Positions 1-64,000 of a DNA stretch of 64,000 nucleotides are shown here, in pieces (position 1 is the stretch's first letter; each line of letters starts with the position of its first letter). Source of the stretch: Eretmocerus hayati (Eukaryota > Arthropoda > Insecta > Hymenoptera > Aphelinidae); contig CM056744.1 of the NCBI GenBank assembly GCA_029851415.1, positions 56,011,797 through 56,075,796 on the forward strand. The letters run 5' to 3'. A program made the position numbers and the translations under genes. A model generated the notes under the pieces. That model saw nothing but the letters and a program-made list of their open reading frames with translations. It was not told where the DNA came from and made no database searches.

Positions 1-1020
1 GTTTGATACTGATGGTAATACTTCTTTGGTGGGAGTACTTGCATATCTTATATTTGTCTACTATTAGTACTTCTGAAAGTTGAAATCAAAATTTTTTAGC
101 TATGCGATAAAATATGATTTATTATGGGGAGATTTACTTATGATACTTTTTAGGAATTTTTTTCCAGAACCCCCCGGCGGGGGCTCCGCCCCTGGACCCC
201 GCCCTTCAGGGTATATACCGCGGGGAACAAGTTTCTGCACCAATATCAAAATGTATAGTAAGCAACACGGGCGCAACTTTTCCGAACTCGTTCCCAAAAT
301 TTTCGTGCGTAGAAGTGAAACTTTGCGCACGCTTCGCCGTGCGTAAAGTTTACTGGGCTGTGCGCAAAGATATTTTGGGCTCAGCGCAAAACACTTTGCT
401 CACGTCGCAGAATTTACAACTGTGCGCAAAGTTCACTTTTACGCACTCATTCCGGAAACTCGTGCGTAATAGTATATTACGCAACGATGTCAAAAAAGTG
501 GATTTACGCACGAGTGAAAATCTTTAAACACGAGTGTAAGTCTTTACGCTATGGTGAGATTTTTTACGCACGAGCCGCGTAGCGGCAAGTTCAGTATCTC
601 AATCAAAACGTTAAGTATCTCAACTGTGCGTAAAGATTCACATCTCGTGTGTAAGGTTTTGCCGAGTGCGGAAACCTTTCGAATGAGTTGCGTACGATAT
701 TTTTCGAAATTTTGTGCGGAAAGTTAGTATTCTGTCGGTCACCTCATACGCCGGTAATCAAATTGTGATCGGGCAGGTAGCAGAAGAGGGCGCACATCGG
801 GGTTCAGGGACGGGAGCCCCTGGGGGGGGGGTCCAGGGGTCGAAGCCTCCGTCGGGAGGCAACCCGACTGAAAAACAAATTCTGAAAATGTATCAGAAAA
901 AGATCTTCTGTTTTATATACCAAATATTACCGCATAGTTTGAAAATATCGATCTCAATTCTCAAAAGTACTAATAGTGGACAAGATCCGAAATATGTAAG
1001 TTCATAAGATATTATCAATT
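1..1020. repeat. Foldback element (imperfect inverted repeat, about 1 kb)
   Basis: Roughly the first 215 bases reappear as an imperfect reverse complement at about 800-1010. Both arms carry the same order of landmarks: an ACTATTAGTACTT block (about 58-72 and, reversed, about 962-976), a CTATGCG block, and a GC-rich hairpin rich in GGGGCTCC/CTGGACCCC. The interior (about 300-720) is filled with GTGCGTAA-type motifs. No open reading frame of interest is present. This is the form of a non-autonomous foldback/MITE; the left end may run off the window and no target duplication could be set. Confidence 0.6.
300..720. repeat. Cluster of GTGCGTAA / TTACGCAC motifs
   Basis: About a dozen copies of GTGCGTAA, GTGCGCAAA or their reverse complements occur at irregular spacing in both orientations, so neighbouring copies could pair. 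The cluster includes the phrase ATAGTATATTACGCAAC, which also occurs at about 62813-62829 and in variant form near 1828. It forms the core of the foldback element around it. Confidence 0.6.
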
Positions 1021-4000
1021 CTGAATTTCGAGGAAAATTATTATAGAGTTTTATTAAAATCGTCAAGGTCGCAAAAAAAATCAAAGGATTGATGGAATAA
1101 TATGCTATTCCGATGGTTCAATAGAAAGAATTTGGACAATTACAATGATAATAATAATGTTCTGAATACACGTGATAGAAAGCGATTTCGAAAGGAGAAA
1201 ACCTATGGATTCTTTCTTGTAAAAGAATATGAATACATCATCGACACTCTTCGTTGAGGCGAAGTATCCGAAGAGTGAATTCATATTTCCTTTGGACGTA
1301 CGGTCCAAGGTAGATTTCAAACCAACGAAACTACGGTGGAAGCACTCCAAAAAGGTCTCAGTCGTATATATTGTATTGAACTAAATTTAATTCATAATCC
1401 ACTGGAGTGAACTATTTCTATGTTCAACACGATGGCCGACCAGAATATTTCAATCGTATGGACTTATCGAGGGAGCAAGATTGAGTATAACAATTTAGAG
1501 AGCTCGTAAGTATTCATTCTATCGAGTGAAAGAAGTCATTACAACTGCTTTGGGCAGCGTCGAATTAACGATTGGAGCACTCCGATGATACAGAATGAAT
1601 ACAGAGATCATTTTGCTAAACAACGCAGAAACTTCAAGAGATGTTGTAGAATATCAGGCTAGAAAGAAAATACAGCAGTGCGTAAAGATACGTACAGTTG
1701 TGTAAAGACATACCTTACGCACTGTTGGTGACTTTACGCACAGGTCTTTACGCATTCCGTGCGCAAAAATTTCTTCACGCACGGTAAATGTTCCTTACGC
1801 ACTAACTTTACGCACATGATTTCGGAATAGTATATTTCGCACCGAGTTCATGAGGTTGTAGCTCGCTTTTGAGCGATCGGTGAAGACCCGAGCCGGAGGC
1901 GAGGGTTGAAATGATCGCTCGGAAGCGGGGAACCTCGTGTGCGAGGCGCGAAAGTTATTTTTCGCAATTTTGTAGGCACTCAAACATCGGAAAATTGCGA
2001 AAAAGTACTTTGCGCCCTTGTTACTTAATGTACTATATCTTTCAGAATATTCCATCAGATTTTGCCTTGAATGTGATCTATAGGGGCAAAACACGAAATT
2101 AAACAATTCCTCCAATAAAACTTGAGAAATCGGGGTTGCCTCCAATCCAAGACAGAATCTGATCAAATATCCTAAAAGATTAGATCATTTCACTTCAAAA
2201 TCATGTGACATGATATTTTTTTGATTTATTTTTGCGCTAAAGTAGAGCAAGGCGTACGAAACAGGCGCCACGCGCGGTATCTCCATGAACAGTCCATGTA
2301 ATATAAAATTACCATTCCAAGCCCGTTACATGGGCAGAAAAGGTCCTAGAGGGAACTCCAGGAAGAGGAAATTGTAGGTTATGCAAAGATCTACAAGATC
2401 CCGTAAGAATTTTTGTAATCGGATCACTCCCGCTAAAGTTGTAGGTGAATGATTGAACGAGAAATTTTTCAGCTTTCCATCGTTGGCTACAGGCACTCAA
2501 AAAGGACGCAAGGAAAGTTTTAAACAGATGAATTCATAGGTTTTTTTGTGATCTTTGAGATGCCTTTTTCAAATTCCCGTGCGACCAAGTGTTATAAAAA
2601 ATATAACTGTTTCAGTGACACCATACTTGATCTATTATTTGGGAGAGGGACTGTATATGTTTGAGTTTTGATACTGAATATAGATCAGATCAGGAGTAAA
2701 AAACCCATCTTGTAGGACTAGAAGTCAACTTTTGTCTTTCGTCTATTTTTCGGTCTCTTCCGAGCAAATTTCCGCGGGTCTACTGATATACTATATAGAC
2801 TCTGAATGAATCGCGAGTAAGCTGGAGGCCTCACTTATTGTACTCCTTGCCTGATCACTTCAGAGGTCAAATATTAAATCGTGATCATACATTGAGCTGT
2901 ATCGGGTAAAATATGTTGTGATATGATGTTTGGTGCACGATGATTGAAAAATTGTTATAAATAATTAAGATTCAAATTTTGTTGGGGATATAGACTGGGA
3001 AAAATCGCTCCCCCGTCGTCTATTTGGCCAGTGATAATTCCACTTAGCTTTTCGGTATCGCCATCCAGTGAATTGGAAGAAACTCAAAACTAGACGGCTC
3101 GGCGCGATTGTTTTGCATCTCTGCTATCGCCGAAAGTGATATCTGGGAGCACGAAAACTATGTATCATCGCACGCGTATTCAAATCTAGTTCCTCGAGAT
3201 GGTAAGGCTCGCCTGATCATGGGGATCTGACATGCTTGCCGGGTTGCTCGCGCACGGGCGTTTTTTTCCAAGATGGCCGACGAAGAGAGCAGTTTTAACA
3301 TTGGATGCATAGGGCCGTGATGGTAGTATTGAATTTCTAGCTCTCCCGGGTTGACTAACATCTATCAAGCCCAAGAGTAGGAGGATCAGGTCGTTACATA
3401 AGTGTTCTGTGCCAGACTGTGGGAGATGAGACTTCAATGGAGCCAAACCCTTATGCTACCAATGCTAAATCTGCTCTGTTACGCAGCCATTTTACCCCTG
3501 TATGCAGGCAACCCCACATCGATATCACATCCCTATAGCTAAGTTTTGCTTATACCAAGCATAGCCTGTCATCGTAACGAAGTCTCACAAGAGCTCATTT
3601 GATCGAGGAATTCCAGATATTTCGAAATCTGTTATCTGTTTACATCGTTACCTTGAAACAAATTCAAGATTTATCCAATAAACTGTTTTACATATGAGTA
3701 GCTCAGCGTTAAACGGACCTACGAACCAAAAAAGGGTAGTTTGTCAAAATTTTTCCTAAAATTTTTCATTCAATTGTATAAGAGTAATTCCATGAGGAAA
3801 CCATATATGGTCAAACTTAGGGTCTCAGATTTCTTTTGGAGTGAACTTTTTCGATTTCATGGGTTAAAATAAGATCATCCGTCACGATTACAGAAACTCG
3901 GAAATTTTCGTTTGGACCCTGGTACACAATTCAGAATCATGTATTCAACTTTTCTTCACAAAATTTTCGTATCTTTTTCACGGTTCAGCCCATGGGGCAG

Positions 4001-4057
4001 GTGAGCAAACCACCGATCGAAAAGCACTCGGAAATTCTTGTTCTCATATCATCTCTA
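1021..4057. other. Intergenic stretch without recognisable genes
   Basis: Apart from a second motif cluster near 1676-1850, I see no feature. Open frames here are short, lack context and look like chance. Sequence at about 2000-2035 resembles the reverse complement of about 243-272, so some of it is probably decayed copies of the foldback family at the window's left end. Confidence 0.5.
1676..1850. repeat. Second TTACGCAC motif cluster
   Basis: Some eight copies of GTGCGTAA-type or TTACGCAC-type octamers fall within 175 bases in both orientations, followed by a GGAATAGTATATTTCGCAC phrase. The same phrase family ends the clusters at 300-720 and begins the one at 62.8 kb, so the three are one dispersed family. 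Confidence 0.55.
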
Positions 4058-4801
4058 TTATAAACAATCTTATACCGAGGTGTGTATATTATGTTAGCGG
4101 GGGGTAGCAAAAAAATTGTAAATTTTATTCGTGCATTTAAAATTTTTTGTGAACCCTCGTGGTTCTTGTAACTCTTCCGCAAAGTATGGCATTTTAGTGT
4201 AACGCTAGCCGTGTAATGATTTGTCATCTTCTGCTGTACAGTTTATCGTACGCGAGGCTGGACCTCACGCGTGCGAGAATCTCTGTCCGGCAGGGGCCGG
4301 ATTACGAGCAAGCGAGCGAGCACCTAGAGCGACGCGAGCGCGCGACACGAGCCCAAGTGCGAGAAACGAGCGATCGAACGACGAAGCGCGTGACCCACAC
4401 GTACCCCCACTCCACCTCCCCGGTGTAAAAGGTATAGGGGCCGGTATGGTGGGAGTACTCGTGGTTCGCGCGCTCCATCGTTCGGTCGCTCGTTTCTCGC
4501 GCTTGAGCTCGTGTCGCGCGCTCGCGTCGCTCGAGGTGCTCGCTCGCTTGCTCGTAATCCGGCCCCTGCCGGTCAGAGATTCTCGCACGCGTGAGGTCCA
4601 GCCTCGCGTAAGCGAAACTGTACAGCAGAAGATGACTAATCATTACACGTCTGGGGTTACTCTAAGATGCCATACTTTGCGGAAGAGTGACAAGAACCAC
4701 GAGGGTTTACAAAAAATTTTCAAATGCACGAATAAAATTCACAATTGTTTTGCTACAGCCCGGTAATCGTATGTACACACCTTCTGTAACAGATTGTACG
4801 A
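4058..4801. repeat. Foldback palindrome, about 740 bp
   Basis: Two arms of about 365 bases (about 4058-4425 and 4440-4801) are imperfect reverse complements around a spacer of about 15 bases. Matching blocks include ACAATCT plus AGGTGTGTA at the outer ends, the ACCACGAGGGT block, and a GC-rich stretch of CGAGCGAG words near the centre. The apparent reading frames on both strands of this segment mirror each other and arise only from the palindrome. The inner GC-rich words resemble those inside the 8.1-kb palindrome (about 9.2-9.4 kb). Confidence 0.75.
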
Positions 4802-5643
4802 ACGATCCCGTGGGAGTAATTTTTTTCAAAAAGCTATTTTTTGGTTCATTGAAAGAAACATTCTTTCGTGTGAAAACTCGTGTTCGTCACTAATGAAATT
4901 TTTCAATCTGCATGCTTCTTATTGAGTTGTTTTCTGAGCGCTTTTTCGATTCCAAAGACAGGAAACCTCAATTTATTGCCCATAAGCGCGAGATTTTGAG
5001 ATTTCAAAACCAATCATTCTGAAAAGCTGTGAGAATGATATTTTTTAGTGACCGCCCGTTGAGTTCGGTTTCATCGACTAGAACCGGAGTTGCAATCTCT
5101 ATGGTTGCAGCGCCCAAATCATGAAGAACGGTCTGAGTGGAAATATGAAGGCTTCCAGGTAATGAATGCGCGCCCAGAATTTTTCGGTAAAATTTACGGG
5201 CACGGTTAGGGTAATCGTGGAGCGTCCGACATTTCAGCCTACTTGTTGCGGATAAGTGTCGAGAAAAATTAAATAGTGTCTGGTAAATTTCATTTCACGT
5301 CAGAAGTTGTAACGAATTTGGTGAAGAAGTGCGGTGAATTTGGGTAAATTTTGCGGGCACTTGTAGGGTCATTCTTACGGTACCAGTATGAAGAAGAGCT
5401 GCGTGCGACTGCGGGCGCCGCGAGCTCGCCAGCTCGGCATCTCATCTGACCTCACAAAAACTTCGGTATCGACGTACATTATTTGACTCGTTCTGATGGA
5501 GATGCCTGAATTCTGAACCAAGGCCGAAGCATACGAACTGATAAAACTGTTTAAGATTTGCTGAGTCATATTCATTCTTACTCCTGGTGATATAAATATT
5601 CATCAAAGCAATATCGCTGTAGGTGGCATGGGAGAGAGCATCT
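4802..5643. other. Intergenic stretch, nothing recognised
   Basis: Ordinary AT-rich sequence between a foldback element and a satellite array. I found no coding, RNA or repeat signal that I can support. Confidence 0.5.
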
Positions 5644-8007
5644 TCCTGGCAGAAAATTCAGGCACCTTCTTTCGTCACAAGAAAGCGATCCCAATCGAGA
5701 AATTTTGGAACAGAGCCTCCTGGCCCGTTCTTAAAAAAATTCCCGATTTTCAACCCCCGCTTTGGGGGTGTCGGCATTCACCGAGGGGGCTGCAAAAAAT
5801 TCGGGCACCTTCTTTTGTCACAAGAAAGCGATCCCAATCGAGAAATTTTGGAACAGAGCCTCCTGGCCCGTTCTAAAAAAATTCCCGAATTTCAACCCCC
5901 GATTTGGGGGTGTCGGCATTCACCGGGGGGGTTGCAAAAAATTCAGGCACCTTCTTTCGTCACAAGAAAGCGATCCCAATCGAAAAATTTTGGAACAGAG
6001 CCTCCTGGCCCGTTCTAAAAAAATTCCCGAATTTCAACCCCCGATTTGGGGGTGTCGGCATTCACCGGGGGGGTTGCAAAGAATTCAGGCACCTTCTTTC
6101 GTCACAAAAAAGCGATCCCAATCGAGAAATTTTGGAACAGAGCCTCCTGGCCCGTTCTTAAAAAAATTCCCGATTTTCAACCCCCGCTTTGGGGGTGTCG
6201 GCATTCGCCGAGGGGGCTGCAAAAAATTCAGGCACCTTCTTTTGTCACAAGAAAGTGATGCCAATCAAGAAATTTTGGAACAGAGCCTCCTGGCCCGTTC
6301 TAAAAAAATTCCCGAATTTCAACCCCCGATTTGGGGGTGTCGGCATTCACCGGGGGGGGGGGGGTTGCAAAAAATTCAGGCACCTTCTTTCGTCACAAGA
6401 AAGCGATCCCAATCGAGGAATTTTGGAACAGAGCCTCCTGGCCCGTTCTTCAAAAAATTCCCGATTTTCAACCCCCGCTTTGGGGGTGTCGGCATTCACC
6501 GGGGGGGTTGCAAAAAATTCAGGCACCTTCTTTCGTCACAAGAAAGCGATCCCAATCGAGAAATTTTGGAACAGAGCCTCCTGGCCCGTTCTAAAAAAAT
6601 TCCCGAATTTCAACCCCCGTTTTGGGGGTGTCGGCATTCACCGAGGGGGCTGCAAAAAATTCAGGCACCTTCTTTCGTCACAAGAAAGCGATCCCAATCG
6701 AGAAATTTTGGACCAGAGCCTCCTGGCCTGTTCTAAAAAAATTCCCGATTTTCAACCCCCGATTTGGGGGTGTCGGCATTCGCCGAGGGGGCTGCAAAAA
6801 ATTCAGGCACCTTCTATCGTCACAAGAAAGCGATCCCAATCGAGAAATTTTGGAACAGAGCCTCCTGGCCCGTTCTTAAAAAAATTCCCGATCTTCAACC
6901 CCCGCTTTGGGGGTGTCGGCATTCACCGAGGGGGCTGCAAAAAATTCAGGCACCTTCTTTCCTCACAAGAAAGCGATCCCAATCGAGAAATTTTGGAACA
7001 GAGCCTCCTGGCCTGTTCTAAAAAAATTCCCGATTTTCAACCCCCGATTTGGGGGTGTCGGCATTCACCGGGGGGGTTGCAAAAAATTCAGGCACCTTCT
7101 TTCGTCACAAAAAAGCGATCTCAATCGAGAAATTTTGGAACAGAGCCTCCTGGCCCGTTCTTAAAAAAATTCCCGATTTTCAACCCCCGCTTTGGGGGTG
7201 TCGGCATTCACCGAGGGGGCTGCAAAAAATTCAGGCACCTTCTTTCGTCACAAGAAAGCGATCCCAATCGAGAAATTTTGGAACAGAGCCTCCTGGCCCG
7301 TTCTTAAAAAAATTCCCGATTTTCAACCCCCGCTTTGGGGGTGTCGGCATTCGCCGAGGGGGCTGCAAAAAATCCAGGCACCTTCTTTCGTCACAAGAAA
7401 GCGATCCCAATCGAGGAATTTTGGAACAGAGCCTCCTGGCCCGTTCTTAAAAAAATTCCCGATTTTCAACCCCCGCTTTGGGGGTGTCGGCATTCGCCGA
7501 GGGGGCTGCAAAAAATTCAGGCACCTTCTTTCGTCACAAGAAAGCGATCCCAATCGAGAAATTTTGGAACAGAGCCTTCTGGCCTGTTCTAAAAAAATTC
7601 CCGAATTTCAACCCCCGATTTGGGGGTGTCGGCATTCACCGGGGGGGGGGGGGTTGCAAAAAATTCAGGCACCTTCTTTCGTCACAAGAAAGCGATCTCA
7701 ATCGAGAAATTTTGGAACAGAGCCTCCTGGCCCGTTCTAAAAAAATTCCCGAATTTCAACTCCCGATTTGGGGGTGTCGGCATTCACCGGGGGGGTTGCA
7801 AAAAATTCAGGCACCTTCTTTCGTCACAAGAAAGCGATCCCAATCGAGAAATTTTGGAACAGAGCCACCTGGCCTGTTCTAAAAAAATTCCCGATTTTCA
7901 ACCCCCCATTTGGGGGTGTCGGCATTCACCGGGGGGGTTGCAAAAAATTCAGGCACCTTCTTTCGTCACAAGAAAGCGATCCCAATCGAGAAATTTTGGA
8001 ACAGAGG
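5644..8007. repeat. 143-bp satellite array, about 16.5 copies
   Basis: A unit of 142-143 bases is repeated head to tail with only a few percent divergence. Each unit contains a CAACCCCC[GA]TTTGGGGGTGTC block, a G-run that varies from 6 to 14, TTCAGGCACCTTCTTTCGTCAC, and GAAATTTTGGAACAGAG. The third unit block is given here only as a landmark, and unit starts recur at 5762, 5904, 6046, 6189, 6331 and so on. The unit lacks stops on the plus strand and is not a multiple of 3, so long overlapping open frames appear in all three frames. They are an artefact of the repeat and not genes. Homogeneity suggests recent expansion. Confidence 0.95.
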
Positions 8008-11007
8008 TTCGAATTCAAGAAAAAAATTTTTTCGACTTTCGATTAAGATAATCGATTGGAACTTCAGAGTCATACTAATTAGCCATCCACTCCCAATGTT
8101 TGTGAATCAAGAACAGTTTCAGAGGATAGGCTAAATTACCTTCAGGGCATCATTCTATAGACATCTACCATGGATATGAAATCCACAAAAAACCTCCAAA
8201 AGACTAAAGATACCCGTCGACGCAGAAAAAGGACACATGTACGTACAGACACGGACAATGATCGATGAAGATAAACTTTTCACGCACTAATGATGATAGT
8301 GCCAAGGGAGTGCGGCCCACACACGGAAAGCTTGGGCAAAAAGAGAGAAATGGTGGAAAATAGATCCCTGCGACTAAAATCCCCAGGGTTGGCGCATTCA
8401 AGAGATTTACTCACCATGAATGATGTTTAGTGTTCTGTTGTTGCCCGCTATGCCTTCCTTCGAGTGGGTGATCTTGTTCATCATCTCAAAAATCATCTTG
8501 TACTTCTGGGAACTGTTTGGATTATGGATAGACACAATTCAGCTTCACTCTGTTTAACTGTGCCACTGCATCTTATTGAGAATCTCTGGATTGAAGATAA
8601 AATTATGATTAACAATGAGTTGCTATTACTTACCAATGGAAGAACCTGTTTTATGTTTTTATAATTTTTATAACTATAATTCTTTATATATATGAAAAAT
8701 ATTTTCTTATATGATAAAAATATCTTCATAATCTTTCTGAGATAGATTGACAGAGCAAACCATTGTGAAATATTGATCATGTCAGATCCTTCAATCGAGT
8801 CTTTGTTTCCATAAGCTAGTGTATCATTGCACCTACGAGGGATGCCTCACTTGCACCCGGATATGAGGGAAGGCAACGCTGCGTAGGGGGGGGGTGGTGC
8901 ACCGGATACCATTTTGGTATGTAACTCCCATTTTCAAAAGGGGGGGCTATTCAATGATTTGATTATTCATCTTATTATATTCATATTCTGTATTTTGAAT
9001 CAATTTCATTAGGTATAAGACCTTTTACTTACCGGTCTAGCCCTCCGACTCGTCACATCTGGAGTTAGCCTTCGAATGAATTACTGGATAATCAGGAGCG
9101 TTATCGAACTCTTCTCATGATAGGTTGAGACTGACTGACGCTCCTCGATCTTTCCGCTGTTCATATGGTCCCAACCAGTGCCCTCTAATATGTGCTCTCA
9201 CACACATACACACACACACAAGTGTGAGTAGGGGTTCCCTCACTCAATCGTTCGATCGTTCGTCTTGGGCTCAGGCTGGCGTCGTGCGCTCGCTCGGTCA
9301 CTCGCGGCGTGCGCTCGTTTGTCCATAATCCGGCCGATGGTCCAGTAAGTGAGCGAGCGCACGAAGCGAGCCCAAAAGCAAGCAAGTGATTAAATGACGA
9401 AGCACACGTGCCACGACTCTATGGCTTTACCTACATAGAACGCGCTGACGCACTGAGCGCCGGCGCGCTCGAGCCCAAAACGATGGAATGGCCACGTCTA
9501 CATGATGCGCCAACGCTTGCACCGGCGCTTGCGCCAGCGCAAGGTTTCACGGGTAGATCGGTGAAACAGATTTGAAATTGGAATCAACATTTTTCTCACT
9601 TGAATCGAAATCGGAAAGAAATGAATTTATTTTCGCAATCTTGATTTAGAATGAGAGATGAAAAATCATACTTTGGCAAATTTGAGTTAAAACTGAAAAA
9701 GAGAAGAAGTACAATTTTGCGGTTTCGAGTTCAAATTGGAACTGAAACTTGCTGTTTGCAGACTTGAAATTGGCATTGAGGAAGAAAAATGAAAAATAGA
9801 TTTCTGCAAACTCGAGCTCGGCCAACGCGAATTTCACTTCTGCATGGATTTTGAGAGGTACTTATGTTGGTTAGCCGTTTCCATTATGAGTGATGACGTG
9901 GATGAGCTAACCATCGATATCTCAAATGCGTGTGTGTGTGTGTGTGGGTGTGAGTGTATCGAACATCAGCAGAGCTTCATTTCATCGTCGAGCAGATAAT
10001 AGCAGACGACGCGGCAAACGACAACAAAACTTTGACGCCATGGCTCATGTGGAGAAATTGCAGTTTGTGATGCAGTTTTTGTGGCCGTTCATGTGTTTCA
10101 GCATGCTGCTCCTTCAATAATTTTTCTCGTCAAAAAAGTGATGAATTATTAGTTTAGTGTGATCAGTGTTTGTATTCAAGTTCAAAATTGAACGCAGTTT
10201 CCGATAGTCCTATCTACTTGCTAAGAGAATTGCATGAGCACCTATGTCTTTAAAAGGTGGCTCAGTTGGTCACTGAATCTGCTTTCCTCACATCTCATTA
10301 CTCTCAGAGCATAAAAATTTGACCCTAAACGATGGTGTTTACCATCACTTCACAGATGGTATGAATGACTGGTCAAAGAATGAGTTGCTCTATTTCCTCA
10401 ACAAGCAGACAAAACTATTGCAATCTGCATTCAATTTAGAACTCGAATGCAAACAATGATAGAAAAATGAACTGTCATGGAACTTGTCGTTATTTTACTT
10501 TTGTGTAGATAACTCCCAAACGCCAAGCTTCAAGATAGTTTATTTCTCAACCGATGTTTGTATTCAAGTTCTGATCTAGCTGGATGATCTTTGTAATAGT
10601 TCCAACCACTTGAGAGAATAGTGTACCTCAATCTTCAACCACACGGAGAGACCAAAACGTACTCGCGAGGACGTCGCGCGGCCCCGCGTCTGGCTCGGCG
10701 TGCTCGCGGCATGCAGCGCGCGACATCGGAGTGTCTGACCCACCTCGATCATGTTGTGCATGTTACCGTGGCGACGCGCAGGACAACGACGTGACCGGCT
10801 CCTCGGAACTGTTTTGAGAGCCGCGGTGATGTTTTGACTTCCTTGTTCTCGTCTTAATATTATGAAAATGGAACCGCGTGTCTTTATCTCGATAATTGAT
10901 CACTCATTGGTTTCAGCGCCCTCCGCTCATGGAAAAAATAAATCGATTTGAGGCCTCTCCGAGAGGACTTTTGTTCATATATGACTTCTAAAACAACATT
11001 TGTAACC

Positions 11008-11092
11008 TATTAATTAGCTTAATGGTAGGGCGCAAGCTTCGTAGTCCAAAGATCTTGGGTTCGAGACCCGAAAACCACAATTTTTTTTTCTT
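11008..11092 (+). other. tRNA-like Pol III unit, left palindrome arm
   Basis: A Pol III A-box-like TAGCTTAATGG (11015-11025) is followed 33 bases on by a B-box GGTTCGAGACC (11058-11068) and then a run of nine T (11081-11089), a typical Pol III terminator. The D-arm and T-arm regions look like a tRNA. I could not fold a proper anticodon stem or pair the acceptor ends. It is best read as a tRNA pseudogene or a tRNA-derived (SINE-type) promoter and not a functional tRNA. Confidence 0.5.
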
Positions 11093-11733
11093 CATGTAAG
11101 GTTCATAAATTTCCCTCAAATTTCTATTTTCTCCATCTTTTTTAGAATCAAAATATAGTACCCAATAGTCTGTTACAATTTTTCGGTACTATATTCTCTG
11201 TACAAGAAAAAACTTCGAGATATTTTCACTGTAAGTAAATCATGCATCGAATCTCTCCTATTTCAATGTTAGATCTTTATATACATTAGCTCACGTTAGA
11301 CGACGAATTTCATCGACACCTCAACTCCAAGCTAGATAAGTAGAGCCCAAGTGACTACCCTTAAGGCTTTGGAACTGATCTGCGTCGGATGATACTCTTC
11401 ACGCGATTGAAATAGTTTGTTCTTCAAATGTATCTCCGTACAGAGTATTCAGAGAGATAAAAATTTATGAGATGAGTTCTGAATCCATATTTATATAATT
11501 TTTAAATTCATTATAAAATTAAAATTGATAATATTTATATTTAAATAATAAATATTGAAGAACTGAGGAAATTCATTGCATGATCTATCTATCGTAAAAT
11601 GATTTCAAAGTTTTTTCTTCTGCAAAGAGTATATTACCGAAAAATTGTAACAGACTATAGGGTACTGCATTTTGATTCTAAAAAAGATGGACAATTTAGA
11701 AATTTGAGGCAAAATTATGAACCTTACATGAAG

Positions 11734-11815
11734 AAAAAAAAAATTGTGGTTTTCGGGTCTCGAACCCAAGATCTTTGGACTACGAAGCTTGCACCCTACC
11801 ATTAAGCTAATTAAC
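11734..11815 (-). other. tRNA-like Pol III unit, right palindrome arm
   Basis: Mirror copy of the unit in the left arm. On the minus strand the A-box (11799-11809) and B-box (11757-11767) are intact and the terminator T-run lies at 11734-11743. One base differs between the A- and B-boxes relative to the left copy (GGGCGC versus GGGTGC). Both copies point toward the centre of the palindrome. Confidence 0.5.
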
Positions 11816-12185
11816 AGGTTACAAATGTTGTTTTAGAAGTCATATATGAACAATAGTCCTCTCGGAGAGGCCTCAAATCGATTTATTTTTTCCATGAGCG
11901 GAGGGCGCTTAAGCCAGTGAGTGATCAATTATCGAGATAAAGACACGCGGTTCCATTCTCATAATATTAAGACGAGAACAAGGAAGTCAAAACATCACCG
12001 CGGCTCTCAAAACAGTTCCGAGGAGCCGGTCACGTCGTTGTTCTGCGCGTCGCCACGGTAACATGCACAACATGATCGAGGTGGGTCAGACACTCCGATG
12101 TCGCGCGCTGCACGCCGCGAGCACGCCGAGCCAGACGCGGGGCCGCGCGACGTCCTCGCGAGTACGTTTTGGTATCTCCGTGCAG

Positions 12186-12774
12186 TAATTCAGTTGATAT
12201 CTGAATCTGATTTGCTGATACCTCATTACTTTCAGAGCATCAAGAAAGTTGGCCCTCCGATCATGGTTTTTATCATCACTCCATAGATAAACTGGATCAC
12301 CGGTCAAAAATTGAGGTGCACTATCTCCTTAATAAGTAGTTGAAACTATCATAAACTGCAATGAATTGGAAACTTGGATGAATACAATGGTAGAAGATCA
12401 AACTGTCATGGAGGTAGTTGTTATCCAATCTTGATTACCGATTAAAGATTGAGGTGCACTATCTTCTTTACAAGTAGTTGAAACTATCATAAACTGCATT
12501 GAACTGAGAACTTAGATAGATACAATAATTGAAGATAAGACTGTCATGGACGTAGTTCATCTCCAATTATTGTATCTATCTAAGTTCTCAGTTCAATGCA
12601 GTTCATGATAGATTCAACTACTTGTTAAGGAGATAGTGCACCTCTATTTTTGACCGGTGATCCAGTTTATCTATGGAGTGATGATAAAAACCATGATCGG
12701 AGGGCCAACTGTCTTAATGCTCTGAAAGTAATGAGGTATCAGCAAATCAGATTCAGATATCAACTGAATTACTG
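12186..12774. repeat. Nested foldback element in the right arm
   Basis: This segment is itself an inverted repeat, with outer ends TAATTCAGTTGATATCTG and its complement. It interrupts a stretch that is continuous in the left palindrome arm (about 10640). Its interior has related units that both carry an AACTGTCATGGA phrase, also seen at about 10480 and 12930, so it belongs to the same decayed repeat family as parts of the surrounding arms. Confidence 0.65.
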
Positions 12775-14141
12775 ATTGAAGATTGAGGTACACTATTCTC
12801 TCAAGTAGTTGGAACTATTACAAAGTTCATCCAGCTAGATCAGAACTTGAATACAAACATCGGTTGGGAAATAAATTATCTTGAAGCTTGGCATTTGGGA
12901 GTTATCTACACAAAAGTAGAATAACGATAAGTTCCATGACAGTTCATTTTTCTATCATTGTTTGTATTCAAGTTTTAAATTGAATGCAGATTGCAATAGT
13001 TTTGTCTGCTTGTTGAGGAAATAGAGCAACTCATTCTTTGACCAGTCATTCATACCATCTGTGAAGTGATGGAAATCACCATCGTTTAGGGTCAAATTTT
13101 TATGCTCTGAGAGTAACGAGATGTGAGGAAAGCAGATCCAGTACCCAACTGAGCCACCTTTCAAAGATTTAGGTGCTCATGCAATTCTCTTAGCAAGTAG
13201 AGAGGACTACCTGAAACTGCGTTCAATTTTGAACTTGAATACAAACACTGATCACACTAAACTGTTAATTCATCACTTTTTTGACGAGAAAAATTAATGA
13301 AGGAGCAGCATGCTGAAACACATAAATGGCCACAAAAACTGCATCACAAACTGCAATTATTCCACATGGGCCATGGCGTCAAAGTTTTGTTGTCGTTTGC
13401 CGCGTCGTCTGCTATTATCTGCTTGACGATGAAATGAAGCTCTGCTGATGTTCGATACACTCACACCCACACACACACACACGCATTTGAGATATCGATG
13501 GTTAGCTCATCCACGTCATCACTCATAATGGAAACGGCTAACCAACATAAGTACCTCTCAAAATCCATGCAGAAGTGAAATTCGCGTTGGCCGAGCTCGA
13601 GTTTGCAGAAATCTATTTTTCATTTTTCTTCCTCAATGCCAATTTCAAGTCTGCAAACAGCAAGTTTCAGTTCCAATTTGAACTCGAAACCGCAAAATTG
13701 TACTTCTTCTCTTTTTCAATTTCAACTCAAATTCGCCAAAGTATAATTTTTCATCTCTCATTCTAAATCAAGATTGCGAAAATAAATTCATTTCTTTCCG
13801 ATTTTAATTCAAGTGAGAAAAATGTTGATTCCAATTTCAAACCTGTTTCACCGATCTACCCGTAAAACCTTGCGCTGGCGCAAGCGCCGGTGCAAGCGTT
13901 GGCGCATCATGTAGACGTGGCCATTTCATCGTTTTGAGCTCGTGCGCGCCGGCGCTCAGTGCGTCAGCGCGTTCTATGTAGGTATAGCCATAGAGTCGTG
14001 GCACGTGCGCTTCGTCATTCAATCACTTGCTTGCTTTTGGGCTCGCTTCGTGCGCTCGCTCACTTACTGGACCATCGGCCGGATTATGGACAGACGAGCG
14101 CACGCCGCGAGTGACCGAGCGAGCGCACGACGCCAGCCTAA

Positions 14142-14972
14142 GGCCCATTCTACATAGGATGCGCTCAGCGCGTGAGCGTACGCGCATACGCTTGCGCTCA
14201 AAGAATTTAATGCAGGGAATCTCATGAAGCAGCCTTACCAGTCGTTTTCTACTCAGAATTTTCCCAAGGGAAGAGTTGGTTGACGATTGGTTGGCTCCGA
14301 GTGACATTATCGAGCCGAGAAATCAAGTTTCTTCATGTGTTTCCAAGATCAATTAGTGAAAAACATGAGCGTTGGCCACCCTGAGAACTACCCGCTCTTT
14401 CACCATCAGTAAAATACGGGACCCATGACGTTCATTTACGGTGGTCTCTGGGTGACATCTTTGGGTCAGAAAAGGAATTTCCTCCATGTTTATTTATGAA
14501 CAAATAGGAGAAACCAGCAGTGGTGATACCACGAGCCTTTTCGTGGGAAAATCCAGGTTGAGCAATATTTTTGCAACTCAGTATCGGCATTGGTGACCAG
14601 CCGTCTCAGTTTGCGAACACTGTAACTTTGTTTGGTATAAGAAACTAGGCAAGAGCAAGACGAGTGGTCATCAATCCAGATACTGAATCGTGAAACCCGG
14701 GCTTAGCCTGAATTTATTTCCGAAAAAGCTCGCGTGACCAACCCTGATGTTTTTCTCTATTTGCTCATGGAGAAACATGGAGGAACTTGATTTGTTGGCT
14801 CGATAATGTCACTCGGGGTCCACCAAGCGTCAGCCAACTCTTTACTTCTGGAAATTCTGTGTGGAAAATGACTGGTGAGGCTGCTTCACGAAATTCCCTG
14901 CATCAAATGCTATGAGCGTAGGCGTATGTGCGTACGCTCACGCGCTGAGCGCATCCTTATGTAGAACGAGCC
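14142..14972. mobile_element. PIF/Harbinger-type MITE, 831 bp, in right arm only
   Basis: The element has terminal inverted repeats beginning GGCCCATTCTACATA and ending TATGTAGAACGAGCC, flanked by TAA on both sides (14139-14141 and 14973-14975). The left palindrome arm holds the corresponding uninterrupted site. Further in, the ends contain many TGCGCTCAGCGCGTGAGCG-type words. A 3-bp TAA/TTA duplication and GGCC-type ends fit PIF/Harbinger non-autonomous elements. No transposase frame is present. The insertion proves that the two palindrome arms have separate histories. Confidence 0.75.
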
Positions 14973-16482
14973 TAAGCCCAAGACGAACGATCGAACGATT
15001 GAGTGAGGGAACCCCTACTCACACTTGTGTGTGTGTATGTGTGTGAGAGCACATCGTGGCGAAGCAAGGCATTAGAGGGCACTGGTTGGGACCATACAAA
15101 CAGCGGAAGGATCGAGGAGCGTCAGTCAGTCTCAACTTATCATAAGAAGAGTTCGATGACGCTCCTGATTATCCAGTAATTCATTCGAAGGCTAACTCCA
15201 GATGTGACAAGTCGGAGGGCTAGACCGGTAAGTAAAAGGTCTTATACCTAATGAAATTGATTCAAAATACAGAATATGAATATAATAAGATGAATAATCA
15301 AATCATTGAATAGCCCCCCTTTTGAAAATGGGAGTAACATACCAAAATGGTATCCGGTGCACGGCCCCCCCCCCCCTACGCAGCGTTGCCTCCCCTCATA
15401 TCCGGGTGCAAGTGAGGCATCCCTCGTAGGTGCAATGATACACTAGTTTATGAAAACGAAGACTCGATTGAAGAATCTGACATGATCAATATTTCACAAT
15501 GGTTTGCTCTGTCAATCTATCTCAGAAAAATTATGAAAATATTTTTATCACATAAGAAAATATTTTTTATATATATAAAAAATTATAGTTATAGAAATTA
15601 TAAAAACATAAAACAGGTTCTTCCATTGGTAAGTAATAGCAACTCATTGTTAATCATAATTTTATCTTCAATCCAGAGATTCTCAATAAAATGGAGTGGC
15701 ACAGTTAAACAGAGTGAAGCTGAATCGTGTCTATCCATACTCCAAACAGTTATCAGAAGTACAAGATGATTTTTGAGATGATGAACAAGATCACCCACTC
15801 GAAGGAAGGCATAGCGGGCAACAACAAAACACTAAACATCATTCATGGTGAGTGAATCTCTTGAATGCGCCAATCCTGGGGATCATACTCGCAGAGATCT
15901 ATTTTCCACCATTTCTCTCTTTCTTCCCAAGCTTTCCGTGTGAGGGCCGCACTTCCTTGGCACTATCATCATTAGTGCGTGAAAAGTTTATCTTCATCGA
16001 TCATTGTCCGTGTCTGTACGTACATGTGTCCTTTTTCTGCGTCGACGGGTCTCTTTAGTCTTTTGGAGGTTTTTTGTGGATTTCATATCCATGGTAGATG
16101 TCTATAGAATGATGCCCTGAAGGTAATTTAGCCTATCCTGTGAAACTGTTCTTGGTTCACAAACATTGGGAGTGAATGGCTAATTTGTCAAAAAACCGAT
16201 TTCAAATCTATGAATATTTTCTTTACGGCCTCTCTACGTATTCTCATGAATGCATGCCAGCTCCTCCCATTTATGCCTCGTCTATTGATGGATACGTAAT
16301 TCCACTAACACCACTGGAAAACCGTATTCTAATCGAAAACTTCCGATGACTTTGATGATTTTTATTAGAATAGTATCACTTGATTGAACCAAAATTTTGT
16401 ATCCACCAATTGTTAGATTGTCGCAAAATGATCAATTCCCCACGTCATCTCAAGTTTTGTGGTCGAGTTGCAGAAAAATGAT

Positions 16483-16794
16483 TTAGCTGGCAATGCTTCG
16501 TTCCATGAATCTGATACATTCATCCATCATTTTTACTCTTTGTAGAAGCGATCCACATGAAAAGTATTGATATATTTCTGGTTCCATTTTCCCTTTAGTC
16601 GAAGATATACTTCTACACTTTTTGATATTGAATTGCAGTAAATTGCAATTCAGCCAATTTTGTAAGGACTCTAAATCAAGCTTCAGTCGCTTAGCATCTC
16701 TAATAGTACCCACTCTTCTAACCAACTTGAAGTTATCAGTAAAAAATAAAGCTTTAGAGTATTCTATACATTTATGATAGTTTCCTTCATACAT
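16483..16794 (-). pseudogene. LINE reverse transcriptase fragment
   Basis: The 103-residue minus-strand frame contains ALFFTDNFKLVR, a decayed version of the [FY]ADD catalytic box of non-LTR reverse transcriptases. It is followed by the usual DLESLQNWLNCNLLQFNIKKC region after the palm. Upstream and downstream parts of the protein are missing, and the second catalytic Asp is replaced by Asn. It is a dead fragment of a Jockey/CR1-like LINE, apparently the same family as the piece at 37.7-38.4 kb. Confidence 0.75.
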
Positions 16795-17764
16795 TGTAGC
16801 GCATCATTAATGAAAATATCAAAGAACTAAGTTCCCAAATAAAACCCGAGGAACACCCATATCGACTATATATCTTTCTATACATACATTCAAACATATA
16901 GATGAATTCGCAAAAATCTGAATGTGTGATTCTACATCTAGACACAGCCCCTTGCCCTCCAAAGTTGATTGAAGATATTGAACAAACGTCTATTAAATGA
17001 GTTTGAGAATTGGAGGTTCACTTCTAACGTAGCATTGCAGGTGGCTCTTAGAAGGTACCAGACTATCTTCGATGTTGTTACTATTTCTATCTTTGCATAT
17101 TCTAGGAATTTCGTTAGTTAATATTATCACTGTCATGTGTTAGAGTGATTTGAGGGGAGTAATTATACACCTTCCATCTTTAGCGAGAGAAATGAATACC
17201 CGACTCGAAAACCATCCTCCAGTGGTGTGAATAAAATGTCAAATCTAAAATGTAGCATTCGCCGATAAGCCTGTGCTCATTGCGATGGACAGATGTTTGC
17301 AAATCGATTGATAGCTTCCCATATTTGCTCAGAAAATTCCTCATTGTGCACAGGATATACGGTTCTAACAAGATGATGGATTCGATGATTTGACAGATTG
17401 AACGGAAGCTGCATCCCTCCAGGAGGCCACAGGGGTGGAAGAAAAGGCGACGGAACAACCATAGGGAAGGAACAGGTAAGAGTGCTTCTGGCATGCTTAC
17501 TAGTACAAACATTCCTCAATTCTGCTGGTATTTTTAATTCCTGAGGAATATTAACTCATGTGAACATAAAGTAGAATCATCTCAGTTCCATCATGTCCAC
17601 GCATAGAGCAAGATTTACTATGATTTCGACGCGAGGTTAAATATTGTCTTTCAACGTAAATAATGAGTTCGCCGCGCCGGGCGTTTTAGTGGAATTCGAT
17701 GTGGGGTGGGATTCATGGTACATGTAAGATTGGATGACTAGGGAAATCTGTGCGACCCAGTGGG
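16795..17764. other. Intergenic stretch, nothing recognised
   Basis: Two short overlapping minus-strand frames (17180-17519) have no recognisable motif and no splicing context. I treat the stretch as non-coding. Confidence 0.4.
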
Positions 17765-18140
17765 AATTGTTTTCATTTGAGGGGATGGTCACTGTGCGAA
17801 ATCCAGCTGCCAAAATGATCGGCCGGGGAAGCGAGGGTGGGGGTTCTTTATATTCAGGGGATAGTCACTGTGGGATGAGTTCACAAGTACTAGCTGCCAA
17901 AGTGGTCGGCCAGGAAAGTGAGGGTGGGGTTTCTTTTCTTTTCAGGAAATAGTAACAGTGAAATAAATCTTCAAGTACCAGCTGCCAAAGTGGTCGGCCG
18001 GAAAATCGAGGGTGGGAATTCTTTACATTCGAGGGGATAGTCACTGTGGGATGAATTTATAAGTACCAGCTGCCAGAGTGGTCGGCCGGGAAAGCGAGGG
18101 TGGGATTTCTCTTCATTTGACTCAATAGTCACTGTAACAT
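17765..18140. repeat. Minisatellite, about 4 diverged copies of 85-95 bp
   Basis: The phrases AGCTGCCAAAGTGGTCGGCC, GAGGGTGGG and ATAGTCACTGTG recur four times in the same order with 10-20 percent divergence. No coding potential is visible. Confidence 0.8.
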
Positions 18141-18682
18141 ACAAACGGACATGCTCCGTCTCCATTCATGTGCGCACAAGGGGAACTCTTTTGATGTGGA
18201 TTTTGGTCCATTCTCAATTCTTTAGATTCCAAATCGTGGTTAATCAGCATAGGAGCTTCATTTTCATGTTGCCGCCAAGTAACTCCTTTATCCGAGATCT
18301 CATGTAGCGCATTGCTTGAGACTTGGCTCAATTCACATTCCTCAGCAATTCTTCTTCAACGCGACTTTTGTAATCGCTGTCTCGGTGGAGTAATCTCTGA
18401 CATGTATCAATATTCTTATGACCAGTCATTATTGAGGTGTGTGTGTACTAGCTTTCTTCTTAGTTTCTAGGGAAGGCCGGATGATCCACAAAAAGTACGA
18501 GGGGATCCACTGCCGTTCGTAGCAAAGACTCACTCTCGAAGGAGCCACATCGCTGAGTTTATCCTCGCATACAAGATGGATGCGGATATCCTGGATGATA
18601 CAAATACAATGCACCTCCACCCGCTTGACAGCTAGAAGTAACTCGCAGCTACACAAGATCGGGGGAACTGATGCTTGTAAAT

Positions 18683-19066
18683 ATACTAAGTTTGATTGAT
18701 CTTGAACTCGATCGTAGAGGACTGAGGTCTGTGTGAATGAAAATACACAGTATGGTTGCAATTTTGATTATATTGCTACGTTTCGTCCACATATTTTGTG
18801 GACCTCATCAGGCTCAACTGTAATAAAATTCACATTGTTTAATTCAAAAGCCTGACGTAAGACGCGTCTCACATCACCTTGAGCTCACGCGTTTTCAAAC
18901 TTTATCTTAAACAATGTGAATTTTATTACAGTTGAGCCTGATGAGGTCCACAAAATATGTGGACGAAACGTAGCAATATAATCAAAATTGCAACCATACT
19001 GTGTATTTTCATTCACACAGACCTCAGTCCTCTACGATCGAGTTCAAGATCAATCAAACTTAGTAT
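18683..19066. repeat. Near-perfect inverted repeat with hairpin core
   Basis: Arms of 159 bases (18683-18841 and 18908-19066) are nearly exact reverse complements around a 66-base spacer. On the plus strand the right arm contains CTGATGAG (18938-18945), a 6-bp hairpin GTCCAC/GTGGAC (18946-18964) and then GAAAC (18965-18969). The left arm carries the same on the minus strand. Such near identity implies recent formation or gene conversion. Confidence 0.85.
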
Positions 19067-20930
19067 TCAAACAATTGAGGACGATTCCAAGTTTCAAATT
19101 CCAACTGATGCTTGTAAAAGTGAAAACCAAGAACTTCAATCATGCAGGACTTCACGGACTTCGATGAGTAGTTGGACAAGTTCGTCTGTACATCAATGGT
19201 CTTTTATGATATAGAAAAATCGTGGTTTCTGTTATTTCCTCCCGAGACTCTACTGATTCTGATCATTTGTTGGAAAAGATGGCAGAAATTTTGGTTTATT
19301 CGTTATTTCTCCCATGAGAAGGCAAAACTGTGATAATTATTCCACCGAAAAACACATACGTATCCAAAAAGAGGAATTCATCTTTATCCCCTCCAATGTA
19401 CTTTTCAATTCATAGTTATATTTGTCAGTCTTCCTCTTTGAGAGAATCTAGTTCTAAGATGTATTCCATCTGATTCATAGAATAAGCGATGTATATTGCG
19501 ATATCAAATGACAAAGTTACCGATTAAGTAACGTAGATAGGAAACAAGTTGCTAAAATTTAGTGTTAGACAATTGTTATGATCTATTGAGCTTGTCTAGC
19601 TCGTTGAATGATAAAGCATTACTGATAATATTCCTTAGCAAATACATTGATTCAATATACTTCAAATACCAAATCTATGTGTAAGAGAAACTATTGATAA
19701 ATTATACTTGTTTCCTATTGGAAATTTGTTTGTGCTCATTTATTGTGCTCCTCATTGATTGATCTCATCATCCATGACCTCTATCCTTGCATGCTCAAAG
19801 CATCCAGAAACCTCTGTTGAAGCTGCAAAATGTAACGCTGAAGTGTTTTGTTGCCACAACCGATGACATTCGCAACACCCAGATTAACCCAAGTTGAGGC
19901 ACTTTTATATACAGGTTAATTGGCCTTGTTGATGTGATAGGCTGTGGCTCAGAAATGGCCAAGCGTTAGATTATGCTGCTTTGATTGTCATTTTTCTATA
20001 CCAGGAGAAATGTCTCTCATAGCTTCACCCGAATCCTTGACCCACAGATCACGACCCCTCCTTGCGAGTTCTTGATATTGATGTGGGTGAAAGGTAACAA
20101 TTCCAAATTCTCATTAGAAGTGTCGCTGCGTTGAACGTCCCCCCCCCTCCCATGAAAATAGACCTCATAATCCGCCTAATCGTTCTGGTTCAAGTACTTA
20201 GGGGGAAGTCCATAGCTTGGAGAATCTCATCTGAAAAGCATTTCCTTTCAGTGCATCTCTGGAGACTCACAAGTGGTTTGATCAGTAATTATATCCAAGA
20301 TATTGAGTGCGAGATTTCGTCTCTCCATGAGAGAGAAACAGGAATTCCAGATTTGAATGAGAGGGCGGAAACGATATGATAGTACGTTTCGGAAAGGAGG
20401 TGTGTATTTTCATTCCACTCCCGTGTTTCCAACTATACGTTTTAAACAACTGAGAGTGAAAGTTAAAAAATTGTTATAAGTAGCAAGCATAGTCTGTCAC
20501 TATAATTTTCACAAACCATGTGCGTTAAAGTAATGTGTGAGCGGTATTCTTCCGTGCTTAGGGTAGTTACCTCCTCGCGCGAATTCAGTGAACAGCTGTG
20601 TGTCAATCAAGTGTCATTGCGTGGATTTATGCTTTTTTGCAAAAATTCATCTTTCTTCGTGCCTCCGATGGAACGTTACTCCCCTCCAACCCTCCTCCCT
20701 TCCCAGAGTATCTAGGTGCTGGCCAAATTGGTGTAATTTCTCTTACACCCATTGAAAGGGAACTCCTCATGCACCATGGCAACCATGGTGCGTAAGATTT
20801 TTTTTGTCGCTCCTTACGTCATTCTATTAGTCTTTTCGCCCATGTGGCTCCACTCTTACTCGAGGGATCACAATACACTCATTTCGCCATCCGATCATGC
20901 CCTGGTTGTCTCAGTGCGTCTGTTAGCTCA
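19067..20930. other. Intergenic stretch, nothing recognised
   Basis: AT-rich sequence with only short frames of no recognisable family. I see no RNA gene, no convincing promoter and no repeat. Confidence 0.45.
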
Positions 20931-20933
20931 TTT

Positions 20934-21160
20934 TCGGTATTCTGACTTTCGGAATATTGACTTTCTGCAAAATTATTTTCGAAATATTGGTTTTCTGTAT
21001 CGCTCATATTCGGTATCTTGATTTTCGGTATCCCGGCCATTCGGTATGCTGATATTCGGTATCTTGGTCATTCGGTATAATAAAATTCGGTATAATGATT
21101 TTCGGTATCCTGATTAATCGGGATCTTGATTTTCGGATCTTTGACTTTTCGGTATAACAA
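20934..21160. repeat. TTCGGTAT degenerate short tandem array
   Basis: About a dozen TTCGGTAT or TTTCGGTAT words recur every 16-20 bases, separated by CTTGAT/CTGAT-like spacers. The array abuts the point where the Helitron helicase frame stops making sense, so it may mark the truncation end of the Helitron or be a microsatellite-like insertion. Confidence 0.7.
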
Positions 21161-22159
21161 TCTACACTCCCAGAGAACTGAGGATTTGATTGTCTCTTTG
21201 ACTATGAAATCTCGATTTCCACGCTCAATGACTGGTAGAAATTGGCGAAAGTCTCCCCCTAAAATCACTTAATTCCCTCCGAACGGTCAATCATTGAAAC
21301 TAACATCTCTCAATGTTCTATCGACAACTTCTAATGCCTTTTTCGGTATCATTGAAGCTTCGTCCCAAATTATGATTTCAGCTTCTCTCAATTCCTTTTT
21401 ATCCATATCCGATTTTAGAAAAATAGACTCAATGCACTCTAAATCTAGAGGTAATTCAAAAGTTTTGTGACTTGTCCAACCTTCAGGCAAAAGTATCGAT
21501 GCTATTCCAGTCCAGGTCATTGATAAGACTTTTCTACCTTCAGATAAAGAAAAATTGAGAAGAGTTTCATACAGGAATGTTTTTCCGCAACCACCAGGTC
21601 CATCTATGAAATTTGTCATATTTTCCATACTTTTTAATTTCTCGAAGATCAACTTCTGATCACCATTTAGCTGAGAATATAATGCTTCGAATCTTCTCCT
21701 GCATTCTTCTACAGTCAACTCATCTGGATCTTGACTTTTTTCCATAAGTCATGGATTTGGTTTTGGTAAATCAAAATCTTCGCATTTGGTATCCTCTGCG
21801 TTTAGTATGTTGTTTATATGATTTAGAGCCATTTCTTCACCGTTGGATTTGAAGTCTCCAATGAAAAAAACTTTGAACCTGTCCCAAATCCCATTACCTT
21901 GTATCTTTTCAGCTATCAGAAACCATGCAAAAATCTGATGTAACTGGTAAGGTAGCATAATAGACACGGCTTCTTCAAAAATCTCATAGATTTTTTCATC
22001 TGTTTCAATCAACCCCAAGGCAATGGCAGCTTTTCGGAAAGAGTTGTAGGTTACACCATCGTGTGTCATCAGGTCCTTGTAAGACGTTGCACCTGTTTTT
22101 CTATTCAGAATCAATTTCAAGAAAAATCTTTCACAATCCTTTGGAGAGACAACATTCAA
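21068..22159 (-). pseudogene. Helitron helicase domain (PIF1-like), frameshifted and truncated
   Basis: Three minus-strand frames in succession (22159-21749, 21745-21287, 21268-21068) together give the PIF1-type helicase of a Helitron. Walker A is visible as GPGGCGKT, Walker B as IIIWDEAS, and a downstream GGDFRQFLPV box that animal Helitron helicases share. A stop and at least one frameshift separate the pieces. After the GGDFRQ block the protein degrades into the TTCGGTAT array, so the helicase C-terminus is missing. In a live Helitron this region unwinds DNA during rolling-circle transposition; this copy cannot. Confidence 0.85.
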
Positions 22160-22171
22160 TCTACCGATTGT

Positions 22172-24159
22172 TCAATGCTTCTGCAAACGTGATCTTCTGA
22201 CCCATTCTCTGTGGGAATTGTGAAAACTATAGTATTTTGGTATATTCACATACTTGATTTTTCTCGCAAACGCATCGGTTTTATTTAGCTCGAACCAAGC
22301 GATCAAATGAGTTTTCCAACGTTTCAATGCATCTTCTTCTCTACTTTCTTCAAAATCAATCCTTTGTTGGTTTTCTATATGGACAGGTAATCTTTCAACA
22401 CAGTGACTCCCGCCAATGAGTGGGAATTGAGCCAATCTCCAAGCACATTCCATGGAGCTTAAGTATCTACCATCTATATATTCCTTAATTTCGTCGTGAA
22501 TCTCATTTTTTTTTCATTCACACTCTCTACCTTCTGAATTCTACAGTGAGCTCTATCGTGACCTTTTTGAAGATACTTGTGAACGTATTCTATGCTCTGG
22601 ATGGATGAACAATATTCTACATTGATGTGACATTTGTACTTTTTCAACAGAAATTCGTTGTATGGAACAACCATTGAATTATCAACCGGCAATCTCATAC
22701 TCGGGAGTTTTGAAGGATAACGATGTCGCTCTGCTCTGTTATCTCTTCTTCTATGACTTGGATAACCATCTTTATTGATACAACTTGATGACTGGAAATT
22801 TTTGGGATATTTTTTACTGCAAATTTTCGTATCAATGTCATAACAAGGAGTCTTCTGAGGATGTGGACCATGGAGCATGTGTTTTAGAACCAATTTCTGT
22901 AATTTATGATCATGTGTCGGTATTTCTGCTGAAATGTACTTGTCAATTCCTTCTGGCGTTAACATTTTATCTTTGGGATGCAAAGTCACCAACAAGTGAG
23001 CATGTGGGAGACCCCTTTTCTGGAATTCCACTGTATGTACCTGAGCTATCGCTTTTCCGAAAATATCGTTATTCATGATATCTCTTATAAGCTCATTCAA
23101 TTTTGTTTTGAATGAGCGGACATCCAATCCCGGTATGTCATTGACTGTAGTTCTTTTTGGAAATTTTTTCAGTACTCTTTTCAGTTCTTCCCATTTAGGA
23201 TCGCACGTCATAGTTATGAACAAATCAGGTCTTCCTTTCTCTCTCATTACAGCCATTGCATCCTGGTAATGCTGTTGCATATAACGCGGGCCACCAATAA
23301 AAGTAGAAGATAGAATGAATAAATTCCCCAACCTCCCTTTATTTTCAAAATTTTCTGAACGATTCGAGAGTTTTGTACTGCGTCAATCAAACCTTGATAA
23401 CATTCAATTCCAAGTTTCTTCTGGTTATTTCTCAGGAACCTCATTCTATTACTCTCAACCATGACGTCAGTGTGGATGAACTTTTGTTGCGTTAGTCTAC
23501 CTTCATATAAAATTGGACTGAAACGTTTATCATTAGGCCTGTACGCTAATCGATATGAATAATAATCCAAAACTGACAATTGCTTTTCACCCGGAGCAGC
23601 ATCGGGTCTTCTTTTGTACCCAGTGCTCCAACCTAAATCGCCTTGAGGATAAAAGATTGGGGACACCATGGGATCTACATGATGAGATAATTCATGCAAG
23701 CAAGTGTGCTTCACATTGTCTCTGGATGCTCTGGGATAAACACAGAGATCAAAGTTTTCTGGTATACCTTTTGTCCGAAACGAGTATAGCACCACATTCA
23801 GATGTCAAAGGTTTATTGTATGTGTGCTGTTGTGATCCTTTTTTTTCACAAAATGAAGTTCATGGTCGGACAGCTTATTGTTCTTAGTCACCTTGTACAG
23901 ATTTTTGTATTCTTTTGCGTATGGGTTTTGATTCATAACTTCGGTGAGAATTCTCAAATGCTTATCACGAGAAAATTCATCGATGTATGACGATAGTTTC
24001 AATCCTTTCTTCAATTAACTCCATTGAATCAATCTCTGGTCAGTTGCCATTTTGTCGTCGTATATATTTATAATTGGCACAATCCCGGTTTTTTCCTCTT
24101 ATTTGGAATCATATGGTCCGGAGTTGTATGACAAACTTGTCCTTGAATTCCGATATTGT
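22172..24159 (-). pseudogene. Helitron Rep (HUH endonuclease) region, frameshifted
   Basis: Minus-strand frames (24014-23805, 23795-23247, 23331-22474, 22453-22172) cover the Helitron replication-initiator region. The HUH motif is seen as GLPHAHLL near 23000. A paired-tyrosine segment, EYVHKYLQKG, lies near 22580; together these are the nick-and-join active-site elements of Helitron Rep proteins. An in-frame stop near 24015 and overlapping frames near 23250-23331 show decay. The giant LTR element begins immediately at 24160, and the frame continues on its far side at 61867. Confidence 0.85.
24156..24159. repeat. Target site duplication TTGT (left)
   Basis: TTGT directly outside the LTR terminus, repeated at the other end. 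Four to six bases is usual for Metaviridae integrases. Confidence 0.9.
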
Positions 24160-24596
24160 TGTTACGATTTGAGGGTCCTTGAAATCTGTTTATCCGCTGA
24201 GTTATAAGACTCAGAAGATGGGTGAAGGTACAGCCAATGACAAACAAACGGTGGTTCAGCTTTATTGATGTTTATTCAGAGTAAGTATAAAACCCGAGAG
24301 AGAGACTAACTCGTAACTCTAAGACTCTAGAAATATCGACGAGGCCACCAATGGCTGCTTATACTCGTGATGTTAACTCTGTGACGATTCGTGTACGACT
24401 GTGAATCTAGAAGCTCCTTCTGGCAGAATCCCTCCGTATTTATACTCTTTCCCAGGCTGAGACTTCTCTTCATTCTATTTCAAGAGAGGGGTTGAACAGG
24501 TTAGAGCTTGCAGCAGCTCGAGGCTTGTGCCTGCCTCTCGCTCGAGGTCGGTCAACTTCATGCGGTAGCCGTTACGGCCAGGTATGAGCCGTAACA
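24160..24596 (-). repeat. 3' LTR of the giant element
   Basis: 437 bases, ending in TGTTACG/CGTAACA inverted termini. By eye it matches the 5' LTR base for base. On the minus strand it holds a TATAAATA box and two AATAAA signals in the order expected for U3-R-U5. Confidence 0.95.
24261..24276 (-). terminator. Two AATAAA polyadenylation signals in 3' LTR
   Basis: AATAAA on the minus strand at 24271-24276 and 24261-24266. They are well placed to end the genomic and env transcripts within the 3' LTR. Confidence 0.65.
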
Positions 24597-25078
24597 CGTC
24601 CGTTTGGTAGCCTTGTTGCTCTCCGGAGCAACCGACGTAAGCTATGATAAAGTAATATCTTGAATCTTTATGTTCTCATCTAATTTTACTAATTCAAAAA
24701 AAATTTTTTTTTTGACATTTTGCTGATTTGTGGAGCTTATATTTTAATTCCTTCATTATGATTGGGTAATCATGGTCTTCTCTTTCCAATAGTACATATT
24801 ATATAGATTGTTCGAGTGTTTCTTGATTCTTCTTGCATATATGTATCTTTAAGATCTAGTCTTGGTATCTATATCTCATATTAGGTATTTTCCATTATCA
24901 GGTTTCATGGTTCAATTATGATAAGATAGGATTATTGAGGTCTCTCTCTCGTCTAGTCTCAATATTTGTCGGTGCAGCGGTGGTCCATCTAGAGATCAGC
25001 GTATTCATTGACCTCCATTTGAGCTTCGCTGTCCAGAGGATAATGCCTTTTGACTCGCACCAGGGGTTCTGGCATTGG
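24597..25078 (-). other. env 3' region and 3' LTR junction
   Basis: Non-coding. I see no typical purine-rich polypurine tract next to the LTR. Instead, the 17 bases touching the LTR (24597-24613) are CGTCCGTTTGGTAGCCT on the plus strand, followed by a TTGCTC/GAGCAA hairpin. Near copies of this motif occur at 48612 and 48790 inside the element. Confidence 0.5.
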
Positions 25079-27082
25079 TTACTCCTCTGGTTTCGCTGTT
25101 ACTGCGAGTTGATCTAGGTTCGGGAATCCAATTCCCCTCCCACTCGGCTGGACCGCATATGTAATCGGTTGAATGTTGATGGTCTCCGGCTGGCGAGACC
25201 ATGCTACTCCGGGATGTTCTATGTCCTGATCTCCCGATGATGTCTCTGAAACTTGTCTTCCAGTGATTAGCCAAAGGGACCCCCCCAGGCAAAGGACTCT
25301 CCAAATTATAAGTATTATTACTGCGATGATGATTAAGGTCGTAGCGGAATACGTAAGCGTGTTCTGAAGTAATTCAAATTTCCCCGATATCAATCTGAGT
25401 TGACTCATTCCCCGCGCTTTGTTCATAATCTCTTTTAATTCTTCTCCTCTGTCGAGTGCATTCAGGGATGATCTCCCGCGCAATTTAATATGTGGTGCTA
25501 ATTCTGTTTCATCGATCGAGTCTTTCGAGAATCCTGCCATTTTTCTTCCCATCACTGATGATAGATCTAGTTCTGCCTCGTCAAAGATATTAATTTGCGA
25601 TGATGTAGTGATCTGTCGCGAGGCTATTAGTTTTACGTTTTCAGTTCGTGCTGAACAGCCCGACGGTAGGTTAACGATGCCCATGCCTTCCAGCGTGAAT
25701 CTTTTCTCATTATCTTGTGCGCAATTAACGTATAAATTATCGGCTCCCATGGATGAGTAAATCCATGTATTTTCTTTCTCCAATCTAGTCCAGAATGTTT
25801 CCTGAAACCTGGCGACCTTCAATTCACAGTTTGAAAAGTTTTTCATGTCCTTGTGAGCTCCAAGTTTGATTTCGCACGGGGAATTCTCATCAATAATCCG
25901 GACTGGTTCATTACTTTCACAAATGAATGCCCTGTGTAACCATTTACATTTACTTAGACTGTCCATCGTCATTGGAATATAGCTCTCTGCGTCTATATTT
26001 AACGCGGCGTATTCTGTGCTTGGCCATAGGTAGATGAAAATCGAGCTGTTGGTCTGTTTCACAGGGACCGCTATAGCTTTGAATAGGTCATACTCGGTGT
26101 AGTCCAAGAGCGGAATTTTTACGTAGTATATGAGTTGTGGGTACGAAAATACTATCGATAGATCTATTATCTTCATCAAGTCTACTAGTGGGTCGGTTCC
26201 GTTGACTTTTGGGAATTTAGCATCGTTTACTGTTTGTTCTGCCATCATTCTTGTATTCTCAAACAGAGAGGGTGGCATGAAGCGCGGGTGTGCCATACCC
26301 TGAGCTGCGAATAGTAATGCGTCTGTCAAAATTTCGGTATCTATTTCATGTTGCAGTACGCTTTCGCTGAGCGGTTCGAAGAATACTTCCATGTCCCTCT
26401 CTTCATTAATGCGTGTTTGTTCATCTTTTAGTATGGTTGTCATTGCCTCGAGTTCGTCCAGCTCTTTGTGAACGTTTCCGAACTGTTTGTAAACTATTTC
26501 GGTTTGATTAGCCATGAGCCCTGCTAATTGGCTGGTGTCGTTAGCTGTGACTTGAATCAGTTGTTTCAGCTCTATTTCTGAATCTTCGTCTAAAGTTCCG
26601 AATAAATATTTGTCGATTTTCCCGATAATTGGAAACCAAGATCTCTTTGCTCGTATTTGTGGAGTGAGGGGTTCAGGACCCCTGAGCATTTCTAGTATCT
26701 TGCCCGCATTATTCTCCGTATCTTGTATTCTATTTCTTAATAGCTGAATCGGTTTTTCTAATGGGCATGGATTATTGTGGGCGTCTGATTGCTGTATCAA
26801 ATTACATCTAGCTCTGAATGCCTTCCAAGTGGTATTAAGTATCTTCCCTCTGGAGAAATAAGATTCTAAATCCACTCTATGTATCATTTTCCATGAAATT
26901 CTAGTTGTGTATAGGCGGTCCAATTTTTCCATGACTAATCCCGGGTTATGATGTATCGAATGCAATGTCAGCTGTTCTTCCCCGGATCTCACAGCTCTGT
27001 GAACCAAAAAAATATTTCTTACAGTTTTAGTTTTGCATTTCAATTTTCTAGGGGAGAGTCGGACAGAACTCAAGACTTGCAT
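25079..27082 (-). CDS. env: Envelope glycoprotein, F-type (errantivirus-like)
   Basis: A 667-residue frame related to the fusion proteins of insect errantiviruses and baculoviruses, which mediate membrane fusion. A furin-type RAKR site at about residues 140-144 is followed by the fusion-peptide region and the FGTLDED box typical of the family. A hydrophobic segment near residues 577-600 (TTLIIIAVIILIIW) is the membrane anchor, with a cytoplasmic tail of about 65 residues. There is no obvious signal peptide at the N-terminus. An acceptor-like CTCTCCCCTAG lies near residue 12 of the frame, so the start is probably supplied by splicing from upstream. Unlike known errantiviruses, env is separated from pol by about 25 kb. 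No internal stops are visible. Confidence 0.85.
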   Translation of the reverse strand: MQVLSSVRLSPRKLKCKTKTVRNIFLVHRAVRSGEEQLTLHSIHHNPGLVMEKLDRLYTTRISWKMIHRVDLESYFSRGKILNTTWKAFRARCNLIQQSDAHNNPCPLEKPIQLLRNRIQDTENNAGKILEMLRGPEPLTPQIRAKRSWFPIIGKIDKYLFGTLDEDSEIELKQLIQVTANDTSQLAGLMANQTEIVYKQFGNVHKELDELEAMTTILKDEQTRINEERDMEVFFEPLSESVLQHEIDTEILTDALLFAAQGMAHPRFMPPSLFENTRMMAEQTVNDAKFPKVNGTDPLVDLMKIIDLSIVFSYPQLIYYVKIPLLDYTEYDLFKAIAVPVKQTNSSIFIYLWPSTEYAALNIDAESYIPMTMDSLSKCKWLHRAFICESNEPVRIIDENSPCEIKLGAHKDMKNFSNCELKVARFQETFWTRLEKENTWIYSSMGADNLYVNCAQDNEKRFTLEGMGIVNLPSGCSARTENVKLIASRQITTSSQINIFDEAELDLSSVMGRKMAGFSKDSIDETELAPHIKLRGRSSLNALDRGEELKEIMNKARGMSQLRLISGKFELLQNTLTYSATTLIIIAVIILIIWRVLCLGGSLWLITGRQVSETSSGDQDIEHPGVAWSRQPETINIQPITYAVQPSGRGIGFPNLDQLAVTAKPEE

Positions 27083-28599
27083 TCATTTGCAATACGCTTC
27101 AGGCGCTGCCACATGCCGCCTTAATCGTTGTGCTATGTAAAATTGGGTGCCCGCCTAATTGCTATACTGTCCACTTTTTATATTTCATATGTGATTCCGA
27201 AGCCTACCACCGCGTTTCGGTCTCTTTTCTTCCTTGATATGTGGTATTTTGCGGAAATTGGTACCTGATTTGCGTGATCTGGGTCTCGAGGGTTGAACCC
27301 TGTTGCGGCCCTCATATGACTACCCGACCGCGCATGCGCGCGTTATACTCGCATCGTCGTAACGATAACTCTATTTCCGGATCGGCGCAACGAAACCCTC
27401 GTGGCTTTTGGGCAGAGTAAATTCTACTATAGTTCTTTGCTGACTTTGTTCTCCAATAGTTGTCAATGAAGCCTTTTCTCCCGTGAAGCTATAATGGGGA
27501 AACATCGTCTTAAGATTCTCGCTCACCTTGAGTTTTCCACGGCTTGTGCAAGTATTGTGACTAGTAGTCTCAAAAAGAACAGATTCTATTCGTACCAATC
27601 GTTACCTTTTCACTAATATAATGAATTTCCGGAAAAACCCTTGTGTATAATGCATTGTATACAGCTGCTCGTCTCAGCTGTCTGTTTACTTCTGCTACAG
27701 CTGTCAGATTATAACTGTTTGAGGGGGATGCACTCCTGTTTGATTCTATGAATGTGATTATAAACCGCCTAAAAGGTCTCATTTTCCTGCTAATAAGTAT
27801 TCGGCTGACTATGAGACATGATTTTCTACATTTCAGATGAGTACTCCTTGCTCTTGATTTATTTGACGTTATTACTTTGGTTACTTTGTGGAATCTCTTT
27901 TTTATTTCCAGGTTACTCCAGTGTCATCTTATTCTGGATGTGTTGGATAGGTGAGGCCTTATCTTGACCTCCCGATAATGTACCTGGCTAATTTGGTTAA
28001 GGTTTCATTATGATGTCTCAGATGGTGATGCCTAAAGGTATTTGTTCCAACCTTGAGTTACTCCACGGATGAAACTCTGTGATGATTCTATTGCCTCCTG
28101 TCTATGACACCTTGATTAGAGAACTTAGCATGAGCCCAAGTCATAATTCAGTAAGGCGTAATGAGGAACTCTACTGGTAAGTTTCATCTCTGTACTTATA
28201 GGGTTTTTTTTTGTTTTTTTTTTTGCCTATTCAATGAATTTCCCATGCTGGGTCCTGTTCATATTACTCAATAGCTTTCTTCAAATATTTCAGGTTTCCA
28301 GGCAACTACTTGGTTTCAATTCCAATGTTCAAAGTGATGCAAGGGTGAATCACCCTCTTTTCTATGTTTCTCAGGTTTATATTTCAAGGTTCATTATGGA
28401 TGTATCGCTCAGGGAGCTAGAATGGGCATATCACTGTAGCGGATACTCAGATTTTGTGCCCTTCTTATCCATTGTAACACCCTATGTAGATATTTTGTTG
28501 AAATGTGTCCAACTTTTGTGAGGAATGTCTCATATATATATACATGCTACAATTCAGATCATCCGCTCAACTTCATTTCCTATGATCCTACCTTCATGA
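27083..28599. other. Spacer upstream of env; possible env leader exons
   Basis: Two short minus-strand frames (27782-27570, starting ATG, 70 residues; and 27598-27371) sit just ahead of env in its sense. The second contains a good donor (CTCAAG followed by GTGAGC, near 27525). They could be env 5' exons or a small gene, but neither has a clear signal peptide or a known motif. The rest is AT-rich with nothing recognised. Confidence 0.35.
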
Positions 28600-30800
28600 T
28601 GATCCATCAAAGGTAATTACACATTGTCAACATTAACTATTATGTCTATGGTACATACTAAAGCATTTTTCTCCTGGATGTTCCACAAGGACGGTCTTTT
28701 CAGTTTTTATTATTTAATCTCCCAAGTTGCTCTTTCAAAGTGGAATTACTTCTATATTGTATTCCTTAATCCCTTCTTGGATCTCTCTAACTCATTTGTT
28801 TGACTGGGCTTATCTGTTAACTTCTATTATGTTTACCTATATCTGTACCAAAAATGGGGCTTTCGAAAAAGTTCCATATATCTATTTCTTGCTCTACATC
28901 CAATATTTTCCCAACTTAGGTATCCCATCAGTGGTTTTATGGTATAATTTGACTATTGTTCTGAGAGCAAAATGTTCAGACAGAGCCATGTGCATGCACA
29001 CTGCTTTTTTTATAAAAATATCTGATTTTTTTCTGAGGTGGCTGGGAACTCTACATAAGACCCTAAGCCTCATGGTTCATGATTCTAAAGGGTATTGGCA
29101 TGATCCATGCCGCCTTTTAGAGGGGATTCTAGTATTTTATCTCCCTCTTATTGTATCTTATCTCATTCATTTGGGTATTATTCTCAGCAAGCTTTCATAT
29201 GTTCCCATTCGAATGTCTCAAAAGTTGAGTTTTTCGGTGAGACAGATTATGGTCATTTATGGTTGTATCTTTATTACTACATTAAGTTGGACTTTTCCTG
29301 GGCATCTATATGTTGTATCACCCCCAGTACTTTGAAGTAAAAATCTGTAGAGAGACCTGCATCCAGTCTCACTGTTTTCCAATGCTTTTTTTATGCGATT
29401 GGACCCAAAATTAGGGTAATCGGTAATACAGCCAATTCACATTTTTGCTCTTATACTTCTTAATCCATTAGATATGATCCTTTATATGTACTTATCTGCT
29501 GTATTATCACCTCTATTTTGATAAAAACAATTACAGGGAGGCCTGTCTATCCACTGTTTCATCTTGGGTCCAAATATTTGACTTTTATAGATGAACCCCT
29601 GGGAACGAGTCATGGACATTATGTATTGATTGCATCCTATGTGTTTGGATTTGTTATCCATTGACAGCATCAGATTTTACATTTTACATGTTCACTTTGC
29701 TTTTGAGCTGAATAATATTCAAGATTGAATGCAAATTACTCCTCTGGAGTGTCATACTCTGAAGCCCAAAGATCCTTCAAATAGAACATTATTTCAACTA
29801 TTAATGGTTGTGTCCTAACTCTAATGGTATTTTGCTCTATCCCTGTCACCTTAGAGGAAGATTTTGTGTTTGACACTTATGTCATTGTGTCCCATCTTAC
29901 TTGCTTAGCTGATGTGTTCCTCAGCAAGCATTTAACATGTTTTCATTTGATTACCTCAAAAGTGGGTCTTTCGGTAGAACAGCGTATACCTATTTTTGGT
30001 TCTGTGATTAATATCTGCTATAACTGAGTCTTCTATTGATGTCTATATGTTGTATAATAGCCCTTACTTTGGTGTAAAAATATTGTAGAGAGGCTGTATG
30101 CAATTCCAATGGTTTTTGGGTAAAATATCTTACTTTGGAAAAAAATGCCTGGGAACGATTCCTGGCTATCATGCTATAACCATGGGATGGATTTGTTATG
30201 TGATTCACTATGGACTGACAGTATCAATCTGCAGGTTTAACAGGCTCCATTTATTCTGAGAAGAATCCCTACTTAAGATTGAAAGACTTGAATCCTCAAT
30301 CAGAAGTGAAACTTCCTCAAAATGGAATTTTATCTAAAATTCTGTTGTAAGGCTCCTCAATTTTGACTCTAGTTGAGCAAGACTAAGGTATTGGCTTAAA
30401 TTGGTCAATTTAGGACAGAACCTTAAATATGTGAATATAATATTGTATCTCCTCTCATTCCTCCAGAAGAACTCCCCAGTGAGCTTCTGATATGTTCTCA
30501 TTCGACTGCACCCAAAACTGTTTATTCGAAAAAACCTCATATACCTAATTTATGCTCTGTTGCTTATATTTGTTAAAGATGGGACTTCCCTTAATGTTTA
30601 TATGGTGTATTTTAGCCATTATTCTGGGAGGAAAATCTTTAAAAGGGTCCCAGTGTGCCTATAGTGATTTTGGGAAAAAATATCTAACTTTTGGAGTGAG
30701 GTGGCTGGGAACGAGTCTAGCCAGTACTGTGTATATTGAAGAGATAGCTTGTTGTATAGTTTGCTATGCATGATGGCACCATCCTACATGGTCTACAAGC
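28600..30800. repeat. Degenerate long tandem repeats within the cargo
   Basis: A block of several hundred bases recurs four or five times with strong divergence. Shared landmarks in order are CAGCAAGC...CATATGTT (near 29190, 29925, 30485), TATATGTTGTAT-like words (29310, 30045, 30595), GTAGAGAG or GGGAGG (29350, 29540, 30090), AAAATATCT (29015, 30125, 30680) and GGCTGGGAACGAGTC-like words (29040, 29590, 30145, 30705). Stops interrupt all frames in most copies, so the 202-residue plus frame at 28727-29335 is probably chance. The unit may be a structured RNA or a decayed duplicated exon. Confidence 0.6.
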
Positions 30801-31713
30801 TCATTCTATCATTGAATTACCTCTGGATACATGAATTTCATGGACTTATATTCAGTGTTAAATATACCTTGCTACGCCAGAGTGTCATGGTCAGTCGAGC
30901 AAAACTGTGTTGATCAGAACACTTGCCATCTCCAGAGCCATTAATTTGGGACCTTTTAACTCTGGGATCCTGGTTCTAAACTATATTGGCTTGAATTATA
31001 CAAGTTTTCAGACATCTGGAACCCTTGTATCAAAATTTCCATCCTGATACTTAAATGATCAATTTGAGTTTTGTAAGGGCAATGTATCCATTACTTTTTG
31101 TCCCTGTGATCTCAATTTGCATCTAATTGAAGTGAAATTTGGTGCAGGGGTATATCTAGGTATGCTGCTCATAACAATTCATTCACTTTTATGTTCCATT
31201 GGGTCTTTTCCAAAATTGTCTTCTGAAACTTGCTCAGAGTTGTTAGCTTTGAATGAAAAGTGATAGCTTCCACCATGCTTTTCCAAAGTTTGGTTCTGGA
31301 GTCTAAGCTGAAAGCATCAATTAAATTTTATACAACCTTAACTTCTGAGGGCAAAAGTTTCCCTTATAGACTTGTTTCCTCTTAAATAGCTGTGGTGCGC
31401 CCCAAGGCTTTTCAAGGGTCTCAGCTCATCATTCATCATTTGTATAAGCCAGCCTAATGATATGAACTTTTCTATGTGTGCCGCCAATGACAGTTTTCTG
31501 CTCCTGTCAGTCTGATGACTGTATCTCTCTTTTCTCCTGCTCTCTCTCTCTCTCTCTCTCTCTCTTATGGTTACCTAACCTGACTTGACGATAACCCGCC
31601 GCCTGGGTCTATCAATCGATGAAAATACACGTGTGCTCCGAAATTTAGTGATTTTATCGTGGTTCCTCTGTTGCCGGTGTAGTTTGAACCGTGTGATCGG
31701 CTGTTTTTTCAGT
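30801..31713. other. Promoter-side spacer of the JmjC gene
   Basis: No frame is supported. A TC microsatellite (31541-31565) lies in the middle. A probable first, non-coding exon of the JmjC gene ends at 31713, before a GTAAGT donor. Confidence 0.4.
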
Positions 31714-31843
31714 GTAAGTTTTTGACTTATATAATTGTTATCTTCCTCATTTTTTTTTTTTGCTGATGTTAAATATGTATGTAATGGCTATGCTTTTGCT
31801 TTCAGGTTTTAGTCGACTTAGTTTTGAAAAAAAAGAAAAAACC

Positions 31844-34056
31844 ATGGCTGATTTTGGATCAGAGGAACTACCTCCGCTTAAGGGGCATAAGTTTTTCATT
31901 GTCACACTGCATTTGACAGTTATGCTGATCAATGCGGTCAATTATTTGCATAAGGGCGGTGTCGCCGTCACGAAGTTTTGGGTCCATGTTGTGAGTATAC
32001 TTCAACTTCATCTTGCCCTCCCCTCTTCCATACATTCCAAGTTTGAAATTCTTCATAGTATAAGCGCGCGTCTCCAAATCTCAGGCTCCCTCTGCAATAC
32101 AAACCCTATATGCGCCTTCTAGTGTCTACCTCAAGCCTCGCGTGCAATGGTGTTAACGTTGCGGTGAGAAATCTGGTGGAGAGCTACTCATAATCTGGTG
32201 GAGAGCCACTCGTAATCTGGTGGAGAGCACTGCCGTGCTAGCATATGGGCTTCATAAGCATACAAGCGAGGCCTGACTCCGCGCGCGTGGTGTTGTATCT
32301 TTCGTTGCTGTGAAGCGGGTTTTTGGTGGGCTCAGGTCTATTCGATAGTATATTCCGGGTTTAAAGAATAGGTCGACCTCAGGCTGACAGAAGCGTTTGT
32401 TCTTTTCTCTTTCATGGGGTTGCTTGCATTGTTTTTGAACATTACTTTCCGCGACGATACACTGTCGGAAAGTAAAAATTTATAACTTGGTCACATTCCG
32501 TCAAAACCTTTCTCGTGGCTTTTTCATATTGCCAAATTTAACTCGAATGACCATCCTGTTAATCTGGGTTTTCCATCTTTCTGCCGATTTCAATTATCCA
32601 GTTTTCGATCTGCATTCGTTCTATTTAATTTATTTCGTTAACTAAATTCTCGTTGCAGCCACAGAGTTTCAACGTGGTTTGCTTCTCCTAAGAGTTCTCT
32701 TTCTGCTTATTCTTCCACGTATCCTCTGTGTAAAAGAATGTTAGGTGTTTCTTGAGAAACATTTTTTTTTTTCCACATTCCCTGTTCTAAATTTTGTCTC
32801 GTATTTTTCAGTTCAAAGATGGCCCATCAATCCTGACTTCCGCCTGTGCTGCCGCATTCCTTGATCGGCACCTAGTTCGACCCCAAAGTTTACAAATGCA
32901 ACGACTGGAAAGACTACATCGTGGTATTTATTACCTCCACCAGCGGGATGCTACTGCTGGTGAAATCCCTTCAAGCGATGAATTCCTCGCTTCCACCAGT
33001 TTTTTAGAGTGTACTTCGGACAACGCAAGTGAAGTTGAGCGAGAGTACGAGAGAATCCTAGAACATCTTGCTTCGGGACCGGAGGCATTCTACGGACTCA
33101 ATCTTGACCCTAAGGGCCCCACAGCAAGACTACGGCTCAAGGACTTTCCATTGTATGTTCGGTCGGCGCTCAACCCGCACTTAGGTAGAAGCCCGGGAAT
33201 TAACGTTCCCAGTCTCTATGCAGGCCTGAAAGGGAGTTGCAGTGCTATGCATTGTGAAGATGGAGATCTGGATAGTGGAAATATCCATCGGTATGGCGCT
33301 CCCAAGTATTGGTTGTTCGTCCATCCGCACTACAACCACCATCTTCGTCAGCGTGTCCTTGAGTCGCTTCGCCGAAGTAACAAGATACATCTAACGAAGG
33401 GGTGGCTCCCCGGCTGCGGTACTCCCCTTCACCATAAACGATTGCTCCTCGCGCCAAGTCTCCTTCGTGAATGGGGTATTCCTTTCGAAATCTTCGTTCA
33501 ACAGCCTGGGCAATTCATCTACATTCGCGATGGAGTTTTCCATCAAGTAGTAAACGCGGGGCCCTGCATCGCTGAGGCTGTGAATATGGGGAGTGCTCTA
33601 TGGTCCGGCGGAGCGCATAAATATAAAACCTGTGCCTGCAAGTCTTCCGGCAAGTCAGTGTTCATTTCAGGGAGCCCTGATGTGGCATTGAATGTCACCC
33701 CGGCGCATTTGAAGAGGCACGTGTGCGATTTCGCGGGTTGTGACGCTTACTATTTCAATCTCCAAGACCTTGCTGCTCATAAGCGTGCTCATACCCGAAT
33801 GGTGCATACTTGTGCCATTTGTCAGAAATCTTTTGCGCGGCTTTCCAACCTTCGAAGGCACTCTAAGGTCCATCTGCCTTCCGAGGAGGCTCGTGTTCCG
33901 TGTTCCCTATGCAAGAGCTTTGTAGTGAAGGAGTACGTGCGGATTCACCGGCTGACTTGTCAAGGAGGTCCCTTAACGTGTCCCCATTGCAGTAAAAACT
34001 TCCTTCGGCGTGAGGGCTTGACGCTCCATGTTTCAAAGTGTTCATCCCGGCGCTGA
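31844..34056 (+). CDS. JmjC-domain protein with C-terminal C2H2 zinc fingers (cargo)
   Basis: Two coding exons, 31844-31990 and 32812-34056, join in phase 0 across an 821-bp GT-AG intron to give 463 residues. A 92-bp 5'UTR intron (31714-31805) precedes the ATG (context AACCATGG). The central part matches the JmjC fold of KDM4/KDM5-type histone demethylases: the Fe(II) ligands appear as MHCED (His196, Glu198) and GVFHQVVN (His293), with YGAPKYW and AEAVNM boxes around them. It has no JmjN domain, PHD or Tudor that I can recognise. From residue 352 on there are at least three C2H2 fingers. A nuclear 2-oxoglutarate-dependent lysine demethylase guided to DNA by its fingers is the natural reading; substrate is unknown. 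It lies antisense to gag-pol, in GC-richer DNA than its surroundings, with intact active-site residues. Confidence 0.85.
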
Positions 34057-34707
34057 GTCTGTTAGTATATGCAATTTTGTGAGGAGTGTGTATGTTCAAG
34101 AAAACATTAGGCCCGTTTTGTTTCCCACTGCGAGTACATTTTAGCCATTGATCTTCCAAAGAGTCGTTCTTGATCAAGATTTAACGACCATTTGTACCAA
34201 ATTTAAGCTCTCTTGGTAATGGTGCTATCGTGTTTGCCCAACTTCCTATATATTCCAAACACATGATCATGATGTGTGAAATGTATGCATTTTTTTTGAC
34301 TAAAGTATTTCTTTTCTCTCTTTTTTTATTGACGAATACCAGGGTCTTATATAAGTTCTTTAGACTATCCTATCTTGTTCAGTTGTTTCGGAATTCTATC
34401 GAATTTATTGTTAGTTTTTTATGATGTCGTTCTCATCTTTGATTTAAAGAGAATTAGGTAGTATTTATCATATCCAAATAGTTTTTGATCATCCCTCTTG
34501 GGTATTATTCGGATTCCCGTTTGATATATATATTTTTATTTTAAAAAAACTCTTCCCATTTTTGAGAGTGAAAAAGAATAAAATGAAATATTTCCATCTG
34601 AGCGTATTTAATTTTTGTAACTCTCCCTTGCCCCGTATGTATGGTAAAAGTGAGAGTTATTTTTGTAGCCATGAGTATAGTTTCTGATTGGTCTCTTTTC
34701 GTTTGAA
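34057..34707. other. 3' flank of the JmjC gene
   Basis: AT-rich and non-coding. An AATAAA on the plus strand at 34577-34582 could end the JmjC transcript. Confidence 0.4.
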
Positions 34708-34998
34708 ATGATCAGAAATGGCCATCACCATTTGGTTTTTCCGTTGCTTTTCATGATTTTTGGGATTGAGTTTGTGAGTTCCGATCTCAATTTAGATGCT
34801 CTCAGCAATCTTGTTTATCGGAGATTTTTCGATGCCGAGACACTCTCAATTGAATGCTGTGTAGCAGCAGATGAGTCACTTGGGCTTGTAACTGATTTTG
34901 AGCCGGAGGTGAGTTTTCAAAAGGAGGTAACAAAACAGGAATCTATTATGTTTTCGTATACAAGTATTAATGAGCTTGATCTAATTGTTCCGACATGA
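34708..34998 (+). CDS. Small hypothetical protein, possible signal peptide
   Basis: A 96-residue ATG frame with a hydrophobic N-terminal segment (LVFPLLFMIFGIEFVSS) that resembles a signal peptide, followed by an acidic chain with two adjacent Cys. A strong donor, GAG followed by GTGAGT, lies inside it at 34909, so the real exon may end there at residue 67 and continue elsewhere; I could not find a matching phase-0 partner. I recognise no family. It sits between the JmjC gene and the secreted-protein gene, on the same strand. Confidence 0.35.
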   Translation: MIRNGHHHLVFPLLFMIFGIEFVSSDLNLDALSNLVYRRFFDAETLSIECCVAADESLGLVTDFEPEVSFQKEVTKQESIMFSYTSINELDLIVPT

Positions 34999-35238
34999 TA
35001 TTTTTCTCAAAATTTTCTGGTGCTGACAACTTGTTCATTACTCGAGAGTTCATCAAGTCCGTGGTCAGTCTAATGAGCCAGTCAGACTGTTACTTCGCTA
35101 TTCCATTTTTGCTGATGGCGCGAATTTCTTCATCGTGTTCTATATCCCTTTGCTCTCGTGCTTTGCGTGCTGATCTCCCTAAGTAGTTGTATTTCAGCCT
35201 TTTCAAGATCGACTGCACCATCCCGTGCACTATCGACC

Positions 35239-35826
35239 ATGTTCGCGTAAGTGATTCTATTTGTTTTTCTTCTGAAATTTCCATCATGAGTTTTCGTGAC
35301 CTTATATGATTCTCTTTCATTACAGGTTCACTCTCGTCTTTTTATTTTCTCTATTGTATTTTGTTGAAAAAGCGGTTCGTGCAATAGCGCCCCCCGCGCG
35401 ACAGCCTAGGCTTGTCGCGATTGTACGTCCTTTTGCTTGGGCACCTGGACCCTTACCGGGGTTTGATGTCGCGGTAAATTTGTTCTCACGAATATGTCTT
35501 GCTCCGTTGGGTTGCTATTGGGCAGATTGTTTATCATAACTCTATTTTTATTATAGCCGGGACCCATCCGACCTATTGTAACCGTCGGCAGAGGTGGTTT
35601 TCGGGCCGAGGATCTCCAACTGCGCCGGCCTCATTTGCCTGGTCGCGAGGTCGTACGTCAGGTCAGTATCTTCGTTTTGCATCGGCCACTCAGTTTAAGG
35701 ACTGGTCATCATTTTGTTGAACTGATAATCAAGATGCCATCTTGTTCATTACAGGCCCCCTTGTTTCTTGAAGAGGACGAGGTCCCTCTTCGTCCGCCTC
35801 GCACTTTTCCGAGAAGTCATCTCTGA
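35239..35826 (+). CDS. Putative small secreted protein, four exons (cargo)
   Basis: Coding exons 35239-35246, 35326-35473, 35557-35661 and 35755-35826 join in frame through three GT-AG introns of 79, 83 and 93 bases to give 110 residues. The ATG (context CGACCATG) is eight bases before the first donor, so the coding region is mostly in later exons. The N-terminus is a strong signal-peptide candidate (hydrophobic FTLVFLFSLLYF, then charged residues). The mature part is rich in Pro, Arg and Val and lacks Cys. I recognise no family. All three introns keep the frame, which argues strongly for a real gene. A secreted or vesicle-borne factor is possible, but that is inference. Confidence 0.65.
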
Positions 35827-36957
35827 CTCGGCCGGCACTGGGTGAGTGTCGCCATCTTGTTCCCTTACCAAAATTTATTAATGTTCATCGAGCTTTCCAT
35901 ATAACCCGTAAATTTCGTTTTGTTTCTACATATACATCTATTCGCACATGTCTTTGTCTAGATTCTGCTCATCCCCGATGTTTTTTCTTCACCGTTTCTA
36001 TTTATATCTCCTTTTTTTGTTATAGATCGACCGTCGATACCTCGTTGAAGGGGCAGGGTATGAAGAATTTTAATCATCTGAATCTTTTCTTCATTTTCCT
36101 ATTTTAAAGAGCCAACCTCAGTGTTTGTAGTTTGGATTTCTCTTTCACTAAGCTGTGTTACTTTATATTTAACCCCGTTTAGAACTCTTCATTCGTCTGA
36201 GTTTGCTCGAACTTTATATTGTATATATGAGACATATGTAGCGATGTATTTTGCATAATTTGTAAAATATTTGTCACATTTGGCCGGTGATCTCCTGAGT
36301 TCTTTGAATAAATACTAATTAAATCTTGAATGTGTTCGTGTCTTTCTTCCATGTTATCCTTCTTTCTGTCTCTTTCTGAGACATTACAATGGCCTCTGTA
36401 TTAGTCGATCAGACAAAAAGATGAATAAAAAATTTCGGATATTCTTGAGATAAGGCAATGGTTTCAGATAATTGATTTCATAATTTGAACGTATTATTTC
36501 GCTCTCTTCTCTTCTTTTTGTAAATCTTAATAATACCATAGAGGATGATGTAGAATGGTTGCGCCGTATACCTGCTTCTTGATAAAGAGCTTTGAGGCCT
36601 GCAATAGCATACGATGGCTATAGAAGTGTTTCCGTCTGTGTGTGTGTGTGTCGCACAGCGTACTATCGAGACGAGCGCATTAGTATGCTTATAGATAACT
36701 TCGAGCTGTGACGCCGTTGCTGTTCTCATTTTCTTTCTCTTTTTGCCGTCATTTGTTGTTTCCAAAAACGTGAGTGAAATTTGATTTTGATCGATTAGAC
36801 TAATCTTGTATTAATTCTGGATTTTCAGTTGGTAAAACACGTTCTTGATTTCGTTTCTGAGATATCTGATAGACTCATTAGCGTCGGTTATTTATTAAAT
36901 ATTTATCTTGGTTTCATGCAAATATCATATTAGAGAGAAAATTCATTGTCATATCAT
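35827..36957. other. Spacer after the secreted-protein gene
   Basis: A probable 3'UTR intron (donor GGGTGAGTG near 35840, acceptor TTATAG near 36025) follows the stop. A short TG microsatellite lies near 36637-36650. No other gene is visible. Confidence 0.4.
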
Positions 36958-37329
36958 TTTTGACTTCAAATCGTCGAGGCGCGTCTTTCTGAACGTTCGC
37001 GCGATAACTTGAGCTTTGCTGAGTGCAACTTTGTATTAGCGCGGTACATCCCACGCCTTGGTGTCGCCAGCAACTCGACTCTCGTCCATGTGCTGCTATA
37101 CGGTTGGCAATGCAACCGAAGCCCGATGATAGTAAGTGATGCTGTAGTTTGTAATACGATGTACTTCGAGGGTATACATGTTACTGATGTATTTTCCTTG
37201 AATCGCTTCTTGACTGCAATCAGCAGTATTTTTTTTGCTTAGATGCATTCCGTGAGGTGCGAGTTCTTCTTTCTTATCGGCGACATATGCGTATTTGCTC
37301 CATGTCAGCGAATCCGATCGACGATTCGC
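36958..37329 (+). CDS. Two possible coding exons of an unidentified gene
   Basis: An open exon-like stretch ends at 37131 before a GTAAGT donor. The next, 37243-37329, starts ATG right after a CTTAG acceptor with a T-rich tract and ends before another GTAAGT. Both are phase 0 and joinable. Composition is GC-richer than flanks, as in the other cargo genes. I could not find the first coding exon or the last. If the ATG at 37243 is the start, the upstream stretch is 5'UTR, as in the JmjC and RING genes. No family recognised. Confidence 0.3.
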
Positions 37330-37717
37330 GTAAGTTATATTAGTGAGCCTCTTCCACGTGTTCGTGAATCTAATTATTAAATCTATTTACCAAAGCTTGA
37401 AAGGTTCGTATGTATATATACATGTCTTTCCTTTGAAATTGATAACCCTCTGCGTGAGAGCTGCTTCTATACCTGCTTGTTCATATCGAGGGTTTTATTT
37501 TTTATTCTTATTGAGGAAGATCAAACGGGCACAGGGGCCCTTCATACATCGATGTTATGAAGGATTCATACACAGTATCCAAATCATTTGTAAGTGCCGA
37601 TAATATCAAGAAACTTCAAAACCAATGAATCCGAACAGAATAGTGATATACCATAATTTGAAAATGGGTTAGAGAAGGGAGAAAAAAAAACATATTACGA
37701 GACGAAACGCAGCTAGA

Positions 37718-38380
37718 CTATGATGTATGGTGAAAAATAGGATTCTTCACCAACCCCTTGAAATTAGGGTTTTCCGAATTTTGAACAACTTCATTTGGAA
37801 GCTCATTCCACAATTTGATACAACGACGTAGGGTCAATTCTCTCGAGCTCTGGGAGCTGTGTGGTGGCAGCCTGAAAGATTGGGTGAACCTGGTAGCGTA
37901 AGAGTGATCAAAATCGATGAGTTCTGACTGCAAGTATGAGTTGAAATTTCGAAGATGCAAAGCACCCTTCAATGTCAGGATGTGCAGGGGCGAAAGTTAT
38001 TTTAAAGTGAATCAAAGGAGTGTATACATATCTGATACTTCCCGCACTAACAAAGTCACTCTCAAAATCAACACCTAGATCTTTTATAGTCTTAACTCTG
38101 AACCAGATGGATCACCAATTGGATAATCGAATTTCATCACGACTCTTGATGAAAGGTACTATATGACATTTCCATGCATTGAACTGAAGCTTGTGCCTTT
38201 AGTGTACCCCGTACAGAGTTTACTTTTGTAGGATGTTTTCACGTTATCCGTAAAAATCAAAACTTGGCAGTGTTCGAAAATCGATGGCAGATCGTTCATA
38301 AAAATAGTGAGCAATATCGATCTTTGTTCATGAGTAATTTCGCATTTAGATGATCTCGATCTTGGTCGAGAATATCTCAT
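37718..38380 (-). pseudogene. Decayed LINE reverse transcriptase fragment inside the cargo
   Basis: Two minus-strand pieces. The first (38380-38159) has FMNDLPSIFEHCQVLIFTDN, a mutated palm with the ADD box changed to TDN. The second (37972-37718) has the C-terminal HSYATRFTQSFRLPP and CIKLWNELPNEV segments typical of Jockey/CR1-type LINEs. The middle is missing and stops intervene. It is a dead insertion whose decay predates the recent arrival of the LTR element at this locus. Confidence 0.75.
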
Positions 38381-38592
38381 AGAAATTTTGTGGATGATTT
38401 AATCGGTCCAGAAATAATGGCAGTAATTTTTAGTTTGGGGTCTTAGGTTTAGGATTCCAATTCCACCCACGCTTTCGCTGAAAATTATTGCTTTTATTCG
38501 TCTCTCTTGTGTTAAACTTTCCATGGGTAATAACATTGAGAATTCTTATATGATAGTTTACATATTTTCGTAGTCATCAGCTCCTGTGTTAT

Positions 38593-39186
38593 TCAATCCC
38601 ATCGTTCGTCAAGCTGCGGTCCGAGATATCCGACGTTGATAGGAACCCAATTCGGGTGAGGTTGCGGGTTCTGGTGATGGACTTCTATTTCTTGGGCCGG
38701 TGGATCAACTTCCGGCGTTTTGAAAATGGTAGCACCCGCGATACGTATTGTTATTGTGTCTGGCAAGATTTCGATGTGTATGCATATCCCGTTCATAACC
38801 CGTTGGAGTTGCATGATTTCGGTGCGTTTTGGTATTTTTTGGACATGTTGTAGACTAAAGCATGGTCGCGCGCACTGCGGCCAGGCTTCTTCTTCATACT
38901 GTATTTCCTCTCCAAAAAGACTCCGCAGGTCCCAAACATTCCTAAGCCTAGACACGTGCCGGCCGTCGACAACTCGTCCATTCCACGCCCTGGCTTGAGT
39001 TCTCTCTAGCTGTGGTCGCGAGTTTTCGATTCCATAAAGCAGCCTTTGGAGGTTCCATACATCATGCCCGTAGATCGAATGATTTCCTTCGTTGAAGCTT
39101 GCGTTACTTACGCGATTCTCAATGCGTATTCTTCTCCATTCGTTACATTCCGCATCGGTGTATCTTGGTTTGGCTAAGTATGACAT
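38593..39186 (-). CDS. Orphan 197-residue protein (cargo, sense strand)
   Basis: A single uninterrupted frame from an ATG at 39186. I recognise no family. Inside there is a repeated phrase: DVWNLQRLLYGIE near residue 41 and NVWDLRSLFGEEI near residue 83, suggesting an internal duplication. The C-terminal half is Pro-rich (QNPQPHPNWVP). No signal peptide or membrane segment is visible. It is transcribed away from the zinc-ribbon gene on the plus strand, the start codons and first acceptor being only about 70-400 bases apart, so the two may share a promoter. It reads in the same sense as gag-pol-env. Confidence 0.6.
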   Translation of the reverse strand: MSYLAKPRYTDAECNEWRRIRIENRVSNASFNEGNHSIYGHDVWNLQRLLYGIENSRPQLERTQARAWNGRVVDGRHVSRLRNVWDLRSLFGEEIQYEEEAWPQCARPCFSLQHVQKIPKRTEIMQLQRVMNGICIHIEILPDTITIRIAGATIFKTPEVDPPAQEIEVHHQNPQPHPNWVPINVGYLGPQLDERWD

Positions 39187-39376
39187 GCTGCTTTAATTCG
39201 TTCTCAATTTTCCTTAACAATCCGTTTCACTTGTTTTTTCTTTCCTTGATTCCAGGTACTTTCGAAAATTTCTGCCACTTCGAAGCCTCACGCCTGAATG
39301 CTTGGCGATTGCGTTCTGATCTCGTTCTGGCAAAATATGCCACTAGACTGTTCTCAAGTACCCTGGTGTCTTATAA
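39187..39376. promoter_or_regulatory. Probable bidirectional promoter / 5' exon region
   Basis: The interval separates the divergent 197-residue gene and the zinc-ribbon gene. A GATTCCAG acceptor near 39256 probably opens a 5' exon of the plus-strand gene. I see no TATA box. Confidence 0.35.
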
Positions 39377-39598
39377 ATGGTTGAGCACCCTTCTATATTC
39401 ATTCTTTCCCCGCCTTCTCATGATCGTAGGGGCGTCTCAGATGAAGATTTTCTGCGTGTCTCGCGGAATATGCTGAGTGTGTATGGTCTGTTGGTCTGGT
39501 TAACGAATCAGGCGCCGTTCTTCGTCGCGGCGACTCGGCGCTTCTCCTATTCTTCGTCTCTAGCAGTCCTCGTCGAGGAGCGTATCGGAGTTCCATAA
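39377..39598 (+). CDS. Small upstream frame overlapping the zinc-ribbon gene
   Basis: A 73-residue ATG frame (39377) that ends in TAATG, so its stop overlaps the start codon of the next gene. The overlap could allow reinitiation, or the frame may be an exon whose splice I did not find, or an upstream ORF. It has no known motif. Confidence 0.3.
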   Translation: MVEHPSIFILSPPSHDRRGVSDEDFLRVSRNMLSVYGLLVWLTNQAPFFVAATRRFSYSSSLAVLVEERIGVP

Positions 39599-40150
39599 TG
39601 GTCCCTGAAGACCTGTACCGTGTGGTTAGGATGCAAGAATGTCGCGTTCTCTTGAAGCGTTGTCGTTCTCTTAAATCTCAACCGAGGCACGACCGTCTGC
39701 AAGATCGGAAGGCGCAATTAACTCGCGTGATTATCAAATCGGCGTCAAGTCCCAGTGATCCGGTTCTCCAAGATGCAACAGGGCCTGTCCAAACTTTTTT
39801 GAAAAATAAGTCAGATACCTTGATGGCGGTGCAGACGATGCTGCATCGTCACTGTTTGCCGTCCGTTGCTGCCTTACTTGACTTGGACATCGCCCGTATC
39901 GCCCGACTTTCCAAGAAATGTCGACTTCCTACCAAAAAATCGCTTCGAAAAAGGTGTCCGCAATGCAACGCAGCGGTGACCTCGTCTTCGATTTCAAAGT
40001 TGGATTTTTTATGTGATCGATGTTTGTGAGTTCCATCTGGGTTTGAGCGTGCTTCTTCTCGATCTTTGGTATTCATTTTAATTTATTCTTTCTTTTCCTT
40101 TTATTCATTCTAGGGCCCTGCATCTCAGCGATGCATATTGGAGTGAATGA
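39598..40150 (+). CDS. Zinc-ribbon protein A, two exons (cargo)
   Basis: Exons 39598-40025 and 40114-40150 join across an 88-bp GT-AG intron to give 154 residues. The N-terminal two thirds are basic and probably helical. The C-terminus carries a four-Cys zinc ribbon, CPQC...CDRC, around residues 122-141, then a 12-residue tail encoded by the last exon. The unspliced reading would stop one residue after CDRC, inside the donor. The neighbour at 40.7 kb ends the same way with a last exon of the same length (37 bases) and the same phase, so they are ancient paralogues. A role in nucleic-acid or protein binding is likely, but the family is unknown to me. Confidence 0.65.
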
Positions 40151-40682
40151 GAGCAAAAAATACCCTCTGTGCTTGTTCCTGACATTCTCTGACTAATTTC
40201 CGTCGTTTTTGTTTTTGTCTTTTTTTTTTTTGTAAGATCTCAATAGGTTTTTGACGAACGAAAACTTTTCCGAACTTCCTCACTCGATCACTTCTGCCTA
40301 AGACAATTTCTGAATCTAAGCCTCATCATTGGCTAACAACGTAATTTCGATCACATGCATCACCATGGCTTGGCGTTCGTCCGAGGTTTCTTTCAATTCC
40401 CTTATCGTCATCGGCAAGGTATCATGATGTCCCTTATCTGTACGCACGGCGTGCCGTTTCCCTCTCCACTCCGTCATTCTCCTCTTTTTTTCATCCTCCT
40501 CCTATCTAAATGAGAGAGGTCAGCTGGTGCGTGCTCCTTGTACCTCCACTTCAAGAGCTCGTTCTTCAGCCAATCAGATGGATTTTGATTTGTGGTCATG
40601 ATCCCATGCTAACTGCAGCTTCTCGACCTTCTTGCAATTGCCTCTGTTTTAATTGTTCCGCGCAACTCGACTTCACTTCACC

Positions 40683-42104
40683 ATGGACCATAATCACGAA
40701 GAACTTGAAAGTGTTGGCTATCAACACGGTATTGAAGATTTTATGCTAAATCCAGCTGCTGTACGAATGGAATTTCGTGATGGCATTTTGACCATTCAGA
40801 TCAATTTTGCCGTAGCCGGAATCGGTCTGCCAGTTGAATCTGTTGGACTGCAGCATGGCCGGGCATCATCATCTTCTTCTACTGCTCCTGTTCCTGGAAT
40901 CGGTGCACCCTCAAGTGATGATCCCCCGACTGCGAGGCCTTCTAAAAGTGATCCTACCTCAGAAGATACCAGTGAAGTGCATTCTCCACAGCTCCGGGGT
41001 GACTATCTTTCACCCCCTGAGCCTGCTAGTGACCTAGAGGTTGATGACGAAACGGGTGAACTCGTGGTGGACAATCCTTTCTTCGTTGATGGCGCGTCTT
41101 CAACTGGTGAAGAACCCTTAGACGGATCCCTCGCGACTGAACGGGCTCTGGTACCTGAGGATATCCCCGAATCTGCGCGCACCCTGAATCGTTCAAAACG
41201 GAGGCAGCGAAGTGCTATGCCATCCCCAAGGATTGATCGGCCCTCGACTTCCCGTCGTCGCGGCATTCGTCGCCCATCGCGGATCGCAAACGATCCTTTG
41301 CTGCAGGAGATTCAATCTCGCATCGAGGATGAGCTCAGTTCCGCCCTTCCTGGGTCCCAAGATGCCGAAGCGCGGCTCGCCCGACTGCACCAGCTAGCCG
41401 AGTACCGACGATATGACCTGCAGCATGGAGGGAGGCGAAGACCCGATGGTGCCCGTAATCGCTGTTACTTATGCTGGGCTGTGGTCGGTTCAGTGACCCC
41501 TTCGACCTCGGGCTTAATTTGCAGGACTTGCGAGTAAGTACAGAAGAAAAAAAATTGTAATTTTTTGTGGTCCTGTTTTTTCAAGAATGAGAATCCATTG
41601 TGATCTAGTCCACTCCTTCTGCGTTTTCTCATCGTATTTCTACCACCTAATATGCTGTGAATGCTGTGACGGGTTTTTGTGTATTCGAGTGCGAGACGAT
41701 AATCGGGTGATTGTATTTCTTGTGTCATAGTATAAAGGGAGGGAAGAAAAATTGCTTCGGCTACTTGGGTCAGAATATGATGGCTTTGTGATTTTTAGAT
41801 CCAACATTGTTTTGACGAATTTTGGTGCCTTGTTCAGCTCAGATATCCTAAGAGTGGTTCATTTTCGGTTCTAAATATCAATCCTCATGTGATCATTTCA
41901 TTCGGAAGCATTCTGAATCGCCAAGTGGGTTTTGCTTTTGAGATAACCTTGAGTCTAGAAATTTCCTGCGGTCGCTAGTTCACCATTTTGCCGCGTATGT
42001 TATGGGCGTCTCCTAATACTTGATTCTATTCGATTTTTCCCAACGTATCTCAATTTTCTGATTTCAGGGCAACCTCTCGTGATGCTGGTCACGGAAAGAA
42101 GTGA
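40683..42104 (+). CDS. Zinc-ribbon protein B, acidic, two exons (cargo)
   Basis: Exons 40683-41533 and 42068-42104 join across a 534-bp GT-AG intron to give 295 residues; the ATG has a strong ACCATGG context. Residues 1-60 are unlike anything I know. Residues 80-160 form an acidic, Ser/Pro-rich region resembling a transcription-activation segment. A basic stretch with NRSKRRQR and SRRRGIRRPSR around 170-200 could be a nuclear signal. The C-terminal zinc ribbon, CYLC...CRTC, lies near residues 264-283, followed by a 12-residue tail. Gene order and exon shape link it to zinc-ribbon protein A just upstream. A nuclear regulatory role is inference. Confidence 0.68.
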
Positions 42105-43762
42105 TGAGAGACGGCCAATGCTTCGATTCTGACCATGAGTCGTGCTGTGCCGCCTTAACAAGTGGTTATGGAAAAGAAAAAACTTTTTTTTTTTTTTTTT
42201 TTTTTACTCAGTTTTACCAATATATTTGGCTATCATGACTAACCTCATTGTATTGTGCTGTACGAAGGCTCACCTATCTATGTATATTTGTGAAACACTG
42301 GTAGCCATTACGAGAAAATTTGCGGTGATTGATATTGTTATAATGTAATATATTCATGTTCGATTAACTTGAGTTGATTCGTTCTCTCCCCTCTCCCTCC
42401 TTGACCATACCATTTATAAAAATTACTTAATCTCGATTATATACAAAATTTCCTGTTAGCTTCAATTCTGTATGGTGGCATATTCCATATTCAAGTTTAC
42501 TCGATTTTGCTACTTTACTTTTGTTAGATAATGATAAATGAATATTGTGTGTTTTGCGAAATATTCTTGGAGATTTTTTTTTTTTGATCTCTAGGTTCCA
42601 TTGTTGACTCAAGTTCTTGCTTTAGTAATTCAATTTCTACCTTCAATCGTCGTATAGCATATACAAAATTTGCACCGTTGCAATCATCTCTGCATTCCTC
42701 TCACTCGAGATGTAACTAATCGCTGCTCCCTGTTATGGTTAATACACGCGTAAGCAAGCCTTATCGCTTGTAAGAACATCAAGTCTGAGTAGGCAGATTT
42801 GGATGTGGTGTACATCTCGCCAAGAAAACCGAAGTTGATCTGTGATGATTTACTTGTAACTTCACTCTGTTTGAAATATTGTTCGTCATAATATTGTAAA
42901 CAAAAATATTTCATTCATCTCTTTTCCTTTATTCTCGGATCAAAAATCTTGTATTTCCTTTTACTTTATGTGGAAGCCATTATTCTCGAATATTTGTTTT
43001 GGTTCAATTGTGATTCGAATTTTTTTTCTTTTTTTTTTTAGTTTGCAAATATTGGTTACATACTGGTGCACTATAAGTGCGCGATTAGTATTCTTACTCT
43101 ATTTCTATTGATTAAGGGACTTGGGTATATAATCATCAACAATCCTATGAATTTTATATTTTTTCTCGTTTATTCTTATTCTAAAACTCATTTTTTTTTT
43201 GTCGAAGTGTTTCGAACCTCATAGTCATCATGAATCCATAACTTATTAATCGTGCGCATTTACTTCTATTCCACTTGCATTCTACAATCTACCTTACATA
43301 TTACATGATTTGCCATTTTCATTGTTCTCAAGTTTTCCAGGGTTCACTCGTAAATTTTGAATATCATAATGAAGAGAGAAAATATATATCTCATGTAGTT
43401 CATGTGCTATTGAATTCCCACATTCTTACTCATACATCATCTAATTCACAAATTTTCCTATTCATAATTATTCTTTAATATTCTTATAGAGAAATAAAAT
43501 TGCCATAGTAATTTACAAATTACAAAATTCCACACTCTAACTCATACATCATCTAATTCAAAAAAAAAATCTCTCTATTCTAATATTTTTCGAGGATTTA
43601 CTCATAATATTCATAGTTTCTGAGTATACTATTGAATATAAAAGAAAAAAGAAAGTATATTGTGTAATGCACGTGTTCTTGAAATTCTACATTCTGATTC
43701 ATATACTATCCAATTTACTACTTTTACCATTCTACTTTATTGTTCCAGTATTTACTCATCCT

Positions 43763-43809
<47 letters not shown>

Positions 43810-44106
43810 TGAGAGGAGGAAGAAAATTATATCATGGAATTTATGTGTTATTCTACTCTCTCTGAAGTCTCTCTCTAAATCCTCTCTAAAGTCGTACCAT
43901 GTTCTTATTCTTACTACATCTCCCGAGTGTCATTTCGACCTTCTTCAGCGTGTACATATTTTAAAAGAAAACCAATATACATCTATTGAAATTAATAACT
44001 AATTACATTTACCAACCTTCATTAGTATTGTACGCGTTGTTTTACTGCTTTTTCTTCGATTGGCGTCTGCTACCTCTCTTTTTTTCGATGTCCTTTTGAT
44101 AGCTTC
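42105..44106. other. AT-rich spacer with long T-tracts
   Basis: No gene supported. T-runs of 22 (42184-42205) and 42 (43765-43806) bases lie on the plus strand. The longer one is about 300 bases beyond the stop of the minus-strand Cys-rich gene, where it would read as poly(A) in that gene's sense. Confidence 0.45.
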
Positions 44107-44712
44107 TCAACGGTAGCGCATGTCGTAGGTCTTGGTGGTTCTTGCTCTCGGATTTAATTCCTTTTGCACCTCGATGGTGAAAATGCGGAACACCCCGTGG
44201 CACGGACATTCGACGCTAGTATTCGTGGTGGTATTCGTTGGGTAATTTTCGAAAAAGATCATTTTATAGCCTTCAGGCGAAGTGTTATAATACTTCCTCA
44301 AATCTCTGTCATTTGCTAACTCCTTTTCTTGTGGTACTTGATTAATCCCCTCACATAGCACTAGTGCGAAGGTTCTCCCTGCGGGGCAGGCTGAGAAGAT
44401 TATTTCCGTTTCTCCCGTATATATTAAACCCAAAAGGTTACATTCGTCGTATTCCATTTTTTCTTCTTGAAGCACTTCGGTTGAATAAAGATGTTCGTAG
44501 CGCCGAAATCCAACGATGCCGCAGCCTCCGCAGTGCACGGGGAACACTCTTGGTATATTTGATTCTAATATGAAATTTCCCCCTCCCGCTGGGCTTGGGC
44601 CCCAACTCTTCACTTTTTTATCTGCATCGTCATAAATAAGCATTGTTATGATGTTCTGACACTTTTTGCATTGCAATTTATCCTTGATAATCATGTTACT
44701 TAATCCACTCAT
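44107..44712 (-). CDS. Cys/His-rich protein 1 (cargo, sense strand)
   Basis: A 201-residue ATG frame, clearly paralogous to the gene just upstream on the same strand. Conserved between them: a CxxC pair (CKKC, residues 15-18), WGP followed by GGG, FPVHCGGC, GFRxY, a CPxG segment, NYP and ECPCHGV. The first four Cys would make one zinc site, with ECPCH perhaps completing a second. Compared with its paralogue it lacks about 100 N-terminal residues. No database family comes to mind. No introns are apparent. The conserved metal-type residues despite low overall identity suggest selection. Confidence 0.65.
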   Translation of the reverse strand: MSGLSNMIIKDKLQCKKCQNIITMLIYDDADKKVKSWGPSPAGGGNFILESNIPRVFPVHCGGCGIVGFRRYEHLYSTEVLQEEKMEYDECNLLGLIYTGETEIIFSACPAGRTFALVLCEGINQVPQEKELANDRDLRKYYNTSPEGYKMIFFENYPTNTTTNTSVECPCHGVFRIFTIEVQKELNPRARTTKTYDMRYR

Positions 44713-44929
44713 GATTATTTCGATTCAACCGCAAGAAATAAGATTTTCTTTTGCTCGCTATGGTGCGTCTTTTGTCGTTGAGAGAAGTAGCGATACTGCC
44801 CCCAGGCTGTTGCGTCTTCTGCAGGCTCGTTCCTTATCTAGCATGGTGTTTAGTATCCAACGGTGGCCGGGCATTGCGTCTTCACACTCTGCCCATTTTA
44901 TGCTGATTTGCATCTTTCGTTTCTTGCAT

Positions 44930-45826
44930 CTATTGTGGTTCAAATCTTATTGAAAATCTGTCATCACATGATTCATTTATGCGAGACATAATTACTGTGT
45001 AAGTTTTCACCACACCGTGACAGGGACATTCGATGCATTTGTTTACTTTGACTTGATTGGGGTAATTCTTGCAGAACAAGTAATCGATCACCATGTTGGC
45101 GCCATAATCGAATCTGCTGATACGGGTTGGGCATGGTACCTGCGCTTCATCTTCCGTTATAATGAGTGTATACTGGAGGTTCCCAGGGCACGTGACGTAC
45201 GAAACGATCGTACTCCCCGTGAAAAGTACGTAGACGAGTCTTCGTCGTTCGTATATACCGGTTCCGCACCGAGGCGCCGTATAGCTGCGAAAACCTAGGA
45301 GGCTGCATCTTCCGCAGTGTACTGGGAAGGTGAACAGTCCTGTGTGGTCGATGATGAAACATCCTCCTCCTGAGCGTCGAGGTCCCCACGTCTTTTTGGT
45401 GATGTCTGGTCTCACGTATACTTGCATTTTTATAGTTGACATGCACCTTCTGCATCTGAGGTATTCTATGGCCTCATCAGTTATCAAAGTGACATCTACA
45501 CCTGGCCGCGGATATTGTGTGTCCACGAAAGGCAAGTATGGTATGATTCTAGTCTTTCGTTCGATCTCTGTAGCCCTTTCTTCGTGGTATTTTTTCCACA
45601 CTTTTGTGCGATGATGCTGGTCCAGAATAGGTTCCAGGGTGCGTCCGATAATACTAATTCTTCTCTTGAATCGAGCATTGTCTCTGGCCAATTCTTCCCA
45701 TGGCCCACGGCGGGCGCTCCGATGTGCGTGATTCCAATGTATTATCGTGTGAATTTTTGGTACCAAATTAAAACGCACTTTCCTCGTCTCGAAGGTGTCT
45801 GAAGAATTGCTCACACTGCCCATCAT
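44930..45826 (-). CDS. Cys/His-rich protein 2 (cargo, sense strand)
   Basis: A 298-residue frame beginning MMGSVSN. The first 110 residues are basic and Trp/His/Arg-rich, absent from the paralogue. From residue 124 it carries the shared domain: CRRC, WGPRRSGGG, FPVHCGRC, GFRSY, CPGN, NYP and ECPCHGVVK. Intergenic distance to the downstream paralogue is 217 bases, so they look like a tandem duplication. The start lies opposite the RING gene 1 leader on the other strand, forming a second divergent pair in this cargo. Function is not known. Confidence 0.65.
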   Translation of the reverse strand: MMGSVSNSSDTFETRKVRFNLVPKIHTIIHWNHAHRSARRGPWEELARDNARFKRRISIIGRTLEPILDQHHRTKVWKKYHEERATEIERKTRIIPYLPFVDTQYPRPGVDVTLITDEAIEYLRCRRCMSTIKMQVYVRPDITKKTWGPRRSGGGCFIIDHTGLFTFPVHCGRCSLLGFRSYTAPRCGTGIYERRRLVYVLFTGSTIVSYVTCPGNLQYTLIITEDEAQVPCPTRISRFDYGANMVIDYLFCKNYPNQVKVNKCIECPCHGVVKTYTVIMSRINESCDDRFSIRFEPQ

Positions 45827-46348
45827 TGTCTTTTCTCTTTATTGTACAGTGCAAAGTAAAAGGGTCCACGCTTAGTTCCCGAAAGATGGAACACATTTTA
45901 TATATTGTGGAGGACATATTCTTCCCATCATTAAGTCGGCGACCAGAAGAGGGTAATTATGCTTGGGTGGGGGTAGGGCGTAGCCTAATTACTCCTTTCG
46001 CTCTTATATGCAGGGGTAATGAAAACGTCACGAGTGGGGGACACGAACAGTGTGCGCAAGAAGGTATAACTCCCCGCGTTGCCTCGCCACTCAATCTCGG
46101 AGTGGTCTCACCGGTAATCTATTCTTCTTTGGCCATATAGGTCCTTTTTCTCGTTGAACAGAGTGACCCCGCATTTTACTTCGCTTTTCAACAAACGCGT
46201 TCAAGACAAGTTCGTCGCTGCACCTGAGGATTAGGGTTAAGAGGGATTTGTGTGAGCTGCGGTGAGTATCAGTTTTTCTCTGCTTTCGAAAATGATCAAA
46301 GCTGCGAAATTTTTTCTCCATTTTTACTCGTGGTGATCGTTATTGCAG
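45827..46348. promoter_or_regulatory. Divergent promoter region and RING gene 1 leader
   Basis: Separates Cys/His-rich protein 2 (minus) from RING gene 1 (plus). On the plus strand a leader exon ends at 46261 before GTGAGTATC, and an 87-bp intron ends right at the ATG (TTGCAG then ATGG). Confidence 0.45.
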
Positions 46349-48308
46349 ATGGACCCATACACGTGCTTGGCTGGTGTTTTGCCCTTGACAGGAGTACCTG
46401 ATCAGTCTTCAGTTTTGACCCCTGCTGGCTGGATCTATCGATCTCCGGTTGGGAATTGCTTCTTTGCACCGCATGTGATGCACCCTTTTCCTCCTTCTTC
46501 TCAATGGTTGTGGTGCCCACCAGTGCCTTATGGTTCTCCGGACGCCTTCCAAGGGCATCGGCCTGGTAGTGTAATGGTTTGTCCACCTATGACTGTTTCA
46601 CCTGCTGGCCATGAAGTGCGTGCTCCGGCACCTATACGTCGCCAGCGTCGAGTAAGTAGTATAGATTCGCCAGTAGTCATACCTTCGCATCGATAAATAT
46701 ATATATGTGTTTCTCGTTCTTGTCGATTCTGGTCGTACTGACTACCGTCCGCCCTTCGATCGATTGTGTTGAGAATATCACCGTTACTCTTGCAAGCTCA
46801 CTTTCGCTTTCGAGGGATTAACTTTTTTTTTGGAATATTTCATGATTTGTTCGCGGTATAAGGGATTGTGGATTCTGCAGCTGACGGCTGTCCGCCCGCG
46901 TCTGTCGTCTGAGAATAAAGTACCGGATGTCTTGATTGAATCCCATGCTTCACTTGCCTCTTGTGTGGTCGCAAGGGTCTCTATAGTTGCTCATTACGCC
47001 CCACGTGCGTCTTTTCATGTTGTGCTCAACGCGGTGTTGGTGGTGGTCGCGATTATTTTTTTTATTACTGTGTCAAATTTACTCGTAATGATACTTCATA
47101 ATTTCATCTTTCCATCCTTCCAGAATCGTCGACGCCGTGGCTGTGCCACGCGTTCTAGTGCAGCTCCAGCCCCGCATTCGCGTACTTCGGCTGAGCCACC
47201 GACGCTCGAGAGGGTTGTGCCCGTGGATCGCCCAACTGATGTGCCCGTGGGTCGTCCAACTGATGTGCCCGTGGGTCGTCCAACTGATGGGCCCTCTCCA
47301 GGTGTCGCCCCTGCTCATGATGATACTGAGGCTTCGACTTCCGTCATTCAGTCTTCTGTGGCAGCTTCGGCCCGTCCAGAGCCCTTGCTGTCCGTTTCTA
47401 CACCCCCTGTTACCTCTTCCTTACAGCAATATGTGCAACGTCATTTCGATTGTCCCTTGGGTTGCTGCGTCACGCCTGCTGCCAATCTCTCGTCGTCCAG
47501 TAGTGTTACCGGTGCATCTGATTCTGATGACACGCTGCTTGCTAACAACGCATTTGGCTTGAGAGTTTCCCGGACTACGTTCTCACGAATGATGAATTCT
47601 ATAGACTCTCGTATCATCAATGAGGCATCAGATGAGCCGTCTAGCTTGTCTCGGCGAGTCGAGCAGCCTGGCTCTTCTTCTACCGATGTTGCCGTGGTAT
47701 TGGGGGCTGATTCTACTCAGGACCGCCCAGTACTTGTTGAGCGACGATCTGCTTTTCACCGATATTCTCGCCCGGCTTCTCGGAGTTCAGCCTCTTCTGT
47801 AGAAATTCTACTTGGGCCTATACATGCGGATAGTAGTCCTGCCTCGCCTACTCCTGTCCCACAGGTTACCAACCCAACCACATCACTCCCTTTGAATAGA
47901 GAAATTTGGGACATTCGGTCTGGCGGTTCTTACATTACTTTGCCACAGCGCTTCGTAGTCAGTTGTGTTGAAGCTATTCGCTCTATTTATGCTTGTTTTG
48001 TGTGCGATGATTTGATATATCCTCACTATTTCCAGTGTGATTTTGGTCATTCGATCTGTGGCAGGTGTGCATCCCGCGTTAATCGATGTCCAGAATGTCG
48101 TTGTGCTCACTTGTCTTGGCGAAATATCACTTTAGAGAGGCAGACTGCATCTCTTTATTTTCCTTGTCGCCATTTCTTGCGTGGTTGTCGCGAATTTCCC
48201 TCTGCCGCTGCTTGGATGGCTCATTGTGATAGTTGTGTTTTCCGAGAGCCTCCCATGTCACCTTCTCGACGCGAAGCGATTGATCAGCTGGCTCGCTTAG
48301 GTTTATAA
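46349..48308 (+). CDS. SIAH-like RING protein 1 (cargo)
   Basis: Exons 46349-46651 and 47124-48308 join in phase 0 across a 472-bp GT-AG intron to give 495 residues. The N-terminal exon is Pro/Met-rich. A disordered Ser/Pro/Thr-rich middle contains a perfect-looking small repeat, VPVGRPTD, three times near residue 140. The C-terminus has a RING with CFVCDD, FGHSICGRC and CPECR, followed by the first SIAH-type zinc-finger element (FPCRHFLRGC...HCDSC). Members of the Seven-in-absentia family are E3 ubiquitin ligases with a TRAF-like substrate-binding domain after the fingers; here the protein ends about 20 residues later, so that domain is missing. An AATAAA lies at 48374-48379. A ligase or dominant-negative role is inferred. 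Confidence 0.8.
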
Positions 48309-48432
48309 TTACTATCAATACGTGTTCATTACATGATTCTATTTGTCATACTATGTATCATTGGTACTCTAAAAATAAATATTTGATCTTATTTTATTCT
48401 CTGTGTTCTGATTTTTCCTTATGAGAATGGAC

Positions 48433-48469
<37 letters not shown>

Positions 48470-48611
48470 AATTTATCCCCCTAGGGTAACTGATTACTCT
48501 CGATTGGATAATGACTTTGGTGCTTTTGTCTTATGTCAAAGATTTCTCTCGTTGTTTTGATATAATGATGGAGAAAAATTAAAGAATCTCAAATTCATTA
48601 TTTGTCAAAGT

Positions 48612-48627
48612 CGTCCGTTGGTAGCCT
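48612..48627. repeat. Internal copy 1 of LTR-junction motif
   Basis: CGTCCGTTGGTAGCCT followed by a GCCTG/CAGGC hairpin. Same 16-mer at 48790; near-identical one (one extra T) touching the 3' LTR at 24597. Confidence 0.7.
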
Positions 48628-48789
48628 GAAAATAACAGGCCTCTTTCCGATTTTGAACACATGACTGAAGGTCTTTTCGTCTCGTATTCTCTTTTCGCTA
48701 GAGTTGCCTGCTTTTTGTACATAAATCCTGATGAGAAAGTTTCGGGTTCTGCTATATGAAGACATGCATTCAACTTTTGGAATTGGCGT

Positions 48790-48805
48790 CGTCCGTTGGT
48801 AGCCT
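48790..48805. repeat. Internal copy 2 of LTR-junction motif
   Basis: CGTCCGTTGGTAGCCT followed by a GCCT/AGGC hairpin, 178 bases from the first internal copy. Confidence 0.7.
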
Positions 48806-49437
48806 ACGAAAGGCATAGACGTACGAATAATATGTCTTATTCTAGATATCAGAGAGTCTCGTTGTTCTGGCATATTGCGCATTACTTTTCTCACGCATTC
48901 ATCCTAAGATCTTTTAAGAGACCTCTATTCCGTGATGCGTCTGTCCGTGATGGCGTCGACTTGAATTTCGCCCACGCGACACGCTCTTTCCATAATTCGA
49001 GGTACATGATTCCAGCGCAGTTTCGTCTTTCGTTCCCAAGCTTCTTATCTTGCTGATGCGCGTTGAGTCCTGTTCAGAACTCAGTGCAGAAATTATGGCG
49101 TCTTCTCTTGTTCTTTGTGACGTTGCTGACTTAGCTTGATGTACCCCTTGCGTTGGTCACTTTCTATGATTGGCCAGTTTTCTTTGACCAATCCTCGACT
49201 CTGGACTCCTTCATATCCCGCCTCTGTTCTCGCTTTTGAGGGGAAATGAGTTGATTTATACGCGTGTCCCGTCCTCATACGCATCATTAGTTTTCCGTTC
49301 TGCTCAGTGCACTCATACTGCCAACCCCGTACCTTGCTCACTCTCTGACCGGTGAGTATTCTTGATCTCTCCCACTTCTTATTTTGGGTCGACTCTTCTT
49401 ATGTAATCTCATGGACTTGTGCTTCTCAATTCAGATC

Positions 49438-51519
49438 ATGTCTCAATCACCCAATCGAGGTTCACCAACTCGGCGACTTCCATCTAATCGTCGCCGAAGT
49501 ACTCCTGATGCATCGTCGTTCGAGTACCGGGCCGCTTCCCATCGTCGCCCGCACGAGATGTATCCTGGTGGCTCACGGCCGGGTCGCCGATCTTTTTCCC
49601 GTGGGATTCCTCGATCTCCCAGGGCTGTGGGCCGACATCGTGTGAATTCTGCTGCCATGGATCATCCGCGCTTTGACCGCTCTGGCGCGGCTCGAGCCGT
49701 TTCCCGTTCTGGCACTGCTATGCGAGGTGGGCTCGCTCGGCGTGTTTTCCTGCCATGTAAGAATCATGTGCGATGCCGTTGTCGACCCTATCATTTGGGT
49801 GCCACGTTGGGGTCTCGACGATCACCCAGCTCCAGCTACCGCTCTGAACAGGTGAGTTCTTTGATATAAATAATTTCGTCTGACTTTCGTATTGCTTGTG
49901 TGCGTCTCGTTTCAGCGCTGGCGTCACTTCAGAGATCGTCGTGCGTTGGTTTCTCGTACTCCTGATCCTCCTATTATCCTTCATAATCTTCCAACATCGG
50001 AGCCTAACGAGGGTTCTAGTTTGTCTCCAGTGTCTGTTAACTTGGATCCAATTGATGAATCTCTTTTATTCCCGATGGACCTTCCTGATCCGATCATTGA
50101 TTTTGACGTTGAAAATTTGCTATCGCTTTTCGATCCTCTTCTATCAACTTATTCTAATTTGATTGGCGACGGCTCACTGCTCACCCCTTCTGAACCTATT
50201 TTTCTGCCCCTCGCTCCTCCTTCAGATACACTGATCTCGGCTGCTGATTCCACTTCTCGACTTGATGACTCCGTAATTCCTGATCTACCTTTATCTCCTC
50301 TTCTTCCCGCGTCTGACGAGTTTCCTACGGAATTGCCATTTGATGAGCTATGGTGGGTGCCTGGATTCCCATTTGTATTAATTGTTGAGCTTGTTTGTAT
50401 AATTCTTTTCTTCTCTTCTCTTCTCTGCAGATTCAACGTTTTTGGACCACCGAGCCAGCTCGTGCTCCTCGCCTCTTCGCAATCCCGGCTCTTGTGGATC
50501 CTTCGACGCGCAGTGATAACGACATGCGCCGGACTGTGCATTCCCTTTCATCAGTCCACCGACTTCGAGATGTGATCGTGACCATAATGAATCTCACTGG
50601 TGCGCAAGTCGCTGCGGCTTTCCAATCCAATCATTTCCTTCGCCACGCATCGGGACCCAATGCTGGATCAGGGAGTCTGGCCCCTTTGTGCCCTGCTTTA
50701 TCGGGACTTGATGTGCTCGTGAGCGTCATCGATAGCTTGCTGGTGATTGAAAACGCCAAGGTTGAGGATGTTTTAGAATGGATCGAGGGCGAGCTACCCG
50801 ACTTGCGTGAACGCAGAAATCTTAAGCTCGGCCAATTTTATGCAGATAGAAAATTCCTCCAGCGTCAGGCTAGACTGGCTGAACAACGTGCCATGCGTGC
50901 TCGTACACCGAGGTCAGCATCTCCCGATTATCATTTGCGAGAGCTTTTCGGCGAGGATGTGGAGCCGCAATCTAATGACGTATGCGGTATATATGATACA
51001 TCAGTACCGGTGAGTGACGCTGTTGCTGATCTTTCTATTCCAACATCTCCTGATGAAGTTGCTAATATTGACCAGCGTGGTCTTCTACCGATTGTGAAGC
51101 GTTTGACTATACATCGTGACACTGGTGACCGGAATGGGGTTTTCCTCCATCAAGGAATCTCTGCTCGTGATGCAATCAATGAAATATTCACTTGCAAAAT
51201 TTGCTATGATCTCATTCATTCTGATTATTATCCGTGCATTAATGGTCATCCCTTGTGCAAGAAGTGTCGGGAGTCGCAACGCGGTTCCAGATGCCCGTTT
51301 TGCAGGGGTGAATTCTTACGTCACGAGAACATATTTCTTCGAGAGTTGGCTGCTAAGGTATCTTTTGCTTGTCGCAATGATTGGCTGGGTTGCCTGGAGT
51401 TTCCCTTGGCTTCTGATTGGCCCAAGCATGTCAAAGAGTGTCGTTTCCAACCTAAGCCAATATCGCGCCGCGATCGTGCTATGATTGATGCTCGCGCCGA
51501 ATCTTTTCTATGGTTCTAA
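49438..51519 (+). CDS. SIAH-like RING protein 2 (cargo)
   Basis: Exons 49438-49851, 49916-50356 and 50431-51519, joined in phase 0, give 647 residues. The first intron (64 bp) has strong sites; the second (74 bp) has a weak donor, so its left edge could be a few codons off. The N-terminus is Arg/Ser/Pro-rich (residues 1-130), the second exon acidic and Leu/Pro-rich. The C-terminus has a RING with CKICYD, NGHPLCKKC and CPFCR, then a SIAH-type FACRNDWLGC...HVKEC. As in RING protein 1 the TRAF-like domain is missing and a short ERxA-type tail ends the protein. The two genes share the RING exon and 5'UTR intron layout but almost nothing in the N-terminal half. An AATAAA lies at 51615-51620. Nuclear or cytoplasmic E3 activity is inferred. 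Confidence 0.78.
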
Positions 51520-51955
51520 CTCGCTTTGTAGTGCTGAGCGGTTCTGTATTATTGCGTATCTCATATTATTCATTCTCTATGTAGTAATACGCATTATGTA
51601 TTGAATATATGGCCAATAAATGGATCAAATTTCTTCGTACTCTCTTATTTCTTGTCGCCTCTCCTCTCTAGATTTTGGTTAATTTTCCAGTTGTTGATGC
51701 TGATTTCGATAGTTGATTAGAATAGTTCTGTTCCGTTCCAATCTGATATACGCCCGACTCTTCAATTTACATTCTGAGCTCTCCCTTTTCATTCATGATA
51801 CATTTATATGTATATATATATTTTTCATTGACATTTACATTTACTTATTGCTTATTTCTATATCTATTCAATCGTTCCAGTTTTATTTCTAGTTCTCCAC
51901 TATTCGTTAAAATTAGATTAAATGCTATCCTGAGGGGAGAAAAAGAAATTCTGAT
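51520..51955. other. Convergent 3' ends of RING gene 2 and pol
   Basis: AT-rich with a TATA-type dinucleotide run near 51808-51826. AATAAA on the plus strand at 51615-51620 serves the RING gene. The pol frame stops at 51956 on the opposite strand. Confidence 0.5.
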
Positions 51956-54900
51956 TCAATGCTCCTCTTGACCTCGATTGAGGCTATCATCTTCACTTGA
52001 GTGACAGTTTTTAAGCTTGTCAATGTGCACAACCCGTGTTTTATCGCCTTTCTGAATACGCGCATTATTGCTCTCGTAATCAACTTCCAGTATTTCACAT
52101 GGTCCTACGTAATGTTTATCCCCTTTACCATGTCGAGGTTCTTTGAGCAAGTAAACAGTTTCCCCTTCTCTAAAAAATTTAGGGTTGATTTTTTGGTCCT
52201 TGTAAAATTTGGATTTGAATTTACTTCTGAGCTGGCTCATAGCTGAAAGTGTCCTGAGTTCCGTGAACGCTTTTGTCATGTCCGCGAGGTATTCATCGTA
52301 AGTTATCAGCTGATCACGAGGTGGGAACGATGACGGCATTCTTGCTCTTCGACCAAAGACGAGTTCGTGTGGAGAATATCCCGAATTTTCGCGTGTCATT
52401 GTATTCAGCGAGTGCTGTGCCTGTGGTAGAAGTTCGTCCCACTCCGTATGTTCATTCAGATACATAGCTAGATACTCATTCAAGGTATGATGCATACGTT
52501 CGATCGATCCGTTGGATTGCGGGTGATAGCTAGAGCAAAGAAGCCTATTAATTCGGAAAATTCGTGCAAATTCCTCAAATACCTTCCCCATGAAGTGTGA
52601 TCCCTGGTCTGTGAGAATTGATACCGGTAATCCATAATAACAGATGAAGTGTTCCATCAGAACCTTTGCGACCGTGACTGCCGTAGCTTCTGTCGTGGGT
52701 GTTAGCACACAAAATTTACTAAAGCAGTCCTGTATTGTAAGGATGTAAATATTTCCACGTTTCGTCGGATTTTTCGGACCCACGAAATCCATTGATATCT
52801 TCTCGAATGGTATCATGGGTGTATCAGTTATAACCATTGGCATTTTTGTCTTGACCCGTACTAACTTATCCGTTTGGCATGTCGCGCAACCTCTCACGAA
52901 TATTCTCACGTCTGCCTGCATATTTGGCCAGTAGAATTCGCTCGCTAATCGATCGTATGTTTTTGTGATGCCCTTGTGACCCCCGATCGAAGACTCATGA
53001 TATTCCTTAATAATTCGATACCGCTCTTGTTCAGGTGGGACCGGTAGGTTATTCTTGTACAATACTATAGATATCGTTAGTTTTCTGAATATTCGATTGC
53101 ATTGCTCTATGAAGTATCCCCATTTGTTCTTATTCAGCATTGCCAAATCTCTGATAATTCCTATTGATTTTATCCCTTTACTGATTACGAGTTCCCGTAA
53201 AAGTTTCAAAACTGTCGTAATGTCTGGTTTCAAGGCTTCCGAATAAGTTGTGTTTTTAATGACTAAACCAAATAATTTCACCTGTCTATACTCTGATACA
53301 ATTATTTCGCCGACCGACCGCCCTTGACTTAGCAGCTCGTCTTGCCCGAGATATCTTCTTTCTATCAGTGAATTCAGTACTTCCGATTCTGTACACATGT
53401 TCGCTGGTATGGTGTACACAAGATTATCTATGTGTGAAAATGGGTGATCGTTTACCAATTTAACACCCGTAAAGACGTCTATTTCCTCTTCGTTTACCAC
53501 CCAGGATGGTATTTCTTGTGGTCCCCGCGCTTCCGCTGTCAGGTAGCGTGTCATTGCATTATCCCTCTTATTCAATCTATTTTCCCGTATCGTCTCTTGT
53601 TCGTCTATGATTTGCCCGTCTCCGGGTGGTCCATCGTCTGATGGTTGTAAGACCTCATTTTCTTTAAGTATAGGTTCATCAACCTCCATGTCCACGGCAA
53701 AGAATTCCGCTGGTAGAGATTCGTCTGCAATTCCAGCGTGCTTACGGATACCCATATTGATCAATGGTGTATAGTGTTTACCTCTCAAATGGACATGAAT
53801 AAACTCATTCTGGTCGTGTGCCCTGAAATGGGCGTATCGAAACCTGTCATCACATTGAAGATGCACACAGATATTTACATTGAACTCTCGTGAGAATATG
53901 AATACGGTATCTCCATCTCCATATGCCGTCTGTGACGTTAATATTGCTACTGCTGCTGCAGGGTCTCCACAAAATGGAAGATGTCTACTGTTTAGTAAAA
54001 CCTGACGAAGTTGGAGAGCTGACATTTCCCAACCAAAAATCTTAATAAGTGTGTAGAACAGACAGTTTCCTGGTGGTTTCGAATTGATTTTCGTGTCATG
54101 AAAGAACGCATAACTTGGCTGCGCGCACTCGTCATGTTCCTCGTAGTTTTGGAACCTGACAATCGAAGAATTTGTTTGATCCTCTGACTTCGAGAACGTT
54201 CCAGTGTAGTCCCAAGATAAGTCTTGGACTTGTGGGTCTTTGACTTTGGAATCGGTCATAGATGTTTCTGGTGTGGCTGGGGGCCTTGGTGTGTGTTCCA
54301 AATCCGAGACGCGTGATTCCGGAAGGGGTGTAAGATTATCTGCCATATGCCTCTCATGAATATTGTTAGGCTCCACAGGTGTCATCTTTGCATGTTCTGG
54401 CTCAGGATTCTCTTCATTCGCGCTTACCGCTGCTGTTTCCGACAAGGGTTGCATCTGTTCATCAGTTCGGTTATGCATCGGACTTTCATGGGATGGATCG
54501 TTTTCAAACTGATCTTTCATTGTTATATCTCCTTGAAAATCTTCTAGTTGAGTAAGATTGACAACTGGTTGATATTCCGGTAATTCGAATTGGTTTCGGA
54601 TATCCTTGTAGGGGGCTTTGGTTCCTTCTGCTTCAGGTTGCGTTGTGGGTAATGGGATAGTTCCTATCTCTGATCTTCTCATGTCGTTTATATTCACTCT
54701 TGAAGTGCTGCTTCTCGCTTGAGAGTTTGTCCAAACAAGTATCTGTACTCCGGTGTTCCTCCGATCTTCAAATCGCTCAACTTTCCACGTGAGATGTCGA
54801 TCTCTGCTTGTCTCCTCATCGTGTTCGGACCGTGTTTCTACCCTTTGGTTTTCGTTGGTCGAGTTTTCACAATCGGAATTCTGTTCAGGGAGATTGACAT

Positions 54901-57829
54901 ATTGCGTCGAATCAGGGTTATTGAAACCCATGTTGATTGGCTCGATTGTCTTTTCCGAATCTTCGGTGGTTACTTGATTTTGTTCTTTCATTGATGTACC
55001 CAGACTCTCGTTTGAATTTGAATTTTCGTATTGTGTATTCCCGAATATCTGTATATTCCTCTGAGAAAGGGGTTTTTCACTCTCTGCTATAGGTCTCTTG
55101 ATAGTTGTGTCTTTGTTTGGTGTGCTCGTAATTTGAATTTCTGCTCTGATGTCTTGTTCGTTTCTCAATCGTTTCAAAGAGTCCATGTCATTTTGAGCTT
55201 GGCTTAATATCGGTTCGGCGCCCGGATGATCATCGATTTCTCTCAACATTGTACACAATGGAAAATTTTGTCCCGTACGTCCCCTTGACCCTTTGGGTCG
55301 CATCATGCGTTCTGCATTGGCCGCTCCACTCCATTCTTCGTCTTCATCTTCATCCTCATCATCGTCTGAGAAAGGGTCACTCGAGTCACTATCATAGTGG
55401 GCTTTCTTCTTTTGTGATGGATTACCTGAATTTTCTGTAGGATTCGACTCGTCCCATAATATTCTATTCTCGTCGTTCGCTTCATCCCTTCTTCGTTTGT
55501 GACTTCGAGTCTCTACGACCAGCACCCTCGCACTGGCGAGCTTCGCTGCTTCTTCTTGTTCTTGCTTTTCTGCTAACTGATACAATTCCACCGTTGGGCG
55601 CTCTGGGTTTTCTTCGCCTTCATTCAAAACAATATTCCTTGAAAGGGCATCAGCATGGGCATTCTTATCAGCCCTTCTATATACGATTTCGAAGTCTAGG
55701 CCTCTCAATGCGGCCTTTAGCCTATTAAATCTCAAATCTGGCTTCTTTGTGTTGTGATAGTGCTTCAAGGGTTCATGATCTGTCACTACTAGAAACTTTT
55801 TCCCGTATAAAAAATGATGGAATTGCTCTGTACCGAATACTACGGCCAAGAGCTCTTTCTCATAAATACTCCAGTAATACTCGCTACCCCTGAGGGCTCT
55901 TGATGCATACGCACAGGGCTGATCTTGCCCTAAGGTACCAATACTGAGAATTGCTGCCACCCCATAATTACTGGCATCTGTACTAAGAATCAGAGAGTCT
56001 GATTGTGTTGGACATGCGAGGACCGGCTCTTGGCATAGTGCTTCGCGCAATTTCTCGAAGGCCTTTTGCTGGTCTTCCCCCCATTCGAATTTCACATCCT
56101 TCCGTAATAGTTTGTTGAGTGGATATGCTATGTCTGCAAAGCCTTTGACAAACCGGCGGTAGTACGAGGCGAGGCCCAGGAATTGTTTGACTTTTTTTGC
56201 TGTCGTGGGTGTTGGATATTTGCGTACTGCTTCTATCTTTTTGGGGTCCATACGGATCTTACCATTCCCTGCTATGTGACCTAAAATACTCGCTTCTCGC
56301 TGGAGGTACTGACATTTTGAAGGTTCTACGGTCATGTTTGCTTCATCAAGTCGTCTCAGGACTTCTCTAAAGAGTTTCCCATGGCTTTGCAGATCCGGGG
56401 CTGTTATGATTATATCATCGAGATACACGTATACTCCAGAGGACCCCAGTAAAGAGCCTAGGACCTTTTCAATAGCTCGTTCAAAAGTGGCTGGACTATT
56501 ACGGAGTCCCATCGCCATCCTGGACCACATGAAGAGCCCGGAGCTCGAGCTAAATGAGGTCCTAAATTTCGAGTCTTCCGACATGGGAATTTGCCAAAAT
56601 CCCTGGCGCAAATCGATTGCCGTTATATATTTCGCGTTTGCAACGCTTTCTATGATGTCTGTAGTGATTGGAATAGGGTAGCTATCGGCTACTGTGATTG
56701 CATTCAATTGGCGAAAATCTACCACCATGCGCCATCGCACTTTCCCGTTTGCATCTGGTTTCTTCTTCACAATCCACATCGGGCTTGAATATGGAGAATC
56801 CGATTTTTCAATTATTCCTGCTTCTAATAACTCTTTGATCTGTCTTTCCATCTCTTCCCTGATCTCTTGGGGGTATCTGTATCTTCTCACTTTTATGGGT
56901 TTGTCGCTGGTTAATACAATTTTGTGTGATGCTACGTGCGTAGCTTTAAGTTTTTCCCCTGGTAGTCCGAATACCCCTGGTCTTTCTCGAATGAGTTCCT
57001 TGACATGCTCGATCTCCTCTTCATTCAACCCTTCCAATGTTTTAGGATCAATTCTTTCGAACACTTTCGTGGCTCGGTCCTTTGTTTCATCGGCTTCAGT
57101 TTTTCGTACCTCGATATACTCTTCAGCGTGTTTCCCATTCTGTTCCCTGTTTTGGGGGTCGAATGTCTCTCCCAACTGCACGATCCCGAGATCCTCGAAG
57201 TCGACTTCTGCGGTCTCTGATTCGATATCTGATTCGTCCAAATATGCGGGGTATTCATACGATTCTTCCCCGGTATTCTCTTCTGTGACGTCTTGAAATG
57301 GAACTACTGACTCTGAATCTTGAAAATTGCTCAACTCCTTTTTCCCTGTACTCGTCATCTGGGCGTATTTCACTTGTAGAGTGTCAGTTGGGGTCTCGGG
57401 CCCTTCCTTTCTGATAAATGGGATTATCAAATTCGCAAATTGAAGGCACTTTGCTTTAGCGTCTAATACTCCCCCGTGTTTTTCAAACTCGCGCCATCCC
57501 AGAAGTCCATCGGTGTGTATAGCAAAGGTGTCCGATACTATATGCACTTCGCAGTCTAATCCATCAAGATTCATATTAATCCTTCCAAGCGTTAAGCATT
57601 CTCCTGCCGTGACCCCACTAATAGATATGATATAATTCTCGTCTATAGGCGTCCCTTCTTTCAGGCAGCGTTTTTTCAGAAGCGTAACATCCGCTCCCGT
57701 GTCGGCGTAAAATTTACAAGGTCCGTTCCTAAATTTCTCGCATTTCAATTCGACTATTGGATGTTTTCTTTCACTCGATTCGCATAAACGTATAGAAACG
57801 TGACGTCTTGGTATTTTATTATCCTTCAA
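51956..57829 (-). CDS. pol: Pol polyprotein: protease, RT, RNase H, OTU-like domain, integrase
   Basis: The 1957-residue frame lacks an initiating ATG at its head, and begins in the -1 frame inside the gag stop (AATTGA), so frameshifting is likely. Domains in order: aspartic protease with DTGA (residues 43-46); Gypsy RT with YLDD (about 469-472); RNase H with STDAS (about 615). A polar linker of some 450 residues, rich in Asp, Glu and Asn, follows. Next is an OTU-like cysteine protease domain with GNCLFYTL (Cys about 1256) and KHYTPL (His about 1352). The integrase has an HHCC zinc motif, catalytic MDFVG, TDQGSHF and a SIERMH Glu, and a VGPCEI box like the GPY/F module. Usual Gypsy Pol is about 1000-1200 residues, so the linker and OTU region account for the extra length. 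No stops interrupt it. Confidence 0.93.
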   Translation of the reverse strand: MKDNKIPRRHVSIRLCESSERKHPIVELKCEKFRNGPCKFYADTGADVTLLKKRCLKEGTPIDENYIISISGVTAGECLTLGRINMNLDGLDCEVHIVSDTFAIHTDGLLGWREFEKHGGVLDAKAKCLQFANLIIPFIRKEGPETPTDTLQVKYAQMTSTGKKELSNFQDSESVVPFQDVTEENTGEESYEYPAYLDESDIESETAEVDFEDLGIVQLGETFDPQNREQNGKHAEEYIEVRKTEADETKDRATKVFERIDPKTLEGLNEEEIEHVKELIRERPGVFGLPGEKLKATHVASHKIVLTSDKPIKVRRYRYPQEIREEMERQIKELLEAGIIEKSDSPYSSPMWIVKKKPDANGKVRWRMVVDFRQLNAITVADSYPIPITTDIIESVANAKYITAIDLRQGFWQIPMSEDSKFRTSFSSSSGLFMWSRMAMGLRNSPATFERAIEKVLGSLLGSSGVYVYLDDIIITAPDLQSHGKLFREVLRRLDEANMTVEPSKCQYLQREASILGHIAGNGKIRMDPKKIEAVRKYPTPTTAKKVKQFLGLASYYRRFVKGFADIAYPLNKLLRKDVKFEWGEDQQKAFEKLREALCQEPVLACPTQSDSLILSTDASNYGVAAILSIGTLGQDQPCAYASRALRGSEYYWSIYEKELLAVVFGTEQFHHFLYGKKFLVVTDHEPLKHYHNTKKPDLRFNRLKAALRGLDFEIVYRRADKNAHADALSRNIVLNEGEENPERPTVELYQLAEKQEQEEAAKLASARVLVVETRSHKRRRDEANDENRILWDESNPTENSGNPSQKKKAHYDSDSSDPFSDDDEDEDEDEEWSGAANAERMMRPKGSRGRTGQNFPLCTMLREIDDHPGAEPILSQAQNDMDSLKRLRNEQDIRAEIQITSTPNKDTTIKRPIAESEKPLSQRNIQIFGNTQYENSNSNESLGTSMKEQNQVTTEDSEKTIEPINMGFNNPDSTQYVNLPEQNSDCENSTNENQRVETRSEHDEETSRDRHLTWKVERFEDRRNTGVQILVWTNSQARSSTSRVNINDMRRSEIGTIPLPTTQPEAEGTKAPYKDIRNQFELPEYQPVVNLTQLEDFQGDITMKDQFENDPSHESPMHNRTDEQMQPLSETAAVSANEENPEPEHAKMTPVEPNNIHERHMADNLTPLPESRVSDLEHTPRPPATPETSMTDSKVKDPQVQDLSWDYTGTFSKSEDQTNSSIVRFQNYEEHDECAQPSYAFFHDTKINSKPPGNCLFYTLIKIFGWEMSALQLRQVLLNSRHLPFCGDPAAAVAILTSQTAYGDGDTVFIFSREFNVNICVHLQCDDRFRYAHFRAHDQNEFIHVHLRGKHYTPLINMGIRKHAGIADESLPAEFFAVDMEVDEPILKENEVLQPSDDGPPGDGQIIDEQETIRENRLNKRDNAMTRYLTAEARGPQEIPSWVVNEEEIDVFTGVKLVNDHPFSHIDNLVYTIPANMCTESEVLNSLIERRYLGQDELLSQGRSVGEIIVSEYRQVKLFGLVIKNTTYSEALKPDITTVLKLLRELVISKGIKSIGIIRDLAMLNKNKWGYFIEQCNRIFRKLTISIVLYKNNLPVPPEQERYRIIKEYHESSIGGHKGITKTYDRLASEFYWPNMQADVRIFVRGCATCQTDKLVRVKTKMPMVITDTPMIPFEKISMDFVGPKNPTKRGNIYILTIQDCFSKFCVLTPTTEATAVTVAKVLMEHFICYYGLPVSILTDQGSHFMGKVFEEFARIFRINRLLCSSYHPQSNGSIERMHHTLNEYLAMYLNEHTEWDELLPQAQHSLNTMTRENSGYSPHELVFGRRARMPSSFPPRDQLITYDEYLADMTKAFTELRTLSAMSQLRSKFKSKFYKDQKINPKFFREGETVYLLKEPRHGKGDKHYVGPCEILEVDYESNNARIQKGDKTRVVHIDKLKNCHSSEDDSLNRGQEEH

Positions 57830-60800
57830 TTGTTGCTGCTCGACGTCTGGGATTGGCGTCGAGCATCCTGGGAGTTTAAATGATTGTTTTGTTCGTTATT
57901 GATCCCCTGATTTGATGGCTGATTCTCTGACCGCGGCACCGAAGGGCCCCTATCATCAATTCTTGTATCATATCCATCGTTTCGTCCGCGAGTATCATTC
58001 CTGTAATTATTAGTCTGCCGGTAACTTCTACTCCCACCTTGATAATTCAGATAATTAGATCGATTGTTTCCAGAGTAATCCTGGCGCCCCCCGTTATTGA
58101 AACCTCGATTATAATTTCGATCCCTGCTGTTGACCCTATTATCACTATTATTGCGATTATTAGTATATCGATATCCATTATTATTGTAGCGAGGATAATT
58201 TCGATTCTCGTTCCGGTTATCAAATTCATAGTCACGTCTACTTCCAGAGTTGCTGTAATAGTTCCGATCTCTGTTATTGTAATTTCTCGGATAGCGTCTA
58301 TCATCCTGAAATTCTTCAGCTCGTGAACCGTCTCGACGTGAGTATTGATTCGGCGATCCATTGAATTGGTTATTAAGGCTCGGGCGTTCTTGGGTTGGAA
58401 AACGAGATCCGCTTGAGCTTCGAGCATTTCGTGGCAAATCTCGTGGGCGCTCTATCTGATTTTTTACGACTAAACCGGAATCAACGGCTCCTTTGAGGGA
58501 GCGGCACTCGCCTATGTCGTGACCCGAAACGCGGCAGTAATTGCAAAATTTCGAATCCCGCTGTTTTTTTGAACATTCTCTCTCAAAATGCCCCTTTGCT
58601 CGACAATATCGGCATTCATCGGAGGCTGTAGCTAGTCTAATCGTTGCTGTTTCCTGAGTCGACGCGTTACCCGTGCGTGTCTCCCGTAGTTTCTTTTCTA
58701 CAAAAGCTTCGATGAGTGGCATCAGTCCGTCCACGTTGCCCGAAGGTCTCTCCATTGAAAACAATGCGCGAGCGCTCGTTTTATTCTCGAAACTCACGGC
58801 CTCTGAAATGGCCTCTCGTAACGTTTTGGGATTCGTCGATCGGACCTGATGTTGAAGTGCTCCCGCTAAGCCAAACATGAACTGTTGCAGGGCCTCTGCA
58901 TCTGCATTGTATTTGTATGTCTTGCGTTCCCATTCTTCTAATTTCTGATCAGAGTCATAAACGTTTAGCAGGCGATTATGCAGCGTCTGTACTCGTAAGC
59001 CGTAGTCCCCTGCTCCTTCTCCTGGTCTCTGCTGAATCAATTTCAATTCGGCTAATACGCGGTCCGCACCGCCAACTCCACTATATTGCGTTGTCATATC
59101 GGCTAACAGTCGTTCTACTGAGCTATATTGAGTAAGTCGGGCTATGTACCCTTCAGCTGCTCGGCCTTTAAGTTTACTCGCGAGTGCAGAGAGAATCCAG
59201 GGTTCGGCTTCCGAGCCATATTCTTCGACTATGTACCGAACCGATTTGCAAAATAATGCTAGCATATCTGGATTACCATCGTACGACATAATCTGATTCA
59301 ATGCTTGATGTAACGGAAGGCGGAATTTTGATCCGTATTTTCGATCGCTACCGTATGCATCAACTACGTTTCGCGCCTTGCACTGGCGTATTTGCACGTC
59401 CGTGTTTGTTCCAAACTTTTTAACAGTATCATTTCCGCCTGACGGGAGCTCCGTCGCCTGTGTGTCGGGGAAGTCGTCATCAGTCTCGTAGTACTCCTCT
59501 GGTTCTTGAGGAGCTGGTTCATGATTCGAGCAACATGGCTTATTGATTCTATTATTGATTCGACTCGCGTTGGCTGCGTTGTTACATTTTGGGCCGTTCG
59601 CATTGGCTTCTGCATGACCTACATGGGTGTGACAAGTGTGCGTCGGCTGATTGTCTTGGAGTCGCTGTCCAATAATACGTCGTCCAATAGTCTCCCGCGA
59701 ACCGATTTGACTCGAATGATCGGAATTATATCCCTTCCGTCCCTGAAATTGGTCGTCCTTCCGATTTTCTTGATGGACAGTTGCACGCATGCCCTCATTT
59801 TGATTAGCTCGTGCTGAGTTTTGCTCGGCAAAGATCCGACTCTGGCTGTTTGCTTGAGAATCCATACTTCTTAGATCCTGTCTTTGAAGTCGGGTGAAAT
59901 TGGGTTCTTCACAGAACTGAGCATCCTGATCGGTGGATCGGTGGCTACGATTCTGATCATTAGTCCTCAATTCTATCGCATTCAAGTTCCGAGGGAGGGG
60001 GTCCGTCTGTTGGACATTTTCAGGTTGTCCTTTCCATCCGAAAGGGCGGAAAGCCAGAGTGTGGCGCTCTTCTTCCATACCTTGCGGTCGGTATTGAGAG
60101 CTCCACGATTGATTCTTCTCCCAAGGCAGTCCTTCGCCCATCAGAGGGCGGCAGCCAAGATCCTGATCTTTGAATTGTACTCGCGTCATGTCTCTGCCCG
60201 CGCCGTCCGTAGTTCGGTTATTGGACCAAGAAGCTCCCCCACTAACCGCATTCCCCGTATTCATCGGGTGGTCTGTCCATATGTCAGGGCTACCATCGAA
60301 TGACAGCCGTCTTCGGACCGGTTTGACTCTTTCGGTGGTCTGATCGTCGTAACGCGAGGACTCTGCATTCATCTGCGACGTTTTGAATTGTTCATATTCT
60401 TCAAAAAAGACGTTAGACGCAGGCATGGGTGTTTTGGGTCGTGTCCCCGTTGCAATTTGCTGTTTTTCCAAGTGGAGTTTCAATGATTCTAAGAGCGTTA
60501 CTTCTTTTTCCGAAAGAAACTCCGGGAGGGTAGAAAGAGTTCGGCTCAGATCTCGTATCGCCAGTTCCATATGCATTCCGCCGGGGTTTTCGAGTCCCAG
60601 ATCGGCGGACATGAGCGCAAAGTAAGCAGTGCGCGCTCTCTCGTCGCCTTTCTCCATCCCGTCATAATAGCGTAATTTCAGCTGAGAGATATCGAGAATT
60701 TCATGTTCTTCTGGTTCAGATTCGCCCCCCGTAGCTCCCTGCTGGTCGGGATTCAGTTCCTCAGCAACGCTGCTCGTTACGTTTTCGGCAGATACCGGAG

Positions 60801-60831
60801 GTCGGTCATCATTCTTACGGCTTTTCGCCAT
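57826..60831 (-). CDS. gag: Gag polyprotein of the giant element
   Basis: A 1001-residue structural polyprotein expected to form the capsid that packages element RNA. I start it at the ATG at 60831 (context ACAATGG, protein MAKSRKND...) because the open frame upstream begins at a GTG inside a splice-donor sequence and has no other Met. The first 500 residues are polar and poorly conserved. A Gypsy-type capsid domain follows around residues 510-720 (RLPLHQALNQIMSYDG and onward). Two CCHC zinc knuckles, CRYCRAKGHFEREC and CNYCRVSGHDIGEC, then bind RNA around residues 780-820. The tail is rich in Arg, Asn, Tyr and Ser. It overlaps pol by four bases with pol in the -1 frame. It is much longer than usual insect Gypsy Gag (about 400-500 residues). 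Confidence 0.92.
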   Translation of the reverse strand: MAKSRKNDDRPPVSAENVTSSVAEELNPDQQGATGGESEPEEHEILDISQLKLRYYDGMEKGDERARTAYFALMSADLGLENPGGMHMELAIRDLSRTLSTLPEFLSEKEVTLLESLKLHLEKQQIATGTRPKTPMPASNVFFEEYEQFKTSQMNAESSRYDDQTTERVKPVRRRLSFDGSPDIWTDHPMNTGNAVSGGASWSNNRTTDGAGRDMTRVQFKDQDLGCRPLMGEGLPWEKNQSWSSQYRPQGMEEERHTLAFRPFGWKGQPENVQQTDPLPRNLNAIELRTNDQNRSHRSTDQDAQFCEEPNFTRLQRQDLRSMDSQANSQSRIFAEQNSARANQNEGMRATVHQENRKDDQFQGRKGYNSDHSSQIGSRETIGRRIIGQRLQDNQPTHTCHTHVGHAEANANGPKCNNAANASRINNRINKPCCSNHEPAPQEPEEYYETDDDFPDTQATELPSGGNDTVKKFGTNTDVQIRQCKARNVVDAYGSDRKYGSKFRLPLHQALNQIMSYDGNPDMLALFCKSVRYIVEEYGSEAEPWILSALASKLKGRAAEGYIARLTQYSSVERLLADMTTQYSGVGGADRVLAELKLIQQRPGEGAGDYGLRVQTLHNRLLNVYDSDQKLEEWERKTYKYNADAEALQQFMFGLAGALQHQVRSTNPKTLREAISEAVSFENKTSARALFSMERPSGNVDGLMPLIEAFVEKKLRETRTGNASTQETATIRLATASDECRYCRAKGHFERECSKKQRDSKFCNYCRVSGHDIGECRSLKGAVDSGLVVKNQIERPRDLPRNARSSSGSRFPTQERPSLNNQFNGSPNQYSRRDGSRAEEFQDDRRYPRNYNNRDRNYYSNSGSRRDYEFDNRNENRNYPRYNNNGYRYTNNRNNSDNRVNSRDRNYNRGFNNGGRQDYSGNNRSNYLNYQGGSRSYRQTNNYRNDTRGRNDGYDTRIDDRGPSVPRSENQPSNQGINNEQNNHLNSQDARRQSQTSSSNN

Positions 60832-61401
60832 TGTGTCGCGCTCGCTTATGAATCTATTCAACTGTATGGCGGCTAGTTTCTCACGCGCTAGTCCCAGAAT
60901 GCACAGGCGAGAGACAGGTGACAGATGACGCGTGAATTCAAAGTTCTCAATGTTGGTTGAGCGGATACTCACAAATTATCAACTTACGTGATGTAATTTT
61001 CTATAAAAACAGACACTCGATTTGCTATTCGCAAGGGAATGAGTCGACAGTACGTTATTGTTTATAAACCTAGTTTCTGTAGAATCTAGAGTCAGGATCG
61101 ATTCAAATGATAGCGATTTACTATTCGCGTGATAAGTTTGAGGTAACTATTGAACGAAGAAAAGCTTCAATCCATACGCTAGTAATTCCGGAAAAGAGTC
61201 CTTGCCTCGCGACTCTCCCCACGAGGGACGTATAGTTGGGTGTAATAAAAACTACTCACCCTGTAGCTGCGAGAATGAAAATCAGGAAGATCTGCATGAA
61301 CATCCTCTCGGATCCTTCCGTGGAGTCTGTAGTCTGCTGCTGTACGATGTATAAAAACGCGGCACGGTTGACGCGATATAATTATCTGTAACCTTCAAAC
61401 A
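60832..61401 (-). other. 5' leader of the giant element
   Basis: Non-coding leader between PBS and gag ATG. Two good splice donors occur in the sense direction, GTAAGT (starting at 60987) and GTGAGT (starting at 60972); either could be used to make a spliced env transcript. A packaging signal probably lies here but cannot be recognised by sequence. Confidence 0.5.
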
Positions 61402-61421
61402 GATTCCCGGCCGATGCACCA
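61402..61421 (-). promoter_or_regulatory. Primer-binding site for tRNA-Gly(GCC)
   Basis: On the minus strand the 20 bases starting TGGTGCATCGGCC lie four bases inside the 5' LTR. On the plus strand they read as the 3' end of animal tRNA-Gly(GCC), including the CCA tail. This identifies the primer for minus-strand DNA synthesis. Insect errantiviruses described so far mostly use Lys, Ser or Leu tRNAs, so Gly is a distinguishing trait. Confidence 0.85.
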
Positions 61422-61425
61422 GTTT

Positions 61426-61862
61426 TGTTACGATTTGAGGGTCCTTGAAATCTGTTTATCCGCTGAGTTATAAGACTCAGAAGATGGGTGAAGGTACAGC
61501 CAATGACAAACAAACGGTGGTTCAGCTTTATTGATGTTTATTCAGAGTAAGTATAAAACCCGAGAGAGAGACTAACTCGTAACTCTAAGACTCTAGAAAT
61601 ATCGACGAGGCCACCAATGGCTGCTTATACTCGTGATGTTAACTCTGTGACGATTCGTGTACGACTGTGAATCTAGAAGCTCCTTCTGGCAGAATCCCTC
61701 CGTATTTATACTCTTTCCCAGGCTGAGACTTCTCTTCATTCTATTTCAAGAGAGGGGTTGAACAGGTTAGAGCTTGCAGCAGCTCGAGGCTTGTGCCTGC
61801 CTCTCGCTCGAGGTCGGTCAACTTCATGCGGTAGCCGTTACGGCCAGGTATGAGCCGTAACA
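61426..61862 (-). repeat. 5' LTR of the giant element
   Basis: 437 bases, same termini and order of signals as the other copy, offset by exactly 37266 bases. It would drive the genomic transcript toward gag at its inner side. Confidence 0.95.
61703..61710 (-). promoter_or_regulatory. TATA box in 5' LTR
   Basis: TATAAATA on the minus strand. The same box is at 24437-24444 in the other LTR. It lies about 165 bases before the poly(A) signals, giving a plausible U3/R layout. Confidence 0.6.
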
Positions 61863-61866
61863 TTGT
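61863..61866. repeat. Target site duplication TTGT (right)
   Basis: Second copy of the duplication. It lies within the Helitron coding frame. Confidence 0.9.
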
Positions 61867-62724
61867 AAATACCCTTTTCATTCTTAACAACAGCTTTTAA
61901 AGTTGCAAAACTGAACGAATTGTTATAGAACCCTATCAAATGCCTGAAGATTAGATCATGAATCAGCATTTTTCTTAGTCTTGGATCATATCTACTTGGA
62001 GGGGATAAAATGATGTTCCCATCTCGGCAACGAGTAGATTTCATCTTTTCGTTCTTCCAAAAAACAGCACCACAATATTTGCAGGTGTGGTCTAAATTAC
62101 CGTAATCTGACACATACTTCAATTGTTTCTTACAATTATTGAACTTTCTTTTCTTTGTTCTGAATTTCACTTGGCCTCTCTTGACAAAATCAGGAATCTT
62201 TTCACTTTTTAGACGCCCGTAGTCAACAATGTGGTTAAGATCTCTTGGATTCCGGAAAATAGACTTTTTGGTATTCTCTGAAAGTTTCACCCTCGGCAAT
62301 TTTGACATAACTTTTTCGTACGGCATTGTCTTATTCTGATGGTCTATCTCCATCTTGATCTCAATTTGATCACACTTGTTCGTTGCAACTTCATTTTCGA
62401 GTCGTGAAACGTGATTCGTTTTGAATTTCTTTGAAGCAACGTTGAGAGAATGATATGATTTGAATTTCTCCTCAGGATAACCATATACAGAGTAAATGTT
62501 TGCCTCAAATCTCTGGAAAATGTGTGTAGGTCACCTTTCATGACATCATAATGACCAGAACTGTTATCTCGAGAGAAAATCAAGTCCAAGTACTTGTTTC
62601 CCTTACCAGATTTGAAGGAGAACAAGTCTTGAGTATCTCTGATATGCACGTAGACGTTAGTATCATAGAGTTCAGTGAAGGCTCTTATTTCAATCTCAGA
62701 GCCATGTATCTTATCTCTTGACAT
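61863..62724 (-). pseudogene. Helitron N-terminal part, separated by the LTR element insertion
   Basis: Two minus-strand frames (62724-62344 and 62353-61863) encode the upstream part of the same Helitron. The first carries an OTU-like tail with a GHYDVM His motif, as found at the N-terminus of some animal Helitrons. The second has a CKYCGAVFW zinc motif followed by the conserved segment that precedes the Rep domain. The reading frame resumes exactly at 24155 on the other side of the insertion: residues GIYN join IGIQGQ once the LTR element and one TTGT are removed. Frame changes between the two pieces show that the Helitron was already decaying. Confidence 0.8.
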
Positions 62725-62809
62725 AAATTGACAATACTGAACTGAATTGAAAATATATTTATAATACTCATTGCCTAGAATGAATTGCTTGTACCTTGAC
62801 CATTTCGAA

Positions 62810-63245
62810 GAATAGTATATTACGCAACAAGTGCGAGAAGGTCAATTTCCGCACAAGTTGCCAAACGAGTGCGAGAAGTTAATATTCACGCACACTTTGG
62901 AACTTCTCGCACAGCCAGAAGTTTCGAAGTGTGCGTGAATGTTACTTCTCGCGCGAGTTGGCGGCAACGTGTGCGGAAACTCCTCGCACGTGTTGCGTAT
63001 ACTATTTTTTGCAACTGTGCGCGAAGTTGTAATTAAATGCACCACTGTCCGAGCAAGATCATCTTGAGAACGAAGTTTTCAAGAAAGGCCAAATTCAGAG
63101 GGATGACGTGACATCATATTTTGGAACTGTGCGTGAATGAAAATGCATTAGAGCGAGAAGTTACATTTACGCACACTTCACCAGTGCGTAAATGTAAAAC
63201 TGTGCGAGAAGTCATTCACGCATTACTTCTCGCACTGTAAATAAT
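62810..63245. repeat. GTGCGAGAAG / GTGCGTAA motif cluster
   Basis: More than a dozen GTGCGAGAAGT-, GTGCGTAAA- or reverse-complement words in both orientations. It opens with GAATAGTATATTACGCAAC, shared with the clusters at 300-720 and about 1828. It directly follows the truncated end of the Helitron N-terminal frame. Confidence 0.6.
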
Positions 63246-64000
63246 GAAGAGAAGTCTCATTTTTTTACAACTTCGGGCACACAGTTGCAAAAATGTGTTT
63301 TACTATCCGATGACGTATATCATTGTATGAATTCTGATTACCAGAAAATAAGAGAAACACCGGAAAAGACGGTTCCCGTCGCCCAGGATATGGATTATGT
63401 CATTATCCATGATGATTCTGCAGCAGTGAATTTGAAAAATTGAACCTGTTTCTTGAACGAATTTTGTAAAATATCGGAACGAAGGATGGCTTACGTTAGA
63501 ATTCAATGGACCAAACAGTAAATCAATATAACATTAAATTGGAATAATATAGTGTAGTTTCGGAACTATAAATTTTGTAATCAGTATCATCCAAATTTCC
63601 ACGGAAGCATCAACTTCTGACTGGACATCCTTCAAATTTTAGAGATAGAGTTCTGTTATGGTGACTTTTTTCCATCTAAAGGGAATATTCTCATAACATT
63701 GAAAAAATTTCTGAATTCTATTATAATTGTACAGAAAGGACTTTCTAATTAACTATCTCATATATTGATGAGTCTCCATCTACAACTGAATTCAATGAAT
63801 CGTTCGAGGATCTATCGAGAAGAGGTTCCCCGAGGTTTGAAAATCAAGTACTAACCAGGGAATAGGAATCCATATGTCGAGAACAACCATATTCAAGAGC
63901 TTCTATAGATGAATATTCGAAAATTTTTTGAACAATTTTAGGGAATTGAATCAATTATGTTTACAGGTTTAGCGATGTGTTTTGAAAATAAAAAAAACGT
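63246..64000. other. Intergenic stretch to window end, nothing recognised
   Basis: AT-rich with one short minus frame (63506-63303) of no known family. I see no other signal. Confidence 0.45.

What the first reader, a model, noticed from the sequence alone, without database searches (positions are those of the whole stretch)
24160..61862. A 37.7-kb LTR retroelement that inserted as one unit
Matching 437-bp LTRs, a 4-bp TTGT duplication, a tRNA-Gly PBS and exact restoration of the Helitron frame show that everything between the LTRs belongs to one locus insertion. Gypsy/errantivirus elements are normally 5-9 kb; the few giant LTR elements known to me (Ogre in plants, Burro in planarians) are reported with few or no cellular-type genes. 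This one has intact gag, pol and env and about 25 kb of cargo. I see no difference between the LTRs, so it moved very recently at this size.
Basis: partly seen in the sequence, partly recalled or inferred. Interest (0 to 1): 0.97.

Follow-up and report, generated by a model that had tools for sequence, protein, structure and literature searches.

The report
Giant insect retrovirus-like element with cargo
A parasitoid wasp genome carries endogenous retrovirus-like elements of mostly 32-38 kb that move as single units and carry a shared set of extra genes, one of them resembling a gene that large viruses use against their hosts, which is well beyond the usual size and gene content of such elements.

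Summary
Window 24160-61862 is one 37,703-bp Ty3/Gypsy-type LTR element in the wasp Eretmocerus hayati: two identical 437-bp LTRs, TSD TTGT, open gag, pol and Baculo_F env frames, and about 25 kb of cargo between env and pol. The empty site is uninterrupted in nine other Helitron copies at 94-95% identity. Seven other loci have the same LTRs, matches to the same cargo, and their own TSDs. In four older copies 14-16 LTR substitutions are shared by both LTRs against 2-5 private ones, the signature of reverse transcription through the whole unit. Most cargo genes evolve at dN/dS about 0.1-0.3, like gag-pol-env; RING1 and p49 do not. A second family, about 50% identical in pol, has six insertions with six TSDs; five (31.7-33.0 kb) carry JmjC and PPP1R15 in the window's arrangement, and one (25.6 kb) lacks both. 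So the cargo is old and selected, but not needed for every move. Correction: planarian Burro elements also carry cellular-type domains. New variant of a known kind, with the longest internal region (36.8 kb) I found for an LTR element.

The parts
24156..24159 (.). target-site duplication TTGT (left)
   Evidence: empty site
24160..24596 (-). 3' LTR, 437 bp
   Evidence: identical to the other LTR
24597..24640 (-). sequence next to the 3' LTR: palindrome TTGCTCCGGAGAGCAA, then AACGGACG; no polypurine tract
   Evidence: shared with family 2; predicted hairpin, z -1.68, 12 of 200 shuffles fold as well
25079..27082 (-). env, 667 aa, Baculo_F type; RAKR site at residues 144-147 and a hydrophobic stretch at 571-591
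   Evidence: Pfam PF12259 E 8e-44; motifs; dN/dS 0.18 against copy E
31844..31990 (+). JmjC gene exon 1
   Evidence: donor GTGAGT; NCBI protein P0005 runs across the same exon junction, with one residue different before it and another end downstream
32812..34056 (+). JmjC gene exon 2 (JmjC domain + C2H2 zinc fingers)
   Evidence: Pfam JmjC E 1.2e-21; KDM4-like chains in PDB; dN/dS 0.09 against copy E
38593..39192 (-). p38, 199 aa, unknown
   Evidence: 50% identical homologue in family 2; dN/dS 0.27 and one stop against copy E; only 3 and 2 changes, all non-silent, against B and C
39445..40029 (+). p39, 194-aa frame ending in two CxxC pairs
   Evidence: dN/dS 0.27 against E, no change against B and C
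40653..41537 (+). p40, 294-aa frame ending in two CxxC pairs
   Evidence: dN/dS 0.19 (B, C) and 0.31 (E)
44107..44724 (-). p44, 205 aa, paralogue of the C-terminal part of the PPP1R15-like protein
   Evidence: 30% identity E 5e-30; dN/dS 0.13-0.14 against B and C
44930..45838 (-). PPP1R15-like protein, 302 aa
   Evidence: Pfam PP1c_bdg E 4.4e-6, above its cut-off; PPP1R15A E 1.3e-9 and DP71L E 0.0015 in PDB; 11 of 11 full-length copies at 95-100% identity without stops
47124..48308 (+). RING1 last exon (Sina-type RING); acceptor by eye
   Evidence: Pfam E 9.5e-10; acceptor; dN/dS 1.3-1.6 with 2 stops in the window's frame in each copy compared
49874..50575 (+). p49 frame, perhaps an upstream exon of RING2
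   Evidence: dN/dS 0.40-1.02, one stop against B and C
50431..51519 (+). RING2 last exon (Sina-type RING); acceptor by eye
   Evidence: Pfam E 2.8e-6, just under its cut-off; 35% identical to RING1; dN/dS 0.16, one stop against B and C
51956..57895 (-). pol, 1979 aa: protease motif, RT, RNase H, long stretch with OTU-like motif and macro-like part, integrase
   Evidence: Pfam RT, RNase H, integrase; DTGA seen; Ty3 chain best in PDB; part of the stretch 41% identical in P0014; dN/dS 0.15 against E
57826..60975 (-). gag, 1049 aa stop to stop, two CCHC knuckles; no Pfam family
   Evidence: dN/dS 0.18 against E
61402..61421 (-). primer-binding site, tRNA-Gly type (tRNA match recalled)
   Evidence: same in family 2
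61426..61862 (-). 5' LTR, 437 bp
61863..61866 (.). target-site duplication TTGT (right)

Best explanation
This is an endogenous, env-bearing Ty3/Gypsy (Metaviridae-like) retroelement with a 36.8-kb internal region. Shown: the whole 37.7 kb is one mobile unit bounded by LTRs and a 4-bp TSD; other loci hold the same unit with other TSDs; most cargo genes are under purifying selection; JmjC, p38 and the PPP1R15-like gene are shared in order and orientation with a second family about 50% identical in pol. Inferred: one full-length minus-strand RNA is made from the 5' LTR, copied by the element's own RT from a tRNA-Gly primer, and integrated by its integrase. Sense cargo (p38, PPP1R15-like, p44, env) comes from spliced or internal RNAs. 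Antisense cargo (JmjC, p39, p40, RINGs) comes from promoters of its own and can keep its introns because the genomic RNA is the other strand. The cargo probably counters host defence: PPP1R15-like recruits PP1 to remove phosphate from eIF2alpha and keep translation going; the RING and OTU-like parts act on ubiquitin; the macro-like part on ADP-ribose; JmjC-zinc finger on chromatin silencing.
For: Identical LTRs and TSD. Empty site at nine other Helitron copies. Eight full-size LTR pairs of family 1 with their own TSDs, 8 of 8 with JmjC, PPP1R15, pol and env matches inside. LTR substitutions shared by both LTRs of a copy against private ones: E 15/2, F 14/5, G 14/5, J 16/2; the young copies have few: B 1/0, C 1/0, D 0/1. 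A-rich genomic strand: plus-strand AT skew -0.21 in cargo, -0.22 in gag-pol, 0.00 in the left 20 kb. Mosaic identity along 44-51 kb. dN/dS 0.09-0.31 against E, B or C for JmjC, p38, p39, p40, p44, PPP1R15-like and RING2. Family 2: six insertions with six TSDs, five with the cargo. PPP1R15 and JmjC within 25 kb at 36 of 62 loci, all 36 in one arrangement.
Against: No polypurine tract next to the 3' LTR, so plus-strand priming is unexplained. No RNA, protein or particle data. OTU rests on a recalled motif and macro on E 0.05. RING1 has dN/dS 1.3-1.6 and p49 up to 1.02; gag against B and C gives 0.96 and 0.72, on 13 and 7 changes. A 25.6-kb family-2 copy without JmjC and PPP1R15 and one sister family without them show that the cargo is not needed for movement. 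The linkage counts include close copies, so they are not independent events.
Confidence: 0.88

Rival explanations
1. A normal-sized Gypsy element into which unrelated host DNA or other transposons inserted later; the cargo is a passenger at this one locus.
For: Nested insertions do occur in this family: copy C holds a 34-kb insert with its own 1.2-kb LTR pair.
Against: The same cargo sits at the same places in other copies with other TSDs and part of it in family 2; most cargo frames are under selection.
Confidence: 0.02
2. Assembly error joining two LTRs.
For: LTRs are identical, which can mislead an assembler.
Against: A different TSD at each copy and a matching empty site are not produced by misjoins.
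Confidence: 0.01
3. The unit moves as DNA (integrase acting on a DNA copy, or replication as a large DNA virus) and not through a 37-kb RNA.
For: Reverse-transcriptase processivity and packaging are discussed as size limits (PMC6431247, passages); no polypurine tract found; genes on both strands as in DNA viruses.
Against: Both LTRs of four older copies share 14-16 substitutions against 2-5 private, the PBS is kept in both families, pol is under selection, and the A-rich genomic strand spans the cargo.
Confidence: 0.08
4. A non-autonomous large derivative: cargo trapped between LTRs and moved by another element's proteins.
For: Large retrotransposon derivatives of that kind exist (PMC6431247, passage).
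Against: gag, pol and env frames are open and selected in the same unit.
Confidence: 0.02

Closest known systems
Burro (giant Gypsy-like LTR elements of planarians; PMC6431247, passages read)
   Same: Gypsy-type pol, env-like region, cellular-type domains including RING and apoptosis or ubiquitin motifs, some accessory ORFs; total over 30 kb.
   Different: Burro's internal region is up to 25 kb, with many of the extra domains and the env-like region inside a 4,873-aa ORF1 polyprotein. Here the internal region is 36.8 kb, env is a separate gene near the 3' LTR, and most cargo is separate genes on both strands between pol and env.
Errantiviruses / Metaviridae (ICTV profile PMC7879559, whole text read)
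   Same: gag, pol, env order, LTRs, PBS, Ty3-like RT and integrase.
   Different: Internal region 3 to >15 kb in the profile; no cargo described; a polypurine tract of about ten A/G, which is not found here.
Retand elements of plants (PMC11963269, abstract read)
   Same: Long pol-3'LTR region with antisense genes.
   Different: That region is 2.9-6.6 kb, mostly with an antisense TRP28 protein; the abstract mentions no env and no virus-like accessory set.
Foamy-like fish endogenous retroviruses, up to 17 kb (PMC6431247, passage)
   Same: Size increase through accessory ORFs.
   Different: About half the size; other family.
Terminons (Penelope-like, up to 40 kb; PMC10175614 and PMC6431247, passages)
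   Same: Giant retroelements.
   Different: Not LTR elements; different RT class.

Membership tests
Metaviridae (Ty3/Gypsy) | two LTRs and a short target-site duplication | tested here: met
Metaviridae (Ty3/Gypsy) | pol with protease, RT, RNase H, integrase, Ty3-like | tested here: met
   Pfam for RT, RNase H, integrase; protease by the DTGA motif alone; best chain Ty3 Gag-Pol, E 1.1e-100
Metaviridae (Ty3/Gypsy) | gag with nucleocapsid zinc knuckles | tested here: met
   two CCHC at residues 788 and 811; no Pfam gag family matched
Metaviridae (Ty3/Gypsy) | tRNA primer-binding site | tested here: inconclusive
   sequence fits tRNA-Gly from recall and is kept in family 2; genome tRNA check not answered
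Metaviridae (Ty3/Gypsy) | polypurine tract of about ten A/G next to the 3' LTR | tested here: not met
   no such run in the 104 nt printed; a conserved palindrome is there instead
Metaviridae (Ty3/Gypsy) | internal region 3 to >15 kb | tested here: inconclusive
   36.8 kb here; the profile gives no upper limit
Errantivirus | env gene downstream of integrase | tested here: met
   Baculo_F env, but about 25 kb downstream
Errantivirus | RT within the errantivirus clade | not tested
   no reference set of Gypsy RTs at hand
Burro-like giants | extra domains inside one giant polyprotein | tested here: not met
   most cargo lies in separate frames on both strands; only the OTU-like and macro-like parts are inside pol
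PPP1R15 / GADD34-type PP1 regulators | PP1-binding and eIF2-binding C-terminal core | tested here: met
   by sequence: Pfam PF10488 above cut-off, PPP1R15A/B chains; activity not tested

The most novel reading that the evidence does not exclude
The wasp carries a previously undescribed lineage of giant retroviruses: several families of env-bearing elements, two of them measured here at about 32-38 kb, with a shared accessory set (PPP1R15-like, JmjC-zinc finger, p38, OTU-like and macro-like parts in pol; RINGs seen in family 1) like that of a large DNA virus, still spreading and perhaps infectious, and with the largest genomes known to be copied by reverse transcription between LTRs.
Probability: 0.45. 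Interest if true: 0.95.

Novelty: new variant of a known kind. Interest (0 to 1): 0.86.

Why it matters
In the papers I saw, the longest internal region of an LTR element is up to 25 kb (Burro, PMC6431247); this one is 36.8 kb, with several young insertions. It shows an RT-copied element holding a multi-gene accessory set on both strands over long evolution, as large DNA viruses do. It makes testable how a 37-kb RNA is made, packaged and copied, and whether such elements carry genes between insects.

Tried and rejected
Viral contigs gave no relative of pol in 2 scans. One protein search each for the PPP1R15-like protein, JmjC and the pol stretch gave 1, 12 and 1 hits. The p28 frame (28718-29335) was dropped as a gene: the copies compared have stops in it and no Pfam family matched. 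p39 and p40 looked like paralogues by eye, but the comparison was weak (E 0.026), so I do not claim it. Papers: all 10 searches used. None of the rows listed showed a giant LTR element in Eretmocerus or a PPP1R15-bearing retroelement; most searches matched more papers than were listed. Of the genome paper PMC13116730 I read the abstract and section 3.5, which report a recent LTR (mainly Gypsy) burst and mention no giant elements there. PMC8556966 was searched for Burro, giant and longest and gave nothing of use.

Rows dropped before counts: one search gave 89 rows; 26 that match only the C-terminal domain were left out, and 63 merged to 62 PPP1R15 loci. One search gave 146 rows; 37 second fragments at the same loci were left out, leaving 109; it scored 110 of 943 candidates. 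One search scored 99 of 972 JmjC candidates, merged to 95 loci. One search scored 66 of 1260 env candidates. So linkage counts are lower bounds and loci called without JmjC may hold one that was not scored.

Mended: one family-2 copy is 25.6 kb and lacks JmjC and PPP1R15 matches; the mosaic is less even than first written; 6 of 8 full-size copies, not 4, show a broken match; stops in cargo frames are now told.
Full report
HOST. The window is C4:56011797-56075796.

THE ELEMENT. The LTRs are identical over 437 bp and flanked by TTGT. The element lies on the minus strand: 5' LTR 61426-61862, PBS, gag, pol, cargo, env, 3' LTR 24160-24596. Pfam finds RT, RNase H and integrase in pol and Baculo_F in env; the best solved relative of pol is Ty3 Gag-Pol. 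Gag has two CCHC knuckles; env has an RAKR site and one strong hydrophobic stretch near the C-terminus. The element sits in a broken Helitron (Pfam Helitron_like_N and PIF1 in the flanking frames). Nine other places have the unbroken site at 94-95% identity over all 234 nt (which scored 40 of 61 candidates).

COPIES. One search scored 40 of 94 LTR candidates. All 40 were examined; pairs and TSDs were read by eye from the printed flanks. Sixteen form eight full-size pairs: the window (TTGT, 37.7 kb), B C2:58.90 Mb (CTTC, 38.5 kb), C C4:93.88 Mb (CTCC, 73.5 kb including a 34-kb insert with its own 1.2-kb LTR pair), D C1:105.91 Mb (ATAC, 52.4 kb), E C3:71.78 Mb (CCTG, 37.4 kb), F C2:80.45 Mb (AGTG, 34.2 kb), G C3:100.91 Mb (GTCTT, read as 5 bp, 36.3 kb) and J C1:116.5 Mb (GTCC, 132.9 kb, so with other DNA inside) (sizes). 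Four LTRs form two short pairs (TAAG, 19.4 kb; CTGT, 20.2 kb). Four are solo LTRs with a TSD (one of them in a run of C), one is a solo LTR with a one-mismatch TSD, and 15 had no partner in the scored set. All eight full-size pairs contain matches to JmjC, PPP1R15, pol and env; 6 of the 8 show a stop, a split or a shortened match in at least one of these four. B, C and E were read inside in full, D only in two small parts, F, G and J only through these matches. Of the short pairs I read only the 19.4-kb one: gag in part, little of pol, a RING fragment, the p28 region and env.

HOW IT MOVED. In four older copies both LTRs share substitutions that differ from the window: E 15 shared and 2 private, F 14 and 5, G 14 and 5, J 16 and 2; the short copies give 14 and 3, 19 and 4; the young ones have too few to tell (B 1 and 0, C 1 and 0, D 0 and 1). 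That is what one reverse-transcription event over the whole unit gives. The plus strand is T-rich, so the genomic RNA strand is A-rich, in the cargo (AT skew -0.207) as in gag-pol (-0.220), against 0.002 in the left 20 kb; the Helitron next door is -0.137 and the right flank -0.011. In 1-kb bins the window is 98-99.9% identical to B and C over most of its length, but 88-95% and partly unaligned at 30-32 kb, and 89-94% in the bins at 44, 45, 48, 49 and 50 kb, where E is 97-98% (E aligns only in part at 44 kb). At 46 kb B and C are closer (98.7-98.8% against 96.3%) and at 47 kb all three are alike. The window's 41.5-44.1 kb does not align to B, C or E, which share other sequence there. Silent divergence from E is 1.25 in JmjC and 0.88 in p40 but 0.09-0.17 in the PPP1R15-like gene, p38, p39, gag, pol and env. 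I take these as signs of recombination among lineages, as expected for two co-packaged RNAs; the packaging is inference.

CARGO. Genes with support: JmjC-zinc finger (two exons, + strand; NCBI protein P0005 runs across the same junction), p38, p39, p40, PPP1R15-like, its paralogue p44, RING1 and RING2. dN/dS is 0.09 (JmjC, against E), 0.20-0.27 (PPP1R15-like, B, C, E), 0.13-0.14 (p44, B, C), 0.16 (RING2, B, C, E), 0.19-0.31 (p40), and 0.27 (p38, p39, against E), next to gag 0.18, pol 0.15 and env 0.18 against E. Against that: RING1 gives 1.3-1.6 and p49 0.40-1.02; p38 has only non-silent changes against B and C (3 and 2); gag against B and C gives 0.96 and 0.72 on few changes; in the window's frame stops appear in p38 (E, one), RING2 and p49 (B and C, one each), RING1 (two in each) and pol (E, one), some perhaps through indels or wrong exon limits. 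All 11 full-length PPP1R15-like copies at 95-100% identity are without stops; a twelfth, partial, has one. The PPP1R15-like protein matches solved PPP1R15A (E 1.3e-9) and African swine fever DP71L (E 0.0015). DP71L recruits PP1 to eIF2alpha (PMC5346070, abstract in listing). In the JmjC alignment the window, P0002, P0003 and P0007 keep an HxE...H pattern that I recall as the iron ligands; P0006 and the family-2 protein do not, and the family-2 protein's JmjC score is below the Pfam cut-off.

POL STRETCH. About 890 residues lie between the RNase H and integrase matches. Part carries PGNCLF...H, which I recall as OTU-like (no Pfam match); part weakly matches OARD1/TARG1 macrodomains (E 0.05). 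A 1901-aa pol from an ENA contig of unknown organism shares residues 1240-1640 at 41%.

OTHER FAMILIES. C1:140943108-140974956 is a second family: LTRs identical (485-bp repeat, read as a 484-bp LTR), TSD CAGA by eye, same PBS; env 50%, JmjC 30%, p38 50%, PPP1R15 core 38%, pol 50% and gag 55-56%, in the window's order and strands. About 7.5 kb of it was not read; no RING match was found in the rest. Five further copies have LTR ends where predicted, with TSDs CTGA, TTAT, GTAT, CTGC and ATAT. Four of these are 31.7-33.0 kb and have JmjC and PPP1R15 matches; the fifth, at C4:90.25 Mb, is 25.6 kb with pol and env matches but neither JmjC nor PPP1R15. Across the genome 36 of 62 PPP1R15 loci have a scored JmjC within 25 kb, all 36 convergent in the same arrangement; random placement gives a mean of 0.41 and a maximum of 4 in 1000 trials. 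Of 109 pol-stretch loci, 39 have JmjC within 40 kb, 38 in the window's arrangement; random mean 1.35, maximum 6 in 300. These include close copies, so they are not independent. The other 70 pol loci have no scored JmjC that near; I looked at one, with a 1957-aa pol: about 7.8 kb between env and pol, and no JmjC, PPP1R15 or p38 match in the two pieces read; its LTRs were not found in them. So the accessory set was gained or lost within the lineage.

AGAINST. No polypurine tract; instead a palindrome TTGCTCCGGAGAGCAA and AACGGACG precede the 3' LTR in both families, with only a modest fold score (z -1.68). No expression data. Relatives outside this wasp are only two database proteins of unknown host (P0007, P0014). 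Whether the elements are infectious is open.

NOVELTY. Burro has an internal region up to 25 kb and cellular-type domains (PMC6431247, passages), so the kind is known. The present elements differ in size (36.8 kb), gene layout and a two-strand accessory set shared between families. My 10 paper searches showed no description of them, but most subscription journals are not in that library.

Noticed in passing
window 62347-62841 (-): A frame in the Helitron flank matches OTU (PF02338, E 8.5e-4, below its cut-off); the element's pol also has an OTU-like motif. Any link is untested.
   Followed up: no
G000:C4:93912256-93946393 (within L017-L020): Inside copy C sits a 34-kb insert with its own LTRs (about 1.2 kb, 99.6% identical) and an exact 3-kb repeat; perhaps another large or nested LTR element.
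   Followed up: partly
window 24597-24640: No polypurine tract, but a palindrome shared by families 1 and 2 next to the 3' LTR; how plus-strand DNA is primed is unexplained.
   Followed up: partly
window 5649-8006: Tandem array of a 142-bp unit, 16.5 copies, 94% matches.
   Followed up: partly
window 62880-62944: 31-nt inverted repeat, 87% complementary, 3 nt apart.
   Followed up: no
G000:C3:101.77-101.79 Mb (L063, L064): A sister family with a 1957-aa pol frame and no JmjC/PPP1R15 match in the two pieces read; one search lists further pol loci at about 51-56% identity that may belong to it.
   Followed up: partly
G000:C4:90249083-90274650: A 25.6-kb family-2 copy with its own TSD (ATAT), pol and env matches, but no JmjC or PPP1R15 match: a natural copy that moved with less cargo or lost it later.
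   Followed up: partly
P0007: A JmjC-zinc finger relative, 35% identical, from another dataset on a 2.6-kb contig keeps the HxE...H pattern.
   Followed up: no
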